A stretch of DNA of 64,000 bases from Aromatoleum toluclasticum ATCC 700605 (lineage in GTDB: Bacteria > Pseudomonadota > Gammaproteobacteria > Burkholderiales > Rhodocyclaceae). A program made the translations under genes and the position numbers. The notes beneath the pieces were generated by a model. That model made no database searches and was not told the origin of the DNA. It worked only from the letters and a program-made list of their open reading frames with translations. Shown here one piece after another: positions 1 to 64,000 of the stretch. Each line of letters begins with the position of its first letter. Within the stretch, counting starts at the first letter, position 1. The stretch lies in NCBI RefSeq assembly GCF_000378245.1, contig NZ_KB899513.1, positions 1-64,000 on the forward strand, given 5' to 3'.

Positions 1-204
1 GAGCGGTATCGTCTTTATGCAAAAACGGGTTGGGCGACCCGCAACGCTTCTCCTGTGGGTTGGTATGTTGGGTTTGTGGAAACACCGGACGACATCTGGA
101 TTTTCGCTCTGAACCTTGCCACCCGCGATGCCAAGGATCTCCCGCTGCGCATCCAGATAGCCAAAGATGCGTTGAAGGAAAAGGGCGCGTTGCCGCCAAG
201 CTAA
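1..204 (+). CDS. Class D (OXA-type) beta-lactamase, C-terminal 67 residues (cut by window edge)
   Basis: The frame is open from base 1 to TAA at 202-204. The peptide has the class D C-terminal pattern: YAKTGWA with the K-T-G active-site triad at residues 8-10, then GWYVGFVE (the 'GW-VGWVE' strand), then an FALNL strand and a C-terminal helix ending in G-LPPS. In this family KTG lines the serine active site and the enzymes hydrolyse beta-lactams in the periplasm. The serine nucleophile and SxV motif lie outside the window, so activity cannot be judged. I see no convincing attC site after the stop, so a gene-cassette origin is not supported. An IS end lies 80 bp downstream. The family call is firm; the subtype is unknown. 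Confidence 0.85.
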
Positions 205-284
205 CGTCTCCTTTCGGAAAAGTTCAACTCCCGCTTCGGGTCGCTATGGATAGATTTGCATAGTGAAGCTTTGGCTACCACGAG

Positions 285-300
285 AACCCGGGGCGATTCA
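285..300 (-). repeat. Solitary insertion-sequence terminal repeat
   Basis: The 16 bp AACCCGGGGCGATTCA are identical to the right tip of the IS3-family element (ending at 2949) and are the inverse of its left tip (from 327). The preceding bases (GGCTACCACGAG) also resemble the right end. It lies 26 bp from the left end of the intact element, with no transposase of its own. It reads as the remnant of a second, deleted copy. Confidence 0.7.
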
Positions 301-376
301 AAGTCATAGGGCGCCGTGGCACAATTTGAATCGCCCCGGGTTTGATGGAGGCTCTAACTCTTGAGAAGATAGAGCC

Positions 377-700
377 ATGAAGAAGTCCGTGAAGTTCTCC
401 CCCGAAGTCCGTGAGCGTGCGGTGCGCATGGTTGCCGAGTGTCGCGGCGATCATCCGTCGCAGTGGGCAGCCGTTGAATCCATCGCCGCCAAGATTAGTT
501 GCACGCCGCAGACGTTGCTGACCTGGGTGCGTCAGCACGAACGGGATAGCGGACAGCGCGAGGGACCTACCACGGCCGATCAGAAACGCGTCAAGGAACT
601 GGAGCGCGAGGTCCGTGAGTTGCGCAAAGCCAATGAGATTCTGAAGCTTGCCAGCGCGTTTTTCGCCCAGGCGGAGCTCGACCGCCGATTCAAGTCCTGA
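377..700 (+). CDS. IS3-family transposase OrfA (helix-turn-helix)
   Basis: 107 residues. The N-terminal two thirds form the transposase-8 helix-turn-helix ([14 protein letters not shown] at residues 5-18, then [17 protein letters not shown]). The last third is a coiled-coil leucine zipper ([20 protein letters not shown]). OrfA binds the IS ends; the OrfAB fusion made by programmed -1 frameshifting is the active transposase. The frame ends at TGA 698-700, and orfB is open in the -1 frame through 694-786, so the overlap permits frameshifting near the T-rich stretch around 658-663. GAAGATAGAGCC precedes the ATG. The gene looks intact although its partner is broken. Confidence 0.9.
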
Positions 701-786
701 GAGCCTTCGTCGACGCGCATCGCGATGCCTTCGGGGTCGAGCCGATCTGCAGGCAATTGCAGATCGCCCCATCCGGCTACCGGCGC
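694..786 (+). pseudogene. IS3-family transposase orfB, 5' fragment
   Basis: In the -1 frame relative to orfA, 694-786 encodes the usual OrfB start region: [20 protein letters not shown] then QIAPSGYRR. After codon 784-786 the ISAs1-family element begins. The protein sequence resumes with HVALLRNPERR at 2092, in frame once the insert and one target repeat are removed. The gene is therefore split, not frameshifted, and precise excision would restore it. Confidence 0.8.
777..786. repeat. Target-site duplication, left copy
   Basis: CTACCGGCGC lies directly before the left tip of the ISAs1-family element and is repeated without mismatch at 2082-2091. The 10-bp length fits this family and shows that the element arrived by transposition. 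Confidence 0.9.
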
Positions 787-2081
787 CAGGGCTGCCGCAG
801 CTACGCGCTTGTCGTTGACCATCCCAGAATGACGTTCACGATCAACCACTTGCCACACCCCTGTTCACAAGCGGTTGTTTTGTGTAGCTTCCTGTCTTTT
901 TGGGCAACCAATGGACACAGGGAAGCTGGCCGACATGGTGGAGGTTTTCGAAGGCCTGGAGGATTGGCGCAGCGCGCAACAGACGCGGCATCGGCTGTGC
1001 GAAGTGCTCACCGTGGCGGTGTGTGCAGTGCTCAGCGGCGCCGACGACTTCGAGGAGATCTCGCAGTGGGGGCGCGCCAAACTGCCATGGCTGCGGGGCT
1101 TTCTGCGGCTCGACTACGGTGTCGCCTCGCCCGATACCTTCGAGCGCGTGTTCGCGCTGCTCGATCCGAAGCAGTTCGAGCAGGCCTTTCGCGCCTGGGT
1201 GGCAGGCATCGTCCCGGCGCTGGGCAAAGACCAGGTCATCGCCATCGATGGGAAGTCGAGCCGACGCACCACGAGCAAGGCGGCCGCTGCGCCGCTGCAT
1301 CTGGTCAGTGCGTTTGCGGCCAACGTGGGCGTGGTGCTGGGCCAGACGGCGACGGCGGAGAAGTCGAACGAGATCACAGCGATTCCCGAACTGCTCCAGG
1401 TGCTCGACATCGAGGGCTGCATCGTCACCATCGATGCGATGGGCACGCAGACCAAGATCGCACGTGCCATCCGTGAGCGAGGCGCCCACTACGTGCTGTG
1501 CGTGAAAGACAACCACCCGAAGCTGCTCGACTCGATCATGTTCGCCGACCTCGATCCGCGCGGTCCGCTGACACCGAGTTCGACGCATAAAACCACGAGC
1601 ACTGGCCATGGACGGACCGAAGTGCGCAGCTGTACGGCCTATGACGTGACCGATCGGCTCCACAAGGCCGAGGCCTGGAAGGATGTGGCCAGCTTTGCCG
1701 CCGTCGAGCGAGTGCGAACGCTGGGAGAACGCACCAGTACCGAGCACGCGTACTACATCAGCAGCCTGCCGGCCGATGCCGAGCGGATTGCGCTGGCGAT
1801 CAGAAGCCATTGGGAAGTCGAGAATCGTCTGCACTGGTGTCTGGATGTTCAGTTCGGTGACGACTACGCACGGGGCCGCATCGGTCACATTGCCCACAAC
1901 CTGGCGCTGGTGCGCCACATGGCGCTCAATCTCATCCGGCTCGATACGTCAATCAAGACCAGCATCAAGACCAAGCGACTGCTGGCAGCAACATCCGACG
2001 AGTTTCGGGCCACGCTGCTCGGCTTCGAGACGCCAGACGAGGATGACGATGAATGATGAATGCGTAGCTGCGGCAGCCCTG
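787..2081 (+). mobile_element. ISAs1-family insertion sequence (1295 bp)
   Basis: The terminal inverted repeats begin CAGGGCTGCCGCAGCTACGC at 787-806, matched by the complement ending at 2081; a CAGGG start is typical of ISAs1. The element carries one transposase gene and is flanked by perfect 10-bp direct repeats (777-786, 2082-2091). It is nested inside the orfB of an IS3-family element, so it arrived later. The gene and both ends look complete, so it may be active. Confidence 0.92.
911..2056 (+). CDS. ISAs1-family DDE transposase
   Basis: 381 residues from ATG 911; the frame could begin further upstream at 875 with a non-ATG codon, but MDTGKLADMVEVF is the more usual N terminus. Family features are an N-terminal DDE-associated region (LADMVEVFEGLEDWR, then GADDFEEISQWGRAK), the first catalytic Asp in IAIDGKSSRR, the second in IVTIDAMGTQ, and the C-terminal HWEVENRLHWCLDVQFGDD helix carrying the catalytic Glu region. 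It catalyses cut-and-paste transposition of the surrounding element. The gene fills nearly the whole element and has no internal stop. Confidence 0.93.
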   Translation: MDTGKLADMVEVFEGLEDWRSAQQTRHRLCEVLTVAVCAVLSGADDFEEISQWGRAKLPWLRGFLRLDYGVASPDTFERVFALLDPKQFEQAFRAWVAGIVPALGKDQVIAIDGKSSRRTTSKAAAAPLHLVSAFAANVGVVLGQTATAEKSNEITAIPELLQVLDIEGCIVTIDAMGTQTKIARAIRERGAHYVLCVKDNHPKLLDSIMFADLDPRGPLTPSSTHKTTSTGHGRTEVRSCTAYDVTDRLHKAEAWKDVASFAAVERVRTLGERTSTEHAYYISSLPADAERIALAIRSHWEVENRLHWCLDVQFGDDYARGRIGHIAHNLALVRHMALNLIRLDTSIKTSIKTKRLLAATSDEFRATLLGFETPDEDDDE

Positions 2082-2091
2082 CTACCGGCGC
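2082..2091. repeat. Target-site duplication, right copy
   Basis: CTACCGGCGC, identical to 777-786, follows the right tip of the ISAs1-family element directly. Reading resumes here in the orfB frame (Y-R-R-H-V-A-L-L). Confidence 0.9.
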
Positions 2092-2910
2092 CATGTCGCG
2101 CTGCTGCGCAATCCTGAACGACGCAGTCAGAGAGTGCAGCGCGACGAGATGTTGATGCCCGAGATCGAGCGCGTCTGGCAAGCCAACCTGCAGGTTTATG
2201 GTGCCGACAAGGTCTGGCGGCAACTGAACCGGGAAGGTGTCGCGGTAGCCCGCTGCACGGTCGAGCGACTTATGCGCCGTCATGGGCTGCGTGGTGTCGT
2301 ACGAGGCAAGGTCGTGCGCACCACGATCAGCGACAGCAAGGCGGCGTGTCCGCTGGATCGGGTCAATCGGCAGTTCAAGGCCGACCGCCCCAACCAGTTG
2401 TGGGTCTCGGACTTCACTTATGTCTCGACCTGGCAAGGCTGGCTGTATGTGGCCTTCGTCATCGATGTCTTTGCCCGACGCATCGTGGGCTGGCGTGTGA
2501 GCAGTTCCATGCACACGGACTTCGTGCTCGATGCCCTGGAGCAGGCGCTGTACGCCCGCCAGCCAAGTCCCGAAGAAGCCCTGATCCACCACTCCGACAG
2601 AGGCTCGCAGTACGTCTCGATCCGCTACAGCGAGCGCCTGGCCGAAGCAGGTATAGAGCCGTCCGTCGGCAGCAAGGGCGACAGCTATGACAATGCTCTG
2701 GCAGAGACGATCAATGGTTTGTACAAGGCAGAGATGATCCACCGGCGAGCACCCTGGAAAACCAAGGAATCTGTGGAGCTGGCAACGCTGGAATGGGTGT
2801 CCTGGTTTAACCACCACCGGCTGCTCGAACCCATCGGGTATATCCCGCCCGCAGAAGCTGAGGCAAACTACTACAGGCAACTCGCCCGTCAGACCGCCAT
2901 CGCGGCCTGA
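2092..2910 (+). pseudogene. IS3-family transposase orfB, 3' part with complete rve integrase core
   Basis: This continues the orfB begun at 694. The catalytic core is whole: the first Asp in LWVSDFTYVSTWQGW, the second in IHHSDRGSQYVS, and the Glu in SYDNALAETINGLYKAE, the DDE triad of the rve fold. The HTH_21 segment (EIERVWQANLQVYGADKVWR) is also present. An internal ATG at 2134 could give a 258-residue product holding the core but lacking the N-terminal part. The true gene is interrupted by the ISAs1-family element, so normal OrfAB fusion cannot form. Confidence 0.85.
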
Positions 2911-2949
2911 CTTAAACCAACCGGCCTCCACGGAACCCGGGGCGATTCA

Positions 2950-3534
2950 GGTGGAGGCCATATTATTGAGCCGAGGATGCCGCTTCCGGGGATTGGGTGG
3001 TATGCAACGTGCGCAGAGCCTGGCGGACTTCGGTTTGGAATTATTCAAGTTGATCAAGATGCTGCCTAAGGTTATTGCCGAACAATTCTCTGCTGGCCGC
3101 CGTCCTCGACAGGCCATGATCGGCGCTCAAACGTCTAGCATCTGCTTCTGACAGCGGCGAATTTCGGCTTCGGGTCGTTACAGTGAGTTCTCATAATCGT
3201 CGATCCTGCCATTCAACAGCGCAGGGGCGGACGTAGCAGGGTGCTCAATCTTTGCCACCGGTCTTTGTGGTCGTGCTGGAGGGCAAATGAGGAAAAAGGG
3301 AGCAAAGAGCGCGAACCTGTACGCAACATTGCGAGTGCTGCGATGTTCGGGGGGTAATGTCGCCGAAGTAGGGCAGGGGACTTCCCCGGGTTTCCGGTTT
3401 CCGGTTTTCGGCCCGAAGCTGCCGGCCAGCCTGCGTCGATTGAGCGGCTGAAGTAGTGCGGACAGCTGCCGCACGGCGCTCAGCGCCGCCGGAATGCGGT
3501 TGCCCAGGGGATATGGCGAGACGGACACGCAGTC
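2950..3534. other. Non-coding stretch between IS and parDE
   Basis: No frame here has a recognisable product. A 66-codon frame at 2951-3151 begins at the IS border and resembles nothing I know. The segment GCTTCGGGTCG at about 3168 also occurs before the IS (about 235), perhaps the same pre-insertion DNA. Purine-rich and CCGG-rich simple stretches occur near 3380-3415. Confidence 0.5.
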
Positions 3535-3551
3535 TTGCCAAATTTTGCCAA
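3535..3551 (+). promoter_or_regulatory. Candidate ParD operator (direct repeat)
   Basis: TTGCCAA at 3535-3541 is repeated at 3545-3551, about 20 bp before the parD start. ParD antitoxins usually repress their own promoter through short repeats in this position. Binding by this ParD is inference from location only. Confidence 0.35.
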
Positions 3552-3569
3552 GCCGACTAATCTGAGGCC

Positions 3570-3821
3570 ATGAGCACGATGAACATTTCCTTGCCCGATA
3601 GCCTGAAGTCCTTCGTGGACGAGCAGGTCAGCGAGCGCGGCTTCGGTAGTAGCAGCGAGTACCTGCGCGAACTGATCCGCAAGGATCAGGGGCGTCAGCG
3701 CTTGCGTGGCTTGTTGCTGGCGGGCGCAGCCTCTGCACAGGGATCGCCAGCCAATGCCGCTTACTTCGAAGGTCTGCGTGACCGGGTACGCAAGGCTGCA
3801 AAGTCTGTTTCTCGCGGGTGA
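3570..3821 (+). CDS. parD: ParD-family type II antitoxin
   Basis: 83 residues. The N terminus NISLPDSLKSFVDEQVSE followed by GFGSSSEYLRELIRKDQ is the ribbon-helix-helix DNA-binding domain of the ParD/CopG superfamily. The C-terminal tail (after residue 55) is the part that in this family wraps around the toxin. TGAGG lies before the ATG. Its stop overlaps the GTG start of the ParE-like toxin gene by TGA within GTGA, the usual antitoxin-first coupling. It should neutralise the toxin and repress the operon; a direct repeat upstream is a possible operator. Confidence 0.88.
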   Translation: MSTMNISLPDSLKSFVDEQVSERGFGSSSEYLRELIRKDQGRQRLRGLLLAGAASAQGSPANAAYFEGLRDRVRKAAKSVSRG

Positions 3822-4150
3822 GGGTCAAGCCGGTAGTTCCGCGTGAGCAGGCCAACCTAGACGTCGACAACGTGGTCGCCTACTACCTGGACGAGGGGGC
3901 CGCGTCGATCGCACTCGATTTCATCGACGCGTTGGAACAGGTTTATACCCACATAGGTCGCCATCCCGCCACAGGTTCGCCTCGTTACGGGCATGAATTG
4001 GACCTTCCCGGTCTACGCTCTTGGTCGCTGTCTCGCTACCCTTACCTCGTCTTCTACGTCGAACGGCCAGACCACATTGATGTCTGGCGTGTGCTGCATG
4101 GCCAGCGCGATATTCCCACTTGGATGCAAGACCCCGACGCCTTAGCCTGA
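3818..4150 (+). CDS. parE: ParE/RelE-family type II toxin
   Basis: 110 residues from GTG 3818, overlapping the parD stop. It shows the ParE fold pattern: an N-terminal strand, helices with DVDNVVAYYLDEG and ALDFIDALEQVYTHIGRHP, then GSPRYGHEL, LPGLRSWSLSRYPYLVFY and a last strand with VWRVLHGQRD. ParE toxins poison DNA gyrase, while RelE relatives cut mRNA; sequence alone does not tell which applies. The pair follows the insertion sequences and probably stabilises the island. Confidence 0.88.
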   Translation: MRVKPVVPREQANLDVDNVVAYYLDEGAASIALDFIDALEQVYTHIGRHPATGSPRYGHELDLPGLRSWSLSRYPYLVFYVERPDHIDVWRVLHGQRDIPTWMQDPDALA

Positions 4151-4401
4151 CGCCACCGCCCGGCATTTCCGCGAGCCAGTCATTGCTGTCCGCTTACGAA
4201 AGCCACCCTTCAACCTTGCAAACTAGAGCAGCCAGCCAGGGCACGAAACGCCGAAAGTCCATCACCAAATGCCTGGATCACTCTGAAAGCTGTCGCACAG
4301 CCTTTTCAGGTCAGCGGCTGTGCCCGACCCGCTCCGGGCTGACGACCTTTCTTAAACCGGACGCTCGCATCTGCAAACGGTGGTACAGCAGGATCAGGTG
4401 A

Positions 4402-4638
4402 TCAGCCACAGCAGCCGTGCTTCTTTCGATCTTCCTGTACGGGTGGGCACGGCACCGTCCCGTAGGAGCAGAACACGCAGCAGTCGCCGGCGTTCGGGCG
4501 CAGCAGTGCGTGACAGGCCTGGCACTCGTAGAACCATTGGCAGGCATCCGCAGGCATCTGTTCGGTCTTGGTGTGCCCGCATTTCGGACAGGTCAGCGTG
4601 GATTCTAGAATCACGGCGCTCTCCGGCATGGGTTTCAT
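4402..4638 (-). CDS. GDCCVxC-domain small metal-module protein (copy 1)
   Basis: 78 residues starting MKPMPESAV. An N-terminal zinc-ribbon-like CPKCGHTKTE is followed by DACQWFYECQACH and the defining GDCCVFCSYGTVPCPP block; the end, KKHGCCG, adds two Cys. In some relatives a Cys in GDCCVxC is selenocysteine; here plain TGC/TGT codons are used. The start overlaps the CDF gene stop by ATGA, so the two are translated together. The second copy (61028-61273) sits likewise after merTP. The role is unknown; a thiol-rich metal handling or reductase function is inference from context. Confidence 0.85.
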   Translation of the reverse strand: MKPMPESAVILESTLTCPKCGHTKTEQMPADACQWFYECQACHALLRPNAGDCCVFCSYGTVPCPPVQEDRKKHGCCG

Positions 4639-5273
4639 GCGGGCGTGGCCGCAGCCGCATGGGCGGCGATTTCTCCGCGTGCCTGCCGCACGACGCTCCG
4701 GCCCGCCAAGAGTGCCAGGCCAGCGATCACCACCGCTACCAGCAGATCCGGCCAAGCGGTGCCGGTGCCCAGGACGCCCACGGCCGCCAGCCCCACCGCC
4801 ACATTCACGATGGCGTCGTTGCGGCTGCACAGCCAGACCGAGCGCATGTTCGCGTCGCCGTCGCGAAACGCGTGGAGCATCGCCGCGACGCTGCCATTGG
4901 CCAGCAAGGCGAGCACGGCGATGGCGCCCATGGTGACGGGTTCCGGCGGGATGCCGGACATCGCCGTCCAGGCGGTCTTGCCGAGGACGAAGAGACCATA
5001 GACGCCCATGGTCAGCCCTTTGACCAAAGCGGCGCGGGCGCGCCACAACAAGCCCATGGACAGCACCGCCAGCGACAAGCCGTAGTTGGCGGCATCACCG
5101 GCAAAATCGATCGCGTCTGCGAGCAGGGACACCGAACCGGCGTGCAGCCCGCCGACGGTTTCGACCAGGAACATCAGGGCATTGATTGCGAGCGCCACCC
5201 ACAGCGCCTTGCGGAAACGCGGACTGACGACGGCCCTTGCTGACGAACATTCTCCGGAGCAGCAAGTGGACAT
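4635..5273 (-). CDS. Cation diffusion facilitator (CDF) exporter, probably Cd/Zn/Pb
   Basis: 212 residues with about six hydrophobic segments and no long cytoplasmic C-terminal domain, so it is shorter than CzcD/ZitB. The TM2 metal motif is D-x3-D (LADAIDFAGDAANY) where ZitB-type proteins have H-x3-D; the TM5 site is C-x3-D (LCSRNDAIVN) where a His is usual. The N terminus is Cys-rich (MSTCCSGEC). It is transcribed away from a CadR-like regulator behind a 19-bp-spaced promoter, which suggests metal-inducible export of a soft divalent cation across the inner membrane. The metal itself is inferred. Confidence 0.85.
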   Translation of the reverse strand: MSTCCSGECSSARAVVSPRFRKALWVALAINALMFLVETVGGLHAGSVSLLADAIDFAGDAANYGLSLAVLSMGLLWRARAALVKGLTMGVYGLFVLGKTAWTAMSGIPPEPVTMGAIAVLALLANGSVAAMLHAFRDGDANMRSVWLCSRNDAIVNVAVGLAAVGVLGTGTAWPDLLVAVVIAGLALLAGRSVVRQARGEIAAHAAAATPA

Positions 5274-5300
5274 GGTCTTTCCTTCGCAATTCGATTGCCG

Positions 5301-5331
5301 CCATTGGAAACCATGGAGTCACTCCAGGGTC
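5301..5331 (-). promoter_or_regulatory. MerR-type promoter/operator of the CDF-GDCCVxC operon
   Basis: On the minus strand TTGACC (5331-5326, -35) and TCCAAT (5306-5301, -10) are 19 bp apart, the long spacer typical of MerR-family promoters. Between them lies the near-perfect dyad CTGGAGT-G-ACTCCAT. It sits between the divergent CDF and regulator genes, where a CadR/PbrR-type activator is expected to bind. Confidence 0.75.
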
Positions 5332-5367
5332 AAGCATTTATAGTGATCGGTCTGACGGGAGGTAAAC

Positions 5368-5811
5368 ATGCGCATCGGGGAACTCGCTCAAACGACCGGC
5401 GTGGGCGTCGAGACGATCCGGTACTACGAGAAGGCGGGTCTGCTGCCGACACCGCCCCGGCAGTCGAACGGGTACCGGGATTACGGCGAGCACCATGGCG
5501 AGCGCCTGGCCTTCATCCGTCATTGCCGCGCGCTCGACATGCCGTTGGCCGAGATCGGGCGCCTGCTCGATTTCGTCACGCACCCGGAAGCCGACTGCGG
5601 TGACATCAACCGGCTGATCGACGAGCAACTGGCTCGCGTACGGGCGCGGCTGTACTCGCTACATGCTTTGGAGAAACAGCTCACGGCGCTACGTGCGCGC
5701 TGCAAAATCGGACAGGTCCCTGCCGACTGCGGCATCCTGCACGAGTTGGTGGCGGCCGCTCACGGCGAAGCCTGCGCCTGCCACGCCGCCAATCCCGGGG
5801 AAGTGCGATGA
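5368..5811 (+). CDS. MerR-family Cd/Pb(/Zn)-type regulator, CadR/PbrR-like
   Basis: 147 residues. The winged-helix start is [20 protein letters not shown], followed by a long dimerisation helix (residues about 80-112). The sensing cysteines match the CadR/PbrR pattern: C77 (EADCGDIN), C112 (ARCKIG) and C121 (ADCGIL), with extra Cys and His at the end (GEACACH). Such proteins underwind a 19-bp-spaced promoter when metal binds; that promoter lies upstream in the divergent orientation. Its stop overlaps the ynfA start by ATGA. Confidence 0.9.
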
Positions 5812-6143
5812 TGCAGTTGATCAAGACCACGGGCCTGTTCGCGATCACCGCGGTCGCGGAGATCCTTGGCTGCTATCTGCCGTGGCTCGTGTTGAAGCAG
5901 GGACGTCCGCCGTGGCTGCTTTTGCCCGCCGCCGTCTCGCTCGCCCTATTCGCCTGGCTGCTGACCTTGCATCCGTTCGCCGCGGGGCGCACGTATGCGG
6001 CCTACGGCGGTGTCTATGTGGCCGTGGCGCTGGGCTGGCTTTGGGCCGTGGATGGCGTCGCGCCGACACGCTGGGACGCGATCGGCGCGGGCGTGGCGCT
6101 GGTCGGTATGGCGATCATTGCGCTGCAGCCGAGGAGCATCTAA
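5808..6143 (+). CDS. ynfA: YnfA-family (UPF0060) small four-helix membrane protein (copy 1)
   Basis: 111 residues with four hydrophobic segments. It carries the family blocks [41 protein letters not shown] and a last helix ending [10 protein letters not shown]. YnfA proteins resemble small multidrug resistance transporters. It is coupled to the CadR-like regulator (ATGA overlap) and co-transcribed with it, away from the CDF gene. The same regulator-ynfA pairing recurs with merR at 61986-62734, which suggests a metal-related role; that role is inferred. Confidence 0.88.
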
Positions 6144-6686
6144 TCGGACCGGGCGCTACGCCGCGCCGCACCGTCTCTTGATCTGGAGCGACGGAGCATC
6201 GAGCGGCGCTCGGTCACCTTCATTACCTGCTCGAAGGCCGCACGCGATCTATACATCTAAATGACATATTCGAACATCCGCAATCGGCCCGAACTCGGAG
6301 TGGCCGGAAATGGCCGTTATGGACAGCTGTTCATAACGCCCAAGTGCGGCTATAGACAACAACGAAGATCCGAAATCGTAACGGCTGTTTGTTCCTGGCG
6401 TAGCGGACATCCCACCTAAAAGATCTGTCATCCTTGGGCTTTGCAAGGATGCGTAGCGCGAGATAAGCCTTATCGGCTGAGTTGGATTCGTTTTTTGCGC
6501 GTGACGCTCAGGTGTTTGAAGTACGCAATGCGGCTCTGGGGCGCCACTCCCGCGCCCTCGCCCTCAAGTTCTGCCGGCAAGAGCGGTTTATCAGGGCGTG
6601 GAAAGAAGCATCAGGGCGTGGAAAGAAGCGCTGAACTCATGACGGCGATTCTTCACCAGCCCTAATGAAAGGCAGATATTAGCGAA
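6144..6686. other. Non-coding stretch after ynfA
   Basis: No frame with a believable product is visible. The base composition is lower in GC than the flanking genes. The only clear structure is a 20-bp tandem duplication at 6590-6629. Confidence 0.5.
6590..6629. repeat. 20-bp perfect tandem duplication
   Basis: ATCAGGGCGTGGAAAGAAGC occurs twice head to tail (6590-6609, 6610-6629). It lies in non-coding DNA 58 bp before the next gene and looks like a simple slippage event. Confidence 0.9.
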
Positions 6687-6980
6687 ATGCAACAAGGAGA
6701 GCACTTGAACGTTCGCGAACTGATCGAGATCCTTGCGAGCCTGCCGCCCGTCGCGCGAGTAGTGGTCGACGACGTCGAAGGCGTGTTTGATGACGTGGGG
6801 TTTGCTAAAGCAGTAGCGATCCGCGGGAACGCAAATCAAGACGCACACTACTACGGCCCGCACCTGGCGGACGATCTCCAGCCGTGGGAAACGGCGGCGT
6901 GCATCGGCGCGGCGCGTACGAGAGGTGCACGGCTCACGGTTGCAGACATGGAAGCCGATAAAGCGCGGGGGATTTGGTGA
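6687..6980 (+). CDS. Hypothetical protein coupled to a metallophosphoesterase
   Basis: 97 residues starting MQQGEHLNVRELIEILASLP, acidic, without signal peptide or membrane segment. The N terminus (ELIEILASLPPVARVVVDDVEG) resembles short strand-helix modules seen in phage or plasmid accessory proteins, but I recognise no family. Its stop overlaps the ATG of the metallophosphoesterase gene (TGATG), so the two form an operon. Confidence 0.55.
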   Translation: MQQGEHLNVRELIEILASLPPVARVVVDDVEGVFDDVGFAKAVAIRGNANQDAHYYGPHLADDLQPWETAACIGAARTRGARLTVADMEADKARGIW

Positions 6981-7750
6981 TGAAGCTCTGCATTGCGTCC
7001 GATGTCCATCTCGAATTTGGCGAGCCGTGGGAGCCGGCCGATCTCGACTATGACGTGCTCGTGCTGGCCGGCGATATCGACGTCGGCACCAAGGGCTTCA
7101 AGCGGTTTCGCGGGTGGCGCGATCGGTGGATGATCTACGTCGCAGGCAATCACGAGTTCTACGGCCAGAACATGCCCGCGACGGTGCGCCAGTTGCACGG
7201 ACTACGCGCTGAAGCCGAGCGTGCAGGCAGCTTCTTCCTCGAAAAGTCCTCGACCGTGATCGAGGGCGTGCGCTTTCTCGGAACGACGCTCTGGACCGAC
7301 TTCCAGCTGTTCGGTGCCCATCGCCGCAGCGAAGCAATGAACGCGGCCGAAGAGCAGATGACCGATTACCGGAAGATCGTCGCGCTGAAAGACGGGCCGA
7401 CGAAGGTCATGCTGTCGGCTGTCGACACCCTGCGCATCCACGAATACGCCCGCGACTGGCTTGCTCACGAGCTCGCGCAGCCGCACGACGGTCCGACGGT
7501 GGTCGTGACACATCATGCACCGTCGATCCAGTCGATCGCGCCACGCTTCCGGGGTGATCTGGTGACTGCAGCGTATGCCTCGAACCTCGAAGGGCTGATC
7601 CTGGAGCATCAGCCGACGCTGTGGATTCACGGCCATTCGCACGTCGCCTGCGACTACCGCATCGGCGCGACACGGGTTGTCGCGAACCCGAAGGGCTATC
7701 CAGGCGAAACGTTTGTTGGGTTCCAGCCGCGCCTGGTTGTTGAGGTTTGA
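6980..7750 (+). CDS. Calcineurin-type metallophosphoesterase
   Basis: 256 residues from ATG 6980, which overlaps the upstream stop. All five family metal-binding blocks are present in order: SDVHLEF (D-x-H, residues 7-9), LAGDID, VAGNHEFY, VVVTHHAPS and IHGHSH near the C terminus. These coordinate two metal ions for hydrolysis of phosphomono- or phosphodiesters. There is no signal peptide, so it is cytosolic. The substrate is unknown. Similar genes are common on plasmids and prophages beside small hypotheticals. Confidence 0.85.
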   Translation: MKLCIASDVHLEFGEPWEPADLDYDVLVLAGDIDVGTKGFKRFRGWRDRWMIYVAGNHEFYGQNMPATVRQLHGLRAEAERAGSFFLEKSSTVIEGVRFLGTTLWTDFQLFGAHRRSEAMNAAEEQMTDYRKIVALKDGPTKVMLSAVDTLRIHEYARDWLAHELAQPHDGPTVVVTHHAPSIQSIAPRFRGDLVTAAYASNLEGLILEHQPTLWIHGHSHVACDYRIGATRVVANPKGYPGETFVGFQPRLVVEV

Positions 7751-8139
7751 GACGACGAAGCCGTATGAGCGCACCGCGCTCTTATCTTCGCTCGCGAGCT
7801 GCTCGAAGAGCTCCGTGATCGCACAAGACATCCAGGGACAACAGTGAGGAGTGGGGGCGGCAAGGCACGCATCTGCACTCGCGCCATTGCGACCATCAAG
7901 ATGTCATCAGGGGGTTAATGTCAAGTTCCGCCGCGTAGGCAGAATGTGAACAGGGCACGACACCATGACGTCGATCCTGCTTCGACGTCCAATCACACAG
8001 AACCGTAGCTCACCAGTCCGGCGAACTCACGCTGCCAAAGCTGAGCTGACATACGACTTTCGTCGCGCATGTCCCGGAGGGGGCAATAATCCAAAAATCG
8101 CGGGCATGTCGCACGAGGATAGGCAGCGTGCGGGGCGAC
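7751..8139. other. Intergenic stretch between convergent genes
   Basis: Nothing identifiable as a gene. Around 7910 the motif GGGGGTTAATGTCAAGTTCC appears; similar GGGTAATGTC strings occur at about 3350 and 10400, each in non-coding DNA, possibly ends of small decayed mobile units. Confidence 0.4.
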
Positions 8140-9102
8140 TCACCGCTGCAATGGCTGAATTAGCATTTCCCAGAAGTACTCCGCCACTCCCTCGTAATTG
8201 AGGAGCGTTTGGCCATCGCGCCCGAGGTGGGCGAAGCCGAGCGGCTTGAACCCCAGCGAGTAGCCGTCGTCCTGGATCGACATGCTTTCGTTGAAGCTGT
8301 TCTGCGAAACGCCGCTGTGGCTGAACAGGATGTCGCCGCCGAAACTCCTACCTCCCATCCAGATTCCGCATCCGCATCGCCGTTTCCCAGAGACGTAAAT
8401 CGCCGCGTCAAAGCTGTTGGCATCGATCTGACGGAAATTCACTTCGATGTCCGGATTGCGCTGCTTCAACTCTTCCAGGGAGTTAGCGAAGTACTTGGCT
8501 ACAAACTCGAAACACTCAGCCCGTGCGCAATCACGCTCGCGGTCAGTAAATTCCTTCTTGATGCGCAGGTTGCTGGACCGGGACGTTGTTGTAGTAACCA
8601 CCGGTTGCACGGGTGCCGCTACCGGTGGAGCCGCAAGCGCTGCTGGCGCAGCGGCAGTCGACTTGGGAAGCGTATTGAGCGCGCCCTTGATCGCGGATAC
8701 GACGTGGAAAAAGCCCTCATCCAATGAAGGGTACTGAGTGACCGCCTTCCCATCCGGTGTGGCGGCCAATAGCTTGCCGAACGGCAAATCGTGCCAGTGG
8801 CAGACCCGCAAGATCACCGGGATCACGATCGCCAGCCCAAGGTTGTGACGCTCGACTGCGCGCACCATTTCGACGTCGTAGCAGTAATCGGAATTGATGA
8901 AATTGGGACTCACGAGCAGCAAGACGAGTTCGGCATCCTCGAAGTGTTGGCCGATTTCATTATTGAATTCTTGCCCAGCAACGATCCGGCGATCGTGCCA
9001 GGTTTCGATCAAGCCCTGGCGTTTCAGGGGCGAAAGATGCTTTTCGAGCTCGTTTCGCAATGTCTCGTCCACGTGCGAGTAGGAGAAAACCACTTTGGCC
9101 AA
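8140..9102 (-). CDS. TIR-domain protein with uncharacterised C-terminal domain
   Basis: 320 residues from TTG 9102, chosen because AGGAAGACG precedes it; an upstream TTG at 9135 is possible. Residues 3-140 form a bacterial TIR domain: VVFSYSHVDE, a box around WHDRRIVAGQEF, then ELVLLLVSPNFINSDYCYDVEM where E78 occupies the usual NADase glutamate position. An Ala/Pro/Thr-rich linker (about 148-178) leads to a C-terminal domain with an RRCGCGIWMGG turn. Bacterial TIR proteins often degrade NAD or signal in anti-phage systems (Thoeris, TIR-SAVED). No SIR2-like ThsA, SAVED or Argonaute partner is adjacent, so its system is undefined. Confidence 0.75.
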   Translation of the reverse strand: MAKVVFSYSHVDETLRNELEKHLSPLKRQGLIETWHDRRIVAGQEFNNEIGQHFEDAELVLLLVSPNFINSDYCYDVEMVRAVERHNLGLAIVIPVILRVCHWHDLPFGKLLAATPDGKAVTQYPSLDEGFFHVVSAIKGALNTLPKSTAAAPAALAAPPVAAPVQPVVTTTTSRSSNLRIKKEFTDRERDCARAECFEFVAKYFANSLEELKQRNPDIEVNFRQIDANSFDAAIYVSGKRRCGCGIWMGGRSFGGDILFSHSGVSQNSFNESMSIQDDGYSLGFKPLGFAHLGRDGQTLLNYEGVAEYFWEMLIQPLQR

Positions 9103-9609
9103 TTTACGTCTTCCTGAGTCAGTCGCGTGAAGCAAATAAATAGTAATGGAGCGGAGGATCGCTATAGTCCCACTCTTTCGCCTGCGCCCGAAAAAGCTGT
9201 GGTCAGCGCTCCCCGAATTGGCGCTTGCATAGTGTAGCTTGCATGCCTAATCCGGAACCACTGTTGCGCGGCGCACCACAGGACTTTTTTTGTCGCGAAC
9301 GCCCTGGCGACCAACAATAGACGAAACAATCAAGCTTCGGGGCACATGAAATCCATCGCGCTACTCGACATCAGGCTACGCTAGACCGGTGGGTAGGGGA
9401 GGATTTGCAGCGCGAGGAGATTCACCATCGAGCGGCCCGGTAAGAGGCAAGTCGGGAACGGCACAACCAGCGTCAAGATCCAATGCCGCCACGTTCTACC
9501 TGCTCCGGCCGGCGAGTAGCAAAGCTGGAAGACCAGCTAAATACATTGCGCACACTGGAATACGTAGCGCATAATCTATGTCTTCGATTAAGTTTGCCTG
9601 GAGGTGGAA
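9103..9609. other. Non-coding stretch, lower GC
   Basis: It lies between divergent genes at 9102 and 9610. Base composition is A/T-richer than the resistance operons. No gene, tRNA or array is seen; it probably contains promoters for both flanking genes. Confidence 0.4.
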
Positions 9610-10068
9610 ATGCCAAATGCAACAACAATTTATCGCGCGCTCGAAGAACTAGCAAGGCGATTTGAAGTGCTTCATCAAAAGTTCAGCGAATTTTTCGAAG
9701 CTGCACAATATATGGGAGATAGGAAATGTTTCGGGCCGATCGTCAAATTTGATGATCATCTGGATAGGAACTGCTTCACGGTTAATTTCCTTGACAAGAC
9801 TCTTATTTTCCGCTTTTCGTCCGCATTAAGCGAGACGAACTCCCCTGTCGGCACCGTCACCTGCCTGGAGCCCAACCCCGACGACGAATCGCAGCCGTAC
9901 GACGTGCTGACTATTTCTTTCTCAACCAGTGGAAAAATTTATGGTATCGACAAGCCCGATGACTTTGAGGATCCGCTGAATATCAGTGACACTGTCACCG
10001 CAATCTTTATCGTCAGCCATTGCGTCTACCTGACCCTCCGGAAGGGAGTGCAGGCACAACCCTCGTGA
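9610..10068 (+). CDS. Hypothetical protein, low-GC
   Basis: 152 residues starting MPNATTIYRALEELARRFEV; GGAGG lies 6 nt before the ATG. There is no signal peptide or membrane helix. An N-terminal helical segment (about 1-40) is followed by a beta-rich region (CFTVNFLDKTLIFRF) and a hydrophobic C-terminal helix (TVTAIFIVSHCVYLTL). Codon use is clearly more AT-rich than in the metal genes, consistent with separate acquisition. I do not recognise the family. Confidence 0.6.
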   Translation: MPNATTIYRALEELARRFEVLHQKFSEFFEAAQYMGDRKCFGPIVKFDDHLDRNCFTVNFLDKTLIFRFSSALSETNSPVGTVTCLEPNPDDESQPYDVLTISFSTSGKIYGIDKPDDFEDPLNISDTVTAIFIVSHCVYLTLRKGVQAQPS

Positions 10069-10486
10069 GGGCCGGCATAGCCCCCGACAAATCCAAGTCG
10101 CGCCGTGACGGCCAAGAGGACGCGCTCTCAAGGCACGAGCCGCGAGGGGATAAAGTGGCGAGCTGAGAACGGTTGGTCGATACTTTCCACCGAGTGAAGA
10201 ACATATCGACGGTCGAGTGGCTCTTGTCGGTCGGGCCGGCTTTGACATGAGGTTCACTGCGCTCATTCGGCACAGCTTTCCGCTCTGCAGCCGGTAAACG
10301 ATGGATTTCAGATGGACTTGAGCCGTACGCTCACGGTCGGCCCTGTATGGCAAGCGGAAGGTTGGAAGCCAGCCACTGCCAGACGGCTGAGACGTTCGGC
10401 GGGTAATGTCAACCGCGTGGTTGTGGCTGTGAAATGCAATCTACGGGCGCTCCTGCCGAGCGGCAAGTCTCTCCAAATATTCTCCA
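10069..10486. other. Intergenic stretch between convergent genes
   Basis: No convincing gene. It contains a GCGGGTAATGTCAACCG string near 10398 like those near 3350 and 7912. Confidence 0.4.
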
Positions 10487-11743
10487 TCATGCGACACAGC
10501 GACACGCAAGGCGCTCGAGAATCCGCCGATCTTCGCCGAGCTTGCACAGCGATTCGAAATGCTGGTCAAGATCCTCGAACAGGATATAACTCAGTGAGAA
10601 GTCCTCGTGGCGCTGGAACATCGGGCGCTTGAGTTGCACGACGATCTCCTTCTCGCGTGCAGCCGGAGCAACCAAATATAGATGCTCATGCCGGCCCGGA
10701 ATCGACAATGCCATGTCGGCAAGGCGTAGGATTCCCGAATAAATCGACGTACTCTTCTCCACTTCAAAGGCACTCGCGATTCTCGGTTCGCCAGGGTATA
10801 GCCACAAGACATCGATGAGTTCTGCGGTGGCGTGCACTTCTGGTGGGAGCCCAAGGTCTGGCAGACACTCCAGGCAACGGTAGCCCAGCGCGCGGCCGCG
10901 GTAGAGGGCGCTGCGGTCATTGCGGGCGACCAGCACGTCATAGCCCAGTGCGCGGCCCAGTTCGATCAGTTGATATTGGACCTTCGTATGCAGGCGCTCC
11001 TCCGCCATGTCTTGTTCGACCTGGGCGTGGCGCTTGCGACGCACCTGCTCGATTTTTTCACGTTCGATGGTCAGGGCACTCGAATCATCATCGGTCGTTC
11101 CGAGCCGTCCGACGCCAATCTCGAAAAGCATGCCGCTGAATGCGCCCAGATCTCGTGAGAGCATGCCCAGTGCAGCGTTGGCAACGATGATTGTCTCCCG
11201 CATTTCCAGATAGCTGTCCCACGAGCCGAGTCTCTTCTTTGTCCTAAACAGCGCGTTGAATCCGTTCAGCATTGCCGTGTTGAACGGTGGGAAATGCGTC
11301 GGATGCAGGAAGTACAGAATATTCGCGACGGCTGGGCCCAAGCCTTTGATGCGCTTACCGGCGAGTTTCAGAACCTCCCTTTCGAGCGCCCGTACATCGG
11401 TAGTTCCGAGACAGGCGTAGAGGAACTCGCCAAATGCCTGTTTGTTGAGATCATGCTCGTAGATGTCGGGGATACGCAATTTTGGCTTCCAGTAGAACGG
11501 ATGTGCGGCCCCTTCGAATACCTGTTTTTGTTCGGAAATGCACGCCAGTACGAACTCCAAGGACGATCCCTTGAAGTCATTCGGGAAGCGATGATGCTTG
11601 ATATCGTCGACGACCGCTGCAACACCACGGCGAATGCTGCGAAACGCCTTGATCCGGTCTTCGCTGCTGATGAACCAAGTGCTATAGACTGATTCGGGAT
11701 CGGCCTTGTAAGCTTGCGCAATCGGCAACAGAGCATCATGCAT
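10487..11743 (-). CDS. Putative PD-(D/E)xK nuclease-like protein
   Basis: 418 residues, start MHDALLPIAQAYK, with GAGGGG upstream. The N-terminal half is helical with a helix-hairpin-helix-like GKRIKGLGPAVANILYFLHP. The C-terminal third has a pattern suggestive of a restriction-endonuclease core: an Asp in TAELIDVLWLYPGE followed by the E-x-E-K strand SAFEVEKSTSIYSG. This could cut or bind DNA, and it lies in the same accessory block as the TIR gene, but no methyltransferase accompanies it. The nuclease assignment is inference from motif spacing. Confidence 0.55.
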   Translation of the reverse strand: MHDALLPIAQAYKADPESVYSTWFISSEDRIKAFRSIRRGVAAVVDDIKHHRFPNDFKGSSLEFVLACISEQKQVFEGAAHPFYWKPKLRIPDIYEHDLNKQAFGEFLYACLGTTDVRALEREVLKLAGKRIKGLGPAVANILYFLHPTHFPPFNTAMLNGFNALFRTKKRLGSWDSYLEMRETIIVANAALGMLSRDLGAFSGMLFEIGVGRLGTTDDDSSALTIEREKIEQVRRKRHAQVEQDMAEERLHTKVQYQLIELGRALGYDVLVARNDRSALYRGRALGYRCLECLPDLGLPPEVHATAELIDVLWLYPGEPRIASAFEVEKSTSIYSGILRLADMALSIPGRHEHLYLVAPAAREKEIVVQLKRPMFQRHEDFSLSYILFEDLDQHFESLCKLGEDRRILERLACRCVA

Positions 11744-12115
11744 AAGGACCCCTCATTGACTTGAGCATCATTTCTAACAGCGTAAATTGAGGTGGTCAAT
11801 CCTGCCCAAATGGGGGGGCGCTGCCCACACATCCGGCCCCCGGACACATCGCCTACGCCGTCCTGAGTTGTCATCGAGAACGCAAAGGTCCGGAGCATGG
11901 GCATAAAGCATATGCCCGCCGCCAAGGATCGCGCATCGGCGTTGATGGCGATGGGTCCCTCCTGTGCGAGGAATGGTAGAACGCCTGCGCTAGCCGTGTT
12001 CAGCCGCGATGCAGCAGTCTGGCTCGTGGGTCTGCCGAGGAGGGGGGCGAGGCACGCCGCGCAGGTAGGCCGGCACTTTGCATCTCTGTGCGATAGTGCC
12101 GCGCCTGCCCCCGGT
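11744..12115. other. Non-coding stretch before the copper cluster
   Basis: No supported gene. This is the border between the accessory block (6.7-11.7 kb) and the copper-resistance region; GC content rises across it. Confidence 0.4.
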
Positions 12116-12583
12116 TCAGTGCCTTGCGAAAGTGGTGATCACGCCCTTCTCGTCGAAGCTGACGACTTCGTAACGGTCAGCGGGGAAAGGCCCCTCCATT
12201 CCCGGGGATCCTTGAGGCATTCCGGGCGCGGAAATGCCCACGATCTTCGGCTTGACTGCCAGCAACCGCTTCACATCCGAAGCGGGCACATGCCCTTCGA
12301 CGACGTAGCCGCCGACCTTGGCCGTGTGGCACGAGCTAAGCGCCGTCGGGACACCGGCGTCGCGTTTCACCTCGCCCATTTTCGGTGTGGCAATTTCCTT
12401 GACGTTGAAGCCCTGGGATCGCATATGCTCTGCCCATTTGCCGCAACAGCCGCAATTCGGATCCTTGTAAACGATGACTTCGTCACCTGCTGCAAGCGCA
12501 GGAGACAGACTGAACGTGAGGGACAGCGCAGTTGCGGCAAGCAATGCGCGCTCGCGGATCGGAAACAGTGCATTGATGGTCAT
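12116..12583 (-). CDS. DUF411 (CopG-like) periplasmic copper protein
   Basis: 155 residues from ATG 12583; AGGAG lies 8 nt upstream (a GTG at 12592 is possible). A signal peptide ends at ALAAG. The mature part has the DUF411 thioredoxin-like core: VIVYKDPNCGCCGKW with a C-x-C-C cluster, MRSQGFNVKEI, VPTALSSCHTAKVGGYVVEG and HVPASDVKRLL. CopG-type relatives bind or reduce Cu in the periplasm. It follows the sensor kinase gene on the same strand with a 34-bp gap, so it may be read through from the regulatory operon. Confidence 0.85.
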   Translation of the reverse strand: MTINALFPIRERALLAATALSLTFSLSPALAAGDEVIVYKDPNCGCCGKWAEHMRSQGFNVKEIATPKMGEVKRDAGVPTALSSCHTAKVGGYVVEGHVPASDVKRLLAVKPKIVGISAPGMPQGSPGMEGPFPADRYEVVSFDEKGVITTFARH

Positions 12584-12617
12584 ATCGGTCACTCCTGGCG
12601 AATACCTTGGGCAAACT

Positions 12618-14033
12618 CTACTCTATGCTCGTCTGGCCATGGATCGAGCGCGGCAAATGAATGCGAAATGCGGTGACGCCGTCGGCGGATTCGACGTCTA
12701 CCGTTCCGCCATGTGTCTCGACGATCGTACGGGTGATTGCCAGACCGAGCCCGGCGCCCTCTCCGTGATGATGTCGCTCGGCGCTTGCACGATGGAAACG
12801 TTCAAAGATGCGTGATAGTTGATCTGCCGGAATTGTGTCTCCGCGATTTTGAACGCGGAGCATGACTTGAGGGCCGTCATCGGCGACATCAATCTCGATA
12901 GTGCTTCCCGCGCGCGAGTGGCGCAGGGCATTCGATAGCAGATTTGAGATCGCGCGCCGCAGCATCAAGCGATCACCGTGGACCGTTGCTGCGCCTCGTA
13001 CCACCACGCTGACATCGTGCTCCTCGGCAAGTGCTTCATAGAATTCCGCGAGCGCACGCGCCTCCTCGGCCAAGGCCACCAGTTCGTGTGGGCCAGGCAG
13101 GCGCCCATTATCCGCTTTTGCCAGGAACAGCATGTCGGCAACCATCCGCGCGATCCGTTGGTATTCTTCAAGGTTTGACGTTAAGACCTCACGATATTCG
13201 TCGGCGGTACGCGTTCGGGACAGGGAAACGGCCGTTTGCGTCATCAGATTCGAGATGGGGGTCCGCAGTTCATGGGCAATATCGGCCGAAAAGTCGGATA
13301 GACGTTGAAACGCAGCTTCGAGGCGGCTGAGCATGCCGTTAAAGGCGTCGACGAGTTCACGCACTTCAACCGGCGCCTTGGCTTCCGTCAAGCGTTGGCT
13401 AAGACGCTCAGCTGACACCCCGCGAGCGATCTCGGTTACTCGGCGTAAGGGGGCGAGACCCGCATGCGCGACCCACCAGCCGAGCAGGGCGGCCATTACC
13501 GCCGCGAATGAGATGGCAAGCCAAAGGCGAAGCCGCGCTGCGTCGAGAAAAGTTGCATGGTGGGTGATATCCAGTCCGACCACAGCGCGAATATAGGTCG
13601 TTGTTCCGTCGGCCCGCGGCATACGCAGCGACTGCTCACGTCCCGCATAGTGGTGTCCATCCTTCTCCCATTTGGCGATGCCGGATGGTAATGCCTCTCC
13701 GGCGAGGATTCCCGTCAGAAAAGAGCTTGGATGGATTGCGTAACTTACAACCCCGTCCTTATCGCGCAAGAACGCCGCGATACCATCATGGCCGACGAAA
13801 GCGTCGTCGAGTCGTTGGGGCAGCATATCCCGTGCGGACGGCGAATCGGCCCGCTGGAGCAGATTTTCGATCAGCGCGAGTTTTCCGCGCAATTCATGGT
13901 CGTCGAGTTCAGCAAAGTGCGCTTCCACTGCACGACCGAGCAGTACGCCGACGGCAATCAGTAAGCTCGCTGCCGTCAGTGCGAAGAGCAGTGCAAGTCG
14001 TGTGGTGAGCGATAGAGGGTACCGGAACTTCAC
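12618..14033 (-). CDS. Heavy-metal sensor histidine kinase, CusS/CopS type
   Basis: 471 residues from GTG 14033, which overlaps the regulator stop (GTGA). A first TM segment (about 8-30) and a second near 170-190 enclose a periplasmic sensor domain ([20 protein letters not shown]...) of the CusS/PcoS kind. HAMP follows, then the H-box [16 protein letters not shown], the N-box LLSNALRHS and the G-box EGAGLGLAI. It should sense periplasmic Cu/Ag and phosphorylate the adjacent regulator. It is paralogous to the kinase at 59722-61053. Confidence 0.92.
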
Positions 14034-14710
14034 TGAGCCTCCGGTACTTCCAGAACGTAGCCCATGCCACGCACGGTACGGATAAGTTTTGGTTCGAAGG
14101 GTTCGTCGACTTTCGCTCGCAACCGCCGAACTGCGACTTCGATGACGTTCGTGTCGCTGTCGAAGTTCATGTCCCACACTTGCGAGGCAATCAATGACCG
14201 CGGCAACACTTCGCCCTGCCTACGCAACAGCAGTTCGAGTAATGAGAACTCCTTCGCTGTGAGATCGATCTTTATGCCTGCACGCGTCACTCGCCGTCGC
14301 AGAAGATCAAGTTCGAGGTCCCCAACCCTGAACACCTCAGGTTCCTTGGCCTTTCCTCGACGTAGCAATGTGCGCACGCGCGCGAGCAGTTCCGAGAAGG
14401 CAAAGGGTTTCACTAGATAGTCGTCGGCCCCGAGCTCGAGACCACGTACCCGATCCTCGACCTGATCGCGTGCAGTAAGAAACAGCACTGGCGTTTCTCT
14501 GCCGCTACGTCGGACGGTTCGAAGCACGCCCCAGCCATCAAGTGAGGGGAGCATTACGTCGAGCACGATCAGGTCGTACTCGCCATTGAGCGCCATATGC
14601 AGGCCATCCAGCCCGTCGCGCGCGAGGTCCACAACAAAGCCGGCTTCGCCCAGCCCCTGCTGCAGGTAATCGCCGGTTTTCGGCTCATCCTCAACGATCA
14701 GGATCTTCAT
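14030..14710 (-). CDS. OmpR-family response regulator, CusR/CopR type
   Basis: 226 residues: receiver domain ([16 protein letters not shown], phosphorylation Asp in [13 protein letters not shown], conserved Lys in [12 protein letters not shown]) and a C-terminal winged helix ending [16 protein letters not shown]. Heavy-metal regulators have this short linker. An ATTAC-N6-GTAAT dyad lies upstream (14774-14789), but its properly spaced -10 points rightward to the 14888 gene. It and the paralog at 59033 are the candidate readers of the ten boxes in the window. Confidence 0.93.
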
Positions 14711-14773
14711 GGTTGCCCTCTATCTCGTTCATGCGACGACATTTTGCATCGCTAAACCGGGCTTCAATTCGAG

Positions 14774-14828
14774 ATTACCAAGATGTAATTCGGGAGACAG
14801 ACTTCTGACACCTTCTGAGTCGCAATAT
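14774..14828 (+). promoter_or_regulatory. Cop/Cus box plus -10 (promoter of 14888 gene)
   Basis: Dyad ATTAC-N6-GTAAT at 14774-14789 (perfect), then 33 nt, then CAATAT at 14823-14828. GACA stands at the position of the second element (GTCA in others). No -35 consensus is present, as expected for an activator-dependent promoter. Confidence 0.75.
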
Positions 14829-14887
14829 GGCGATGTGTCGGTCCGTACCGAGGGCATCGCTTCTATCCTTTCGAAGGAGGTAGTTGT

Positions 14888-15310
14888 ATGAAACCGATTA
14901 TGGTGATGCACGTTGTGTTCGCGTTGACTGCCGCGGCTGCGATGTCTGTTACGTTTGCGGCAGCGCCGACGAATGAGGAGCACCAAAGTCATCATCCCGA
15001 CGTGGCGCAAGTGACACCCGCCACGACAGGGCCCGCTGCCAGCATGCCCGCGCTCCAACAGCGCATGAAGGCGATCCGTTCGGAGAAAGACCCCGCGCGT
15101 CGCATGGCCCTGATGGAAGAGCAGGTGCACGCCATGGAGTCGGCGATGCGTGACATGCCAGCTGAATGCCCGATGGCCGCTGGCAGGATGGGCGGCAAAG
15201 CGCCAGACATGATGCGTGACCACATGCGAATGATGGAAAAGCGCATGGACATGCTGCAGCAGATGATGGAAATGCACATGAAGGCTGAGCCGACGAACCC
15301 CATGAAATAA
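14888..15310 (+). CDS. Small Met/His-rich periplasmic protein (copper/silver binding)
   Basis: 140 residues with signal peptide (cleavage after VTFAA) and an excellent ribosome site, GAAGGAGGTAG. The mature chain has a His cluster (EEHQSHHP), an amphipathic helical region, then a C-terminal Met-rich tract with repeated MRMMEKRMDM and LQQMMEMHMK. Met-rich motifs bind Cu(I)/Ag(I), so a periplasmic sponge or chaperone is likely; this is inference. It is the first gene of the operon that goes on to the channel, oxidase and cupredoxin genes and has its own Cop/Cus box. Confidence 0.75.
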   Translation: MKPIMVMHVVFALTAAAAMSVTFAAAPTNEEHQSHHPDVAQVTPATTGPAASMPALQQRMKAIRSEKDPARRMALMEEQVHAMESAMRDMPAECPMAAGRMGGKAPDMMRDHMRMMEKRMDMLQQMMEMHMKAEPTNPMK

Positions 15311-15372
15311 GAGGAGGTTTGCCTCTGGGAAGGCTCCTCGGGGCTAAGGCCACAAGAAAGAATGAATCCCCG

Positions 15373-15723
15373 ATGAAGAGCGGTTGTTTCGCCATTTCGT
15401 GGCGGAGCGCTGCGGCGCTCGTCTGTCTGGCCTTGCAAGTTCACACAGGCCGAGCCGCGGCGTCGAACGTGTCCTCGCCACCAGAATCCTCCCGCGTGCG
15501 CGACGCCACATTTGCGACAGGCGCGGATGTCGGAATTGAGGTGCCCTCGTTCCGTTCCGTGCTTGAAAACTACCGTTCTTACGGCGCGGACGAGCCCCTT
15601 CGTCCATGGCGTGAGGTCAACGATGAGGTGGGTCGAGAGGAGGGCCGTCACGGTAATCGCGACACTACGCCGATTTCGAACGATGCGGCGCCACAGGGTG
15701 GAAGGACGGAGGATATGAGGTGA
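15373..15723 (+). CDS. Hypothetical secreted protein in copper operon
   Basis: 116 residues from ATG 15373 (MKSGCFAISWRS), with a signal peptide ending near RAAAS. The mature part is hydrophilic, rich in Arg/Glu/Asp, with SFRSVLENYRSYG and LRPWREVNDEVGR, a block seen in small proteins next to CusC-like channels. I do not know its function. Its stop overlaps the next gene's GTG (GTGA), so it is translated with it. Confidence 0.6.
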   Translation: MKSGCFAISWRSAAALVCLALQVHTGRAAASNVSSPPESSRVRDATFATGADVGIEVPSFRSVLENYRSYGADEPLRPWREVNDEVGREEGRHGNRDTTPISNDAAPQGGRTEDMR

Positions 15724-17126
15724 AGGCCGCCACGTCTTTTGTCTTGGTATCCGCTGGCATCCTGACGGGCTGCGCAACGGCCGAAATTGACAGTAACTAC
15801 GAGGCGGTAGCGCGATTCAGTCAGGAACATGCTGGAAGCGTGCCACGATGGTTGCGTAGCGATCCTGATCGCGTCGAGGTGGAGGCGGAAGTCGCTCGCC
15901 TGCTGGCTCAGCCGCTGCGTAAGGATGATGCCGTGCGGATAGCGCTCAACAATAGTCCGGCGTTTCAGGTGGTGCTTGCAGAAGCGGCGGCGGCATCGGC
16001 CGACACTACGCGCTCAGCGCGCGTCCCCGGCCCGGTGTTTAGCTTCGAGCGTCTGCTGCGTTCGGGAGGCGGCGAGCACGAACTCGAGCTTGGCCGAGCG
16101 CTGAGCTTCTCACTGCTTGACGTGTTACTCCTGCCTGCGCGTCTCGACCGCGCCGAGCTGAAACAACGGGAAATCCGGTTGCGGGCCTCGGCGTCGGTCT
16201 TGGCGCTTGTAACTGACGTGCGCCGCGCATGGGTCGAGGCTGTTTCGGCGTTACAGGTCGCCAATTACCACGACCAGGTGGCCAGTGCCACGGCAGCGAC
16301 AGCCGAACTCGCGCGCCGTATGCAGAGCGCGGGCAACTACAGTCGTCTTCAGCAAGCGCGAGAACAAGCGCAGTATGCAGATGCCGTGAGCGTTCAGATT
16401 CGTGCGCGTCAGGATGCGGTACGGACCCGCGAAAACCTCATTCAGTTGATAGGCCTGTCGCCTCACCAGGCGCTTGCCCTTCGACTCCCGGAGCGCTTGC
16501 CGGATTTGCCGGGGGAACCGATCGACGAAGCGACGGTTGCTCGCACGATAGTCGACGAGCGCCTCGACGTCCGTATCGCACGCGCTGCACTTGAAACAGC
16601 CGCGAAAGATCTCGGACTTACGCAGGTGAGCAGCGTAGTCAATGGGATCGAGGTCGCTGGCGTGCGCAACAGCGAGACAGGCACGCGCCCACAGCGTGGT
16701 TTTGAGATCGAATTGCCGTTGCCGATATTCGACTTCGGTGACGCACGCCGCGCGGGAGACCAGGCGCGTTATCTCGCTGCGGTCAACCGTACCGTACAGG
16801 TCGTTCGCAATGCCAGTTCGCAGGTGCGCTCGAACTATGACGGGTATCGCAACGCGTATGACTTGGTACGCCATTACCGCGACGAGGTCATCCCGTTGCG
16901 CAGAAGCATCGCGGACGAGGCGGTTCTCCAATACAACGGGATGTTTATCAGCATTTTCGAGCTTCTCGCGGAGACCCGCAACCAGACGTTAGGCGTGATT
17001 CAGGCCATTCAAGCTGAGCGTGACTTCTGGCTTGCGGACGCCGCACTGAGTGCGACCTTGCTCGGTTACCCGATTGCGCCGACGGTCCTGCGATCAGGCC
17101 CGGCGGTACCTGTCGCTCAACACTAG
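15720..17126 (+). CDS. TolC-family outer-membrane lipoprotein channel (copper oxidase operon)
   Basis: 468 residues from GTG 15720. A lipoprotein signal ends at the LTGC lipobox, so the N-terminal Cys should be acylated. The body has the two tandem OEP repeats of TolC/CusC proteins with long amphipathic helices (for example about residues 170-240 and 370-450). No RND pump or fusion protein is adjacent; the next gene is a multicopper oxidase. Its role may be outer-membrane passage of copper, or a scaffold; the substrate is inferred from context. Confidence 0.85.
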   Translation: MKAATSFVLVSAGILTGCATAEIDSNYEAVARFSQEHAGSVPRWLRSDPDRVEVEAEVARLLAQPLRKDDAVRIALNNSPAFQVVLAEAAAASADTTRSARVPGPVFSFERLLRSGGGEHELELGRALSFSLLDVLLLPARLDRAELKQREIRLRASASVLALVTDVRRAWVEAVSALQVANYHDQVASATAATAELARRMQSAGNYSRLQQAREQAQYADAVSVQIRARQDAVRTRENLIQLIGLSPHQALALRLPERLPDLPGEPIDEATVARTIVDERLDVRIARAALETAAKDLGLTQVSSVVNGIEVAGVRNSETGTRPQRGFEIELPLPIFDFGDARRAGDQARYLAAVNRTVQVVRNASSQVRSNYDGYRNAYDLVRHYRDEVIPLRRSIADEAVLQYNGMFISIFELLAETRNQTLGVIQAIQAERDFWLADAALSATLLGYPIAPTVLRSGPAVPVAQH

Positions 17127-17143
17127 TATGGCGAGCACTGAGA

Positions 17144-18541
17144 ATGCCCAATAGACGACAATTTCTCGCGGGTGCAGGCTTGCTTGCGATCGGTGGGGTG
17201 GGCCGTGCTGCCTTGGCAGCTCTACCCGAGGTGGCCCTACGGCACAGTGCCGACACGGCGATGCCGCTGCAACCCGCCGATGGTGCTTCCTACAACCCAG
17301 TTGTGACCCTCAATGGCTGGACAGCACCATGGCGCATGAACGGCGGCGTCAAGGAGTTCCATCTTGTTGCGGAACCGGTCGAGCGCATCATCGCTCCGGG
17401 GATGACCGCGAGGTTGTGGGGATATAACGGCCAATCGCCGGGCCCCACCATTGAAGTGGTTGAAGGCGATCGGGTGCGCATTTTCGTCACGAACCGTCTC
17501 CCCGAGCATACGACGGTCCACTGGCACGGGCAACGTCTGCCCAACGGCATGGACGGGGTTGGGGGGCTGACGCAACCGCATATTCCTCCTGGCAAGACAT
17601 TCGTCTATGAATTCATCGCCCGCAGGCCGGGTACCTTTATGTACCACCCCCACGCCGACGAGATGGTGCAAATGGCGATGGGGATGATGGGGTTGTGGGT
17701 CACGCATCCGCGTAACCGGCATGCGCTGATCGACCCTGTTGACCGCGATTTTTGCTTCCTCTTGGGCGCGTTCGACGTAGAGCCCGGCAGCTATACCCCC
17801 AAGACCCATACGATGCTTGAATTCAACCTGTTTACGTTCAACAGCCGCGTCTTCCCGGGCATCGATTCGCTCAACGTGCGCCGTCGCGATCGCGTACGGA
17901 TTCGAATTGGCAACCTATCCATGACCAGCCATCCGATCCACCTGCATGGACACGAGTTCGAAGTGACGGGGACGGACGGTGGTCCGATCCCGAAGGAGGC
18001 TCGCTGGCCCGAAGTTACCGTCGACATCGCGGTTGGCCAGATGCGTCAGATCGAGTTCGTCGCTGACGAGGAAGGCGACTGGGCGCTGCATTGTCACAAG
18101 TCGCACCACACGATGAATGCGATGGGTCACGACGTACCGACAATGATTGGAGTCGATCACAGAGGTCTTGTCGAGCGCATCCAGAAACTCGTACCGGACT
18201 ATATGGCGATGGGCGAGCGCGGCATGGCTGAGATGGCCGAAATGGAGATGCCGCTGCCAGACAACACCCTGCCGATGATGACAGGCCAAGCGCAGTTCGG
18301 CGCAGTCGAGATGGGCGGCATGTTTACCGTCGTCAAGGTTCGGCGTGATCAGAGGCCAGGAGACTACTCGAACCCCGGGTGGTACAAACATCGGGCGGGG
18401 CGTGTCGCTCATGAGTGGGCAGGGGGTGTCATGGACCCGGCGCGGACACTCGATGCAGGTGGTCAATCAATGCCGGGGACTACCACCGGCTCTCCCGGAA
18501 CGATCAATGTTCGCCGGCCCAGACGTCACCCGGGGCACTGA
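17144..18541 (+). CDS. Multicopper oxidase (CopA/CueO-like copper oxidase)
   Basis: 465 residues with a Tat signal (RRQFL near residue 4). All copper ligand blocks are present: H126-W-H128-G, H168-P-H170, H263-P-I-H266-L-H268 and H316-C317-H318 ... H322 ... M324, giving one T1 and a trinuclear T2/T3 site. Such enzymes oxidise Cu(I) to Cu(II) in the periplasm. After residue about 330 a Met-rich stretch (MAMGERGMAEMAEMEMP) probably binds Cu(I). The last 35 residues, past GWYKH, look unusual and may reflect a late frameshift. The cupredoxin gene follows. Confidence 0.92.
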   Translation: MPNRRQFLAGAGLLAIGGVGRAALAALPEVALRHSADTAMPLQPADGASYNPVVTLNGWTAPWRMNGGVKEFHLVAEPVERIIAPGMTARLWGYNGQSPGPTIEVVEGDRVRIFVTNRLPEHTTVHWHGQRLPNGMDGVGGLTQPHIPPGKTFVYEFIARRPGTFMYHPHADEMVQMAMGMMGLWVTHPRNRHALIDPVDRDFCFLLGAFDVEPGSYTPKTHTMLEFNLFTFNSRVFPGIDSLNVRRRDRVRIRIGNLSMTSHPIHLHGHEFEVTGTDGGPIPKEARWPEVTVDIAVGQMRQIEFVADEEGDWALHCHKSHHTMNAMGHDVPTMIGVDHRGLVERIQKLVPDYMAMGERGMAEMAEMEMPLPDNTLPMMTGQAQFGAVEMGGMFTVVKVRRDQRPGDYSNPGWYKHRAGRVAHEWAGGVMDPARTLDAGGQSMPGTTTGSPGTINVRRPRRHPGH

Positions 18542-18606
18542 TGCTGGACCACTGCCCACTTCTTCCCGAACTGTATGAAATATTCGATTATGATAATGGA
18601 GAACCA

Positions 18607-19116
18607 ATGAGGTCACGACGTCATTTCTTGGCTACGAGCCTGTTCGCGACAGGCTCACTCTTTGCTGGTCGCGCAGCATTGGCTCACGGAGAAGCGACGC
18701 ACTCCGCCATCAGACCTGCGACGGTTAGTAATGAACAGAAGGACTGGGGGGTGGCCGGCGATCCGCGCGAGGCAAGTCGTACTGTCCCCATTCTAATAAC
18801 GAATGGAATGCGCTTCTCGCCCGATCGCATCGAAGTACGCCTTGGAGAAACGATCCGCTTTGTTCATCGCAACGTCGATAACGTTCTCCACGAAATGGTC
18901 ATCGGGACAAAGTGGGCACTCCATGAGCATGCTGAATTGATGACGAAGTTCCCCGGTATGGAGCATGACGCGCCGTGGATGACTCACGTTGCCCCGGGCG
19001 GGATGAGCGAAATCAATTGGACGTTCAATCGCCCCGGGCGCTTCGAGTTCGCCTGCCTGATCCCTGGTCATTACCAAGCGGGCATGATCGGTACGATCAT
19101 TGTGTCCCAAGCTTGA
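18607..19116 (+). CDS. Periplasmic cupredoxin (plastocyanin/azurin-like)
   Basis: 169 residues; GGAGAA precedes ATG 18607. A Tat-like signal (RSRRHFLAT) is cleaved around ALAHG. The cupredoxin domain has the T1 ligands in order: His in DNVLHEMVIG, then Cys-x4-His in ACLIPGHYQAGM with the axial Met after it. A Met/His loop (HEHAELMTKFPGMEHD) may bind extra copper. It probably shuttles electrons or copper for the oxidase just upstream. Confidence 0.88.
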   Translation: MRSRRHFLATSLFATGSLFAGRAALAHGEATHSAIRPATVSNEQKDWGVAGDPREASRTVPILITNGMRFSPDRIEVRLGETIRFVHRNVDNVLHEMVIGTKWALHEHAELMTKFPGMEHDAPWMTHVAPGGMSEINWTFNRPGRFEFACLIPGHYQAGMIGTIIVSQA

Positions 19117-19136
19117 GCCGATTGATCCATGCAAGC

Positions 19137-19190
19137 TGACAAAAAAGTAATTTTCCAGTCACCTTCTGGTTCAAATCGACTCTTCATACT
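19137..19190 (+). promoter_or_regulatory. Variant Cop/Cus box plus -10 (promoter of cusF-like gene)
   Basis: TGAC-N6-GTAAT at 19137-19151 is a degenerate dyad (the left half is only part-matched), but GTCA follows 6 nt later and CATACT lies exactly 33 nt after GTAAT (19185-19190), as in the other boxes. The preserved spacing is the reason for the call. Confidence 0.5.
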
Positions 19191-19222
19191 GAGTCTCAAT
19201 TAGTCACGACGCAGGATTTGTC

Positions 19223-19576
19223 ATGCTTACCCAACGCAATCTTCCGACCGTTGCGCTCCTCGCAGCACTCGCAATGGCCACTCCGACCTTTGCGTCGAAC
19301 GGCCACGATGCCCATCATGCTGGCGCTGCCGACAGCGGTAGCGAGGTCGTATCGGCGCTGTCTGACGGAACGATCAAGAAGATTGACAAGAGCACCGGCA
19401 AAATTACGATCAGCCACGGTCCGCTCGAAAATCTCGCCATGCCGGCAATGACGATGGTTTTCCGTGCCGCCGATGCATCCATGCTCGATCAGGTCAGAAT
19501 AGGCGACAAGGTCCGCTTCAGGGCCGAGCGCGTTGATGGCGTGTTCACTGTCACAAAGCTTGAAGCCGCAAACTGA
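19223..19576 (+). CDS. cusF: CusF-like periplasmic Cu(I)/Ag(I) chaperone
   Basis: 117 residues with signal peptide (cleaved near TFASN) and an N-terminal His patch (GHDAHHAG). The small beta-barrel has the ligand region SHGPLENLAMPAMTMVF. In E. coli CusF the ligands are a His and two Met in PxMTM plus a Trp that caps the metal; here the Trp position is Met, whereas the CusF domain fused to CusB in this window keeps Trp. It should deliver Cu(I) to the CusCBA pump encoded immediately downstream. Confidence 0.9.
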   Translation: MLTQRNLPTVALLAALAMATPTFASNGHDAHHAGAADSGSEVVSALSDGTIKKIDKSTGKITISHGPLENLAMPAMTMVFRAADASMLDQVRIGDKVRFRAERVDGVFTVTKLEAAN

Positions 19577-19666
19577 CGCCAGCGTCACCGGGAGGGGTGT
19601 AGTCCCGGACGCCGTGGGCACCTGTCATTTACGATTGTATCGGCCTCTATTTTCAAGTCGTTTCGG

Positions 19667-20956
19667 ATGAAAACGCATATTCTCGGCCTCCGTTCCTTGC
19701 ATAGAGTCGTAGGCATTACCGTGCTCGCCGCCAGTCTGGGGGCAGGCGCCGCACACGCCCAAACCCCCCCGTTGGGTGCCGATGTGGTCGGTCTGATAGA
19801 ACAGGCCCGCCTCAACAACCCGGCATTCGCGGGCGATCGCGCCGAAGCTGCCGCGGCCCGGGAACGGGTTGAACCGGCGGGCGCGCTGCCCGATCCGACC
19901 GTTCAGATTGAACTCATGGACTTCACTAACACGATGCGTGGGGGCTCGACGACACTTATTCCGGGCGAAGTTGGGGAAACGCGCTATCGCATCATCCAGT
20001 CATTACCGGGCTGGGGTAAGCGCGAACTAGCAGCGAACGCGGCAAGTGCGCGTGCTGATCAGGCCGATGCGAACCGCGACGCAGCATGGCGCAATCTTGC
20101 TGCAGAGATCAAGATTGCGTGGCTGCGTTACTACGCGGCCGATCGCGAGGCCGCACTGAACCGTGACGGACTCGCATTGCTGCAGAGCCTTGAGGAAATC
20201 ACGCTGTCGCGCTACCGACTCGGCCTGCTGCCGCAGCAGGCGGTATTGCGTGCGCAGCGTGAGATCACCTCTCAACGTCTTGCGCTTGTGGGCATCGAAC
20301 AGCGGCGCCGCGGTATGGCCTCGGCACTGAACGCATTGCTCGGACGTGCGCCGGGCAATGAACTTGCTTTGCCCCAGGATCCCGCGCCATTGCCACAGAC
20401 GCTCATCCTTGCGGACCTGGCCGAGCGCGCCCGTGCGACTAACCCAATGATTGCCGCCGAGGATCGCGGTATCGAGGCGGCGCGGATCGAGCGCGATCGA
20501 ACTTGGCGGGACCGATACCCGGACTTCAGTCTCGGCCTGACCAACAACCAACCTCGCGGCGGTGATCAATCCTGGGATGTGATGTTTGAGGTGATGATCC
20601 CGCTGCAGCAGTCCGCTCGTCGAGCGCGCGAACGTGAGGCGACGCTGATGGTCACTGCCGCTGACGCAAAGCGCGCCGCGGCCGAGTCGAAGCTGCTGGG
20701 CGAGCTTGGCAGTGCCTACGCGACGTACGCGAGCGGCCGTGAAACGCTGCAACTGTTGCGCGGGACGCTCATGCCGCAAGCTGAGGCGACACGGGATGCA
20801 ACGCGCGCCGCATTCGCGACGGGGCGTGTCGACTTCGATACCGTGCTCGAAGCCGAGCGCCAACTCGTCGATACGCGCATGGCGATGCTGCAGGCCGACG
20901 TTGACACTCGGATGGCGCTTGCTGAACTTGAAAAACTTGCAGGAGATATGCCTTGA
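19667..20956 (+). CDS. cusC: CusC-like outer-membrane efflux channel
   Basis: 429 residues with an N-terminal signal (cleaved after AHAQ). Two OEP repeats of the TolC family are present (LLQSLEEITLSRYRLGLLPQ in the first; EATRDATRAAFATGRVDFDT in the second). There is no lipobox Cys, unlike E. coli CusC. The stop overlaps the TTG start of the fusion-protein gene, so cusC, cusB and cusA form a tight operon that should export Cu(I)/Ag(I) from the periplasm out of the cell. Confidence 0.88.
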   Translation: MKTHILGLRSLHRVVGITVLAASLGAGAAHAQTPPLGADVVGLIEQARLNNPAFAGDRAEAAAARERVEPAGALPDPTVQIELMDFTNTMRGGSTTLIPGEVGETRYRIIQSLPGWGKRELAANAASARADQADANRDAAWRNLAAEIKIAWLRYYAADREAALNRDGLALLQSLEEITLSRYRLGLLPQQAVLRAQREITSQRLALVGIEQRRRGMASALNALLGRAPGNELALPQDPAPLPQTLILADLAERARATNPMIAAEDRGIEAARIERDRTWRDRYPDFSLGLTNNQPRGGDQSWDVMFEVMIPLQQSARRAREREATLMVTAADAKRAAAESKLLGELGSAYATYASGRETLQLLRGTLMPQAEATRDATRAAFATGRVDFDTVLEAERQLVDTRMAMLQADVDTRMALAELEKLAGDMP

Positions 20957-22551
20957 AGCCCGGCGTACAACTTTCCTTGGCTGCTGCGGCGGTCGCGCTC
21001 GCGTTGGGCGCCGGTTACTGGGCGGGTAATCGCGCCGATAGACAGGATCCGGTAACGGGTAGCCACGTGGTCGGTGCGGGCGAGGCCGCGCCAGCAGGTG
21101 GGACGCCATCGAGTGGAACTGGCGAACGCAAGGTCCTCTACTACCGCAACCCAATGGGGCTGCCCGACACCTCGCCCGTGCCGAAGAAGGACTCAATGGG
21201 TATGAACTACATCCCGGTGTATGCCGACGATAAGCCTGACGATAGCGGAGTGGTCGTCGTGAGCCCCGCCCGCGTGCAGACTCTCGGCGTCAAAACGGCG
21301 GTCGCCGAAATGCGCGTCGTCGATGCGGTAGTGCGTGCGGCCGGACGTATCGAGCTCAACGAGCGCGCGATCGTGGATGTCGCGCCGCGTTTCGAAGGCT
21401 GGATCGAGCGCCTGTATGTGAATGCCGTCGGAGATCCGGTACGTCGCGGGCAGCCGCTCTTCACGATCTACAGCCCGGAACTGCAATCGGCTGGCGAGGA
21501 GCTGCGCATCGCCGAGCGACTGCAGCGCGACAGCGCGTCCACCGATACTGTCGCTGCCGACGCTGCTCGTCGGCTCGCCGATGCGACGCGGGCGCGCCTG
21601 CGCAACTGGGACATCGCCGCGCCCGCGAGTGGCGAGACGCCGCAGCGCCAGACTTTCCATTCACCGACGAACGGCGTCGTGCTTGAGAAGAAGGCGGTGC
21701 AGGGCACCCGCTTCATGCCCGGCGACGCGGTCTATCGCATCGCCGACCTGTCGAAGGTCTGGATCATCGCCGACATCTACGAGCGCGACCTCGCCCGCAT
21801 CCGGGTTGGCCAGTTGGCGTCGGTCACGCTCGACGCCTTCCCGGACCGCCGCTTCGAGGCGAAGGTCGGCTATCTCTACCCAACGCTAAATACCGAAACG
21901 CGCAGCACACAAGTCCGCCTCGAACTTGACAACCGCGACGGCCTGCTGCGCCCGGGGATGTTCGCGCACGTTGACCTCGCGTCCGGCGTGGCGACCCAGC
22001 GAGTAACCGTGCCGACTTCAGCGGTAATCGACGACGGCAAGCGCCAGGTTGTGCTGCTCGCGCTCGACGAAGGACGCTTCAAGCCGCAACCGGTGCGCAT
22101 CGGCCAGCGCGGCAAGGAATACGTCGAAGTGACGGACGGCGTGCAGGCGGGCGATCGTGTTGTCGTGTCGGCGAATTTCCTGATCGACTCCGAAAGCCAG
22201 CTCAAGGCCGCTTTGTCGAACCTGACCGATGCCACGGCGGCAGAAGGTGGGGGATCGTCCGCAGCAGCGCAGATCTACCGCGGGGAAGGTACCTTCGACG
22301 CGCTCGATGACGCTGCCGGCACCGTGTCATTGACGCACGGCGACATTCCCGCGCTGCAGTGGCCTGCGATGACGATGGACTTCGGAATCGCATCGAAGGA
22401 TCTCGCTGCCGGAGTTGCGCCAGGCACAAAGGTGCGCTTCGAGTTCATACAGCGCGCGCCTGGCGAATTCGTGGTTACCCGGATTGAGAAATCTGCACCG
22501 GCGGCCGCTAGCGAGCCGGTGGCACCGGCCCCAGCGCACGGAGGGCACTAA
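20953..22551 (+). CDS. cusB: CusB-like membrane fusion protein with HMBD and fused CusF domain
   Basis: 532 residues from TTG 20953 (overlapping the cusC stop). After an N-terminal membrane anchor comes a heavy-metal-binding domain (YYRNPMGLPDTSPVPKKDSM, then GMNYIPVY), the barrel-sandwich hybrid and alpha-hairpin of MFPs, and the membrane-proximal domain. The C-terminal 90 residues are a CusF domain (LTHGDIPALQWPAMTMDF) ending in a His tail (HGGH). E. coli CusB lacks this fusion. It links CusA to CusC and probably hands on Cu(I). Confidence 0.92.
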   Translation: MKPGVQLSLAAAAVALALGAGYWAGNRADRQDPVTGSHVVGAGEAAPAGGTPSSGTGERKVLYYRNPMGLPDTSPVPKKDSMGMNYIPVYADDKPDDSGVVVVSPARVQTLGVKTAVAEMRVVDAVVRAAGRIELNERAIVDVAPRFEGWIERLYVNAVGDPVRRGQPLFTIYSPELQSAGEELRIAERLQRDSASTDTVAADAARRLADATRARLRNWDIAAPASGETPQRQTFHSPTNGVVLEKKAVQGTRFMPGDAVYRIADLSKVWIIADIYERDLARIRVGQLASVTLDAFPDRRFEAKVGYLYPTLNTETRSTQVRLELDNRDGLLRPGMFAHVDLASGVATQRVTVPTSAVIDDGKRQVVLLALDEGRFKPQPVRIGQRGKEYVEVTDGVQAGDRVVVSANFLIDSESQLKAALSNLTDATAAEGGGSSAAAQIYRGEGTFDALDDAAGTVSLTHGDIPALQWPAMTMDFGIASKDLAAGVAPGTKVRFEFIQRAPGEFVVTRIEKSAPAAASEPVAPAPAHGGH

Positions 22552-22552
22552 C

Positions 22553-25500
22553 ATGCTCGGCCGGCTGATCGACTGGTCTTCCCGCAACATTTTCCTGATT
22601 TTGCTCGGGACACTGTTCCTGATTGGTGGCGGGATCTACGCGGTCAAAAATACGCCGCTCGACGCGCTGCCGGATTTGTCGGACGTTCAGGTCATCGTCT
22701 TCACCGACTTCCCGGGCCAGGCGCCGCAAGTCGTCGAGGACCAGGTAACTTACCCGCTTACCACCTCGATGCTTGCGGTGCCGCGCGCGAAAGTCGTGCG
22801 CGGCTTCTCGATGTTCGGCGCGTCGTATGTCTATGTGATCTTCGAGGACGGCACCGATATCTACTGGGCGCGCTCGCGCGTCCTTGAGTACCTCAGTACC
22901 GTTGCCGGCCGGCTACCCGCCGGGGTGGCGCCACAGATCGGCCCGGATGCGACCGGTGTCGGCTGGGTCTATCAGTACGCGATAACCGGCAAGAATTTGT
23001 CGCTCGCTGAGACGCGCAGCTTGCAGGACTGGTACGTGCGCTACCAACTGACGAAGGCCGGCGGTGTGTCCGAAGTCGCGAGCATCGGCGGCTTCGTGCG
23101 CGAATATCAGGTCACCGTCGATCCCCACCGGCTTGCGACCTTCGGCCTTGCGCTTGACGAGGTCAGCAAGGTGATCCGCGACTCGAACCGCGACGTCGGT
23201 GGGCGTGTCATCGAGATGGCTGAAAAAGAATTCATGATCCGCGGTCGCGGTTACCTGCGGGGCGTGCAGGACATCGAGGCGCTCGTTCTGAAGACCGTAG
23301 GTGGCACTCCCGTGCGCATCGTCGATGTCGCACGGGTCGAGCTGGTTCCGGCCGAGCGCCGCGGTATCGCCGAGCTCAACGGCGAAGGCGAAGTGGCGTC
23401 CGGCATCGTCATGGCGCGATTTGGCCAGAACGCCCTCGATGTGATCGCCAACGTCAAGGCGAAGATCGCTGAGATCACGCCCGGGTTGCCCGAGGGGACC
23501 GAGATTGTCCCCGTCTATGATCGCTCGACGCTGATCGAGCGCGCGATCGCGAACCTGAAATGGACGCTGCTCGAGGAAAGCCTGATCGTCGCCGCGGTCT
23601 GCGTGATCTTCCTTCTGCATGTGCGCAGTGCGCTCGTTGCCATCATCACACTACCGCTTGGCATCTTGATCGCATTCATCGCGATGCGCTCGCTCAATTT
23701 GGGCTCAAATATCATGAGCCTCGGTGGCATCGCGATTGCGATCGGTGCGATGGTTGACGCTGCGATCGTCATGATCGAAAACGCCCACAAACGCATAGAG
23801 CACCTCCCCGAGGGAGCGACGCAGACGCAGCGCCGTGAGGCAATTATCCGTGCCTGCAAGGAAGTCGGCCCGGCACTGTTCTTCTCGCTCCTGATCATCA
23901 CCGTCTCCTTCCTGCCCGTGTTTACGCTCGAAGGCCAGGAAGGCCGTATGTTCTCGCCGCTCGCGTTCACGAAGACCTTCGCGATGGCCGGCGCGGCACT
24001 GTTGTCCGTGACGCTCGTGCCGGTGTTGATGCTGTTCTTCGTGCGCGGCCGCATCCTGCCGGAGGCGAAGAATCCGGTGAACCGGGTGCTGATCTGGCTC
24101 TATCGTCCGATCATCGCCTGGGTGATGCGCCACAAGGTCCTCACGATCGTGGCCGCACTGGTGACGATGGCGGCAACTGTTTTTCCGGCGCGACAACTCG
24201 GCTCGGAGTTCATGCCGACACTCAACGAAGGCACGCTGTTCTACATGCCTGCGGCACTGCCTGGAATGTCGGTGACCGAAGCGGGTCGCCTGCTCGCGAC
24301 GACGAACCGCATCATCAAGACTTTCCCCGAAGTCGAGTCTGTGTATGGCAAGGCCGGGCGTGCGCTGTCGGCGACCGACCCGGCGCCGCTCGAGATGTTC
24401 GAGACGGTCGTCAACCTCAAACCGCAAGCCGAGTGGCGCCCCGGCATGACGACCGACAAGCTGATCGCCGAGATGGACGCCGCGCTGAAATTTCCCGGCG
24501 TCGCGAACTCGTGGACGATGCCGATCAAGGCGCGCCTCGACATGCTTTCAACCGGGATCCGGACCCCGATCGGTGTCAAGGTGTTCGGCAAGGATCTGGA
24601 CACCATCGAGAAGGTTGCGAAAGCGATTGAGGCGGCGGTCAGGAACGTCCCGGGTGCGAGTAGCGCGTACGCCGAGCGCGTTACCGGCGGCTATTACGTC
24701 GACATCGTGCCACTGCGCGATCAACTCGCGCGCTACGGCCTGTCGGTCGGGGCCGTGCAGGAAGTTGTCGCAACCGCGCTGGGCGGCGACATGGTGACGA
24801 CGGCGGTCGAGGGCCTCGAGCGATACAACGTCAGCGTGCGGTATCCGCGCGATCTGCGCGATGACCCGCAACGCATTGCCGCCGAAGTGTATGTGCCGAC
24901 CATGAGCGGACCGATTCCCCTCGGCCAGCTCGCGGAGATCCGGCTCACGCGCGGTTCGCCTGGCATTCGAACCGAAAATGCGCTGCTGGCTGCCTATGTC
25001 TATGTGGACACCCGTGATGCCGACCTTGGTGCGTTCGTCAAACGTGCACAGCAAGCGGTCGCCGAGCAAGTCACATTCCCGCCTGGCTATTACGCCACCT
25101 GGAGTGGTCAGTTCGAGTACATGGAGCGAGCGAAGGAGAAGATGAAGATTGTGCTGCCGCTGACAATCGGCCTCATCTTCGTGCTTCTGTATCTCAATTT
25201 CCGACGTCTCACTGAAACATTGATCGTGATGCTGTCGGTTCCGTTCGCTCTCATTGGCGGCGTGTGGCTGATGTGGTGGCTAAATTATCAGATCAGTGTG
25301 GCGGTCGCGGTTGGGTTCATTGCGCTGGCCGGTGTCGCTGCCGAGACAGGGGTGATCATGCTGATCTATCTCGACCATGCATGGGAGGCGATCAAGGCGA
25401 AGCGTGTTGCCGACGGCCAAGAGCCCTCAGTCGTAGACCTCTATGAGGCCATCATGGAGGGCGCCGTCGAGCGTGTGCGGCCAAAGATGATGACTGTCGT

Positions 25501-25726
25501 TGCCATCATGGCGGGTCTGCTGCCAATCATGTGGAGTAGCGGCACCGGGTCCGAGGTCATGAGCCGCATTGCAGCGCCGATGGTCGGGGGGATGATTTCG
25601 TCGACCGTTCTGACCCTCGGCGTGATCCCGGCGCTCTATGCGTTGGTCAAACAGTGGCAACTGAGACGAGGCCGCGAAGTGCGGCCCGCGTCGGACGCCC
25701 CAGCCCCCGTCGCCGCGAACATATGA
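22553..25726 (+). CDS. cusA: CusA-like RND efflux pump for Cu(I)/Ag(I)
   Basis: 1057 residues, start MLGRLIDWSSRN. It has twelve TM helices and two large periplasmic loops. The three methionines of the E. coli CusA metal site are conserved: M565 (LFYMPAALPG), M615 (PLEMFETVV) and M664 (RLDMLSTGI). The TM4 proton-relay signature AIGAMVDAAIVMIEN is the monovalent-metal (HME4) type. It is driven by the proton motive force and works with CusB and CusC. The stop overlaps an ATG leading to the next channel gene. Confidence 0.95.
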   Translation: MLGRLIDWSSRNIFLILLGTLFLIGGGIYAVKNTPLDALPDLSDVQVIVFTDFPGQAPQVVEDQVTYPLTTSMLAVPRAKVVRGFSMFGASYVYVIFEDGTDIYWARSRVLEYLSTVAGRLPAGVAPQIGPDATGVGWVYQYAITGKNLSLAETRSLQDWYVRYQLTKAGGVSEVASIGGFVREYQVTVDPHRLATFGLALDEVSKVIRDSNRDVGGRVIEMAEKEFMIRGRGYLRGVQDIEALVLKTVGGTPVRIVDVARVELVPAERRGIAELNGEGEVASGIVMARFGQNALDVIANVKAKIAEITPGLPEGTEIVPVYDRSTLIERAIANLKWTLLEESLIVAAVCVIFLLHVRSALVAIITLPLGILIAFIAMRSLNLGSNIMSLGGIAIAIGAMVDAAIVMIENAHKRIEHLPEGATQTQRREAIIRACKEVGPALFFSLLIITVSFLPVFTLEGQEGRMFSPLAFTKTFAMAGAALLSVTLVPVLMLFFVRGRILPEAKNPVNRVLIWLYRPIIAWVMRHKVLTIVAALVTMAATVFPARQLGSEFMPTLNEGTLFYMPAALPGMSVTEAGRLLATTNRIIKTFPEVESVYGKAGRALSATDPAPLEMFETVVNLKPQAEWRPGMTTDKLIAEMDAALKFPGVANSWTMPIKARLDMLSTGIRTPIGVKVFGKDLDTIEKVAKAIEAAVRNVPGASSAYAERVTGGYYVDIVPLRDQLARYGLSVGAVQEVVATALGGDMVTTAVEGLERYNVSVRYPRDLRDDPQRIAAEVYVPTMSGPIPLGQLAEIRLTRGSPGIRTENALLAAYVYVDTRDADLGAFVKRAQQAVAEQVTFPPGYYATWSGQFEYMERAKEKMKIVLPLTIGLIFVLLYLNFRRLTETLIVMLSVPFALIGGVWLMWWLNYQISVAVAVGFIALAGVAAETGVIMLIYLDHAWEAIKAKRVADGQEPSVVDLYEAIMEGAVERVRPKMMTVVAIMAGLLPIMWSSGTGSEVMSRIAAPMVGGMISSTVLTLGVIPALYALVKQWQLRRGREVRPASDAPAPVAANI

Positions 25727-25821
25727 GCAGCAAGAATACACAGGTTACCCGCGCCAGACGGGTAAGCAGCGCCATGCCGTCACTGCATACTGCCGCCCGG
25801 ACAGTCGCCGAGATATTGTCG

Positions 25822-27066
25822 ATGACTTTTCGGCGGACACGCTCGATGCGCCGCATCGTGCTGCTCGGGCTCGCAGTCTCATGTCCCGCCGCAGCCCAGC
25901 AGGCCGCTCTTCACGCGTCAGGAGAGGCCGGTACGCAGAGCATCCGGCACGCTGTCGAAGCGGCATGGCAGCGTAGTGCAGACGGTCGTGCAGCGGCAGC
26001 CCGGCGCGACGAAGCGGTTGCTCGGCGCGATGCTGCAACCAGCTGGACGCCCGAACCGCCCACCTTCACGCTGTCTCAGCGCAGTGACCGCCTCCACCGC
26101 AATGACGGCCAGCACGAGGTCGAGGCGGAGTTGGAGGTGCCGTTGTGGATGCCCGGGACACGTGCTGCTGCCTCGGCACTTGCAGACGCGCAAGGCGATG
26201 AACTGGAAGCGCGTTTGGCGCTGGCCCGACTGAAACTCGCCGGCGAAGTGCGTGAAGCCGTGTGGTCATTGCGGCTTGCGCAAAACGATCTGGACGCGAA
26301 CCAGCGCCGCGTCGCCGAGGCCGAAGTACTCGCCGCCGATGTGCAGCGTCGGGTCGTGGCCGGCGACCTCGCCCGCATCGATGCCAACAGTGCGCAGGCT
26401 GCAGTGCAGCAGGCCCGTGCGGCAATGGCCGAAGCACGGGCCCGCCTGCTGCGCGAGCAGAGGCTCTATTCGGCATTGACGGGCCTTCCCCAACCCCCCG
26501 TGGATCGCGAAGCGGATACGGTGGCAGCCGAACTCGACAGTCATCCGGCCCTGATCGCCAGACGCCGTGCTGCAGAACTGGCGCGCGCTCACCTCCACCA
26601 AGCCAGCACGGCAACTCGCGACGCACCTGAGCTCATCCTCGGAGTGACCAGCGAACGCGGGGAGTTCGGTGAGCGCTATACGAACACAACCACGGTCGGC
26701 ATCCGTGTGCCCTTTGGCACCGATGCACGCAATCGCCCGCAGATCAGCGCTGCGAATGCGGAACTCATCGACGCGGAGACGACATTCGCGCTCGAGCGCG
26801 AACGCCTCCGCGCAGAACTCGATGCCACCCGCGACGAATTTGATCAGGCTCGTCGCGTCGAGTCCTTTGCCGCCGAGCGTGCTCGCCTTGCGGCAGACAG
26901 CCGGCAACTGGTTGCCAAAGCTTTCGAACTCGGCCAAGTGGATCTTCCGACCCGTCTGCGCGCCGAGAACGAATATTTCGATGCTGAACTTGCGCTAAGC
27001 CGCGCGCGTAGCGAAGCCGGCCGAGCCGCTTCCCGATTCCAACAAGCCAACGGACTGTTGCCATGA
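25822..27066 (+). CDS. CzcC-like outer-membrane efflux channel (operon 1)
   Basis: 414 residues if started at ATG 25822; in-frame ATGs at 25723 (overlapping the cusA stop) and 25846 are alternatives. A signal peptide MRRIVLLGLAVSCPAAAQ is visible. OEP repeats include QSIRHAVEAAWQRSADGRAA, LHRNDGQHEVEAELEVPLW and VGIRVPFGTDARNRP. It is paralogous to the channel at 56649-57911 and followed by the same genes in the same order. It is the exit duct of the first Czc-type pump. Confidence 0.87.
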   Translation: MTFRRTRSMRRIVLLGLAVSCPAAAQQAALHASGEAGTQSIRHAVEAAWQRSADGRAAAARRDEAVARRDAATSWTPEPPTFTLSQRSDRLHRNDGQHEVEAELEVPLWMPGTRAAASALADAQGDELEARLALARLKLAGEVREAVWSLRLAQNDLDANQRRVAEAEVLAADVQRRVVAGDLARIDANSAQAAVQQARAAMAEARARLLREQRLYSALTGLPQPPVDREADTVAAELDSHPALIARRRAAELARAHLHQASTATRDAPELILGVTSERGEFGERYTNTTTVGIRVPFGTDARNRPQISAANAELIDAETTFALERERLRAELDATRDEFDQARRVESFAAERARLAADSRQLVAKAFELGQVDLPTRLRAENEYFDAELALSRARSEAGRAASRFQQANGLLP

Positions 27067-27632
27067 ACCCCGATTCACGTTCCATACCATCAGTTGTCCG
27101 CCGGCTTCTGCTGCTATTGATGTTTATTATTGCTGCTCCGGCATTTTCTGGGCCAGGGCATGACGGTGGCCACGAGGAGGAGGGGGGGCAGTCTGTCGCG
27201 GTGGATTCGGTAGAACCGCGGTTCGAGGCGCACTCCGACCTTTTCGAAGTTGTCGGCATCCTAAATAGTGGTGCATTGGTGCTGTCGCTGGACACTTACG
27301 CGACGAACGAGCCTGTCTCGGGCGCGCAGGTCGAACTCGAATCAGGAGCCTACAAGGCCACGGGGGAGTTCGACTCGGATCGGGGGCTCTACCGCTTCGC
27401 CGACGTCCCATTCAATGCGACCGGGACCTATCCGGTGACGCTGACCATTACCGCGGGCAACGAGGTGGATTTGCTCGCCGCCGATCTCATCGTGCGCCCG
27501 GCCTCGGCTGCGTCCGCGTCCGTCATGAACGGTACGCCTAGTTCGGGCAGCTGGCTGTGGTGGGGTGTGGGGGGGGTAGGTGCCATTGCTGCACTCGCCT
27601 TCGGTCTGCGTCGCCGCCGTGCGGTGGCCTGA
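27063..27632 (+). CDS. Membrane-anchored periplasmic protein of Czc-type operon (operon 1)
   Basis: 189 residues. Signal peptide (LLLLLMFIIAAPAFSG), His/Glu-rich start of the mature part (GHDGGHEEEGG), an Ig-like beta domain (HSDLFEVVGILNSGALVLSL) and a C-terminal TM helix followed by a positive tail (FGLRRRRAVA). ATG overlaps the czcC stop. The homolog at 56068-56652 has the same layout between channel and fusion genes, so it is probably a working part of this pump type; its task is unknown. Confidence 0.78.
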   Translation: MNPDSRSIPSVVRRLLLLLMFIIAAPAFSGPGHDGGHEEEGGQSVAVDSVEPRFEAHSDLFEVVGILNSGALVLSLDTYATNEPVSGAQVELESGAYKATGEFDSDRGLYRFADVPFNATGTYPVTLTITAGNEVDLLAADLIVRPASAASASVMNGTPSSGSWLWWGVGGVGAIAALAFGLRRRRAVA

Positions 27633-27655
27633 GAAACGCTCACGGAAACTGATCC

Positions 27656-28810
27656 ATGAAGAAGTCTTCCCACTTGCGGTTGTGCCGCACGCTACCCCCT
27701 GTTCGCTCCGCCCTGCTGATTTTCATGCTCGTCAGCGGCGTTTCCGGTACAGCGTTTGGCGACGCCGGACATGACCATGGTAATGAACCGCCTGTTGTCG
27801 CCAACCCGAACGCGCCCAAGCGCCTGCCTGACGGTTCCGTTTTCTTGCCCAAGTTGTCGCAGCGTCAACTTGGGGTGCGTACTGTGCTCGCCGAATCGCA
27901 ATCCCTGCCGCAGACTTGGCAGTGGGTCGGTAAGGTTGTGATGGATCCCAACGCAGGCGGCAAGGTTCAGCCCACGATCGACGGCCGTATCGAGGCCGGC
28001 CCAGGTGGTCTGCCGGTGTTAGGCCAGACAGTGCGCAAGGGCGAAGTGCTGGCACGTGTCAGCCCCATTGCGAATCCGATCGAACGAGCCGAACAGAACG
28101 CCCAAGCTGCCGAATTGCGTGCGAATTTGGAGATTGCCAAGAAGCAGCTCACCCGCCTGCAGGAATTGGAAGGTAGCGTGCCACGCAAGGAAATCGAGGC
28201 GGCACAGGCCGAGGTACGTAGCCTCGGAGAGCGCCTCGCCGCGGTCGCTGGCAGCCTGAGCAACGCCGAGGCCCTCGTCGCCCCCGTCTCGGGCGTCATC
28301 GCCACAAGCAGCGTCGTCGCTGGTCAGGTCGTCGAGGCTCGCGAAGTGCTGTTCGAGATCGTCGATCCCGCGCGTTTGCAGGTCGAGGCTATCGCGCACG
28401 ATGCCGCACAGGCGCAAGGCGTGGCCCATGCCTCGGCCTCCGTGGATGGCGGCCGGACCGCCTTCCCCCTGGCATGGGTGGGTGCCAGCCGCGCGCTGCG
28501 CGAACAGAGTCTGCCGGTGCTGTTCCGGACGGTCGAAGGCAAGGCGCCGCCGCTCGCCGTCGGGCAACCGCTGCAGGTCATCGTGCAGACGCGCGAGCAG
28601 ATCAGCGGCGTCCCCGTCCCCGCTGCCGCACTGGTGAAGAATCCGGCCAACCAGGAGATCGTCTGGGTGCACACCTCGGCCGAACGCTTCGTGCCGCGCA
28701 CCGTGCGCCACCATCCGCTCGATGGCGCGACCGTCAGCGTCACCGACGGCCTTACCTCTGGCGACCGGGTTGTCGTCCAGGGGGCGCCGCTGGTCAATCA
28801 GGTGCGCTGA
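27656..28810 (+). CDS. CzcB-like membrane fusion protein (operon 1)
   Basis: 384 residues with signal peptide. The mature start is His-rich (AGHDHGNEPP), followed by LPDGSVFLPKLSQRQLGVRT and MDPNAGGKVQPTIDGRIEAG, typical of HME-type fusion proteins, a helical hairpin (about 130-185) and the membrane-proximal part (LTSGDRVVVQGAPLVNQVR). It connects the RND pump to the outer channel. Paralog at 54959-56071. Confidence 0.9.
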   Translation: MKKSSHLRLCRTLPPVRSALLIFMLVSGVSGTAFGDAGHDHGNEPPVVANPNAPKRLPDGSVFLPKLSQRQLGVRTVLAESQSLPQTWQWVGKVVMDPNAGGKVQPTIDGRIEAGPGGLPVLGQTVRKGEVLARVSPIANPIERAEQNAQAAELRANLEIAKKQLTRLQELEGSVPRKEIEAAQAEVRSLGERLAAVAGSLSNAEALVAPVSGVIATSSVVAGQVVEAREVLFEIVDPARLQVEAIAHDAAQAQGVAHASASVDGGRTAFPLAWVGASRALREQSLPVLFRTVEGKAPPLAVGQPLQVIVQTREQISGVPVPAAALVKNPANQEIVWVHTSAERFVPRTVRHHPLDGATVSVTDGLTSGDRVVVQGAPLVNQVR

Positions 28811-28819
28811 GGACGATTC

Positions 28820-31800
28820 ATGTTCGATTGGCTTGTCAATCAGTCCCTACGTAACCGCCTGCTGGTGCTCGCGCTTGCCACCGTGATGATGCTCTACGGT
28901 GGTCTGACGCTCACCCGCACGCCGGTCGACGTTTTTCCCGATCTCAATCGCCCGCAAGTCACGCTGCAGATCGAGGCCGGCGGCATGGCCCCCGAAGAGG
29001 TCGAGCAGCTCATCACGATCCCACTCGAAGTGTCGATGAGCGGCCTGCCGGGTGTGAGTTCCGTACGCTCAGTCTCCTCCGTTGGCCTCGCTTTCGTGTA
29101 TGTGAGCTTCAACTGGGGCGTCGACGTCTACCGAGCCCGCCAAATCGTCAATGAGCGTTTCACCACCGTTCGCGACCAACTGCCCCAAGGCATCGAACAC
29201 GCCGCAATGGGGCCGATCAGCTCGATCATGGGCGAGATCCTGTTGATCGCGATTCCGATCGACCCCGCGAAGATCGACCCGATGGCTACGCGCGAGTACG
29301 CCGATTTCGTGCTACGCCCGCGCCTGCTGTCGGTCCCCGGCGTCGCCCAGGTGATCCCGATTGGCGGTGAAGTGCGTCAGTACCAAGTGCAGCCGGACAC
29401 TGCACGCATGGCTGCGCTGGGTGTTACGGTGGATGACATCGCTGGCGCACTGAAGGGCTTCTCGGCGAATACCAGCGGAGGCTTCCTCGAACTCAATGCA
29501 CGCGAATACCTCATCCGTCACATCGGCCACACAACGCGCCTTGCGGACCTCGAGCGTCTGCCGGTCGCGTCCCGCGACGGGCGCAGCATCCTGCTCAAGC
29601 AAGTCGCGTCGGTTACTTTCGCTCCGGCGATCAAGCGTGGCGACGCGGGTTTCAATGGCGAGCCGGCAGTAATCCTCTCGGTCCAGAAGCAGCCCGACGC
29701 CGACACCGTGAAGCTCACGCGGGAGATCGAATCGGCGCTTGGCGAGCTGAAGAAATCCCTGCCTGCGGGCATGGAAGAACCGCGCGTGACCTTCCGGCAG
29801 GCGAATTTCATTGAGTCATCAATCGGAAACCTCAAGGGCAAGCTTATTGCTGCGTCGACAATCGTTGCAGTGGTGCTCTACCTCTTCCTCGCCAACCTGC
29901 GTACAACGCTGATCTCGCTCGTTGCAATTCCGGCGTCGATTCTGACGACCGTGTTGGTGTTCCGCTACTTCGGCATGTCGATCAACACGATGACGCTGGG
30001 CGGCCTGGCGATCGCGATCGGCGAACTGGTCGACGACGCCGTCGTCGGTGTCGAAAACGTCCTGCGGCGCTTAAAACAGGAACGTCAGCGCGGCGCCGAG
30101 GGCCATTCGCGCCTAAGTCCGCTGGAAGTGATTGGAAAGGCAACGCTGGAGGTGCGCTCCGCAATCGTCTACGCGACCTTCATCATCGTGCTGGTATTCG
30201 TGCCCCTTTTCGCGCTGCCAGGTATCGAGGGGCGGCTTTTCCTGCCCCTTGGCGTTGCATACATCACCTCGATTCTCGCCTCGATGTTGGTATCCGTAAC
30301 GCTGACCCCCGTGATGGCCTTTTACCTGCTGCCGCGTATGAAGAGCCTCGGGCACGGCGACCCCAAGCTCGTTCAGTGGCTCAAGGCGCGTTACGCGGCT
30401 ACCCTCGCCTGGTGCTTCGAGCACGCCCGCATGCTGCTCGCCGCCGCGGCCGTTGCAATTGCTGCCGCGCTGGCACTGGTGCCGTTCTTCCCGACGACCT
30501 TCCTGCCGCCCTTCAATGAAGGCACCGTGCTCGTCGGTCTGCGTCTGAACCCCGGGACCACGCTCACCGAGTCAGTGCGCATTGCGCAGCAGGCGGAAAT
30601 GCTGATTCGCGAGGTGCCCGAAGTGGTACACGTCGGGCGCCGCTCGGGCCGCGCCGAGATGGATGAGCATGCCGAAGGCGTGCATTCCTCGGAACTGGAT
30701 ATCCAGCTTCGCCCAAGCGAACGACCGCTCGACGCGGTGTATGCTGACATCCGTGCGCGGCTGGTGAGTCTGCCGGCGGCGATCGGCATCGGCCAGCCGA
30801 TCAGCCACCGCATCGATCACCTGCTCTCCGGGGTGCGCGCACAGATCGCGATCAAGATCTTTGGTGATGACCTCGACACCCTGCGCGCCCAAGCCGACGC
30901 ACTGCGTGGTCGCCTCGCCGGCATCTCGGGTCTGGCCGACCTCGAGATCGAAAAACAGGTGCTCACGCCGCAGATCAAGGTGCGCGTCGATTTCGACGCG
31001 GCCGAAACCTACGGCCTGCCGCCCTCGAAACTGCTCGAGGAATTGAAGATGCTGGTCGATGGCGAGCGCATCACCCAGGTCATCGAAGGTAACCGCCGCT
31101 TCAACCTGGTGCTGCGCCTGCCCGACGCCGCGCGCTCGGTCGACGGCCTCGCCAACGTCCTCATCGACACGCCGAGCGGTCGCGTTCCGCTCTCGAAACT
31201 TGCGCGCATCGACGACTCCGATGGTCCGAATCAGATCAGCCGCGACGACGGCAAGCGTCGCATCGTTCTCTCCGCTAACGCATCGCAGCGCCCGCTCTCG
31301 GACGTTATCGCCGATATCCGAACGGTAATCGCTGATACGCCGTTACCGGAAGGCTACTTCATCGACTTGGGCGGCCAGTTCGAGGCGCAGGAGGAGTCCA
31401 GCCGCCTGATCGGCCTGCTGTCGCTGGTGTCAGCTGCGATGGTTTTCCTCGTGCTCTACAGCCGCTACAAGAGCACCGCGCTCGCGCTGATGATCATGGC
31501 CAATATCCCGCTCGCGCTAGTCGGCTCGGTGATTGGCCTGTGGCTTTCCGGCCAGCCGCTGTCGGTCGCGGCGCTGATCGGCTTCATTACGCTCGCGGGT
31601 ATCTCCACGCGCAACGGCATCCTCAAGGTCAGTCATTACATCAACCTGTGCGCCTTTGAGGAAGAAAAATTCGATCAGAAGATGCTGATCCGCGGTTCGC
31701 TCGAGCGCCTGACCCCGGTGCTCATGACCGCGCTGGTCGCTGCCTTCGCGCTCGCGCCGCTGCTCTTCGAGGCCGAGCAACCGGGCACCGAAATCCTGCA

Positions 31801-31939
31801 CCCGGTCGCGGTCGTGATCTTTTCGGGTCTGATCAGCTCAACGCTCCTCGATACCTTCCTCACGCCAGCGATTGTTTGGCTCTTCGGGCGCACGCCAATT
31901 GAACGGCTGGTCGAAGATTCTGGCAAAGACGCCTTCTGA
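28820..31939 (+). CDS. CzcA-like HME-RND efflux pump (operon 1)
   Basis: 1039 residues, start MFDWLVNQSLRNRLL. It has the twelve-TM HME-RND plan with two periplasmic loops (TRTPVDVFPDLNRPQVTLQ in the first). The TM4 signature is AIGELVDDAVVGVEN (about 397-411) instead of the DFGxxVDGAVVIVEN of classical CzcA or the GAMVDA of CusA, so the metal cannot be read off; a divalent ion is a guess. Periplasmic Cus-type methionines are absent. It shares most of its sequence with the pump at 51824-54943. Confidence 0.92.
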   Translation: MFDWLVNQSLRNRLLVLALATVMMLYGGLTLTRTPVDVFPDLNRPQVTLQIEAGGMAPEEVEQLITIPLEVSMSGLPGVSSVRSVSSVGLAFVYVSFNWGVDVYRARQIVNERFTTVRDQLPQGIEHAAMGPISSIMGEILLIAIPIDPAKIDPMATREYADFVLRPRLLSVPGVAQVIPIGGEVRQYQVQPDTARMAALGVTVDDIAGALKGFSANTSGGFLELNAREYLIRHIGHTTRLADLERLPVASRDGRSILLKQVASVTFAPAIKRGDAGFNGEPAVILSVQKQPDADTVKLTREIESALGELKKSLPAGMEEPRVTFRQANFIESSIGNLKGKLIAASTIVAVVLYLFLANLRTTLISLVAIPASILTTVLVFRYFGMSINTMTLGGLAIAIGELVDDAVVGVENVLRRLKQERQRGAEGHSRLSPLEVIGKATLEVRSAIVYATFIIVLVFVPLFALPGIEGRLFLPLGVAYITSILASMLVSVTLTPVMAFYLLPRMKSLGHGDPKLVQWLKARYAATLAWCFEHARMLLAAAAVAIAAALALVPFFPTTFLPPFNEGTVLVGLRLNPGTTLTESVRIAQQAEMLIREVPEVVHVGRRSGRAEMDEHAEGVHSSELDIQLRPSERPLDAVYADIRARLVSLPAAIGIGQPISHRIDHLLSGVRAQIAIKIFGDDLDTLRAQADALRGRLAGISGLADLEIEKQVLTPQIKVRVDFDAAETYGLPPSKLLEELKMLVDGERITQVIEGNRRFNLVLRLPDAARSVDGLANVLIDTPSGRVPLSKLARIDDSDGPNQISRDDGKRRIVLSANASQRPLSDVIADIRTVIADTPLPEGYFIDLGGQFEAQEESSRLIGLLSLVSAAMVFLVLYSRYKSTALALMIMANIPLALVGSVIGLWLSGQPLSVAALIGFITLAGISTRNGILKVSHYINLCAFEEEKFDQKMLIRGSLERLTPVLMTALVAAFALAPLLFEAEQPGTEILHPVAVVIFSGLISSTLLDTFLTPAIVWLFGRTPIERLVEDSGKDAF

Positions 31940-31987
31940 CCCTCATCCTCTCTAGCCTCGCTCACACCCAATCTCAAGGAGACATAC

Positions 31988-32368
31988 GTGAAAGCACTAA
32001 AAACCCTTGTCGCTGTCACGGCCATTCTCAGCGCCTCGGCTGTGTTCGCCGGAGCCGGTCATGACCTGACGCCGAAGCACGGCGGCGTCGCCGCCGAAGC
32101 TGGTGGTGTGGTCTTTGAACTCGTCGCCACATCTGACGCGCTTACCCTACATGTCGATGACCACGGCCAGAAAATCGACACCGCAGGTGCCTCCGGGAAG
32201 GTCACGTTACTCGCCGGTGCGGACAAGAAGGAGGCAATTCTGAGCCCGGCCGGCGATAACAAGCTCGAAGCAAAGGGGGCTTACAAACTGGCTTCCGGGA
32301 CCAAGGCGGTCGCAGTGGTTACGCTGCCTGGCAAATCGCCTGCGACGGCAAGGTTCGCGATTAAGTGA
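31988..32368 (+). CDS. Small periplasmic protein closing Czc-type operon 1
   Basis: 126 residues from GTG 31988 with AAGGAGA upstream. Signal peptide cleaved near VFAGAG; mature chain begins GHDLTPKHGGV and folds as strands (FELVATSDALTLHVDDHG, then KVTLLAGADKKEA, then AVVTLPGKSPATARFAIK). The homolog at 51396-51782 ends the second operon. Its His-containing N terminus suggests metal contact. Function is not established. Confidence 0.75.
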   Translation: MKALKTLVAVTAILSASAVFAGAGHDLTPKHGGVAAEAGGVVFELVATSDALTLHVDDHGQKIDTAGASGKVTLLAGADKKEAILSPAGDNKLEAKGAYKLASGTKAVAVVTLPGKSPATARFAIK

Positions 32369-32398
32369 GCAGGATTGCGTGCGAAGCAGGCTGAATTA

Positions 32399-32453
32399 AT
32401 AACGCATATGTAATCCGCTCGCCATGTTCATGACAGGTGGCGGCGGGTAGTCT
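32399..32453 (+). promoter_or_regulatory. Cop/Cus box plus -10 (promoter of 32532 gene)
   Basis: ATAAC-N6-GTAAT at 32399-32414 (one mismatch), GCCA at the second-element position, and TAGTCT 33 nt after GTAAT (32448-32453). Confidence 0.65.
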
Positions 32454-32531
32454 GTGTTCTCGAAACCGGCGTGGCAGGAGCGCGGTAGACGCCTCATGTC
32501 ACAGGATTGACTTGTCCCTCAGGGGGGTGGC

Positions 32532-32813
32532 ATGACCTTCAAGACTTTATTGTTCTCCAGCTTACTTGCTGCTACCGCAACGATGGCCATTGGTGCAGAG
32601 CATTCCGTGGATCCGCAGCCCAACGTTGCGGCTGAACAGACGAAAAGCGAAAGCGTCGAGAACCAGGCTCCGCAACCGAAGACGCGGCATGACCATGCAG
32701 CTGAGCGACTGGGGGTTACAGCCAATACGCCGGCAGATCCAGTGTCCGACAAGTCCACAACGCCACGAAGCCAACAGACGAAGCAGCACGATCATATGCG
32801 TGATATGAAGTAG
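32532..32813 (+). CDS. Small secreted His-containing protein (metal-induced)
   Basis: 93 residues with a signal peptide (cleaved after AIGAE). The mature part is hydrophilic and disordered-looking, with TRHDHAAERLGV and a terminal QHDHMRDMK. The protein from 43586-43831 has the same size, layout and HDH ending, and each gene has its own Cop/Cus box. A copper-binding periplasmic peptide is likely from this, but no described family is recognised. Confidence 0.65.
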   Translation: MTFKTLLFSSLLAATATMAIGAEHSVDPQPNVAAEQTKSESVENQAPQPKTRHDHAAERLGVTANTPADPVSDKSTTPRSQQTKQHDHMRDMK

Positions 32814-33011
32814 GGTGTGCCCCCAATCAATTTGCACGGGACGTCATTACCCAGAGGGGGCAGTTGACGAGTGCAACGCACCCCGAACACTCGAACACTG
32901 AAGCGTCACACTGCACTTGGCCCTCACTTTGCCTGTGACTGCCTAGACGATCAGGTTGAGGACGGCGGCGCGTTGAGTCTTCATGACGTTAAATAGCGAT
33001 AGGAGGACAAA

Positions 33012-33317
33012 GTGAACGACAAGGATTTGCAAGCGCATACGAATCACTTGCGGGAAACCTACCAGGCACAGCTCGATCTGTCGCGCTCCTGTTGTGATCT
33101 TGGTTTGAAATGCTGCAAGGGATTCGCTGACTTGAGCACGGATGCCACGAATGGTGCGCTTGCTCTCGCGGAAGCCGGTCGTGAATTATTCCTTGACAAC
33201 GGCCTGTCGAAATACATTGCGGAGAGCAGCGGAATCGGCATGTCTCTGTGGTCCGCTTGGTGGTCAACTGGAGTAGAAATCCAAAAGGGCATCATTAACA
33301 GCCTGTCGAAGCAGTAA
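33012..33317 (+). CDS. Hypothetical helical protein, phasin-like length
   Basis: 101 residues from GTG 33012, with AGGAGGACAA just upstream. It is predicted all helical, with no signal peptide. The pattern QAQLDLSRSCCDLGLKCCKG contains two Cys-Cys pairs, followed by amphipathic helices. The hydrophilic-amphipathic layout recalls phasins, but the Cys pairs do not; I would not assign a function. It stands alone between the small secreted protein gene and a pseudogene. Confidence 0.55.
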   Translation: MNDKDLQAHTNHLRETYQAQLDLSRSCCDLGLKCCKGFADLSTDATNGALALAEAGRELFLDNGLSKYIAESSGIGMSLWSAWWSTGVEIQKGIINSLSKQ

Positions 33318-33534
33318 GTGAGGGCGTGAGACGCGATCACGTTTAAGGCGCGGCATCTCGAAAGTGAGGCGCGACTAGAAAACGTGCCGCGTCACAGTCA
33401 CCTATGCTTGCAGCGCAACCGTTTTCCGACCGAGCCCCGGCGTGGTGGCCACGTGGGCCTGCGCAGCGAATTCAGTCGGGCTTGTCGACTTCCACCTCAC
33501 GTAGCCGAAGTGCATGGGTGGTGGGGGTGTCGGA

Positions 33535-34327
33535 TTCGAACTCCGGAACGCGATCATGTATGTGCTCGAGGGCGACAAGAGCGCGGCCTCGCGCGAGTTG
33601 TTGAGCCGGTTCACCGCGCCTTATTACCTGCTGCACGGCACGGACGGAAAACTCGGAACTGGCATCCGGCTCCTAGACTGCGGCGATATGATGATCACGA
33701 TGGACGTTCCAACCGACTTCGAGAAGTCGCTGCTGCGCGGCAAGCCGGCCGCCGTACATCCATAGGCGGATACTGCGGATACCACCAATTCGTCGCTCGT
33801 CCTGCTTTCTGCGGCCTATGCAGTGCATATAACAGGCCAGTTCGGAACGGCACTCGCGCTCGCTTGTCTGGGCGCGGGGACCCTTGAGACGCTGCCGGTC
33901 ATTCGTGAGGAGCAGTGTGCCTGGTTCAACCCGAATCAAAACTCTGGTTTTTCCCATCGCCGAACTGCTGATGATGGCGATGCTTCTGCTGTCGTGCGGG
34001 ACGGTTGCGCGCGAGAAGGAACGCGGGACCATCGAGCAGCTGCTGCTGGTTTCGCCGCTCACGCCGCTGCAGATCCTGGTGCCCAAGGTGCTCGCGATGA
34101 CGCTCGTCGTTCTGGCCGGGTCGATGATGAGCGTCTTCGCCGTCCTCGGGCCCGTCTTTCACGTGCTGATCAAGGGTAGCCTGACGCTGTTCTTTGCGCT
34201 GACGGCGTTGTCCGGCTTCACGTCGTCGCGACTGGAGCACTTCATCGCCACCGTGCCTCGGACCCTGCTTCTGGGCGGGGCGGTATTCTGCGTCGGCGTC
34301 TGGCGCATCCGGCGGCAATTCGAGTAG
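33535..34327 (+). pseudogene. ABC-2 type transporter permease, decayed
   Basis: Translated pieces match an ABC-2 permease. Frame 1 gives the periplasmic loop (KSAASRELLSRFTAPYY, then IRLLDCGDMMITMDVPTDFE), an in-frame TAG at 33763-33765, then SAAYAVHITGQFG and WFNPNQNS. Near 33950 the frame shifts and continues with IAELLMMAMLL, REKERGTIEQLLLVSPLTPL and KVLAMTLVVLAGSMMSVFAV. After about 34245 some 100 residues are missing before GGAVFCVGVWRIRRQFE. Stop, shift and deletion together make it non-functional. Confidence 0.8.
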
Positions 34328-34379
34328 GGGGCTGCGCAAGTTGGTCGAAATGCTTCATCGCCCCCCCACCTTGTCTCAA

Positions 34380-35744
34380 TCAGAAAATGAACCAGACGTA
34401 GCCGAAGAGCAGGTTGTTGTCCGATGCGTCGCGGCCGAAGCCGTTGTAGTTGTTGCGGGCACCGTTGAAGCGCGAGTACGCGGTGTATCGCAGCCCGAGC
34501 TTCAGGTTCTGTGTGTCCTTGAGCGGCAGGTAGTTGAGTTCCGCGATCCAGCCGCGGTTGTCAGGACTGCCGCTCGCGCTGCCCATGGCGCTCGGGCCGT
34601 CGGCCATGCCGTACTTCAGCATGTCGCGGTCGCCCTGCGTGTCGAAGTAGCCCACGCCGAGACCGACGCGGCGCTGCCAGTAGTAATGAACATTGGCCTT
34701 GAAGGTCCGCAGCTTGTCGGATGCGTTGGAGGCCATGCCCATCGGGAAGCTTGCGTCCCAATCGCGCGTCTCGCGCATCCACGTGGCGTCGGCGGTGAAC
34801 GTGTGAACGGCGCCAATATACTGGTACTGGGCTTCCAGGGCCACGTCGCGAAAGCGATCGGTCGGGCCGCTTGGCTCATCTTCATCAGGGAAGATGTTCA
34901 CAATGATTCCCTTGATGCCGGCGGCAAAGCTCTGATTGCCCATTTCACGGTTGAACATCAGATGCCAGTATGGGGCATGGCCGTCGACCACCGTTTCGGT
35001 CGGCACGCCCGCGCTGAATGGACGCAGCACCCCCTTCCTGGCCGTGCGATAGACGCCAATTTCGCCGTACAGGATGTTGTCCCAGAAGCCATACAGCCCC
35101 AGCCCGGCCGCTTGGCCGGCGAGGGCCATGTCGAGCGCCGGTGCGACCTCCGGCATGATTCCGGCGTCCTCGAGATGAGGGAAAGACCACATCGGGGCGC
35201 TGTTCCAGACGTCCTGTACGCCGGGTGAGTTGTTGAGCGTCACGCCGAAGAGCAGCTCCTTGTTCCTCAGCATTGTGCTGCTCGCATAGCGGATATCGGC
35301 CATCTCGATCGCCCAGCGCCGCTCGATACCGTCGTAGCCGTACTGGACGAAGGCTCCGGTCGAGTCGGTGATCTTGCCGGCGTAGTAGACCGCCGCCGTC
35401 TGCAGGATCGTCTCGCCGGCGCGTGGGAAGTCCTCCGACGGATCGGACGCGCGGGAGTCGCGGATCGAGCTGTGCGAGCCAATCAGCGAGCCCGACAGCG
35501 GCAGGTTGAACGGGAAATTGTTGTCGTCGAGCTGGTTACCCAGGCTGTAGCCGCGCAGCTTGAACTGCCGACCGAACGCCGTAAGCTCGGGGAAGACAGT
35601 ATGGCACGACGCGCATGGCTGTCCAGTCTGGCGCCCGAAGCTCGGCACCGCCTGTGCCGGGGCGCTCAACAGCAGGAACAACAGCGCCGCGGCTGCCGCC
35701 TGCATCATGGCCTGAATAAGGCTTGCGGTTCTTGACTTGTTCAC
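34380..35744 (-). CDS. Outer-membrane beta-barrel protein with N-terminal c-type heme motif
   Basis: 454 residues with signal peptide (cleaved near AQAVP). Just after it stands one heme-binding site, GQPCASCHTVFPELTAFGR, followed by a long beta-rich part with alternating aromatic strands ending in a terminal Phe (NNLLFGYVWFIF), typical of outer-membrane barrels. A conduit or receptor for electrons at the outer membrane is possible. It lies 154 bp from the Rieske gene on the same strand, so the two may act together. Confidence 0.75.
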   Translation of the reverse strand: MNKSRTASLIQAMMQAAAAALLFLLLSAPAQAVPSFGRQTGQPCASCHTVFPELTAFGRQFKLRGYSLGNQLDDNNFPFNLPLSGSLIGSHSSIRDSRASDPSEDFPRAGETILQTAAVYYAGKITDSTGAFVQYGYDGIERRWAIEMADIRYASSTMLRNKELLFGVTLNNSPGVQDVWNSAPMWSFPHLEDAGIMPEVAPALDMALAGQAAGLGLYGFWDNILYGEIGVYRTARKGVLRPFSAGVPTETVVDGHAPYWHLMFNREMGNQSFAAGIKGIIVNIFPDEDEPSGPTDRFRDVALEAQYQYIGAVHTFTADATWMRETRDWDASFPMGMASNASDKLRTFKANVHYYWQRRVGLGVGYFDTQGDRDMLKYGMADGPSAMGSASGSPDNRGWIAELNYLPLKDTQNLKLGLRYTAYSRFNGARNNYNGFGRDASDNNLLFGYVWFIF

Positions 35745-35898
35745 GATTCCCCCTCTTTTTCTTGCGAGTAGTGAGCGGTATTGCTCGGGCCAGCGGATTC
35801 GATTACGACACCCCCTCGGTGCGATCGCCCGTGTTGATGCCCTGCCTCCCGTGCCAAGGATGGGCGAGCGCGCCCATCGATCCCATGTGTGTCTGCGG

Positions 35899-36504
35899 TC
35901 ATGCGCCCGAATCGTCTTGGCCGATCAGCAATCGCGTATCGGACAGGTACTTGTGCTTCGGGATGACCAAGTTCGATGGGGCCGGCACATGCTTGAAGAC
36001 CCGGCCCGCGAGATCGAACTTGGAGCCGTGGCAAGGACAGTAATACCCGCCGGGCCAGGGCTGACCGAGGTCTCGCGGCGATAATTCCGGGCGGAAGGTT
36101 GGAACGCAGCCCAGGTGCGTACAAAGGCCGATGGCGACGAAAACGTCGGGCTTGATCGAGCGCGTCGCGTTCTGGCAATAGGGTGGCTGTTGCAGCCGCT
36201 GCGAGGCGGGGTCGAGCAATAACTCATAGATACGTTCGAGCCCTTCGATCATGTCGGGCGTGCGCCGCAAAATCCATATCGGCTGGCCGCGCCATTCGAC
36301 GGTGGTCATCTCGCCGTCGCCAAGTTTCGCGATGTTCGCTTCCACGGGCGCGCCGAGGGCCCGCGCTCGGTCGCTCGGCGTCAGACTGACGATGAATGGA
36401 ACCGCACCCGCCGCCACCGCGGCACCTCCCGCTGCCGAAGTGGCGACCAGTAAGCGGCGGCGCTGTGGGTCGGGGGGCGTGTCAGTGTCGTGCTCTGATC
36501 GCAT
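35899..36504 (-). CDS. Rieske iron-sulfur protein (ubiquinol-cytochrome c reductase type), solitary
   Basis: 201 residues. The N terminus has a twin-arginine-like QRRRLLVATSA and a TM anchor. The [2Fe-2S] boxes are C128-T-H-L-G-C133 and C156-P-C-H159-G-S, with the disulfide cysteines in place, as in PetA. The cytochrome b and c1 genes that normally follow petA are absent; instead the heme-barrel gene comes next. It may be a spare copy or serve another electron path. Confidence 0.88.
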   Translation of the reverse strand: MRSEHDTDTPPDPQRRRLLVATSAAGGAAVAAGAVPFIVSLTPSDRARALGAPVEANIAKLGDGEMTTVEWRGQPIWILRRTPDMIEGLERIYELLLDPASQRLQQPPYCQNATRSIKPDVFVAIGLCTHLGCVPTFRPELSPRDLGQPWPGGYYCPCHGSKFDLAGRVFKHVPAPSNLVIPKHKYLSDTRLLIGQDDSGA

Positions 36505-36940
36505 CGTCTCATCTCCCGTGCACTACGCAGCGAACCACTCTACGGTTGGCTGTTCGCGAAACATGCCCACCTGCCAAGCGAAGCTGTCGTTCTTGCGCGT
36601 GGGCAAAGGCCGTCCTGAACGGACTCTTCTATGTGACTACATCATGAAACGGTCGAGCTGACGGTGGAGTGACGACAAGGTTACGTTTCCGTCAGCTCCG
36701 CGCCATCAATTACACAAGCTTGCGAAAATGTCCGCGGCATGTACGGTTGGAATGGCTGAATTACAACTAGCATATAGAAGCAGTCGTAAGCACGACAAAG
36801 GCGGGTAGAACACCGCCGCAATCAAAGACCAGGACGCGAAGACCAATGTGCCGCGATTTCCCCTCCACGCCGTATGCACATGCGATGGAGTGATGCACAT
36901 GCGGCCATGCGTTATCTCTCAAATGGCAGTGAGGCGCCCG
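36505..36940. other. Non-coding stretch upstream of the Rieske gene
   Basis: No supported gene. It should hold the leftward promoter for the Rieske gene; no Cop/Cus box with correct spacing is found. Confidence 0.4.
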
Positions 36941-37186
36941 CTACTCCTCGTGAACGAGGACTGCCTTGATTGCGGGGTCGATCGGCCCAACGTCGTGCCA
37001 TTTTCCGCTGGTGTCGTGCGTCGCGGGCTTGTTGCACATGCCATGGTCGCAATCGACGATCCAGCGCTTCTGAAGCACGCGGGAGCAGAAGCGGTAGTTC
37101 ACCGCGCCGGGGGGTAAGCCGACGGCAGCGGCGAGCAGACGGCAGACGCAAAGGTGACCGTGGGTCACTGACGATTTTGATTCCAT
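36941..37186 (-). CDS. Small Cys-rich protein, probable member of the copper regulon
   Basis: 81 residues starting MESKSSVTHGH with AGAGG 7 nt upstream. It has Cys in HLCVCRLLAA, YRFCSRVLQKRW and DCDHGMCNKPATHD, giving six Cys and several His, but no clear export signal. A box at 37498-37513 with a minus-strand -10 (TACAAT) directs transcription toward it, leaving a leader of about 270 nt. The frame is open back to ATG 37450, just after that -10, so a longer 169-residue product is possible though less protein-like. No family is recognised. Confidence 0.5.
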   Translation of the reverse strand: MESKSSVTHGHLCVCRLLAAAVGLPPGAVNYRFCSRVLQKRWIVDCDHGMCNKPATHDTSGKWHDVGPIDPAIKAVLVHEE

Positions 37187-37458
37187 CGAACACCTCTTAT
37201 CGGTACTTTTTTCCGACGCACCACAGCCAGTCACGAAGTTTGCGAAGCGCGTTTCGGCGGATGCGGATTTCTTCTCACGCCAGCGCAGGTCTTGGAGTTG
37301 CTCGCTGCAATTGACCCTTTGCTCGTCCTCGCCGGCGGGTGGCGGGCGGTAGAATCTGGATAATCCACTCGGGAAATCGACATTCATATGGCAAGCGATT
37401 TTTAGGCTTGCCGCACCGCGCTTCGGCCAACGCGGGAAACAGTCATGCAACGGCTCAA

Positions 37459-37513
37459 ATTGTAGGAGTCGGATCTTAACGCGGCAATGAAGACAGCATT
37501 ACATCGCAGTTAT
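37459..37513 (-). promoter_or_regulatory. Cop/Cus box plus -10, leftward
   Basis: On the minus strand ATAAC-N6-GTAAT (37513-37498), TTCA 6 nt later, and TACAAT exactly 33 nt after GTAAT (37464-37459). The -10 is close to consensus, and the spacing equals that of the plus-strand boxes. Confidence 0.65.
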
Positions 37514-37620
37514 CTAATTGTAATTTGCGACACTGATCCACGCGCAACGGTGCATTAGCGTCTGAAGGCCTCGTCGTTCGCGAACCAAAGCGCGGCTTCT
37601 CCGCGCTGTATGGTTGCAGG

Positions 37621-37675
37621 ATTACAGAGTTGTAATTGAAGCGTCATGCGCGGGACAGCATGGGCGGGGTAAGCT
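37621..37675 (+). promoter_or_regulatory. Cop/Cus box plus -10 (promoter of the P-type ATPase gene)
   Basis: Perfect ATTAC-N6-GTAAT at 37621-37636, GTCA 6 nt later, TAAGCT after 33 nt (37670-37675). Confidence 0.75.
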
Positions 37676-37736
37676 ACAACTCCATCGGATCCAGGGGCGA
37701 TGGCAATGATCCGACAGGGAGTTTGTAGCCGGCTCG

Positions 37737-40274
<2,538 letters not shown>

Positions 40275-40417
40275 CGCGTTGGCATAGAACGCTTAACAGG
40301 GGGTAGGGAAACGATGTCCTCGCATATAACGCGGTCAACATCCCGAGACGTGCTCGTCCCCTAAAAAGTATTCTCGCCCTAGCCAAAGCAGCGCTGTCCT
40401 CGCTATCGGAGATTGCC

Positions 40418-41260
40418 ATGAGCCGACGATCAATCGACAACTGGATGTGGATCTGTCCTGCCTTGGCGATCGGTGTGGCAGCAGTCGTCTTGTCGCTGTG
40501 GGGACTCACGTGGCCGAGTGCGACGCTTGTTGCCGTTCTGCTCGCCTGTCCGGGAGTGCTGGTTTGGGGCGGCCTGCAGTTGCGCCAGTCAGGCGCCTTT
40601 CCCCTTGGCCCGCCCCCCCGCACGGCGGGAATGACTATGGGCTGGGCCGCACCGATCTACGACTGGTACTTCCCCAAACTCGGCCTCGGCAAGGCCTTTC
40701 GGATGGAGACGCTGCGCCATGCCGCACTACAGGCAGGCGAGCACGTGCTGGAAGTCGGCTGCGGCACGGGCGTTCTGACCCGGCTCGCCGCAGAAGCGAT
40801 CGGGGCGTCGGGCGAGGCAATCGGCATTGACGCGGCACCGGCCATGATCGTCGTCGCCCGTGAGAATGCCGCCCGCGCAGGTAGTCGTGCGAGCTTCCAG
40901 CTTGCGGCCATCGAAACGCTGCCATTTCCCGACGCCACCTTCGACGTGGTGCTGGCGAGCGCGATGTTGCATCACCTGCCGCCGGAAGCGAAGGAAGCCG
41001 GGCTCAAGAGCGTGCGCCGCGTCCTGAAGCCCTCGGGACGTCTTGTCATTGCCGACCTCGACCGGCCGGCGAACCCGCTGTGGTGGTGGCTGCTCTGGCC
41101 CTTGTTGGCCATGCCAATGACCGCCGGAAACCTGCGCGGCGAGATTCCCGCTTTTCTGCAGCGAAACGGGTTCGGCTCTGTCCAAATGCAGGGGCGTTGG
41201 ATGCAGTTGCTGGCTTTCTGGGTGGCACGTTCAGGCTCAACGCAAGGAGAAGGATCATGA
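40418..41260 (+). CDS. Membrane-anchored class I SAM-dependent methyltransferase
   Basis: 280 residues. Two N-terminal TM helices (about 10-55), then a Rossmann methyltransferase domain with motif I VLEVGCGTGVLTRLA, motif II GIDAAPAMI and post-motif MLHHLPPEAKEAGL. A C-terminal hydrophobic segment (WWWLLWPLLAMP) follows. It resembles UbiE/COQ5-type enzymes. It starts a four-gene operon containing a second methyltransferase (42002-42655). The substrate is unknown; lipid or metalloid methylation are both open. Confidence 0.82.
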   Translation: MSRRSIDNWMWICPALAIGVAAVVLSLWGLTWPSATLVAVLLACPGVLVWGGLQLRQSGAFPLGPPPRTAGMTMGWAAPIYDWYFPKLGLGKAFRMETLRHAALQAGEHVLEVGCGTGVLTRLAAEAIGASGEAIGIDAAPAMIVVARENAARAGSRASFQLAAIETLPFPDATFDVVLASAMLHHLPPEAKEAGLKSVRRVLKPSGRLVIADLDRPANPLWWWLLWPLLAMPMTAGNLRGEIPAFLQRNGFGSVQMQGRWMQLLAFWVARSGSTQGEGS

Positions 41261-41727
41261 AAAAAGAGTACCCACTATTGATTCGGTGCTGGATGGCTGC
41301 GCTCGTCATGCTGGTCACGTCGGCGTTCGCCCATGCGGTCGAATTGGGGCAACACATGACGGTGCAAGGGATCGAAGTCTATTACGGGCTCATGCCGGCA
41401 CAGGTGGCAGGCAAGCATCCGGCACCTCATGAAGAACGCGCCATGCATGGCGGAGTTCCAAGCAAGAAGGATGCATACCATCTGGTCGTCGCGCTCATCG
41501 ATACGGCTGGGCAACGCATCACCGAGGCCGACGTGCGGGCAAGCGTCGCTGAACTAGGCATGGCGGGTACGCACAAGCGGCTTGAGCCCATGCACATCGA
41601 CGACGCGCTGAGCTTCGGCGCTTACTTCATCCTGTCCGGTGATGGACCATACCGAATCGCCATCGAGGTTCGACGGCCCGGGATAGCACAGCCGATCGAA
41701 GCACTTTTCGAATACCGCCGACGCTAA
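41257..41727 (+). CDS. Hypothetical periplasmic protein in methyltransferase operon
   Basis: 156 residues; ATG overlaps the methyltransferase stop. A signal peptide ends at AFAHAVE. The mature chain starts with VEYYGLMP-like strands (GIEVYYGLMPAQ), has a His/Met-bearing HPAPHEERAMHGGVP, and a C-terminal half like an Ig-type strand set (YHLVVALIDTAGQRITEADV). No known function. Operon position suggests a metal-exposed periplasmic role. Confidence 0.65.
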   Translation: MKKEYPLLIRCWMAALVMLVTSAFAHAVELGQHMTVQGIEVYYGLMPAQVAGKHPAPHEERAMHGGVPSKKDAYHLVVALIDTAGQRITEADVRASVAELGMAGTHKRLEPMHIDDALSFGAYFILSGDGPYRIAIEVRRPGIAQPIEALFEYRRR

Positions 41728-41741
41728 CCGAGAGCTATGAC

Positions 41742-42005
41742 ATGTCAGAGCAACATGATAGGGAACAGCCGGTCCACAGACGCGGGGGGGCTGACTCACG
41801 GGTGAAATGGGTATTCTTCGGCTTTCTCGCGCTGGCCGCGTTTTTTCTCTTCACTGAACACCGCGCTCATCTCCTCGGCATCTTGCCGTGGCTTTTCCTG
41901 TTGGCCTGTCCGTTGATGCACATCTTCATGCACGGCGGACACGGTGGGCATGGTGGGCACAATCGGGGGGACACACAGAATAAAACGGAAGGAGATGAGA
42001 AATGA
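41742..42005 (+). CDS. DUF2933 small membrane protein
   Basis: 87 residues with one or two hydrophobic segments (WVFFGFLALAAFFLF, then LLGILPWLFLLACPLMHIFM). The end is His/Gly-rich (HGGHGGHGGHNRGD). DUF2933 proteins are common in copper and silver resistance islands next to methyltransferases. The CPLMHIFMHGGH stretch is the family hallmark. The stop overlaps the next start by ATGA. Confidence 0.8.
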   Translation: MSEQHDREQPVHRRGGADSRVKWVFFGFLALAAFFLFTEHRAHLLGILPWLFLLACPLMHIFMHGGHGGHGGHNRGDTQNKTEGDEK

Positions 42006-42655
42006 CCGACACCCCTTCCTACGGCCTATGGTCGCTGGTCATCATCAACTCAATCTTTTTCATCGCGTTTGCGTTCAGCTTCGCAAGGCCCCGCAGTACG
42101 CGCGATTGGCGTTCGCTCGGCGCTTACTCCGCCTTCATCGTCGCCTTGTTCACGGAGATGTACGGGTTTCCGCTCACAATCTACGTGCTGTCCGGTTGGC
42201 TATCCTCGCGCTTTCCGGGTGTTGATTTCCTCGCTCATGATTCGGGCCACCTGCTCGAAGTCATGTTCGGTTGGCGATCTAACCCGCATTTTGGCCCGTT
42301 TCATCTCCTTAGCACGGCGTTCATCGTCGGCGGTTTCTGGTTGCTTTCAAAAGCTTGGCCGGTGCTCTATCGCGCACAGCGTGAGCATCGCGTGGCGGAC
42401 ACCGGTCCCTATGCAAGAATTCGGCATCCTCAGTATGTTGCCTTCGTCCTCGTGATGTTTGGATTCCTGTTGCAGTGGCCCACATTGATCACGTTGGCGC
42501 TATTTCCCGTGTTGCTTATCGTGTACGCGCGCCTGGCGCACCAAGAAGAACGTGACGTACTCGTTGAATTTGGCGAAGCCTACGTGCAGTACCGGGAACG
42601 CACGCCGGCATTCATCCCAGTCCTGGGGCGGCAACCGCCCGATGCAACCGAGTGA
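42002..42655 (+). CDS. Isoprenylcysteine carboxyl methyltransferase (ICMT)-like membrane protein
   Basis: 217 residues with about five TM helices. The family C-terminal block is present: DTGPYARIRHPQYVAFVLV, LQWPTLITLALFPVLL and a following acidic motif AHQEERDVLVEFG with a final YRERTPAFIP. Members methylate lipid-like or thiol substrates at the membrane using SAM. ATGA overlaps join it to DUF2933 upstream; its stop overlaps the beginning of the HD-GYP frame. Confidence 0.85.
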   Translation: MTDTPSYGLWSLVIINSIFFIAFAFSFARPRSTRDWRSLGAYSAFIVALFTEMYGFPLTIYVLSGWLSSRFPGVDFLAHDSGHLLEVMFGWRSNPHFGPFHLLSTAFIVGGFWLLSKAWPVLYRAQREHRVADTGPYARIRHPQYVAFVLVMFGFLLQWPTLITLALFPVLLIVYARLAHQEERDVLVEFGEAYVQYRERTPAFIPVLGRQPPDATE

Positions 42656-42684
42656 TGGGGGCGTCGTTACATGGGAGGCACACA

Positions 42685-43434
42685 TTGGAGCTTCGACCTA
42701 CCTTTGCAGGGACGTGTCATTGCTGCGGTACCCGTGTCGTTTCTCGTACGCCGTGGAAATCAAGCCAGCAGACTTGTGAGCGCTGTTTTCTCGAAGAGTT
42801 GTCCCGCGGGTGCTCACGCTGTGGTGAACTGAACGCTGCGTTTGCAGAAGCGCTCGCAGATGCTCTTGATCTGCGTGAGCATGAGACTGGCTTGCATTCC
42901 CGGCGTGTTGCGTGCCACACGGTTGTCCTGGCTAAGCGCATTTTTCCTAACGATGAACAGCGATTGGCCCAGATATACTGGGGTGCTCTTCTGCATGACT
43001 TGGGCAAAATCGGAGTGCCGGATGGTGTTTTATTGAAGGTAGGGCCGCTCACGGAAGGCGAATGGACCATCATGCGTCGGCATCCGGATGATGGCCATCG
43101 GTTAGTTGGCCGACTGGCCGGCATGGAAGAGGCGGCCGATATCGTGCGCAGTCATGAAGAAAGGTTCGATGGCGGCGGGTATCCGCGTGGCCTGCGGGGT
43201 GAGGATATTCCCTTCGGTGCGAGGCTATTTGCCGTTGTCGACACCCTTGATGCCATGACGTCAGACCGGCCGTACCGTCAGGGGCTCACATTTGATGCGG
43301 CGAAGGCGGAGATACTCCACATGTCCGGCAGCCAATTCGACCCTGTTGCGGTGAATGCACTACTCGCCGAGGAGGCCGTACTGCGTCAGATGGTGGACAT
43401 GAAATGCGTGTCTGAACCCACTAAATCACCCTAG
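42685..43434 (+). CDS. HD-GYP phosphodiesterase-like protein with N-terminal Cys ribbon
   Basis: 249 residues from TTG 42685, selected because GGGAGGC lies just upstream; the frame is also open from 42652. The N terminus is a double CxxC ribbon (CHCCG, CERC, CSRCG), likely zinc or other metal. The HD-GYP domain follows: H104-D105 in LLHDLGKIGVPDG, IMRRHPDDGH, HEERFDGGGYPRGLRGEDIP and DTLDAMTSDRPYR. Such domains degrade cyclic di-GMP or related dinucleotides. A Cys-ribbon in front suggests metal-responsive signalling; that is inference. Confidence 0.82.
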   Translation: MELRPTFAGTCHCCGTRVVSRTPWKSSQQTCERCFLEELSRGCSRCGELNAAFAEALADALDLREHETGLHSRRVACHTVVLAKRIFPNDEQRLAQIYWGALLHDLGKIGVPDGVLLKVGPLTEGEWTIMRRHPDDGHRLVGRLAGMEEAADIVRSHEERFDGGGYPRGLRGEDIPFGARLFAVVDTLDAMTSDRPYRQGLTFDAAKAEILHMSGSQFDPVAVNALLAEEAVLRQMVDMKCVSEPTKSP

Positions 43435-43459
43435 AAGTCCTAAAGTGCGATTTGATCCA

Positions 43460-43514
43460 GTTACGAATGTGTAATATCCGCGTCATGCTCTCGACAGCCT
43501 ATGTGGAGCACACT
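43460..43514 (+). promoter_or_regulatory. Cop/Cus box plus -10 (promoter of 43586 gene)
   Basis: GTTAC-N6-GTAAT at 43460-43475 (one mismatch), GTCA 6 nt later, and CACACT at the 33-nt position (43509-43514). The -10 is weak but the other elements fit. Confidence 0.6.
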
Positions 43515-43585
43515 ACCGGTAGGGTGTGCGCAGATCAAGGCGACAGTAGCGCACTTCGATAGTGTTTTTTGTGGGAGATCGTGCC

Positions 43586-43831
43586 ATGACAACGAAGCTG
43601 ATTCTTATCACGGCTCTGTTATCCGCGTTTGCAATCCTGGCGCCCGCGGGGAACGCTGCCTCAACGACTGCACCTGTGGCGGCGCAGAACGAGAAGACCG
43701 AAGGCCGCGTCAGCCCCCATAACCATATGCAAGAGAAGCTCGCTGTTCCCGCACAGAAGAGTGCTGAAGCGACGCCGCAACACGCGAAGAAAGTTCTCCA
43801 CGATCACAGTAAGTTCCATAAGCACCTGTAA
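43586..43831 (+). CDS. Small secreted His-containing protein (metal-induced), second family member
   Basis: 81 residues from ATG 43586 with GGGAG upstream. Signal peptide (cleaved near AGNAA). Mature part hydrophilic, with SPHNHMQEKLAVP and a His-rich end LHDHSKFHKHL. It shares size, layout and promoter type with the protein of 32532-32813 and may be its diverged paralog. Likely a periplasmic copper buffer. Confidence 0.62.
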   Translation: MTTKLILITALLSAFAILAPAGNAASTTAPVAAQNEKTEGRVSPHNHMQEKLAVPAQKSAEATPQHAKKVLHDHSKFHKHL

Positions 43832-44240
43832 TCACTTCGCAGGACTTACTGCGCGCCCGCTTTAGAAATCAATCACTGCCGAAAACCGCGCTTCCCAGAC
43901 GGGAGGCGTCGGGGTCGGCGAGGTTTCAGAAGAGGACGGCGAAATAAAGAGCTTCCATCGAAAGGTTTCAATCCTACGCGATCGTGAAGACAGGGTAAGA
44001 CTCTAAGAAGAATCATATATAGCCGACATCCCTCGAGTGAGGGATGTCTACAAGGCGAGGGAAAGGCAGACGCCTTCAGTCAATCTGCCGGCGCAGTCCA
44101 TGCCCGTCGCTGCACCTGTATCGAAATCAACGCATCTTCGACGCCAGCAGAGTGGGCTCTGCGTAAGCAATGAGATGGACGCTCCCTCCCGACAACGGCA
44201 TCAACCTGCCAGACAAGAAGCGGAAGCCGGTCCTTGAGCG
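43832..44240. other. Non-coding stretch after 43586 gene
   Basis: Lower GC, no recognised gene. A 55-codon frame at 44170-44337 (MRWTLPPDNGINLPDKKRK and so on) reads like protein but is short and bounded by a stop three codons upstream; it may be a remnant of a larger gene. Confidence 0.35.
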
Positions 44241-44705
44241 TTACTTACTCGGGTTGGCCCTGCAACGCCTTAGGCTGCCAACGCCCCCGATGCTGAGACA
44301 GTGGCGGGAGTCACTACATTCGACACTGCCAATGTGAGCCTCGCCAGGTTCAAATTTTTCGATGCGCCAAAGCTTCAGGAAATGCAGCGCCGAACCGAGG
44401 CCGAAGAATACTGTCAGGCATCCGCTGGCTGCGCACAACCACCGGTTGTTCATTGAAATAGCAAAGCAAGGCCGTCCTCTTCCGCCAACCTCGTGCACCT
44501 TGATTTTGCATGAACCTCGCATCCATTCAGGTGCAACAGCAAGCTCTAGCCATGTTGCATATTGCTTCCGCGACTCCATTTTTCCTATCTCCAGCAACGA
44601 ATTCCCCGTAGCAAGTTGAATGCGAAGACGCCCCGTGACAACAACTCCGGGGCGGTGCAAACGCGGGGCAATCACAGAATCATTCATTTGCCCGTGTAGT
44701 GGCAA
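44241..44705 (-). CDS. Doubtful hypothetical protein
   Basis: 154 codons open on the minus strand. The middle (ESRKQYATWLELAVAPEWM, then HEVGGRGRPCFAISMNNRW) looks protein-like, and a hydrophobic segment (CLTVFFGLGSALHFLKLW) follows. No ribosome site stands out before the ATG, and no family is recognised. A short plus-strand frame (44170-44337) overlaps its end, so at most one of the two is real. Confidence 0.25.
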   Translation of the reverse strand: MPLHGQMNDSVIAPRLHRPGVVVTGRLRIQLATGNSLLEIGKMESRKQYATWLELAVAPEWMRGSCKIKVHEVGGRGRPCFAISMNNRWLCAASGCLTVFFGLGSALHFLKLWRIEKFEPGEAHIGSVECSDSRHCLSIGGVGSLRRCRANPSK

Positions 44706-44822
44706 CTGAATGTTGCCGCAAGCGACGTCACATTCCTTTTCGTATCATAGCCTGTACGCATTCGTTATTAATACTGGCAGCTCATGTCGTGACTTGTCAT
44801 CGGCTAGTTTGCAAGGGGCATC

Positions 44823-45146
44823 ATGGTCAGGAAGAACATCATCGACGAGCTCCAATCGGTGATCGCGGATGGCAGCGCCAGCCAAATTTCATTGGCGAAC
44901 GTGATCGTCCAGCTTGCCAATCCATCCTTGTCGGACGCACAACGAAATCGCCGGAGGTGTCATGAAATGGGCAGCGAGCAGTTCGCATATGAGCATGACT
45001 GGAAATCCAAAGTGGATTCCGTAAATCTGGGATCCGTTCGAAAGATGAGCTGCCCGTCTACTCCGAGAAGTGCTCTACTTAACGATTCTCGGTCAGGACA
45101 GAATTTTGCACTTTTAGTTCTCCGGCGCGCGAATGTTCTTGGCTAA
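44823..45146 (+). CDS. Doubtful hypothetical protein
   Basis: 107 codons beginning MVRKNIIDELQSVIADGSA. The first 40 residues form a plausible amphipathic helix pair; the rest is Ser/Arg-rich and composition-driven. It could be the beginning of a decayed gene. No family is recognised. Confidence 0.25.
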   Translation: MVRKNIIDELQSVIADGSASQISLANVIVQLANPSLSDAQRNRRRCHEMGSEQFAYEHDWKSKVDSVNLGSVRKMSCPSTPRSALLNDSRSGQNFALLVLRRANVLG

Positions 45147-45222
45147 GGATTTGTTGCGTTGTCAGAGCGTGCATGGATAAATTATATACGTGCTCACAGT
45201 GGTTTTACAAAATGACACAGCG

Positions 45223-45277
45223 ATGACAGGAATGTAATTGTTAAGTCATGCCAATGTCAGATGCTCGCTGCTACAAT
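45223..45277 (+). promoter_or_regulatory. Cop/Cus box plus -10 (promoter of czcE-copK pair 1)
   Basis: ATGAC-N6-GTAAT at 45223-45238 (one mismatch), GTCA 6 nt later, TACAAT exactly 33 nt after GTAAT (45272-45277). Confidence 0.7.
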
Positions 45278-45329
45278 CAGGTTACGGTCGCTCGATAAGG
45301 AGCATCTTGATTGGTCCTGGGGAATGATT

Positions 45330-45722
45330 ATGAACCGCAATATCTGCCGTGCCACTGCTATCTCGGCGCTGCTGTTCACAACGGCCTCGTCGGCAATTGC
45401 ACACACTGACTATTCAGAAGCTGGCACTTCGCACTGGGTCGAGGGCGTTCGAGGATCAGCGAGCGAACCCACAGAGAGACAGAAGGCCCCTTATGGGTAT
45501 GAATCAACCGGAGTTCCTGAGCGCATCTTAGTCGTAGATAAGAACACCCGGCACATCAATGTCGTCCAGCTAGAGACTGTTTCGATCCGTTTCGGAGGAA
45601 AAGTGGTTAATTGGACATTCGATGCATATCCACGGAGAAATTTCTCCTTGTCGAATATTTTGCCTGGAGTAGACGGCGTGACTGTGTACGTGGATGAGAG
45701 CCCAATGTATCGGGGGCGTTGA
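45330..45722 (+). CDS. czcE: CzcE-family periplasmic copper-binding protein (copy 1)
   Basis: 130 residues from ATG 45330 (an ATG at 45324 is also in frame). Signal peptide cleaved near AIAHTD. The mature domain has the CzcE pattern: NTRHINVVQLETVSIRFGGK, VVNWTFDAYPRRNFSLSNIL and a C-terminal VTVYVDESPMYRG. CzcE of Cupriavidus binds Cu as a dimer in the periplasm. It is followed by copK and resembles copy 2 (46353-46745) most in the C-terminal half. Confidence 0.85.
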   Translation: MNRNICRATAISALLFTTASSAIAHTDYSEAGTSHWVEGVRGSASEPTERQKAPYGYESTGVPERILVVDKNTRHINVVQLETVSIRFGGKVVNWTFDAYPRRNFSLSNILPGVDGVTVYVDESPMYRGR

Positions 45723-45826
45723 TCAAGTGTGCTTCTTGCAGATAGCACACCGGTTTTACAACCAAAAGGCGTCGTGCAGTAAAGGTTAGTTTTTAAGTTC
45801 TACCACTTAACTGTCAGGAGTCAATC

Positions 45827-46108
45827 ATGCTTACGAAAGCAATCGCCGCAGCCGCATCCGTGATCATCGCCACCTCGGCATTCGCAGTGGACCGAGGAAA
45901 TGTCGAGAAAGCCTATGAGTTGAAAGATGGCTCCACCGTCTACGTCTTTAAGGACGGCAAGATGGCGATGGAGAACAAAGTTGGGCAAGTTGTTACGATG
46001 AAGGAAGGCCATGCGATGGAAACAAAGGATGGAAAAAAAATAATGATGAAGGGTAACGAAATCTGGCGTCTAGAGAACGAGCTGCATCGCGAGCATCAGA
46101 CAAACTGA
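45827..46108 (+). CDS. copK: CopK-family periplasmic copper-binding protein (copy 1)
   Basis: 93 residues; CAGGAG upstream. Signal peptide ends at AFAVD. The mature part, NVEKAYELKDGSTVYVFKDG then KMAMENKVGQ, MKEGHAMETKDGKKIMMKG and NEIWRL, matches Cupriavidus CopK, which binds Cu(I) through methionines. Paralogs follow at 46862 and 47379. It is the second gene after the box at 45223. Confidence 0.9.
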   Translation: MLTKAIAAAASVIIATSAFAVDRGNVEKAYELKDGSTVYVFKDGKMAMENKVGQVVTMKEGHAMETKDGKKIMMKGNEIWRLENELHREHQTN

Positions 46109-46138
46109 ATTGTTTGCGACCGTCGCGTGGCGACGATT

Positions 46139-46176
46139 GATCGGCCTGCGCGCTGTAACGGCGGAGCAGGCCGATC
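46139..46176 (+). terminator. Stem-loop after copK copy 1
   Basis: GATCGGCCTGC (46139-46149) pairs perfectly with GCAGGCCGATC (46166-46176) around a 16-nt loop, 30 bp after the copK stop. There is no run of T after it, so termination could be inefficient or the hairpin may protect the mRNA end. Confidence 0.5.
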
Positions 46177-46240
46177 TGCTGTCGGTGGTGCGTAATCCCT
46201 GCTTAAACAACGTTGTTGCTTTCCGCAAGGTTGCAGGAGG

Positions 46241-46295
46241 ATGAGTAGGAAGTAATCGGAAAGTCATTCTGCCGTAAGGCGCTCCAGACTAATAT
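46241..46295 (+). promoter_or_regulatory. Variant Cop/Cus box plus -10 (promoter of czcE-copK pair 2)
   Basis: ATGAG-N6-GTAAT at 46241-46256 (two mismatches in the left half), GTCA 6 nt later and TAATAT exactly 33 nt after GTAAT (46290-46295). Confidence 0.6.
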
Positions 46296-46352
46296 CTACT
46301 CGTGGTGTAGCGAAGTCGAGCGATAGAGCCAAATACTGCGGGAGAGTGAAGG

Positions 46353-46745
46353 ATGCAAATTACTAAATCTAGCGTAGCTTATGCATCAATACTGCTGTTT
46401 GGAACAGCGAGCGCACTTGCTGGTGAGCAGTATTCCGCGCCGAGCGAAACGCAAGTTGGAGCTTTAATCCGGGTTGCCGCAAGCGCCGCTCATGCACGCC
46501 AGGCTGCCCGCTATGGATACGCATCGCTGGCGACGGCGGAGCGGAGCATAACCATTGACAATCAGACCCGCCATATCAACGTTGTGAGAATGGAAACGAT
46601 TGCAATACGCGTCGGAGAAAAAACTGTTACGTGGACCTTCGATACCTTGGGAACCTCTAGTTTTCCGCTGTCGGAAATCATCCCTGGCACGGAGCAGGTA
46701 ACCGTATATGTTGACGAGAATCCGATGTACCGAGGAGGTCAGTGA
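46353..46745 (+). CDS. czcE: CzcE-family periplasmic copper-binding protein (copy 2)
   Basis: 130 residues, signal peptide cleaved near ALAGE. CzcE features: QTRHINVVRMETIAIRVGEK, TVTWTFDTLGTSSFPLSEII and VTVYVDENPMYRGG. It is followed by copK copy 2 after 116 bp, the same order as in the pair just before, which points to an ancestral tandem duplication that has since diverged. Confidence 0.87.
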   Translation: MQITKSSVAYASILLFGTASALAGEQYSAPSETQVGALIRVAASAAHARQAARYGYASLATAERSITIDNQTRHINVVRMETIAIRVGEKTVTWTFDTLGTSSFPLSEIIPGTEQVTVYVDENPMYRGGQ

Positions 46746-46861
46746 GGGCAGGGCATCGGGAGTGGGGCGTAAACAACGGCGTTGTGCAGAACAAAGGTGT
46801 CAAGTACGGCGCGCACAGCCCCAACATTCTTGATTCACATATCCTCTACGAGGAGTTTGTT

Positions 46862-47143
46862 ATGCTTAGTAAGCTCGCAATTGTTGCTGCATCGTTCCTC
46901 GTTACCGCGTCTGCGTTGGCCGTAGATGAGGGGAACGTGACGAAGTCGTATCCGTTGAAGGATGGATCAACGGTTTATGTATTCAAGGATGGAAAGATGG
47001 CCATGGAGGACAAATTGGGGCGCCTTGTTACCATGAAGGAAGGACACACGATGGAAACAACGGACGGTCAGAGGATCATGATGAAGGGCAATGAAATCTG
47101 GCGTCTCGAGCGCGAGTTGCATCGTGATCGTGGAGGTAGTTGA
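46862..47143 (+). CDS. copK: CopK-family periplasmic copper-binding protein (copy 2)
   Basis: 93 residues from ATG 46862; GAGGAG upstream. Signal peptide ends at ALAVD. The family core is present (NVTKSYPLKDGSTVYVFKDG, then KMAMEDKLGR, MKEGHTMETTDGQRIMMKG, NEIWRL). The methionines in MAM, EGHTM and IMM are kept, so Cu(I) binding is likely. Confidence 0.9.
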   Translation: MLSKLAIVAASFLVTASALAVDEGNVTKSYPLKDGSTVYVFKDGKMAMEDKLGRLVTMKEGHTMETTDGQRIMMKGNEIWRLERELHRDRGGS

Positions 47144-47378
47144 CTCTCCCTTGAATTGTTGGGAGTGCCCGACTTCTTGTGGTGCGGTTGCTGATACTAG
47201 GTTTTCTCAGTCTGCGCCGAGGGGAGGTTGATACGTCCGTGCCAAGTTTTGTTGGAAAATCTGAACTGTGAACTTATGGCTGGCATGAAGCACGCGGAGC
47301 GTGACTAATGCGGAGAATATGCCTGTTGATCTCCCGCTAAACTGTCAGCCACAGGTTGCGAATTTAAAGGAGTAAATC

Positions 47379-47660
47379 ATGCTCAAAAAACTCATTGTCG
47401 CAGCAGCCTCTGTCTTGGTCGCGACGTCGGCCCTTGCAGTTGACGAGAGTAACGTCGAAAAATCGTATGTAATGAAGGATGGATCGACGGTTTATGTTTT
47501 CAAGGATGGCAAGATGGCCATGGAGAACAAATTCGGCCGGGTTGAAAGGATGGCGGAGGGGCACGTGATGGAGACTAAGGATGGCCAGAAGATCATGATG
47601 AAGGGCGATGAAATCTGGCGTCTTGAAAGGGCCTTGCATCCAAATCGCGGCGGTCGCTGA
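47379..47660 (+). CDS. copK: CopK-family periplasmic copper-binding protein (copy 3)
   Basis: 93 residues; AAAGGAG upstream. Signal peptide ends at ALAVD. Core NVEKSYVMKDGSTVYVFKDG, KMAMENKFGR, MAEGHVMETKDGQKIMMKG; here ERMAEGHVM replaces TMKEGHxM. Unlike copies 1 and 2 it has no czcE in front and no clear box of its own, so it may be read from the preceding promoter. A terminator hairpin follows at 47686. Confidence 0.9.
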   Translation: MLKKLIVAAASVLVATSALAVDESNVEKSYVMKDGSTVYVFKDGKMAMENKFGRVERMAEGHVMETKDGQKIMMKGDEIWRLERALHPNRGGR

Positions 47661-47685
47661 CGCTCCCATTACAAGTGTTCACCTG

Positions 47686-47712
47686 ACACCGGCCCCGAGC
47701 CGGTGTTGTTCT
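47686..47712 (+). terminator. Rho-independent-type terminator after copK array
   Basis: ACACCGGC (47686-47693), loop CCCGA, GCCGGTGT (47699-47706), then TGTTCT. It is an 8-bp GC-rich stem with a short T-rich tail 26 bp after the copK copy 3 stop; it also separates the convergent ankyrin pseudogene. Confidence 0.7.
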
Positions 47713-47891
47713 TGCATCGCCGGCGTTCTTCCGACGATCCGCAGGGCGAACTCGTAGATCAATACGTCGCCGGAAGGCGTGCCGGACGGTGTCTGTCTTG
47801 GTTTTAGCTCGATCAGCCTACCAAGTTGCGGCAACCATGCGTCTTGCGTGACGTCTGCGTAGCTACTGGATCAAAGTGCACCGTCGGAGTT

Positions 47892-48422
47892 TCAGGGAGG
47901 AGGATGCTTCGTACGTTGGGCGCGCCGTCCTTCGATGATGGTGACGACGTCGTGCCGCCCAACATCTGCGCGAGCCTGAGCTCGTCATGTCCGTCCGCGT
48001 CGAGTTGGTTGCGCTTCGCACCGCCGATCCGAAGATGCCGGACAACCGACGTGTGGCCCTTGTAGGCGGCCCAGAACAGAGGCCACTCCCCGTCCGAGTT
48101 CCGCACGTCGTGGTTGGCGCGGCCGATCAGGAATGAAACGATGTCCGCATGGCCGTTGAAAGCGGCCCAGAAGAGTGGCGTCCATCCCCGGCTATCGGGC
48201 AGGTCGACCGATGCACCGCGCGCCAACAGGTTGTCAATAACGGCCCACTGACGGTGATATGCCGCCAGGAAGATCAGGTGCCCCCTCGGTATTTTGCGAA
48301 GCGACGGGCAGTCCGTCCTCCAGCCATCTCAGCACTTCCGGGACCTTGCCCTGGCGAACCGCGTCGAGCTGCTTCGGGGCCGCTCGATCGCGCCTGGCTT
48401 TGTGCTGGATGTCGTAATGCAT
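47892..48422 (-). pseudogene. Ankyrin-repeat protein, copy 2, frameshifted
   Basis: By comparison with the intact copy at 50309-50866, this copy has a net 2-nt deletion near 48280 (after the ASQNTEG codons) and a 1-nt loss in a G run near 47960 (GGG versus GGGG in the third copy). Between the breaks the ankyrin units are clear: DSRGWTPLFWAAFNGHADIV and DGEWPLFWAAYKGHTSVV. Restoring frame yields an ending RHDVVTIIEGRRAQ. The start would be MHYDIQHKARR at 48422. Confidence 0.75.
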
Positions 48423-48521
48423 CGTCTTGGTCCTGACGAGGCGAACCCGGACTCTGCGGGCGTTGATCCTTCGCCACAATCCCCGGCGTCCCGCGCGATA
48501 CGCACATCAATTGAACTGTTG

Positions 48522-48884
48522 CTAGTCCGAGGGTGATGAGCTGCGTCTCGGGATTGGTGCGCTGCAGTCCTTGAAATTCACGTAGACCTTGTCGCCGACC
48601 TGTAATTGCGAGTCGGCGGGCAACTTGGCGGCGCGCGCATGCGAGTGTCCATGGCTCAAAAGCGCGATCATCACATACTGATCGCTGCCTTCCGTGCCCG
48701 ACGCCACGGTCCTGCAGTCATAAAACGCGGGCCGCTTCAGACTTTTCGCGGGTCCGATCTCGACAACGGTTCCTTTGCGCCACCCGTCCGCCTCGGAGTA
48801 TTTCCCTTCGAGCACGGTGGGGCTCGCACATCCGCTCAGCGCTACAAGGGCCACAATAGCGGTAGCAACCATAATTGTCTTCAT
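48522..48884 (-). CDS. Small lipoprotein, copy 1
   Basis: 120 residues with a lipobox (VALSGC). The mature part runs EGKYSEADGWRKGTVVEIGP, AFYDCRTVASGTEGSDQYVM, HGHSHARAAKLP and VGDKVYVNFKDCSAP, with the His motif GHSHAR and two Cys. It is nearly identical to copy 2 at 50979-51329 except for the signal and tail. The box at 49030-49045 with TACAGT on the minus strand should drive it. Function is unknown; the HGHSH motif suggests a metal. Confidence 0.72.
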   Translation of the reverse strand: MKTIMVATAIVALVALSGCASPTVLEGKYSEADGWRKGTVVEIGPAKSLKRPAFYDCRTVASGTEGSDQYVMIALLSHGHSHARAAKLPADSQLQVGDKVYVNFKDCSAPIPRRSSSPSD

Positions 48885-48990
48885 GGGATGACCTCCAGAA
48901 ACGGCAGAGGGAATGTCGGGCAGGATGAATCTGCTTCAGCCATCTTGGGGGTACGCAATCATGGCATCTGTGAAACCGCGTACTGGACTC

Positions 48991-49045
48991 ACTGTAGAAG
49001 ACTTTCCCTGTCGAATTGCAGACAGCCCGATTACGAATTCGTAAT
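48991..49045 (-). promoter_or_regulatory. Cop/Cus box plus -10, leftward (lipoprotein copy 1)
   Basis: Perfect dyad ATTAC-GAATTC-GTAAT at 49030-49045; on the minus strand TACAGT lies exactly 33 nt on (48996-48991). The surrounding 100 bp closely match the region before the regulator gene at 58.9-59.0 kb. Confidence 0.75.
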
Positions 49046-49079
49046 GTCGGCAGGCTGCGTGTCTTGAGCTCATTCGCGC

Positions 49080-49115
49080 ATGACGATATGGGCGGTCGAC
49101 GACCTGCCGATTGCG
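49080..49115 (+). pseudogene. Remnant of a second CusR-type regulator gene (5' end only)
   Basis: ATG at 49080 begins M-T-I-W-A-V-D-D-L-P-I-A, matching the start of the regulator at 59033 ([10 protein letters not shown]). About 36 bp in, the similarity ends where an ankyrin fragment begins on the other strand. The upstream bases (ATTCGCGC before the ATG) and the box are also shared. This looks like a regulator gene lost through recombination. Confidence 0.55.
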
Positions 49116-49285
49116 TCAAACGTCACGTTTGGAGCGCTGCCCTTCAGGGATGGTGACGACGTCGTGCCGCCCCAACGTCTGCGCGAGCCTGAGCTCGTCA
49201 TATCCGTCCGCGTCGAGCTGGTTGCGCTTCGCACCGCCGACCAGAAGATGCCGGACAACCGACGTGTGGCCCTTGTAGACTCGGG
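49116..49285 (-). pseudogene. Ankyrin-repeat protein, copy 3, C-terminal fragment
   Basis: In frame it reads VYKGHTSVVRHLLVGGAKRN, QLDADGYDELRLAQTLGRHD and VVTIPEGQRSKRDV, equal to the end of the other two ankyrin genes. The N-terminal two thirds are missing, and unrelated sequence precedes it. It is fused tail-on to the regulator remnant at 49080. Confidence 0.75.
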
Positions 49286-49335
49286 GTTCCGTGCACGGCG
49301 ACGCGTGTTCTCTCGATGGCAATCGGGCCGTGACC

Positions 49336-50142
49336 TTACTTGAACGGGTGCTCCAACGACACATAGAGCAATACACCCTGCGTTCCCGAAGACGGGCCGA
49401 CACCGATCGGTCTGGAAACTCCCGACACAACCTGGAGACCCGAATCGAAGTTGGTCGCATAGCGGAAGCCGGGGTTGATGAACATCGTCTTCTCATGTTG
49501 TCTACTGCCGTCCGCCTGAACTGCTTCGAAATTCGTTCCGGCCGCCTCCAACATCAGGTTGAAGTTCGCGCTCACCAAGTAAATGATGCTGGCACCGTAG
49601 TTCGACCCTACGGTATCAGCGCGGGCGCCGCCAGACTCTCTGGAGTTCGGCGTGTAGGTTCCCCCGAGATTCCAATGGGTGACCACTGAGTCGGATAACT
49701 CAACGCTCAGGGGCAGGTTCACCTGAATGCCAATAGCGCCAGTGCCATGCCCTTTTCGGTAGTCTCCGGACGGCGCGATGACCGACAGGCGAGGCGCGAA
49801 GGCGACGCCCTCCCTACCGATCGCTTGATATCGATAGTTGAGGGCGATGTCGCCGACGCCGGTCGATGCAGTTGGATCGGCGACCCGCAGGACTGGAATC
49901 GTGTATGAAAGCTGGTGGGTTTCGTCGGGAATCGGCCATTCCTGCGTGAAGGTATAGGCCCACTCCTTGGACTGCCGGAGGTACATAAAGCTCTGAATGT
50001 GCTGTACCACGCCGGCTTCCTGGTTGTATGCCTCTTCGATCAGGAACGAATTGTCCTGGATCTTTTTGGCTCCATCGGCTGTGGCATGGAGGGGAACACC
50101 GAAGGTCATGGCCAGTGCCACGATGAAACGATGAATTGACAT
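49336..50142 (-). CDS. Outer-membrane protein of the MetA-pathway/phenol-degradation (Phenol_MetA_deg) type
   Basis: 268 residues with signal peptide (cleaved near ATADG). The barrel is rich in alternating strands: YTFTQEWPIPDETHQLSYTI, GVGDIALNYRYQAIG, FAPRLSVIAPSGDYRKGHG and a terminal VLLYVSLEHPFK. The family is of uncharacterised outer-membrane proteins, sometimes found with metal or aromatic genes. It stands between ankyrin copies 3 and 1. Confidence 0.7.
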   Translation of the reverse strand: MSIHRFIVALAMTFGVPLHATADGAKKIQDNSFLIEEAYNQEAGVVQHIQSFMYLRQSKEWAYTFTQEWPIPDETHQLSYTIPVLRVADPTASTGVGDIALNYRYQAIGREGVAFAPRLSVIAPSGDYRKGHGTGAIGIQVNLPLSVELSDSVVTHWNLGGTYTPNSRESGGARADTVGSNYGASIIYLVSANFNLMLEAAGTNFEAVQADGSRQHEKTMFINPGFRYATNFDSGLQVVSGVSRPIGVGPSSGTQGVLLYVSLEHPFK

Positions 50143-50308
50143 GATGATTCCTTGAGGATATGACAGGTCTAAATCAGAGCGCCGGAGTGCGCGGCAGTGT
50201 CGCGTACTCCGGCAAAAGGGCCTACATCACTTCAGTTTGAAGCTTACGTGGGCTTCCGGTTTGCCAAGCAGTTATTTCGACTTGTACGAGTGGAGCCGTG
50301 GGGCGGGG

Positions 50309-50866
50309 TTAAACGAACCCGTCGGAATTCCCTGGCTGGGGGTGAGTCATGTGCCGCGTCCGCTGCCCTTCAAGGATGGTGACGATTTCTTGTCGCGCCA
50401 AGGTGCGTGCGAGCCAGAGCTCGTCATGACCATCCACATCGAGTTGATTCCGCTTCGCGCCGCCGAGCAAGAGGTAGCGGACGACGGCCGTGTGGCCTTT
50501 GTAAACCGCCCAGAACAAGGGCCACTCCCCGTCGTTAGTCCGCGCGTCGGGATTGGCACCGCGCCCGATCAAGAACGAGACGATGTCCGCATGGCTGTTG
50601 AAGGCGGCCCAGAAGAGCGGAGTCCATCCCATGCGATCGGGCAGGTCGACCGATGCGCCGTGCGCCAACAGGCTGTCAATGACAGCCCACTGACGGTGAT
50701 AGGCGGCGAGGAAGATCAGACTGCACCCCTCGGTGTCCTGCCAGTTGGCCGGCAGTCCGTCCTCCAGCCACCTCAGCACTTCCGGTACGTTGCCATCGCG
50801 AACGGCTTCGAGCAGTGCTGGGTCGACTCGATCGCCCCAAGCTTCGTAATGGATGTCGTCACTCAT
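50309..50866 (-). CDS. Ankyrin-repeat protein, copy 1 (intact)
   Basis: 185 residues from ATG 50866 (MSDDIHYEAWGD). About four ankyrin units: LLEAVRDGNVPEVLRWLEDG, SLIFLAAYHRQWAVIDSLLA, MGWTPLFWAAFNSHADIVSF and GEWPLFWAVYKGHTAVVRYL. There is no signal peptide, so it is probably cytosolic and binds another protein. Copy 2 (47.9-48.4 kb) and copy 3 (49.1 kb) are broken relatives. The lipoprotein gene lies upstream of it on the same strand. Confidence 0.85.
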   Translation of the reverse strand: MSDDIHYEAWGDRVDPALLEAVRDGNVPEVLRWLEDGLPANWQDTEGCSLIFLAAYHRQWAVIDSLLAHGASVDLPDRMGWTPLFWAAFNSHADIVSFLIGRGANPDARTNDGEWPLFWAVYKGHTAVVRYLLLGGAKRNQLDVDGHDELWLARTLARQEIVTILEGQRTRHMTHPQPGNSDGFV

Positions 50867-50978
50867 CGTGTGGGCCCTGAGCAGACCAACCAAGGTTTCT
50901 CCGACCGCTGATCAATCGCAACGATCCCCCGCGTCCCGCGCGGCAAGTACATCAAGAGAGTGCCTACCGGTCGAACGT

Positions 50979-51329
50979 TCATGAGCTGCGTTTCGGGATT
51001 GGCGCGCTGCAGTCCTTGAAATTCACGTAAACCTTGTCGCCGACCTGCAATTGCGAGTCGGCGGGCAACTTGGCGGCACGCGCATGCGAGTGTCCATGGC
51101 TCAACAGCGCGATCATCACATACTGATCGTTGCCTTCCGTGCCCGACGCCTCGGTCCTGCAGTCATAAAACGCGGGCCGCTTCAGACTTTTCGCCGGGCC
51201 GATCTCGACGACGGTTCCTTTACGCCACCCGTCCGCCTCGGAGTATTTCCCTTCGAGCACGGTGGGGCTCGCACATCCGCCCAATCCACCGAGGGCCACG
51301 ACAACCATTCCTGCAGCAAAAGCTTTCAT
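50979..51329 (-). CDS. Small lipoprotein, copy 2
   Basis: 116 residues from ATG 51329; lipobox GLGGC. From TVLEGKYSEADGWRKG onward it is almost identical, also at the DNA level, to the lipoprotein at 48522-48884 (for example HGHSHARAAKLPADSQLQ), but the signal peptide and last residues differ. It lies between the Czc-type operon 2 and the intact ankyrin gene. Confidence 0.72.
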   Translation of the reverse strand: MKAFAAGMVVVALGGLGGCASPTVLEGKYSEADGWRKGTVVEIGPAKSLKRPAFYDCRTEASGTEGNDQYVMIALLSHGHSHARAAKLPADSQLQVGDKVYVNFKDCSAPIPKRSS

Positions 51330-51395
51330 TGGGTCACCTTTTTGATCACATGGGAAGGCCACCCGCAGCGACGTGCTGCAGGCAGCCGGACGGCG

Positions 51396-51782
51396 TCACT
51401 TCAGCGTGAAGCGCGCGGTGGTGGAGGGCTTGCCCGGCAGCGTGACGACGGCCACCAACTTGGTGCCGGCGCCCACCTTGAAGCTCCCCTTGGACTCCAG
51501 CCGGTCGCCGGCAGGCTTCAGTTCGACTTCCTGCTTTTCGGTGCCGGCCAGGAGCGTGAGCTTCGCGCTGCCATTGGCCACATCGAGCGGCTTACCGTGA
51601 TCGCGCAGGTGCAGCTGGATGACGTCAGGCTTGGCGACGAGCTCGAGGTCGATATCCTTGACCTCGACGACCACACCACCGTGCAGGGATTCATGTCCGT
51701 GGGCATGGTCGTGCTTATCCGCCGCGAAAGCGGGACCGACGGCGACCAGGGCAGCCAGGGCGACGAGCTTCGAGAGTTTCAT
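51396..51782 (-). CDS. Small periplasmic protein closing Czc-type operon 2
   Basis: 128 residues, start MKLSKLVALA with AAAGGAG upstream. Signal cleaved near AFAADKH. His-rich mature start (DKHDHAHGHESLHGG), then VVEVKDIDLELVAKPDVIQL, a KLTLLAGTEKQEVEL strand and VAVVTLPGKPSTTARFTLK. It is paralogous to 31988-32368, and lies in the same place after the RND gene. Confidence 0.77.
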   Translation of the reverse strand: MKLSKLVALAALVAVGPAFAADKHDHAHGHESLHGGVVVEVKDIDLELVAKPDVIQLHLRDHGKPLDVANGSAKLTLLAGTEKQEVELKPAGDRLESKGSFKVGAGTKLVAVVTLPGKPSTTARFTLK

Positions 51783-51823
51783 GTTTTCTCCTTTCAGGAT
51801 TCGATTGTGTAGGCGCATCAGCG

Positions 51824-54943
<3,120 letters not shown>

Positions 54944-54958
54944 CGGTCGGGCTCCCCG

Positions 54959-56071
54959 TCAGCGGATCTGGTTGATCAGGGTGGCCGCGTTTGTGGCGAC
55001 GCGCTCCCCGGCCGCGAGGCCCGACGTCACCGCCACATTCGCCCCGTCGAGCGGCGCGGTCGTGACGGTGCGGGGCTCGAAGCGCTCCGGCGCGGTCTTG
55101 ACCCACACGATGGTCTGGTTCGCCGGGTTCTTCAGCACCGATCCCGCGGGCACGCTGACGCCCTGCAGTGTGCTGCGCGTTTGCACGAACACCTCGACCG
55201 GTTGCCCGACAGCGAAACGCGCCAAGGAATCGCCCGCCGCACCGAAAGCGAGCGGCAGCGCCTGCTCGCGCAGACTGCGCGCCGCGCCGAGAAAGTCGAG
55301 TCTCACGCGTTGCTCGCCGACCGCGAGGCTCGCGCCTGCGACATCGATGGCGGTGTCGGCATCGTAGGCCAGCGCCTCGACGCGCAGCCGTTTCGGATCG
55401 ACGATCTCGAACACCAGTTCGCGCGCGTCGACGACTTGCCCGGCGACCGCGTTGCTCGATGCGATCACACCCGCGACGGGCGCCACGAGCGCATCGCGAT
55501 TGCTGAGCCCCGCACCCACCGCCGTCGCGCGGGCCGCGAGACTCGCGAGTTCGCTCTCGGCCGCTTCGATCTCCTTGCGCGGCACCGTGTCGGCGAGCTC
55601 CTTCAGCCGCGATACGCGCTTTTCCGCGAGCACTTTGGCAGCCCGCAATTCGGCGAGCTGGGCCATCTGGTTCGAGCGCTCGATCTGTCCCGCTGATGGC
55701 ACGACGTACGCGAGCACCTCGCCCTTCTTCACCGCCTGTCCGATCCCGGGCAAGCCGCGCGGTCCGGCTTCGAGGCGGCCGGCGACCAGCGCCTGCACCT
55801 TTCCGCCCGCGTTGGGGTCCATCACCACTTTGCCAGCCAGCGTCACTGTGCGCGGCAGGTTGCCGGCTTCCGTGACCAGCGTGCGCACGCCGATCTGGCG
55901 TTGTGCCGGCTTGGGCAGGAATACGCTGCCGTCGGGCAAGCGTCGCGGACCGTTGCCTCCGACGGGCGCGGAGCCTTCGTCGCCGTGATCGTGCCCGTCG
56001 CCAGCGAATGCGTTCCACGATGCACTTGCCGTAACAAGGCACAGCATGACCAACAGAATTCCCGGTTTCAT
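54959..56071 (-). CDS. CzcB-like membrane fusion protein (operon 2)
   Basis: 370 residues from ATG 56071, overlapping the preceding gene's stop (ATGA). Signal peptide (ending NAFAGDG), His-rich start (GDGHDHGDEG), then RRLPDGSVFLPKPAQRQIGV and VMDPNAGGKVQALVAGRLEA, a helical hairpin and final GERVATNAATLINQIR. It is paralogous to 27656-28810. Confidence 0.92.
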   Translation of the reverse strand: MKPGILLVMLCLVTASASWNAFAGDGHDHGDEGSAPVGGNGPRRLPDGSVFLPKPAQRQIGVRTLVTEAGNLPRTVTLAGKVVMDPNAGGKVQALVAGRLEAGPRGLPGIGQAVKKGEVLAYVVPSAGQIERSNQMAQLAELRAAKVLAEKRVSRLKELADTVPRKEIEAAESELASLAARATAVGAGLSNRDALVAPVAGVIASSNAVAGQVVDARELVFEIVDPKRLRVEALAYDADTAIDVAGASLAVGEQRVRLDFLGAARSLREQALPLAFGAAGDSLARFAVGQPVEVFVQTRSTLQGVSVPAGSVLKNPANQTIVWVKTAPERFEPRTVTTAPLDGANVAVTSGLAAGERVATNAATLINQIR

Positions 56072-56652
56072 GCGACACCTCCGGCCGAACGGGTGCGGGC
56101 GTTTCCCTTGCGCAGCGCGGCCCAGCCGACGAGTCCAAGAACGAGAACGCCGGCGCCCACCCATCCCGCGTAGGGTTTCACGCCTGGTCCGGCCGATTCG
56201 GCGTGCACCTCGGTGGCCTCTTCATGCAGATCCAGCTCGCCGGCAAGGAGGTCGGTGTCTTGTCCGGCCACGACCGTGGCGGTCACGGACACGACGCCCG
56301 GTTTGAGTGCATCCTGCAGCGTGGCTTCGAACTCGCCGTCGGCATGTGGCTCGACGGAAATCGCCTTGCCGTCGAGTTGCAGCTCCAGCGTCGCGTCCTT
56401 GACCGGGCTGTTGTCGGCGAAGCGGTCGAGATAGAGGGTGATGTTCTCGCCATCGACCACGCCGACCAGCTCGAAGAGCTCCGAAACGGCGGTGAATCGC
56501 GGTAGCGCCGGGCCGGCCATGGGCGCCGGGGCGTCACCGTGGTCGTGGCCTTCGCCGGCCAAGGCCTGAGGCGTGAAGCCCGCAAGGACGGCGGCAAGAC
56601 TCCACGCCGCCAGGGTAGGGGAAGGTTTCATGTTCGGGTTCCTGGTGTTCAT
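56068..56652 (-). CDS. Membrane-anchored periplasmic protein of Czc-type operon (operon 2)
   Basis: 194 residues from ATG 56652, overlapping the channel gene stop. Signal peptide (ending ALAGEG), GEGHDHGDAPAP, Ig-like domain (FELVGVVDGENITLYLDRFA, then ATLQDALKPGVVSVTATVVAG), C-terminal TM (WVGAGVLVLGLVGWAAL) and basic tail. Same layout as 27063-27632 and the same operon position. Confidence 0.8.
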   Translation of the reverse strand: MNTRNPNMKPSPTLAAWSLAAVLAGFTPQALAGEGHDHGDAPAPMAGPALPRFTAVSELFELVGVVDGENITLYLDRFADNSPVKDATLELQLDGKAISVEPHADGEFEATLQDALKPGVVSVTATVVAGQDTDLLAGELDLHEEATEVHAESAGPGVKPYAGWVGAGVLVLGLVGWAALRKGNARTRSAGGVA

Positions 56653-57911
56653 TCGGGAAGAAGGCCCATGGCCTGCCGCAGCGCGGATACGGCCGCGGCC
56701 AGTTCGATGCGGGTGCGCGCCACCTGACGCTCGGCTTCGGCGGCCTCGAGTTCGATGCGCAGGCGGGTCGGCAGATCGGTTTCGCCGAGGCGGAACGCCT
56801 TCTGGAAGAAGCCGCGCGACTCGCGGGCCAACTGCGCGCGCCGCTCGGCAGAGGCGACCAGGGTGCGCGCCGATTCGACCCGGACGCGCGCCGTATCCAC
56901 TTCGGCCGTCAGGCGTTCGCGTTCCAGCCTCAGCTGGGTTTCGGCTTCGATCGCCTCGGCACTGGCGCTGGCAACGCGGGCGCGGTTGCGGGTATCGGAC
57001 CCGAACGGAATGCGTACGCCGATCGTCACCGTCTGTTGCCAGGATTCGCCGGATGCGCCACGCTCGCGCGTCGTCGCCAGACGCAACTCGGGATTGGCGC
57101 GGCCCTGAATCCCGGCGAGGTTCATGCTGCGTTGGGCAAGCTCCGCCCGATCGCGTAGTTCGGCGACAGCAGGATGCCCCACTTCTGGTGCAGAGGGGGT
57201 GGCAGGGACGGGCTCTGCTTCGGCCACGGCGAGCCCTTCGCCAGCAAGCGCAGGTGCCATGCCTATCAGGGCGCGCAACTGCTGTTCCGCACCCGCGAGC
57301 GCGCCGCTGGCTTCGGCGAGCGCCGCTTCTGCGGTCGCGAGCGCTCCGTCCGCCTGATGCTGGTCGGCCCGTGCGAGATCGCCGGCCCGAACCCGTTTCG
57401 ATACATCCGAGGTGAGTTCGCGGGCGCTGGCAAGCCGCTCGCGTGCGACCAGGACATCGATCCGCGCGCGCTGCCAATCCCAGTACGCGGCCCGAACCGC
57501 AGCGGCCGTGCGCAGTTGTGCCGCAAGCGTGCGGCTCGTACTCGTGCGCACTTCGGCATCGGCAAGGGCCGCGGTCGATGCACGTTCGCCGGGCAACCAC
57601 AGCGGCGCCGCGAGACCGATCTCGTATTCACGGCTGCCGTCGTTGCGGTGGATTTGGTCGGTCTTGCCCGATACTTCGAGTGCCAGCGGTTCGGCCGACC
57701 AGTTGTCGGCGCTCTCACGTCGCGCCTGCGCAGCCGTCCGGCGCATGTCAAACGACTGGGCTTCGGGTTGACGCGCCCACGCAGCGTTGAATGCCTGTTG
57801 GAGCGTTGTTACGACCGGTGATGCGGGGGGCGTGGCTTGTGCCCACGCCCCACTGGCCGCGAGTCCGAGCAGCAGCCCCGGCAGCCAGTTGATGCGAATT
57901 CTTCGAAACAT
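56649..57911 (-). CDS. CzcC-like outer-membrane efflux channel (operon 2)
   Basis: 420 residues from ATG 57911 (MFRRIRINW), signal cleaved near AWAQ. OEP repeats include FNAAWARQPEAQSFDMRRTA, TDQIHRNDGSREYEIGLAAP and TIGVRIPFGSDTRNRARVAS. It ends MGLLPE and overlaps the next start by ATGA. It is paralogous to 25822-27066 and less so to the other two channels. Confidence 0.9.
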   Translation of the reverse strand: MFRRIRINWLPGLLLGLAASGAWAQATPPASPVVTTLQQAFNAAWARQPEAQSFDMRRTAAQARRESADNWSAEPLALEVSGKTDQIHRNDGSREYEIGLAAPLWLPGERASTAALADAEVRTSTSRTLAAQLRTAAAVRAAYWDWQRARIDVLVARERLASARELTSDVSKRVRAGDLARADQHQADGALATAEAALAEASGALAGAEQQLRALIGMAPALAGEGLAVAEAEPVPATPSAPEVGHPAVAELRDRAELAQRSMNLAGIQGRANPELRLATTRERGASGESWQQTVTIGVRIPFGSDTRNRARVASASAEAIEAETQLRLERERLTAEVDTARVRVESARTLVASAERRAQLARESRGFFQKAFRLGETDLPTRLRIELEAAEAERQVARTRIELAAAVSALRQAMGLLPE

Positions 57912-57987
57912 CCAATTCTCCGTTGATGACGAGACACGGAAAATCGGCAAGGCGCGATCAGCTCGATCGCAATGGACGCGCGGCAAT

Positions 57988-58002
57988 ACCGTTCATAACG
58001 GT
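57988..58002. repeat. Perfect inverted repeat between czcI-like and channel genes
   Basis: ACCGTT-CAT-AACGGT, 6-bp arms around 3 nt, 77 bp before the channel start. It could be an operator or a short mRNA hairpin that tunes expression between czcI and the channel gene. Confidence 0.4.
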
Positions 58003-58042
58003 GAAACTGCCGGAAAGAGAATGAAAGCGACCACCCTGCCGA

Positions 58043-58399
58043 TCAGGCAGGGAGGCCCCATTTCGGACGTTCGGGCTCGGAGGGATGTCCCGGGAGCAAC
58101 CCCATCGGAGTGGAGGCGATGGCGAGGGAAGTCAGGATGTCGGTCGATGACGCTCCCACATCGCTCGGCAGTGCGGTGCAAGTCGCCGCCTGGCAGAAGC
58201 TGCAATCGAAATCGGTTCCTGCTGCTTTCGATCCGGGCTCGTCGCCAGCCGCGGCCTGATGCTGGTGGTCATGATGACCCAGGTGGTTCGCCGCCGCCCC
58301 CGACTCGTGCTGGCAGTAGGCGCTCACCGCGGCCCAACCCAGTTGGAGCGGCAGGAACACCATGAAGAGAATCGCAAGCCAGCGGCGCATGCGGCGCAT
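58043..58399 (-). CDS. czcI: CzcI-like/DUF2946 small secreted protein heading operon 2
   Basis: 118 residues. N-terminal signal (RWLAILFMVFLPLQLGWAA), SAYCQHESGAAANH as in CzcI proteins, His cluster (HLGHHDHQHQ) and CSFCQAATCTAL with three Cys. CzcI precedes czcC in Cupriavidus and modulates pump expression. An in-frame ATG three codons downstream is an alternative. The operon 1 relative lacks such a gene. Confidence 0.72.
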   Translation of the reverse strand: MRRMRRWLAILFMVFLPLQLGWAAVSAYCQHESGAAANHLGHHDHQHQAAAGDEPGSKAAGTDFDCSFCQAATCTALPSDVGASSTDILTSLAIASTPMGLLPGHPSEPERPKWGLPA

Positions 58400-58526
58400 T
58401 GTAGCGGCAAGAGGAAAGAAAATGAAAATGGGGACTGGACTGCTGAGGACTCACGGCGAGACTGCGTGGGGCCATGCGATGTCACGTGTTGCGTGGCATC
58501 CGGCCCGCGCGCATATCTCCACCGCG

Positions 58527-58865
58527 TCAATTGTCACCATAGAGCTCGTCCATGCGTGCCCGCTCCTCGGGCGTCATGCTCAGCAGCTCGTTGATCACCT
58601 CTTCGCGGGTTTTGCCCGGTCCGACGTCGCGGGAAGGCGGGGGCAGGCCGCGCAGCAGGTACGAGTAGCTGCCATCGGCTTTCGCCTCTTCGAGTTCCTT
58701 CAGCACTTCGGTGCGCGTCTTGGTGCTTGTGGAATGGTCGGGATGAAAGGTGAAACCGGCTTCATTGTTGGCGGGGTGCCACAGCGAACCGGCAAGTGCC
58801 GCGGTCGGCGCGGCGAGGACGGCGGCGAGCAAGGGCACGAGGGTGGCGGTACGGATCTTGGACAT
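58527..58865 (-). CDS. DUF4148 small secreted protein
   Basis: 112 residues with signal peptide (cleaved near ALAGS). The DUF4148 block is plain: KTRTEVLKELEEAKADG, RGLPPPSRDVGPGKTREEV and SMTPEERARMDELYGDN. DUF4148 proteins are frequent in beta-proteobacteria and often induced by metals. It has a perfect Cop/Cus box in front and lies opposite the regulator gene. Confidence 0.85.
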   Translation of the reverse strand: MSKIRTATLVPLLAAVLAAPTAALAGSLWHPANNEAGFTFHPDHSTSTKTRTEVLKELEEAKADGSYSYLLRGLPPPSRDVGPGKTREEVINELLSMTPEERARMDELYGDN

Positions 58866-58943
58866 GATGGGCTTCCTTTCGTCGATGCAGGGGACGGTCC
58901 GGCTCGGGCAACGTCCGTTGCAGTCCGGCCGGACACGGGACGT

Positions 58944-58998
58944 ACTGTAGAAAACCGTCCACGTCGAATCGCGAACAGCCCGATTACGAATTCGTAAT
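58944..58998 (-). promoter_or_regulatory. Cop/Cus box plus -10, leftward (DUF4148 gene), shared with regulator start
   Basis: Perfect dyad ATTAC-GAATTC-GTAAT at 58983-58998; on the minus strand TACAGT follows at exactly 33 nt (58949-58944). Rightward, the regulator ATG is 35 bp away with GATAAT at 59021-59026, so the same box may also act in autoregulation of that gene. Confidence 0.75.
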
Positions 58999-59032
58999 GT
59001 CGCCGCACTGCGCTCTTCGCGATAATTCGCGC

Positions 59033-59719
59033 ATGAAAATCCTGGTCGTCGAAGATGAGCCGAAGCTCGCCGAATACCTGCGCAAGGCGCTGACCGAGAG
59101 CAGCTACGTCGTGGATGTCGCCCACAGCGGCACCGAGGGGCGCTACCTCGCGATCGAAGGGCATTACGATCTCGTCCTGCTCGATGTCATGCTGCCGGGC
59201 CTGGATGGTTTCGCCGTCCTGCGCGAAATGCGGCGCGACAAGCACGTACCGGTGCTGATGCTCACCGCGCGGGACAAGGTGGAGGATCGCGTGAAGGGGC
59301 TGCAGGCGGGGGCGGATGACTATCTCGTAAAACCTTTCGCCCTGTCCGAACTGCTCGCACGCGTACACGCGCTGTTGCGGCGTGGCGCCATTCCGACGGC
59401 CGGTCAGGATCTCACGGTCCTCAGCCTGGCCGACCTCGAACTCGATCTGGTGCGGCGCAAGGCGTCGCGCTCCGGGCAGCGGCTCGATCTGACGGCCAAG
59501 GAATTCACGCTGCTGACCTTGCTCTTGCGTCGGCACGGACAGGTGCTGTCGCGCACCGCGCTGGCCGAGCAGGTGTGGGACATGAACTTCGACAGCAATA
59601 CGAATGTTGTGGAGGTTGCCGTGCGCCGCCTGCGCAGCAAGCTCGATGACCCCTTCGCGAGGAAGTTGCTGCACACCGTGCGCGGCATGGGCTACGTCCT
59701 GGAAGACCGGGAGCCCTGA
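59033..59719 (+). CDS. OmpR-family response regulator, CusR/CzcR type (second system)
   Basis: 228 residues from ATG 59033. Receiver [20 protein letters not shown], phosphorylation site [25 protein letters not shown]; the winged helix ends with [15 protein letters not shown]. It is paralogous to 14030-14710 (DNA-binding part especially similar: [14 protein letters not shown] versus [14 protein letters not shown]), so both may read similar boxes. It is followed 2 bp later by its kinase. Confidence 0.93.
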
Positions 59720-59721
59720 GG

Positions 59722-61053
59722 ATGCGTAATTCGCGTTCGCTTGGCCGTTGGCTGTCATGGTGGCTTGCCGTGCAGACCTTCATCGGGCTCGGATTCGTCT
59801 GCGCCGTCGTGTATGTGGCCACCAGCCTCAACTTTTCCGCCAGGCAGGCTGAGGAGCTGCGGCACAAGCAGGACGTGATCCGCCACCTTGTCCGCGAGAT
59901 CGCGACGCCGGAGGACCTGCCGAGCCTACGTCACAAACTCGACGATTTCTTCATCGGCCACGCCGACCTCAAACTGCGGCTGACCGCGGACGCCGAGACG
60001 CTCCTCTACATGACGCCACCGGCCCCCGAGCCCCCCGCGAACCTGCGTCGGGTTAAATTCGAGATCCCTTCACCGTGGTCGGGCGCAGTCGTGCTGCGTG
60101 CCGAATTGGCGCTCGACAGCAGTTCCGATGCCCAATTGCTGAGGCAACTGGCGTGGACGCTACTGGCGAGTGCGCTGGCCGGCGCCGTGCTCGTCTCCGG
60201 CGGGGGGGCGTGGCTCGTGCGGCGCGCGCTGTTGCCTGTTCGCGACCTGGCTCGGCAAGCGGCCGCGCTCAGTCCGGAAAATGTCGGACAGCCGCTGGAC
60301 GGCTCCGCGCAGGCGCAGGAACTGCAGCCGCTGGTCGCGCAGTTCAACGCGCTGCTTGTGCGGCTGGACAACGCATACCGGCAACTGGAAGGCTTCAATG
60401 CGGACGTCGCCCATGAACTGCGCACGCCGCTGGCGACACTGATCGGCGAGACCGAACTCGTCCTGAGCCGCGAACGCGGCATTCCCGAGTTGCGGGACGT
60501 GCTGGGATCAAACCTCGAGGACCTGCATCGCCTGGCGGGTCTCGTCAATGACATGCTGTTCCTGTCGAAAGCGGATCGGGGCGAACGTGCCCGCCGGCAG
60601 CCTGTTGGCAGGCTTGCCGGGGTTGCTGCGGAGGTGGTCGAGTTCCACGATGCCGCGCTGCAGGAAGCCGGCGTGAGCGTTCGCGTGCGTGGGGACAGTA
60701 GTGGTGCATTCGATGCACCCTTGTTGCGGCGGGCACTATCGAATCTCCTCGCCAATGCCACCCGGTTCGCCGAGCGGGGGTCTGTCATCGACGTGGCTAT
60801 CGAGCCGGGCACCGCCGGCGCCGTACGGTTATCCGTCAGCAACGTCGGTCCAGTGATTCCTGCGCAGGATCTGCCCCGTCTTTTCGACCGCTTCTATCGG
60901 GCGGATTTGGCGCGCGAACACGGGGACTTCAATCACGGCCTTGGATTGTCGATCGTCGCGGCGATCGCACGTATGCATGGTGGTAACACCTTCGCCCAGT
61001 CGTCGGCCGGCAGGACGACAATCGGCTTCAGTCTGTCGGGCGAGAGTGGCTGA
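59722..61053 (+). CDS. Heavy-metal sensor histidine kinase (second system)
   Basis: 443 residues. TM1 (about 11-33), a periplasmic domain of about 100 residues, TM2 (about 145-165), HAMP, H-box FNADVAHELRTPLATL, N-box LLANATRFAE and G-box HGLGLSIVAAIA. The periplasmic domain is shorter than in the first kinase and shares the HKLDDFFIGHADL segment with it (there [11 protein letters not shown]). Its stop region overlaps the convergent GDCCVxC gene by 26 bp. Confidence 0.92.
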   Translation: MRNSRSLGRWLSWWLAVQTFIGLGFVCAVVYVATSLNFSARQAEELRHKQDVIRHLVREIATPEDLPSLRHKLDDFFIGHADLKLRLTADAETLLYMTPPAPEPPANLRRVKFEIPSPWSGAVVLRAELALDSSSDAQLLRQLAWTLLASALAGAVLVSGGGAWLVRRALLPVRDLARQAAALSPENVGQPLDGSAQAQELQPLVAQFNALLVRLDNAYRQLEGFNADVAHELRTPLATLIGETELVLSRERGIPELRDVLGSNLEDLHRLAGLVNDMLFLSKADRGERARRQPVGRLAGVAAEVVEFHDAALQEAGVSVRVRGDSSGAFDAPLLRRALSNLLANATRFAERGSVIDVAIEPGTAGAVRLSVSNVGPVIPAQDLPRLFDRFYRADLAREHGDFNHGLGLSIVAAIARMHGGNTFAQSSAGRTTIGFSLSGESG

Positions 61054-61273
61054 TGCCCCTGGGGGTACGCGGGCGGCCGAGCGCCTGAACCGGTGGGCAA
61101 GGCACGGTGCCGTACGAGCAAAACACGCAGCAGTCACCTGGCAGCGGCCTGAATACGGTGTGGCACCGCTCGCACTCATAGAACCACTGGCAGGCGTCCG
61201 TCGGCATCGTTTCTGTCTTCGCGTGACCGCAGGACGGACAGGACAGCGTCGATTCGAGATCGATCCCGCTCAT
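61028..61273 (-). CDS. GDCCVxC-domain small metal-module protein (copy 2)
   Basis: 81 residues starting [34 protein letters not shown] and GDCCVFCSYGTVPCPP correspond closely to copy 1 (4402-4638), with an extended Arg/Pro/Ser tail. The start overlaps the merP stop by ATGA. Both copies close an operon whose first gene is a metal transporter, and both operons are run by a divergent MerR protein. Confidence 0.85.
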   Translation of the reverse strand: MSGIDLESTLSCPSCGHAKTETMPTDACQWFYECERCHTVFRPLPGDCCVFCSYGTVPCPPVQALGRPRTPRGISHSRPTD

Positions 61274-61557
61274 GGCTTGCGCTCCGTGAGGCCCGACGGA
61301 TAACCCGCGTCCCGCGTGGCGCGGGTCAGCGCCTCGACAGTGGTCTTGACGTCGTCGAAGGTGACGATAGCTTCGCGCCGGTCGAGGCTCACCGTGACCG
61401 CCTCCACTCCGGCAACCTTGCTCAGCGCTTTCTTGAGGGTGATCGGGCAGACCGGACAGTCCATCGTCGGCACGGACAGCGTGACCGTCGTGGATGCCGC
61501 CCATGCCGGCAGGGCGAACGTGGCCAACCATGCCAGCACCAGCGGACGTATTCTCAC
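61270..61557 (-). CDS. merP: MerP periplasmic mercuric-binding protein
   Basis: 95 residues from GTG 61557, AGGAG upstream. Signal peptide cleaved near AWAAST. HMA fold with the Hg site [15 protein letters not shown] (C-x2-C), then [20 protein letters not shown] and a final GYPSGL. It hands Hg(II) to MerT. Start and stop overlap its operon neighbours. Confidence 0.92.
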
Positions 61558-61571
61558 GTGCGGATCTCCTC

Positions 61572-61946
61572 TCAGTAGAACCAGGGCGCCATGGTGGGAA
61601 AAACCAGCGCGACCAGCACCAGCACGGCCACGACCGCGAACAGCCGCTTGTACAGCCGGTTGACCGGCGGGAGCGCGCACCCTGCGCCTGGCGGGCACGC
61701 AACGACTGGTCGCCAGATGCGTCGCCAGGCCAGCACCAACGACACCACGGCCAGTGCGATGAACAGCGGGCGATAGGGTTCGAGCGCAGTCAGCGTACCA
61801 ATCCATGCACCGGAGAAGCCGAGCGCAAGCAGCACCAATGGCCCCAAGCAACAGGCGGAAGCCAGGATGGCCGCCACACCGCCGGTGAGCAGGCTGCCGC
61901 GCCCGTCACGGCGCGGGAGAGTCTCGATCGAGCTTTTCGGGTGCAT
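61572..61946 (-). CDS. merT: MerT mercuric ion transporter
   Basis: 124 residues with three TM helices. The TM1 Cys pair is in [15 protein letters not shown], and the cytoplasmic pair in [14 protein letters not shown]. It imports Hg(II) from MerP into the cytosol. It is first in the leftward operon, 39 bp from merR. There is no merA in the window to reduce the imported Hg(II). Confidence 0.92.
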
Positions 61947-61952
61947 GGTGTA

Positions 61953-61983
61953 AGCTTACTTCCGTACTTAAGTACGGAGTCAA
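61953..61983 (-). promoter_or_regulatory. mer operator/promoter (merT direction)
   Basis: Minus strand TTGACT (61983-61978) and TAAGCT (61958-61953) with a 19-bp spacer holding the perfect dyad TCCGTACTTAAGTACGGA (61961-61978). This is the classical MerR-bound promoter. Confidence 0.92.
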
Positions 61984-61985
61984 GC

Positions 61986-62399
61986 ATGATGAAAACCCTC
62001 TGCGCCGGTTTCACCATCGGCGTTCTGGCAGAGGCGGCAGGCGTCGGCGTCGAGACCATCCGTTTCTACCAGCGCAAGGGCCTGCTTCCCGAACCTGAGC
62101 GGCCGCGCAGCAGCATTCGCCGCTACTCCGACGACGACCTTGCCCGCGTGCGCTTTATCAAATCTGCACAAAGGCTCGGCTTTTCGCTGGATGAAGTAGG
62201 CGAACTGCTGAAACTGGAGGACGGCGCCCATTGCGACGAGGCGCGCAGCCTCGCCGAGCGCAAACTGGGGGACGTGCGAGTGAGACTCGCTGATCTGCGC
62301 AACATCGAGGCGGTGCTGAGCCAGTTGGTTACCCGCTGCGGATCGTCACATGGGGCGGTAACCTGCCCGCTCATCGCTTCGTTGCAGGGGCGCCCATGA
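61986..62399 (+). CDS. merR: MerR mercury-responsive regulator
   Basis: 137 residues from ATG 61986 (ATG 61989 is also possible). Winged helix [20 protein letters not shown], dimerisation helix, and the three Hg(II) ligands C83 (HCDEA), C118 (TRCGSS) and C127 (VTCPL), matching the Tn501 spacing. It shuts or opens the mer promoter just upstream. Its stop overlaps the ynfA start (ATGA). Confidence 0.94.
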
Positions 62400-62734
62400 T
62401 CGAACTGGCAAGATTGAGCGCGCTGTTCGCGGTCACGGCGCTCGCCGAGATCATTGGCTGCTATCTGCCGTTCCTGGTGCTGAAGCAGGGCAAGACCGCC
62501 TGGCTATTGATCCCGGCTGCGCTGTCCCTGGCACTGTTCGCCTGGCTGCTGACGCTGCATCCGACCGCAGCTGGACGAACTTATGCGGCGTATGGGGGCA
62601 TGTACATCGCCGTTGCCTTGCTGTGGCTGCGGTTCATCGATGGCGTGCTGCTGACGCGCTGGGATATCGCAGGTGCGGCCATCGCACTGGCCGGCATGGC
62701 GGTCATTGCGCTGCAGCCGTCGGGGGGAATTTAG
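62396..62734 (+). CDS. ynfA: YnfA-family (UPF0060) small membrane protein (copy 2)
   Basis: 112 residues with four hydrophobic segments. [36 protein letters not shown] and [10 protein letters not shown] match copy 1 (5808-6143) nearly residue for residue. It overlaps merR, so it is expressed with the regulator and not with merTP. Confidence 0.9.
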
Positions 62735-62962
62735 GAGCGGCTGTCGGTGTGGCGCGGCAAGCCATGCTGCGATCAAGACCGTCTCCTCGCTCTACGAGAT
62801 TGGCAACGCCTCACGGGGTTCGCGATCTTATTCGGCAATGACCGCAATTCGTTCGCCACCACCAGCAGGCCTGCCCGCCTGTCGGTGAATACGGTCATCC
62901 AAGGGCTGGCGTACCCATCAGTGCCAGGACAAAGAGGTGCGCGACAATGCGAATGCTTGTAT

Positions 62963-63427
62963 TCATTTTGAGCTCTTGAAGTGCGCCGCGACCAACAGTG
63001 CGCCGATGACGGAAAACGCCACCGTCGACAACAGTGGAATCGTCTCGAAACCGAACCACATATTGGCTTGTAGCTTTGAGTCGCGTATGCCCTGGATGCA
63101 GGACTTGAATGCCTCTGCCGCGGGTATGGTTTCCGTAATCAGAAGCAGGTGGACAACCGCGAGCAGCCAGCCGATACCGGCTAACGGGAGTGCGAAGTAC
63201 ACCACCCGGCGGTCGAAGATGATGAGTCCCGCGAAAGATACGGGAACCAAGGGAAACAGGAAGATCCGCTGATACAGGCACAGTACGCAACACGGTAGTT
63301 GCATGATTCCGCTGAGCGCGAGCGTACCGAGCGTCGCGACGCTACTGACCCCGAAACACGCAAGCATCAGAAACCAGGCGGTGCCAAATAGAGTATTGCC
63401 CCGCAAGCATCGGTCGATCTTGGTCAA
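62963..63427 (-). CDS. dsbB: DsbB-like disulfide bond formation protein
   Basis: 154 residues from TTG 63427; no better ATG. Four TM helices. The first periplasmic Cys pair lies in QLPCCVLCLYQRIFLF (C-x2-C). Later FKSCIQGIRDSK carries a single Cys where DsbB has a second pair. It may oxidise DsbA-like partners needed by the many Cys-containing periplasmic metal proteins here. Confidence 0.75.
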   Translation of the reverse strand: MTKIDRCLRGNTLFGTAWFLMLACFGVSSVATLGTLALSGIMQLPCCVLCLYQRIFLFPLVPVSFAGLIIFDRRVVYFALPLAGIGWLLAVVHLLLITETIPAAEAFKSCIQGIRDSKLQANMWFGFETIPLLSTVAFSVIGALLVAAHFKSSK

Positions 63428-63568
63428 TTCGGGTTCAGTTCCAGTAATGATGCAGCAATGTTTTCAGGGAACGCGCTTGTCGATAGCGCCGTCGGGAAAG
63501 GAGCCCAACCAGAAACGACTGGGCCTGAAGCCAAAGCCGGCAGACCGGGGGCCGGCTACCCATCCACC

Positions 63569-64000
63569 TCACCGAGAAGGCGGTATCCACATGTAATTCT
63601 GATGCTGCATCATGTGATCCATCATCTGCTGCTGCATGCCCATGTACCGATCCATCATGTACTGGCGCTGCTTCATCTGGTCCGGAGTGAGTTTCGAGTA
63701 GTAGTCTCCCATTCCGCGCCAGCCCATCATGGGGCCGCCCTTCATGCCCCCACTCATCATCGGGCCGCCGGCACAGCAGCCCATCATCCCCGGCCCCCAC
63801 ATGCCGTACATCGTTCCCATGCCGTTGCGCATCGTTTCCCAGTGCTCCTGAAGCAGCTTCTGTCGCTCCTGCGGATCCTGGGTCTAGCGGATTTTCTCCA
63901 TCTGCTCCTGCATCCGCTGCATGGTCTGCTGCATCTGCGCCATTTGCTTGTCGAACTCGGCAACGTCGGGCGCCTGCTGTCGAACCTGAGCGTCTTTCGC
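63569..64000 (-). pseudogene. Met-rich periplasmic protein gene with internal amber codon (5' end outside window)
   Basis: The minus-strand frame is open from the window edge to 63887 (QMQQTMQRMQEQMEKIR), meets TAG at 63886-63884, and goes on uninterrupted (TQDPQERQKLLQEHWETM, then MYGMWGPGMMGCC, MMDRYMGMQQQMMDHMMQHQ) to TGA at 63569-63571. The reading frame and Gln/Met style do not change, so one C-to-T change (CAG to TAG) probably killed it. Internal ATGs at 63832 and below could still yield the C-terminal half. Such Met-rich proteins bind Cu(I)/Ag(I). Confidence 0.72.

What the first reader, a model, noticed from the sequence alone, without database searches (positions are those of the whole stretch)
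14774..58998. A ten-promoter copper regulon with exact spacing (ATTAC-N6-GTAAT, 33 nt, -10)
Sites with their -10: 14774 (CAATAT), 19137 (CATACT, weak), 32399 (TAGTCT), 37498 minus (TACAAT), 37621 (TAAGCT), 43460 (CACACT), 45223 (TACAAT), 46241 (TAATAT), 49030 minus (TACAGT), 58983 minus (TACAGT). In every case the -10 starts 34 nt after GTAAT; most have GTCA 6 nt after GTAAT, an 11-bp repeat of the half-site. No -35 is recognisable. They precede the small periplasmic metal genes, the cusF-like gene, the ATPase and the DUF4148/lipoprotein genes. The two CusR-type regulators are the obvious candidates to bind.
Basis: partly seen in the sequence, partly recalled or inferred. Interest (0 to 1): 0.85.

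Follow-up and report, generated by a model that had tools for sequence, protein, structure and literature searches.

The report
Copper-response promoters of known CopR type
Ten (probably eleven) metal-resistance promoters in this window share one rigid switch design, a known binding site for copper- and metal-sensing regulators placed at a fixed distance from the start of the gene; the design is real and widespread but already largely described in relatives.

Summary
Four exact ATTAC-N6-GTAAT dyads lie in the window (0.01 expected). All 8 dyads with at most one mismatch have [TC]A...T after 33 nt, each in one orientation only, and there is no -35 above background. The spacing held on dyads outside the window (11 of 12 that carry the repeat), on the side facing away from the regulator gene at regulator loci elsewhere (19 of 25; 10 of 15), and by sequence at E. 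coli cusC, hiuH, pcoE, pcoA, silC, silE and C. metallidurans copA1.

I read the site as four half-sites at 11-bp steps (first inverted, three direct; 37 bp), then 12 bp, then the -10: a Type II activator array for TIGR01387 regulators. This kind is in print: AgrR box (PMC7380067), a 37-bp motif upstream of C. metallidurans cop start sites (PMC7563307), CzcR3 box (PMC8469834). So: a new member of a known kind. "Copper" and "the two regulators" are inferences: the genome holds five such regulators, and CzcR-type regulators read the same box. Less certain and possibly new: on the regulator side the -10 often sits near 22, sometimes predicting a leaderless regulator mRNA.

The parts
14774..14828 (+). 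Promoter: dyad ATTACCAAGATGTAAT, half-sites at +6 (GACA) and +17 (GACA), -10 CAATAT; precedes a 140-aa small His/Met-rich protein (ATG 14888)
19136..19190 (+). Promoter, weak dyad (2 mismatches), GTCA at +6, -10 CATACT; precedes cusF-like gene 19223-19576
32399..32453 (+). Promoter, dyad 1 mismatch, -10 TAGTCT; precedes 93-aa small protein (32532-32813)
36641..36695 (-). Weak (13.5 bits)
37459..37513 (-). Promoter, dyad 1 mismatch, TTCA at +6, -10 TACAAT; divergent from the ATPase promoter, no convincing gene found downstream
37621..37675 (+). Promoter: exact dyad, GTCA, GACA, -10 TAAGCT; precedes YHS/HMBD P1B-type ATPase 37737-40274
43460..43514 (+). Promoter: dyad 1 mismatch, GTCA, GACA, -10 CACACT; precedes 81-aa small protein (ATG 43586)
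45223..45277 (+). Promoter: dyad 1 mismatch, GTCA, GTCA, -10 TACAAT; precedes CzcE-like (ORF 45261-45722, true start probably later) and CopK (45827-46108)
46241..46295 (+). Promoter: dyad 2 mismatches, GTCA, GTAA, -10 TAATAT; precedes CzcE-like 46353 and CopK 46742
48991..49045 (-). Promoter: exact dyad ATTACGAATTCGTAAT, GTCT, GACA, -10 TACAGT; precedes 120-aa lipoprotein-like gene 48522-48884 (by eye, no family hit); lies in a 103-bp stretch 80% like the 58983 region
58944..58998 (-). Promoter: exact dyad, GTTC, GACG, -10 TACAGT; precedes DUF4148 gene 58527-58865
58983..59035 (+). Same dyad read towards the regulator gene: N22, GATAAT (59021-59026), 6 nt, ATG at 59033: predicted autoregulated, leaderless promoter
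   Evidence: same layout at two paralogues (L070, L072) and on Thauera pTha01
14030..14710 (-). Response regulator, TIGR01387 367 bits
12618..14177 (-). Sensor kinase with CusS sensor domain, TIGR01386 502 bits
59033..59719 (+). Response regulator, TIGR01387 308 bits
59722..61053 (+). Sensor kinase, TIGR01386 350 bits

Best explanation
These are Type II (class II) activator-dependent promoters of heavy-metal response regulators of the CopR/CusR/AgrR/CzcR kind (TIGR01387). The operator is four half-sites on one helical face at 11-bp steps: one inverted (ATTAC), three direct (GTAAT, GTCAT-like, G[AT]CA-like). The first two make the published 16-bp inverted repeat; the third and fourth flank and overlap the place where a -35 element would be. 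The -10 starts 12 bp after the last half-site. Inferred working: the sensor kinase detects periplasmic metal (most likely copper for most of these genes), the regulator binds the dyad first and then fills the direct repeats, and the promoter-proximal subunits stand in for the missing -35 by touching sigma region 4, as PhoB does at a pho box (recalled). Shown here: sequence architecture, spacing, lack of -35, regulator family, recurrence across genomes. Inferred: binding, order of filling, the sigma contact, and copper as the signal.
For: Dyads far beyond chance. Spacing of 33 tested on material not used to set it: own genome outside the window; the side facing away from the regulator gene at 25 named loci that have a dyad, out of 80 examined: 19 of 25, mean 0.93 per offset; second set, 15 with a dyad of 30 examined: 10 of 15, mean 0.44. 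Same layout by sequence at E. coli cusC, hiuH, pcoE, silC, silE and, without the repeat, pcoA (cusC). C. metallidurans copA1: the start site at 191,243, 5'-RACE validated and seen only with copper (PMC7563307), falls 8 nt past the predicted -10 TACTCT. AgrR work: footprints, contact maps and mutants show that both the inverted repeat and the promoter-proximal direct repeat matter, at promoters with no or poor -35 (PMC7380067). No -35 here. E. coli phoA has GTCAT-N6-GTCA-N11-TATAGT, nearly the promoter-proximal half of this site. Five regulators over cut-off in the genome, each with an exact dyad upstream (5 of 5). The C-terminal domain of the 59033 regulator matches the solved PcoR domain 2jzy (E 6.6e-35).
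Against: No binding or start-site data for this organism. Half the listed sites lack an exact GTCA at +6. Six of 25 and 5 of 15 dyads lack the -10 at 33. By my definition no dyad lies upstream in 55 of the first 80 regulator loci (many from distant phyla) and 15 of the 30 in the second set. Other dyads in the reference stretches show neither repeat nor -10 (for example L109 8544 and 9981, L110 8482). AgrR's own site at czcI2 lies far upstream, at -122.5. In P. putida two of four CopR footprints lie much further from the mapped start sites, and the authors saw no sigma-70 -10/-35 (PMC12428095). The dyad alone is near background in many genomes of the order. Model R1 gave no hit on the E. coli cus region and one weak hit on pMOL30. 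E. coli pstS did not show the phoA spacing under the same rule.
Confidence: 0.85

Rival explanations
1. The same boxes are read by a zinc/cadmium (CzcR-type) or mixed set of regulators, so this is a multi-metal regulon rather than a copper regulon.
For: P. putida CzcR3 footprints show aTTAC-N6-GTAAT (PMC8469834); P. aeruginosa CopR, CusR and CzcR share the GTAAT half-site and targets (PMC11195947). AgrR binds cop and czc promoters (PMC7380067). The HME-RND pump 51824-54943 is named only CusA/CzcA family, and the ATPase passes both the copper (TIGR01511) and the cadmium (TIGR01512) model cut-offs.
Against: Downstream genes and neighbours include CusF, CopK (three in the window), a multicopper oxidase by Pfam and a CusS sensor domain; the ATPase scores higher on the copper model (569 against 381 bits).
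Confidence: 0.3
2. The promoters use an alternative (ECF-type) sigma factor, the conserved blocks being its elements.
For: No -35; the P. putida authors suggested unidentified sigma factors; many C. metallidurans metal determinants have promoters called non-RpoD (PMC9045368).
Against: The -10s are degenerate TANNNT and the upstream block is a dyad plus 11-bp direct repeats, the form of OmpR-family operators. The same layout is found at E. coli cusC. Apart from CnrH, the ten ECF factors of CH34 were reported as not needed for upregulation of operons responding to metal shock (PMC7563307).
Confidence: 0.05
3. Chance alignment of AT-rich intergenic words picked by eye.
Against:: the spacing peaks at 33 on material not used to set it.
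Confidence: 0.02

Closest known systems
AgrR box of Cupriavidus metallidurans (PMC7380067; abstract, section 18, Discussion and passages seen)
   Same: 16-bp inverted repeat ATKACANNNNTGTMAT, extra in-phase direct half-sites, no or poor -35, Type II position, autoregulation
   Different: The paper describes the inverted repeat plus a direct half-site up and/or downstream at some operators; here three direct half-sites and a strict 33-nt gap recur across many promoters
37-bp motif of the pMOL30 cop cluster (PMC7563307; passages seen)
   Same: Found around 50 bp upstream of all cop primary start sites except copG, copK and copO, and proposed as a CopR1 site; my array is also 37 bp long, and copA1 fits
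   Different: The passages seen give no half-site anatomy or fixed gap to the -10; its Figure 7 could not be viewed, so identity of the two motifs is inferred
E. coli CusR/HprR box CATTACAAAATTGTAATG (PMC9302797; passages seen)
   Same: Same dyad; hiuH -10 at 33 and, on the hprR side, TATGAT at 22
   Different: Few targets known in E. coli
CzcR3 box of P. putida (PMC8469834; passages seen)
   Same: aTTAC-N6-GTAAT by footprint
   Different: Cadmium/zinc response; its distance to the -10 was not tested here
PhoB pho box
   Same: GTCAT-N6-GTCA then 11 nt then -10 at phoA
   Different: No inverted upstream half; different regulator; 12 nt here

Membership tests
CopR/CusR/AgrR-type operator | 16-bp inverted repeat ATTAC-N6-GTAAT | tested here: met
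   4 exact, 8 with at most one mismatch
[quoted passage not shown]
   at least 3 of 4 GTCA in 9 of 10 sites; invariant G of the next half-site in 10 of 10
CopR/CusR/AgrR-type operator | Type II position, -10 present, -35 poor | tested here: met
   by sequence only:
CopR/CusR/AgrR-type operator | Regulator of TIGR01387 nearby | tested here: met
CopR/CusR/AgrR-type operator | Regulator binds the site | not testable with these tools
   needs footprinting
Copper regulon | Induced by copper through its sensor kinase | not testable with these tools
   gene content suggests it; CzcR-type regulators share the box
CzcR (zinc/cadmium) regulon | Box ATTAC/GAAAC-N6-GTAAT | tested here: inconclusive
   box alone does not separate CopR from CzcR
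PhoB pho regulon | PhoB regulator | tested here: not met
   the two window regulators score 177 and 190 bits on the PhoB model, cut-off 296

The most novel reading that the evidence does not exclude
One dyad drives two divergent promoters in different registers: the resistance gene at a rigid 33 nt (four half-sites) and the regulator gene 11 bp closer, at about 22 nt (dyad alone). In some lineages, including this genome, the regulator mRNA is then leaderless, its ATG lying where transcription should start. The register would set two thresholds from one site: autoregulation by one dimer, resistance genes only when a second dimer fills the direct repeats.
Probability: 0.25. Interest if true: 0.5.

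Novelty: new member of a known kind. Interest (0 to 1): 0.3.

Why it matters
It gives a precise, testable grammar (dyad, two direct half-sites at 11 bp, 33 nt to the -10) for finding metal regulons in unannotated genomes and for building biosensors. It may also help to explain why -35 elements, and sometimes -10s, were not recognised at copper promoters. The discovery itself is mostly anticipated by work in Cupriavidus and E. coli.

Tried and rejected
Rejected: a brand-new motif (published boxes match). Rejected: chance. Weakened: a universal 22-nt spacing on the regulator side. It was strong in the first set (9 of 25). The same exact pattern failed in the second set (1 of 15). A looser definition made afterwards (at least 4 of 6 TATAAT with A2 and T6, 22 +/- 1) gave 9 of 25 and 5 of 15 (P 2.6e-5 and 0.002). 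A second mode at 27 exists (4 of 25 and 2 of 15; copR1 of CH34).

R1 on the E. coli cus region found nothing although the layout is there by script, so the model is lineage-biased. The PMC7763554 passage search found no motif. The E. coli promoter preprint PMC12132413 and PMC8249747 gave no spacing in the passages seen.

Limits: the P values treat sites as independent, and some loci are close relatives. In one search the tool scored 150 of 1290 first-look candidates, so its count is a lower bound. Loci L078-L105 and L192-L220 came and were not analysed beyond those tables. For the second regulator set, one search listed 54 matches: I tested the 30 outside the window's genome and outside one distant family (f71); left out were 5 of the own genome and 19 of f71, of which nine were looked at (2 had a dyad by the same rule, neither with the -10 at 33).
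Full report
CHECK. The dyad ATTAC-N6-GTAAT occurs exactly four times in the window against 0.01 expected, and 17 times with up to two mismatches against 6.3 expected. All ten listed sites have [TC]A...T starting 33 nt after GTAAT; over offsets 0-69 the mean is 0.4 of 10, with 5 at offset 8 (inside the repeat) and 4 at offset 19. Within the window, 8 of 8 dyads with at most one mismatch have the -10 at 33, each in one orientation only. Elsewhere in the genome, 37 dyads read in both orientations (places, letters fetched) split as 11 with repeat and -10, 1 repeat only, 5 -10 only and 57 neither (Fisher P 1.2e-8). Among the 12 repeat-bearing ones the -10 profile peaks at 33 (11) and the next highest offset, 35, has 4. 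There is no -35: mean best match to TTGACA 2.3 at the sites and 2.31 at random places.

ANATOMY. The ten sites align over 55 columns without a gap; GTAAT, the G of the half-site at +17, A2 and T6 of the -10 and two bases of the distal half are invariant. Read as half-sites: ATTAC (inverted), GTAAT, GTCAT-like at +6, G[AT]CA-like at +17, then 12 nt, then the -10. [quoted passage not shown] From the first to the last is 37 bp.

GENOME AND GENUS. A sequence-only model of the ten sites found 30 matches at E up to 10 in the own genome: the ten, one more in the window (36649, minus), and 19 elsewhere, all at E < 1, on contigs C1, C2, C5, C7, C10 and C14. Genes after them include DUF4148-like and other small proteins with signal-like starts (read by eye, not family-searched). 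All 17 genomes of the genus that were searched, the own one included, have matches at E <= 0.1; five have 11-24 (own 24), the other twelve 2-5. The own genome has exactly five regulators over the TIGR01387 cut-off, each with an exact dyad upstream.

GENES. By Pfam and NCBIfam the window holds CusF, two CzcE, three CopK, HME-RND pumps, a multicopper oxidase, a YHS/HMBD P1B ATPase and a CusS-type kinase. These point to copper; the box alone does not. The host is probably a Thauera or near kin: the best plasmid match is Thauera aminoaromatica pTha01, 88% identity over 68% of the 17-kb query.

OTHER ORGANISMS. Of 80 named regulator loci, 25 have a dyad close upstream; 19 of 25 have the -10 at 33 on the side facing away from the regulator gene (mean 0.93 per offset; with the stricter TA...T, 12 of 25). 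A second set, 15 with a dyad of 30 loci, gave 10 of 15 (mean 0.44; TA...T 8 of 15). I did not annotate the genes on that side. Known promoters show the same: E. coli cusC TAAAGT, hiuH TATCCT, pcoE TATAAT, pcoA TATTGT (no GTMA repeat), silC TAAAGT, silE TATAAT; P. fluorescens plasmid TAGCAT and TAGGGT; C. metallidurans copA TACTCT (cusC). For copA1 the published start site, 5'-RACE validated and seen only with copper (PMC7563307), lies 8 nt past that -10. I saw no start-site coordinates for the others.

REGULATOR SIDE. At three regulator genes of this genome the same dyad faces the regulator with N22, GATAAT, 6 nt, ATG, so a start at the usual distance would be at the ATG; the other two regulator genes do not show it. 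pTha01 has the same. In the first set 9 of 25 have [TC]A...T at 22 (P 1.2e-7); in the second set 1 of 15. With a looser definition, 9 of 25 and 5 of 15 at 22 +/- 1. A further mode at 27 includes CH34 copR1, whose start site at 191,346 (PMC9045368) fits TAGACT at 27. So the regulator side is less rigid and the 11-bp register shift is a hypothesis, not a rule. AgrR footprints at copA2-copR2, -74 to -40 for one gene and -60 to -26 for the other (PMC7380067), fit an offset of that order.

KNOWN OR NEW. The 16-bp box, the extra direct half-sites, the poor -35 and the Type II position are described for AgrR with footprints and mutants. A 37-bp motif around 50 bp upstream of all cop primary start sites but three is described for CH34. 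CusR/HprR and CzcR3 boxes match. My searches and the passages read showed no paper stating the four-half-site, 33-nt rule across the family, nor the 33/22 asymmetry or leaderless metal regulators of this family; they cover an open-access library only, most listed papers were seen as listings, and figures could not be seen. PMC7563307 does report leaderless mRNAs for some other regulators (arsR, ompR, ohrR, zniR). That PhoB contacts sigma region 4 at pho boxes is recalled; phoA spacing was measured here.

VERDICT. Observation confirmed; interpretation right in kind, too narrow in scope and too sure about copper. New member of a known kind.

Noticed in passing
window 58983-59035; L070 and L072; L111: The regulator ATG follows GATAAT by 6 nt at three paralogous loci and on pTha01: predicted leaderless regulator mRNA.
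   Followed up: partly
window 36641-36695 (-): Extra weak site of the same form before a Rieske-type gene (35899-36504), which could tie a redox protein to the metal response.
   Followed up: partly
window 48982-49083: About 103 bp 80% like the DUF4148/regulator region at 58935-59036, but no regulator family hit follows on the plus side: a duplicated promoter region now in front of a lipoprotein-like gene.
   Followed up: partly
window 45261-47660: Three CopK genes and two CzcE-like genes within 2.4 kb.
   Followed up: no
L106, L109 (E. coli cusR and silR sides): Both regulator sides carry TAGAAT at +37, a register not at 22, 27 or 33; read by eye from the rows.
   Followed up: no
PMC12428095: P. 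putida cop promoters were reported without recognisable -10/-35 but with CGCACA near -10; CACACT is a -10 variant at 33 in this genome (for example 43460), so the two may be the same thing.
   Followed up: no
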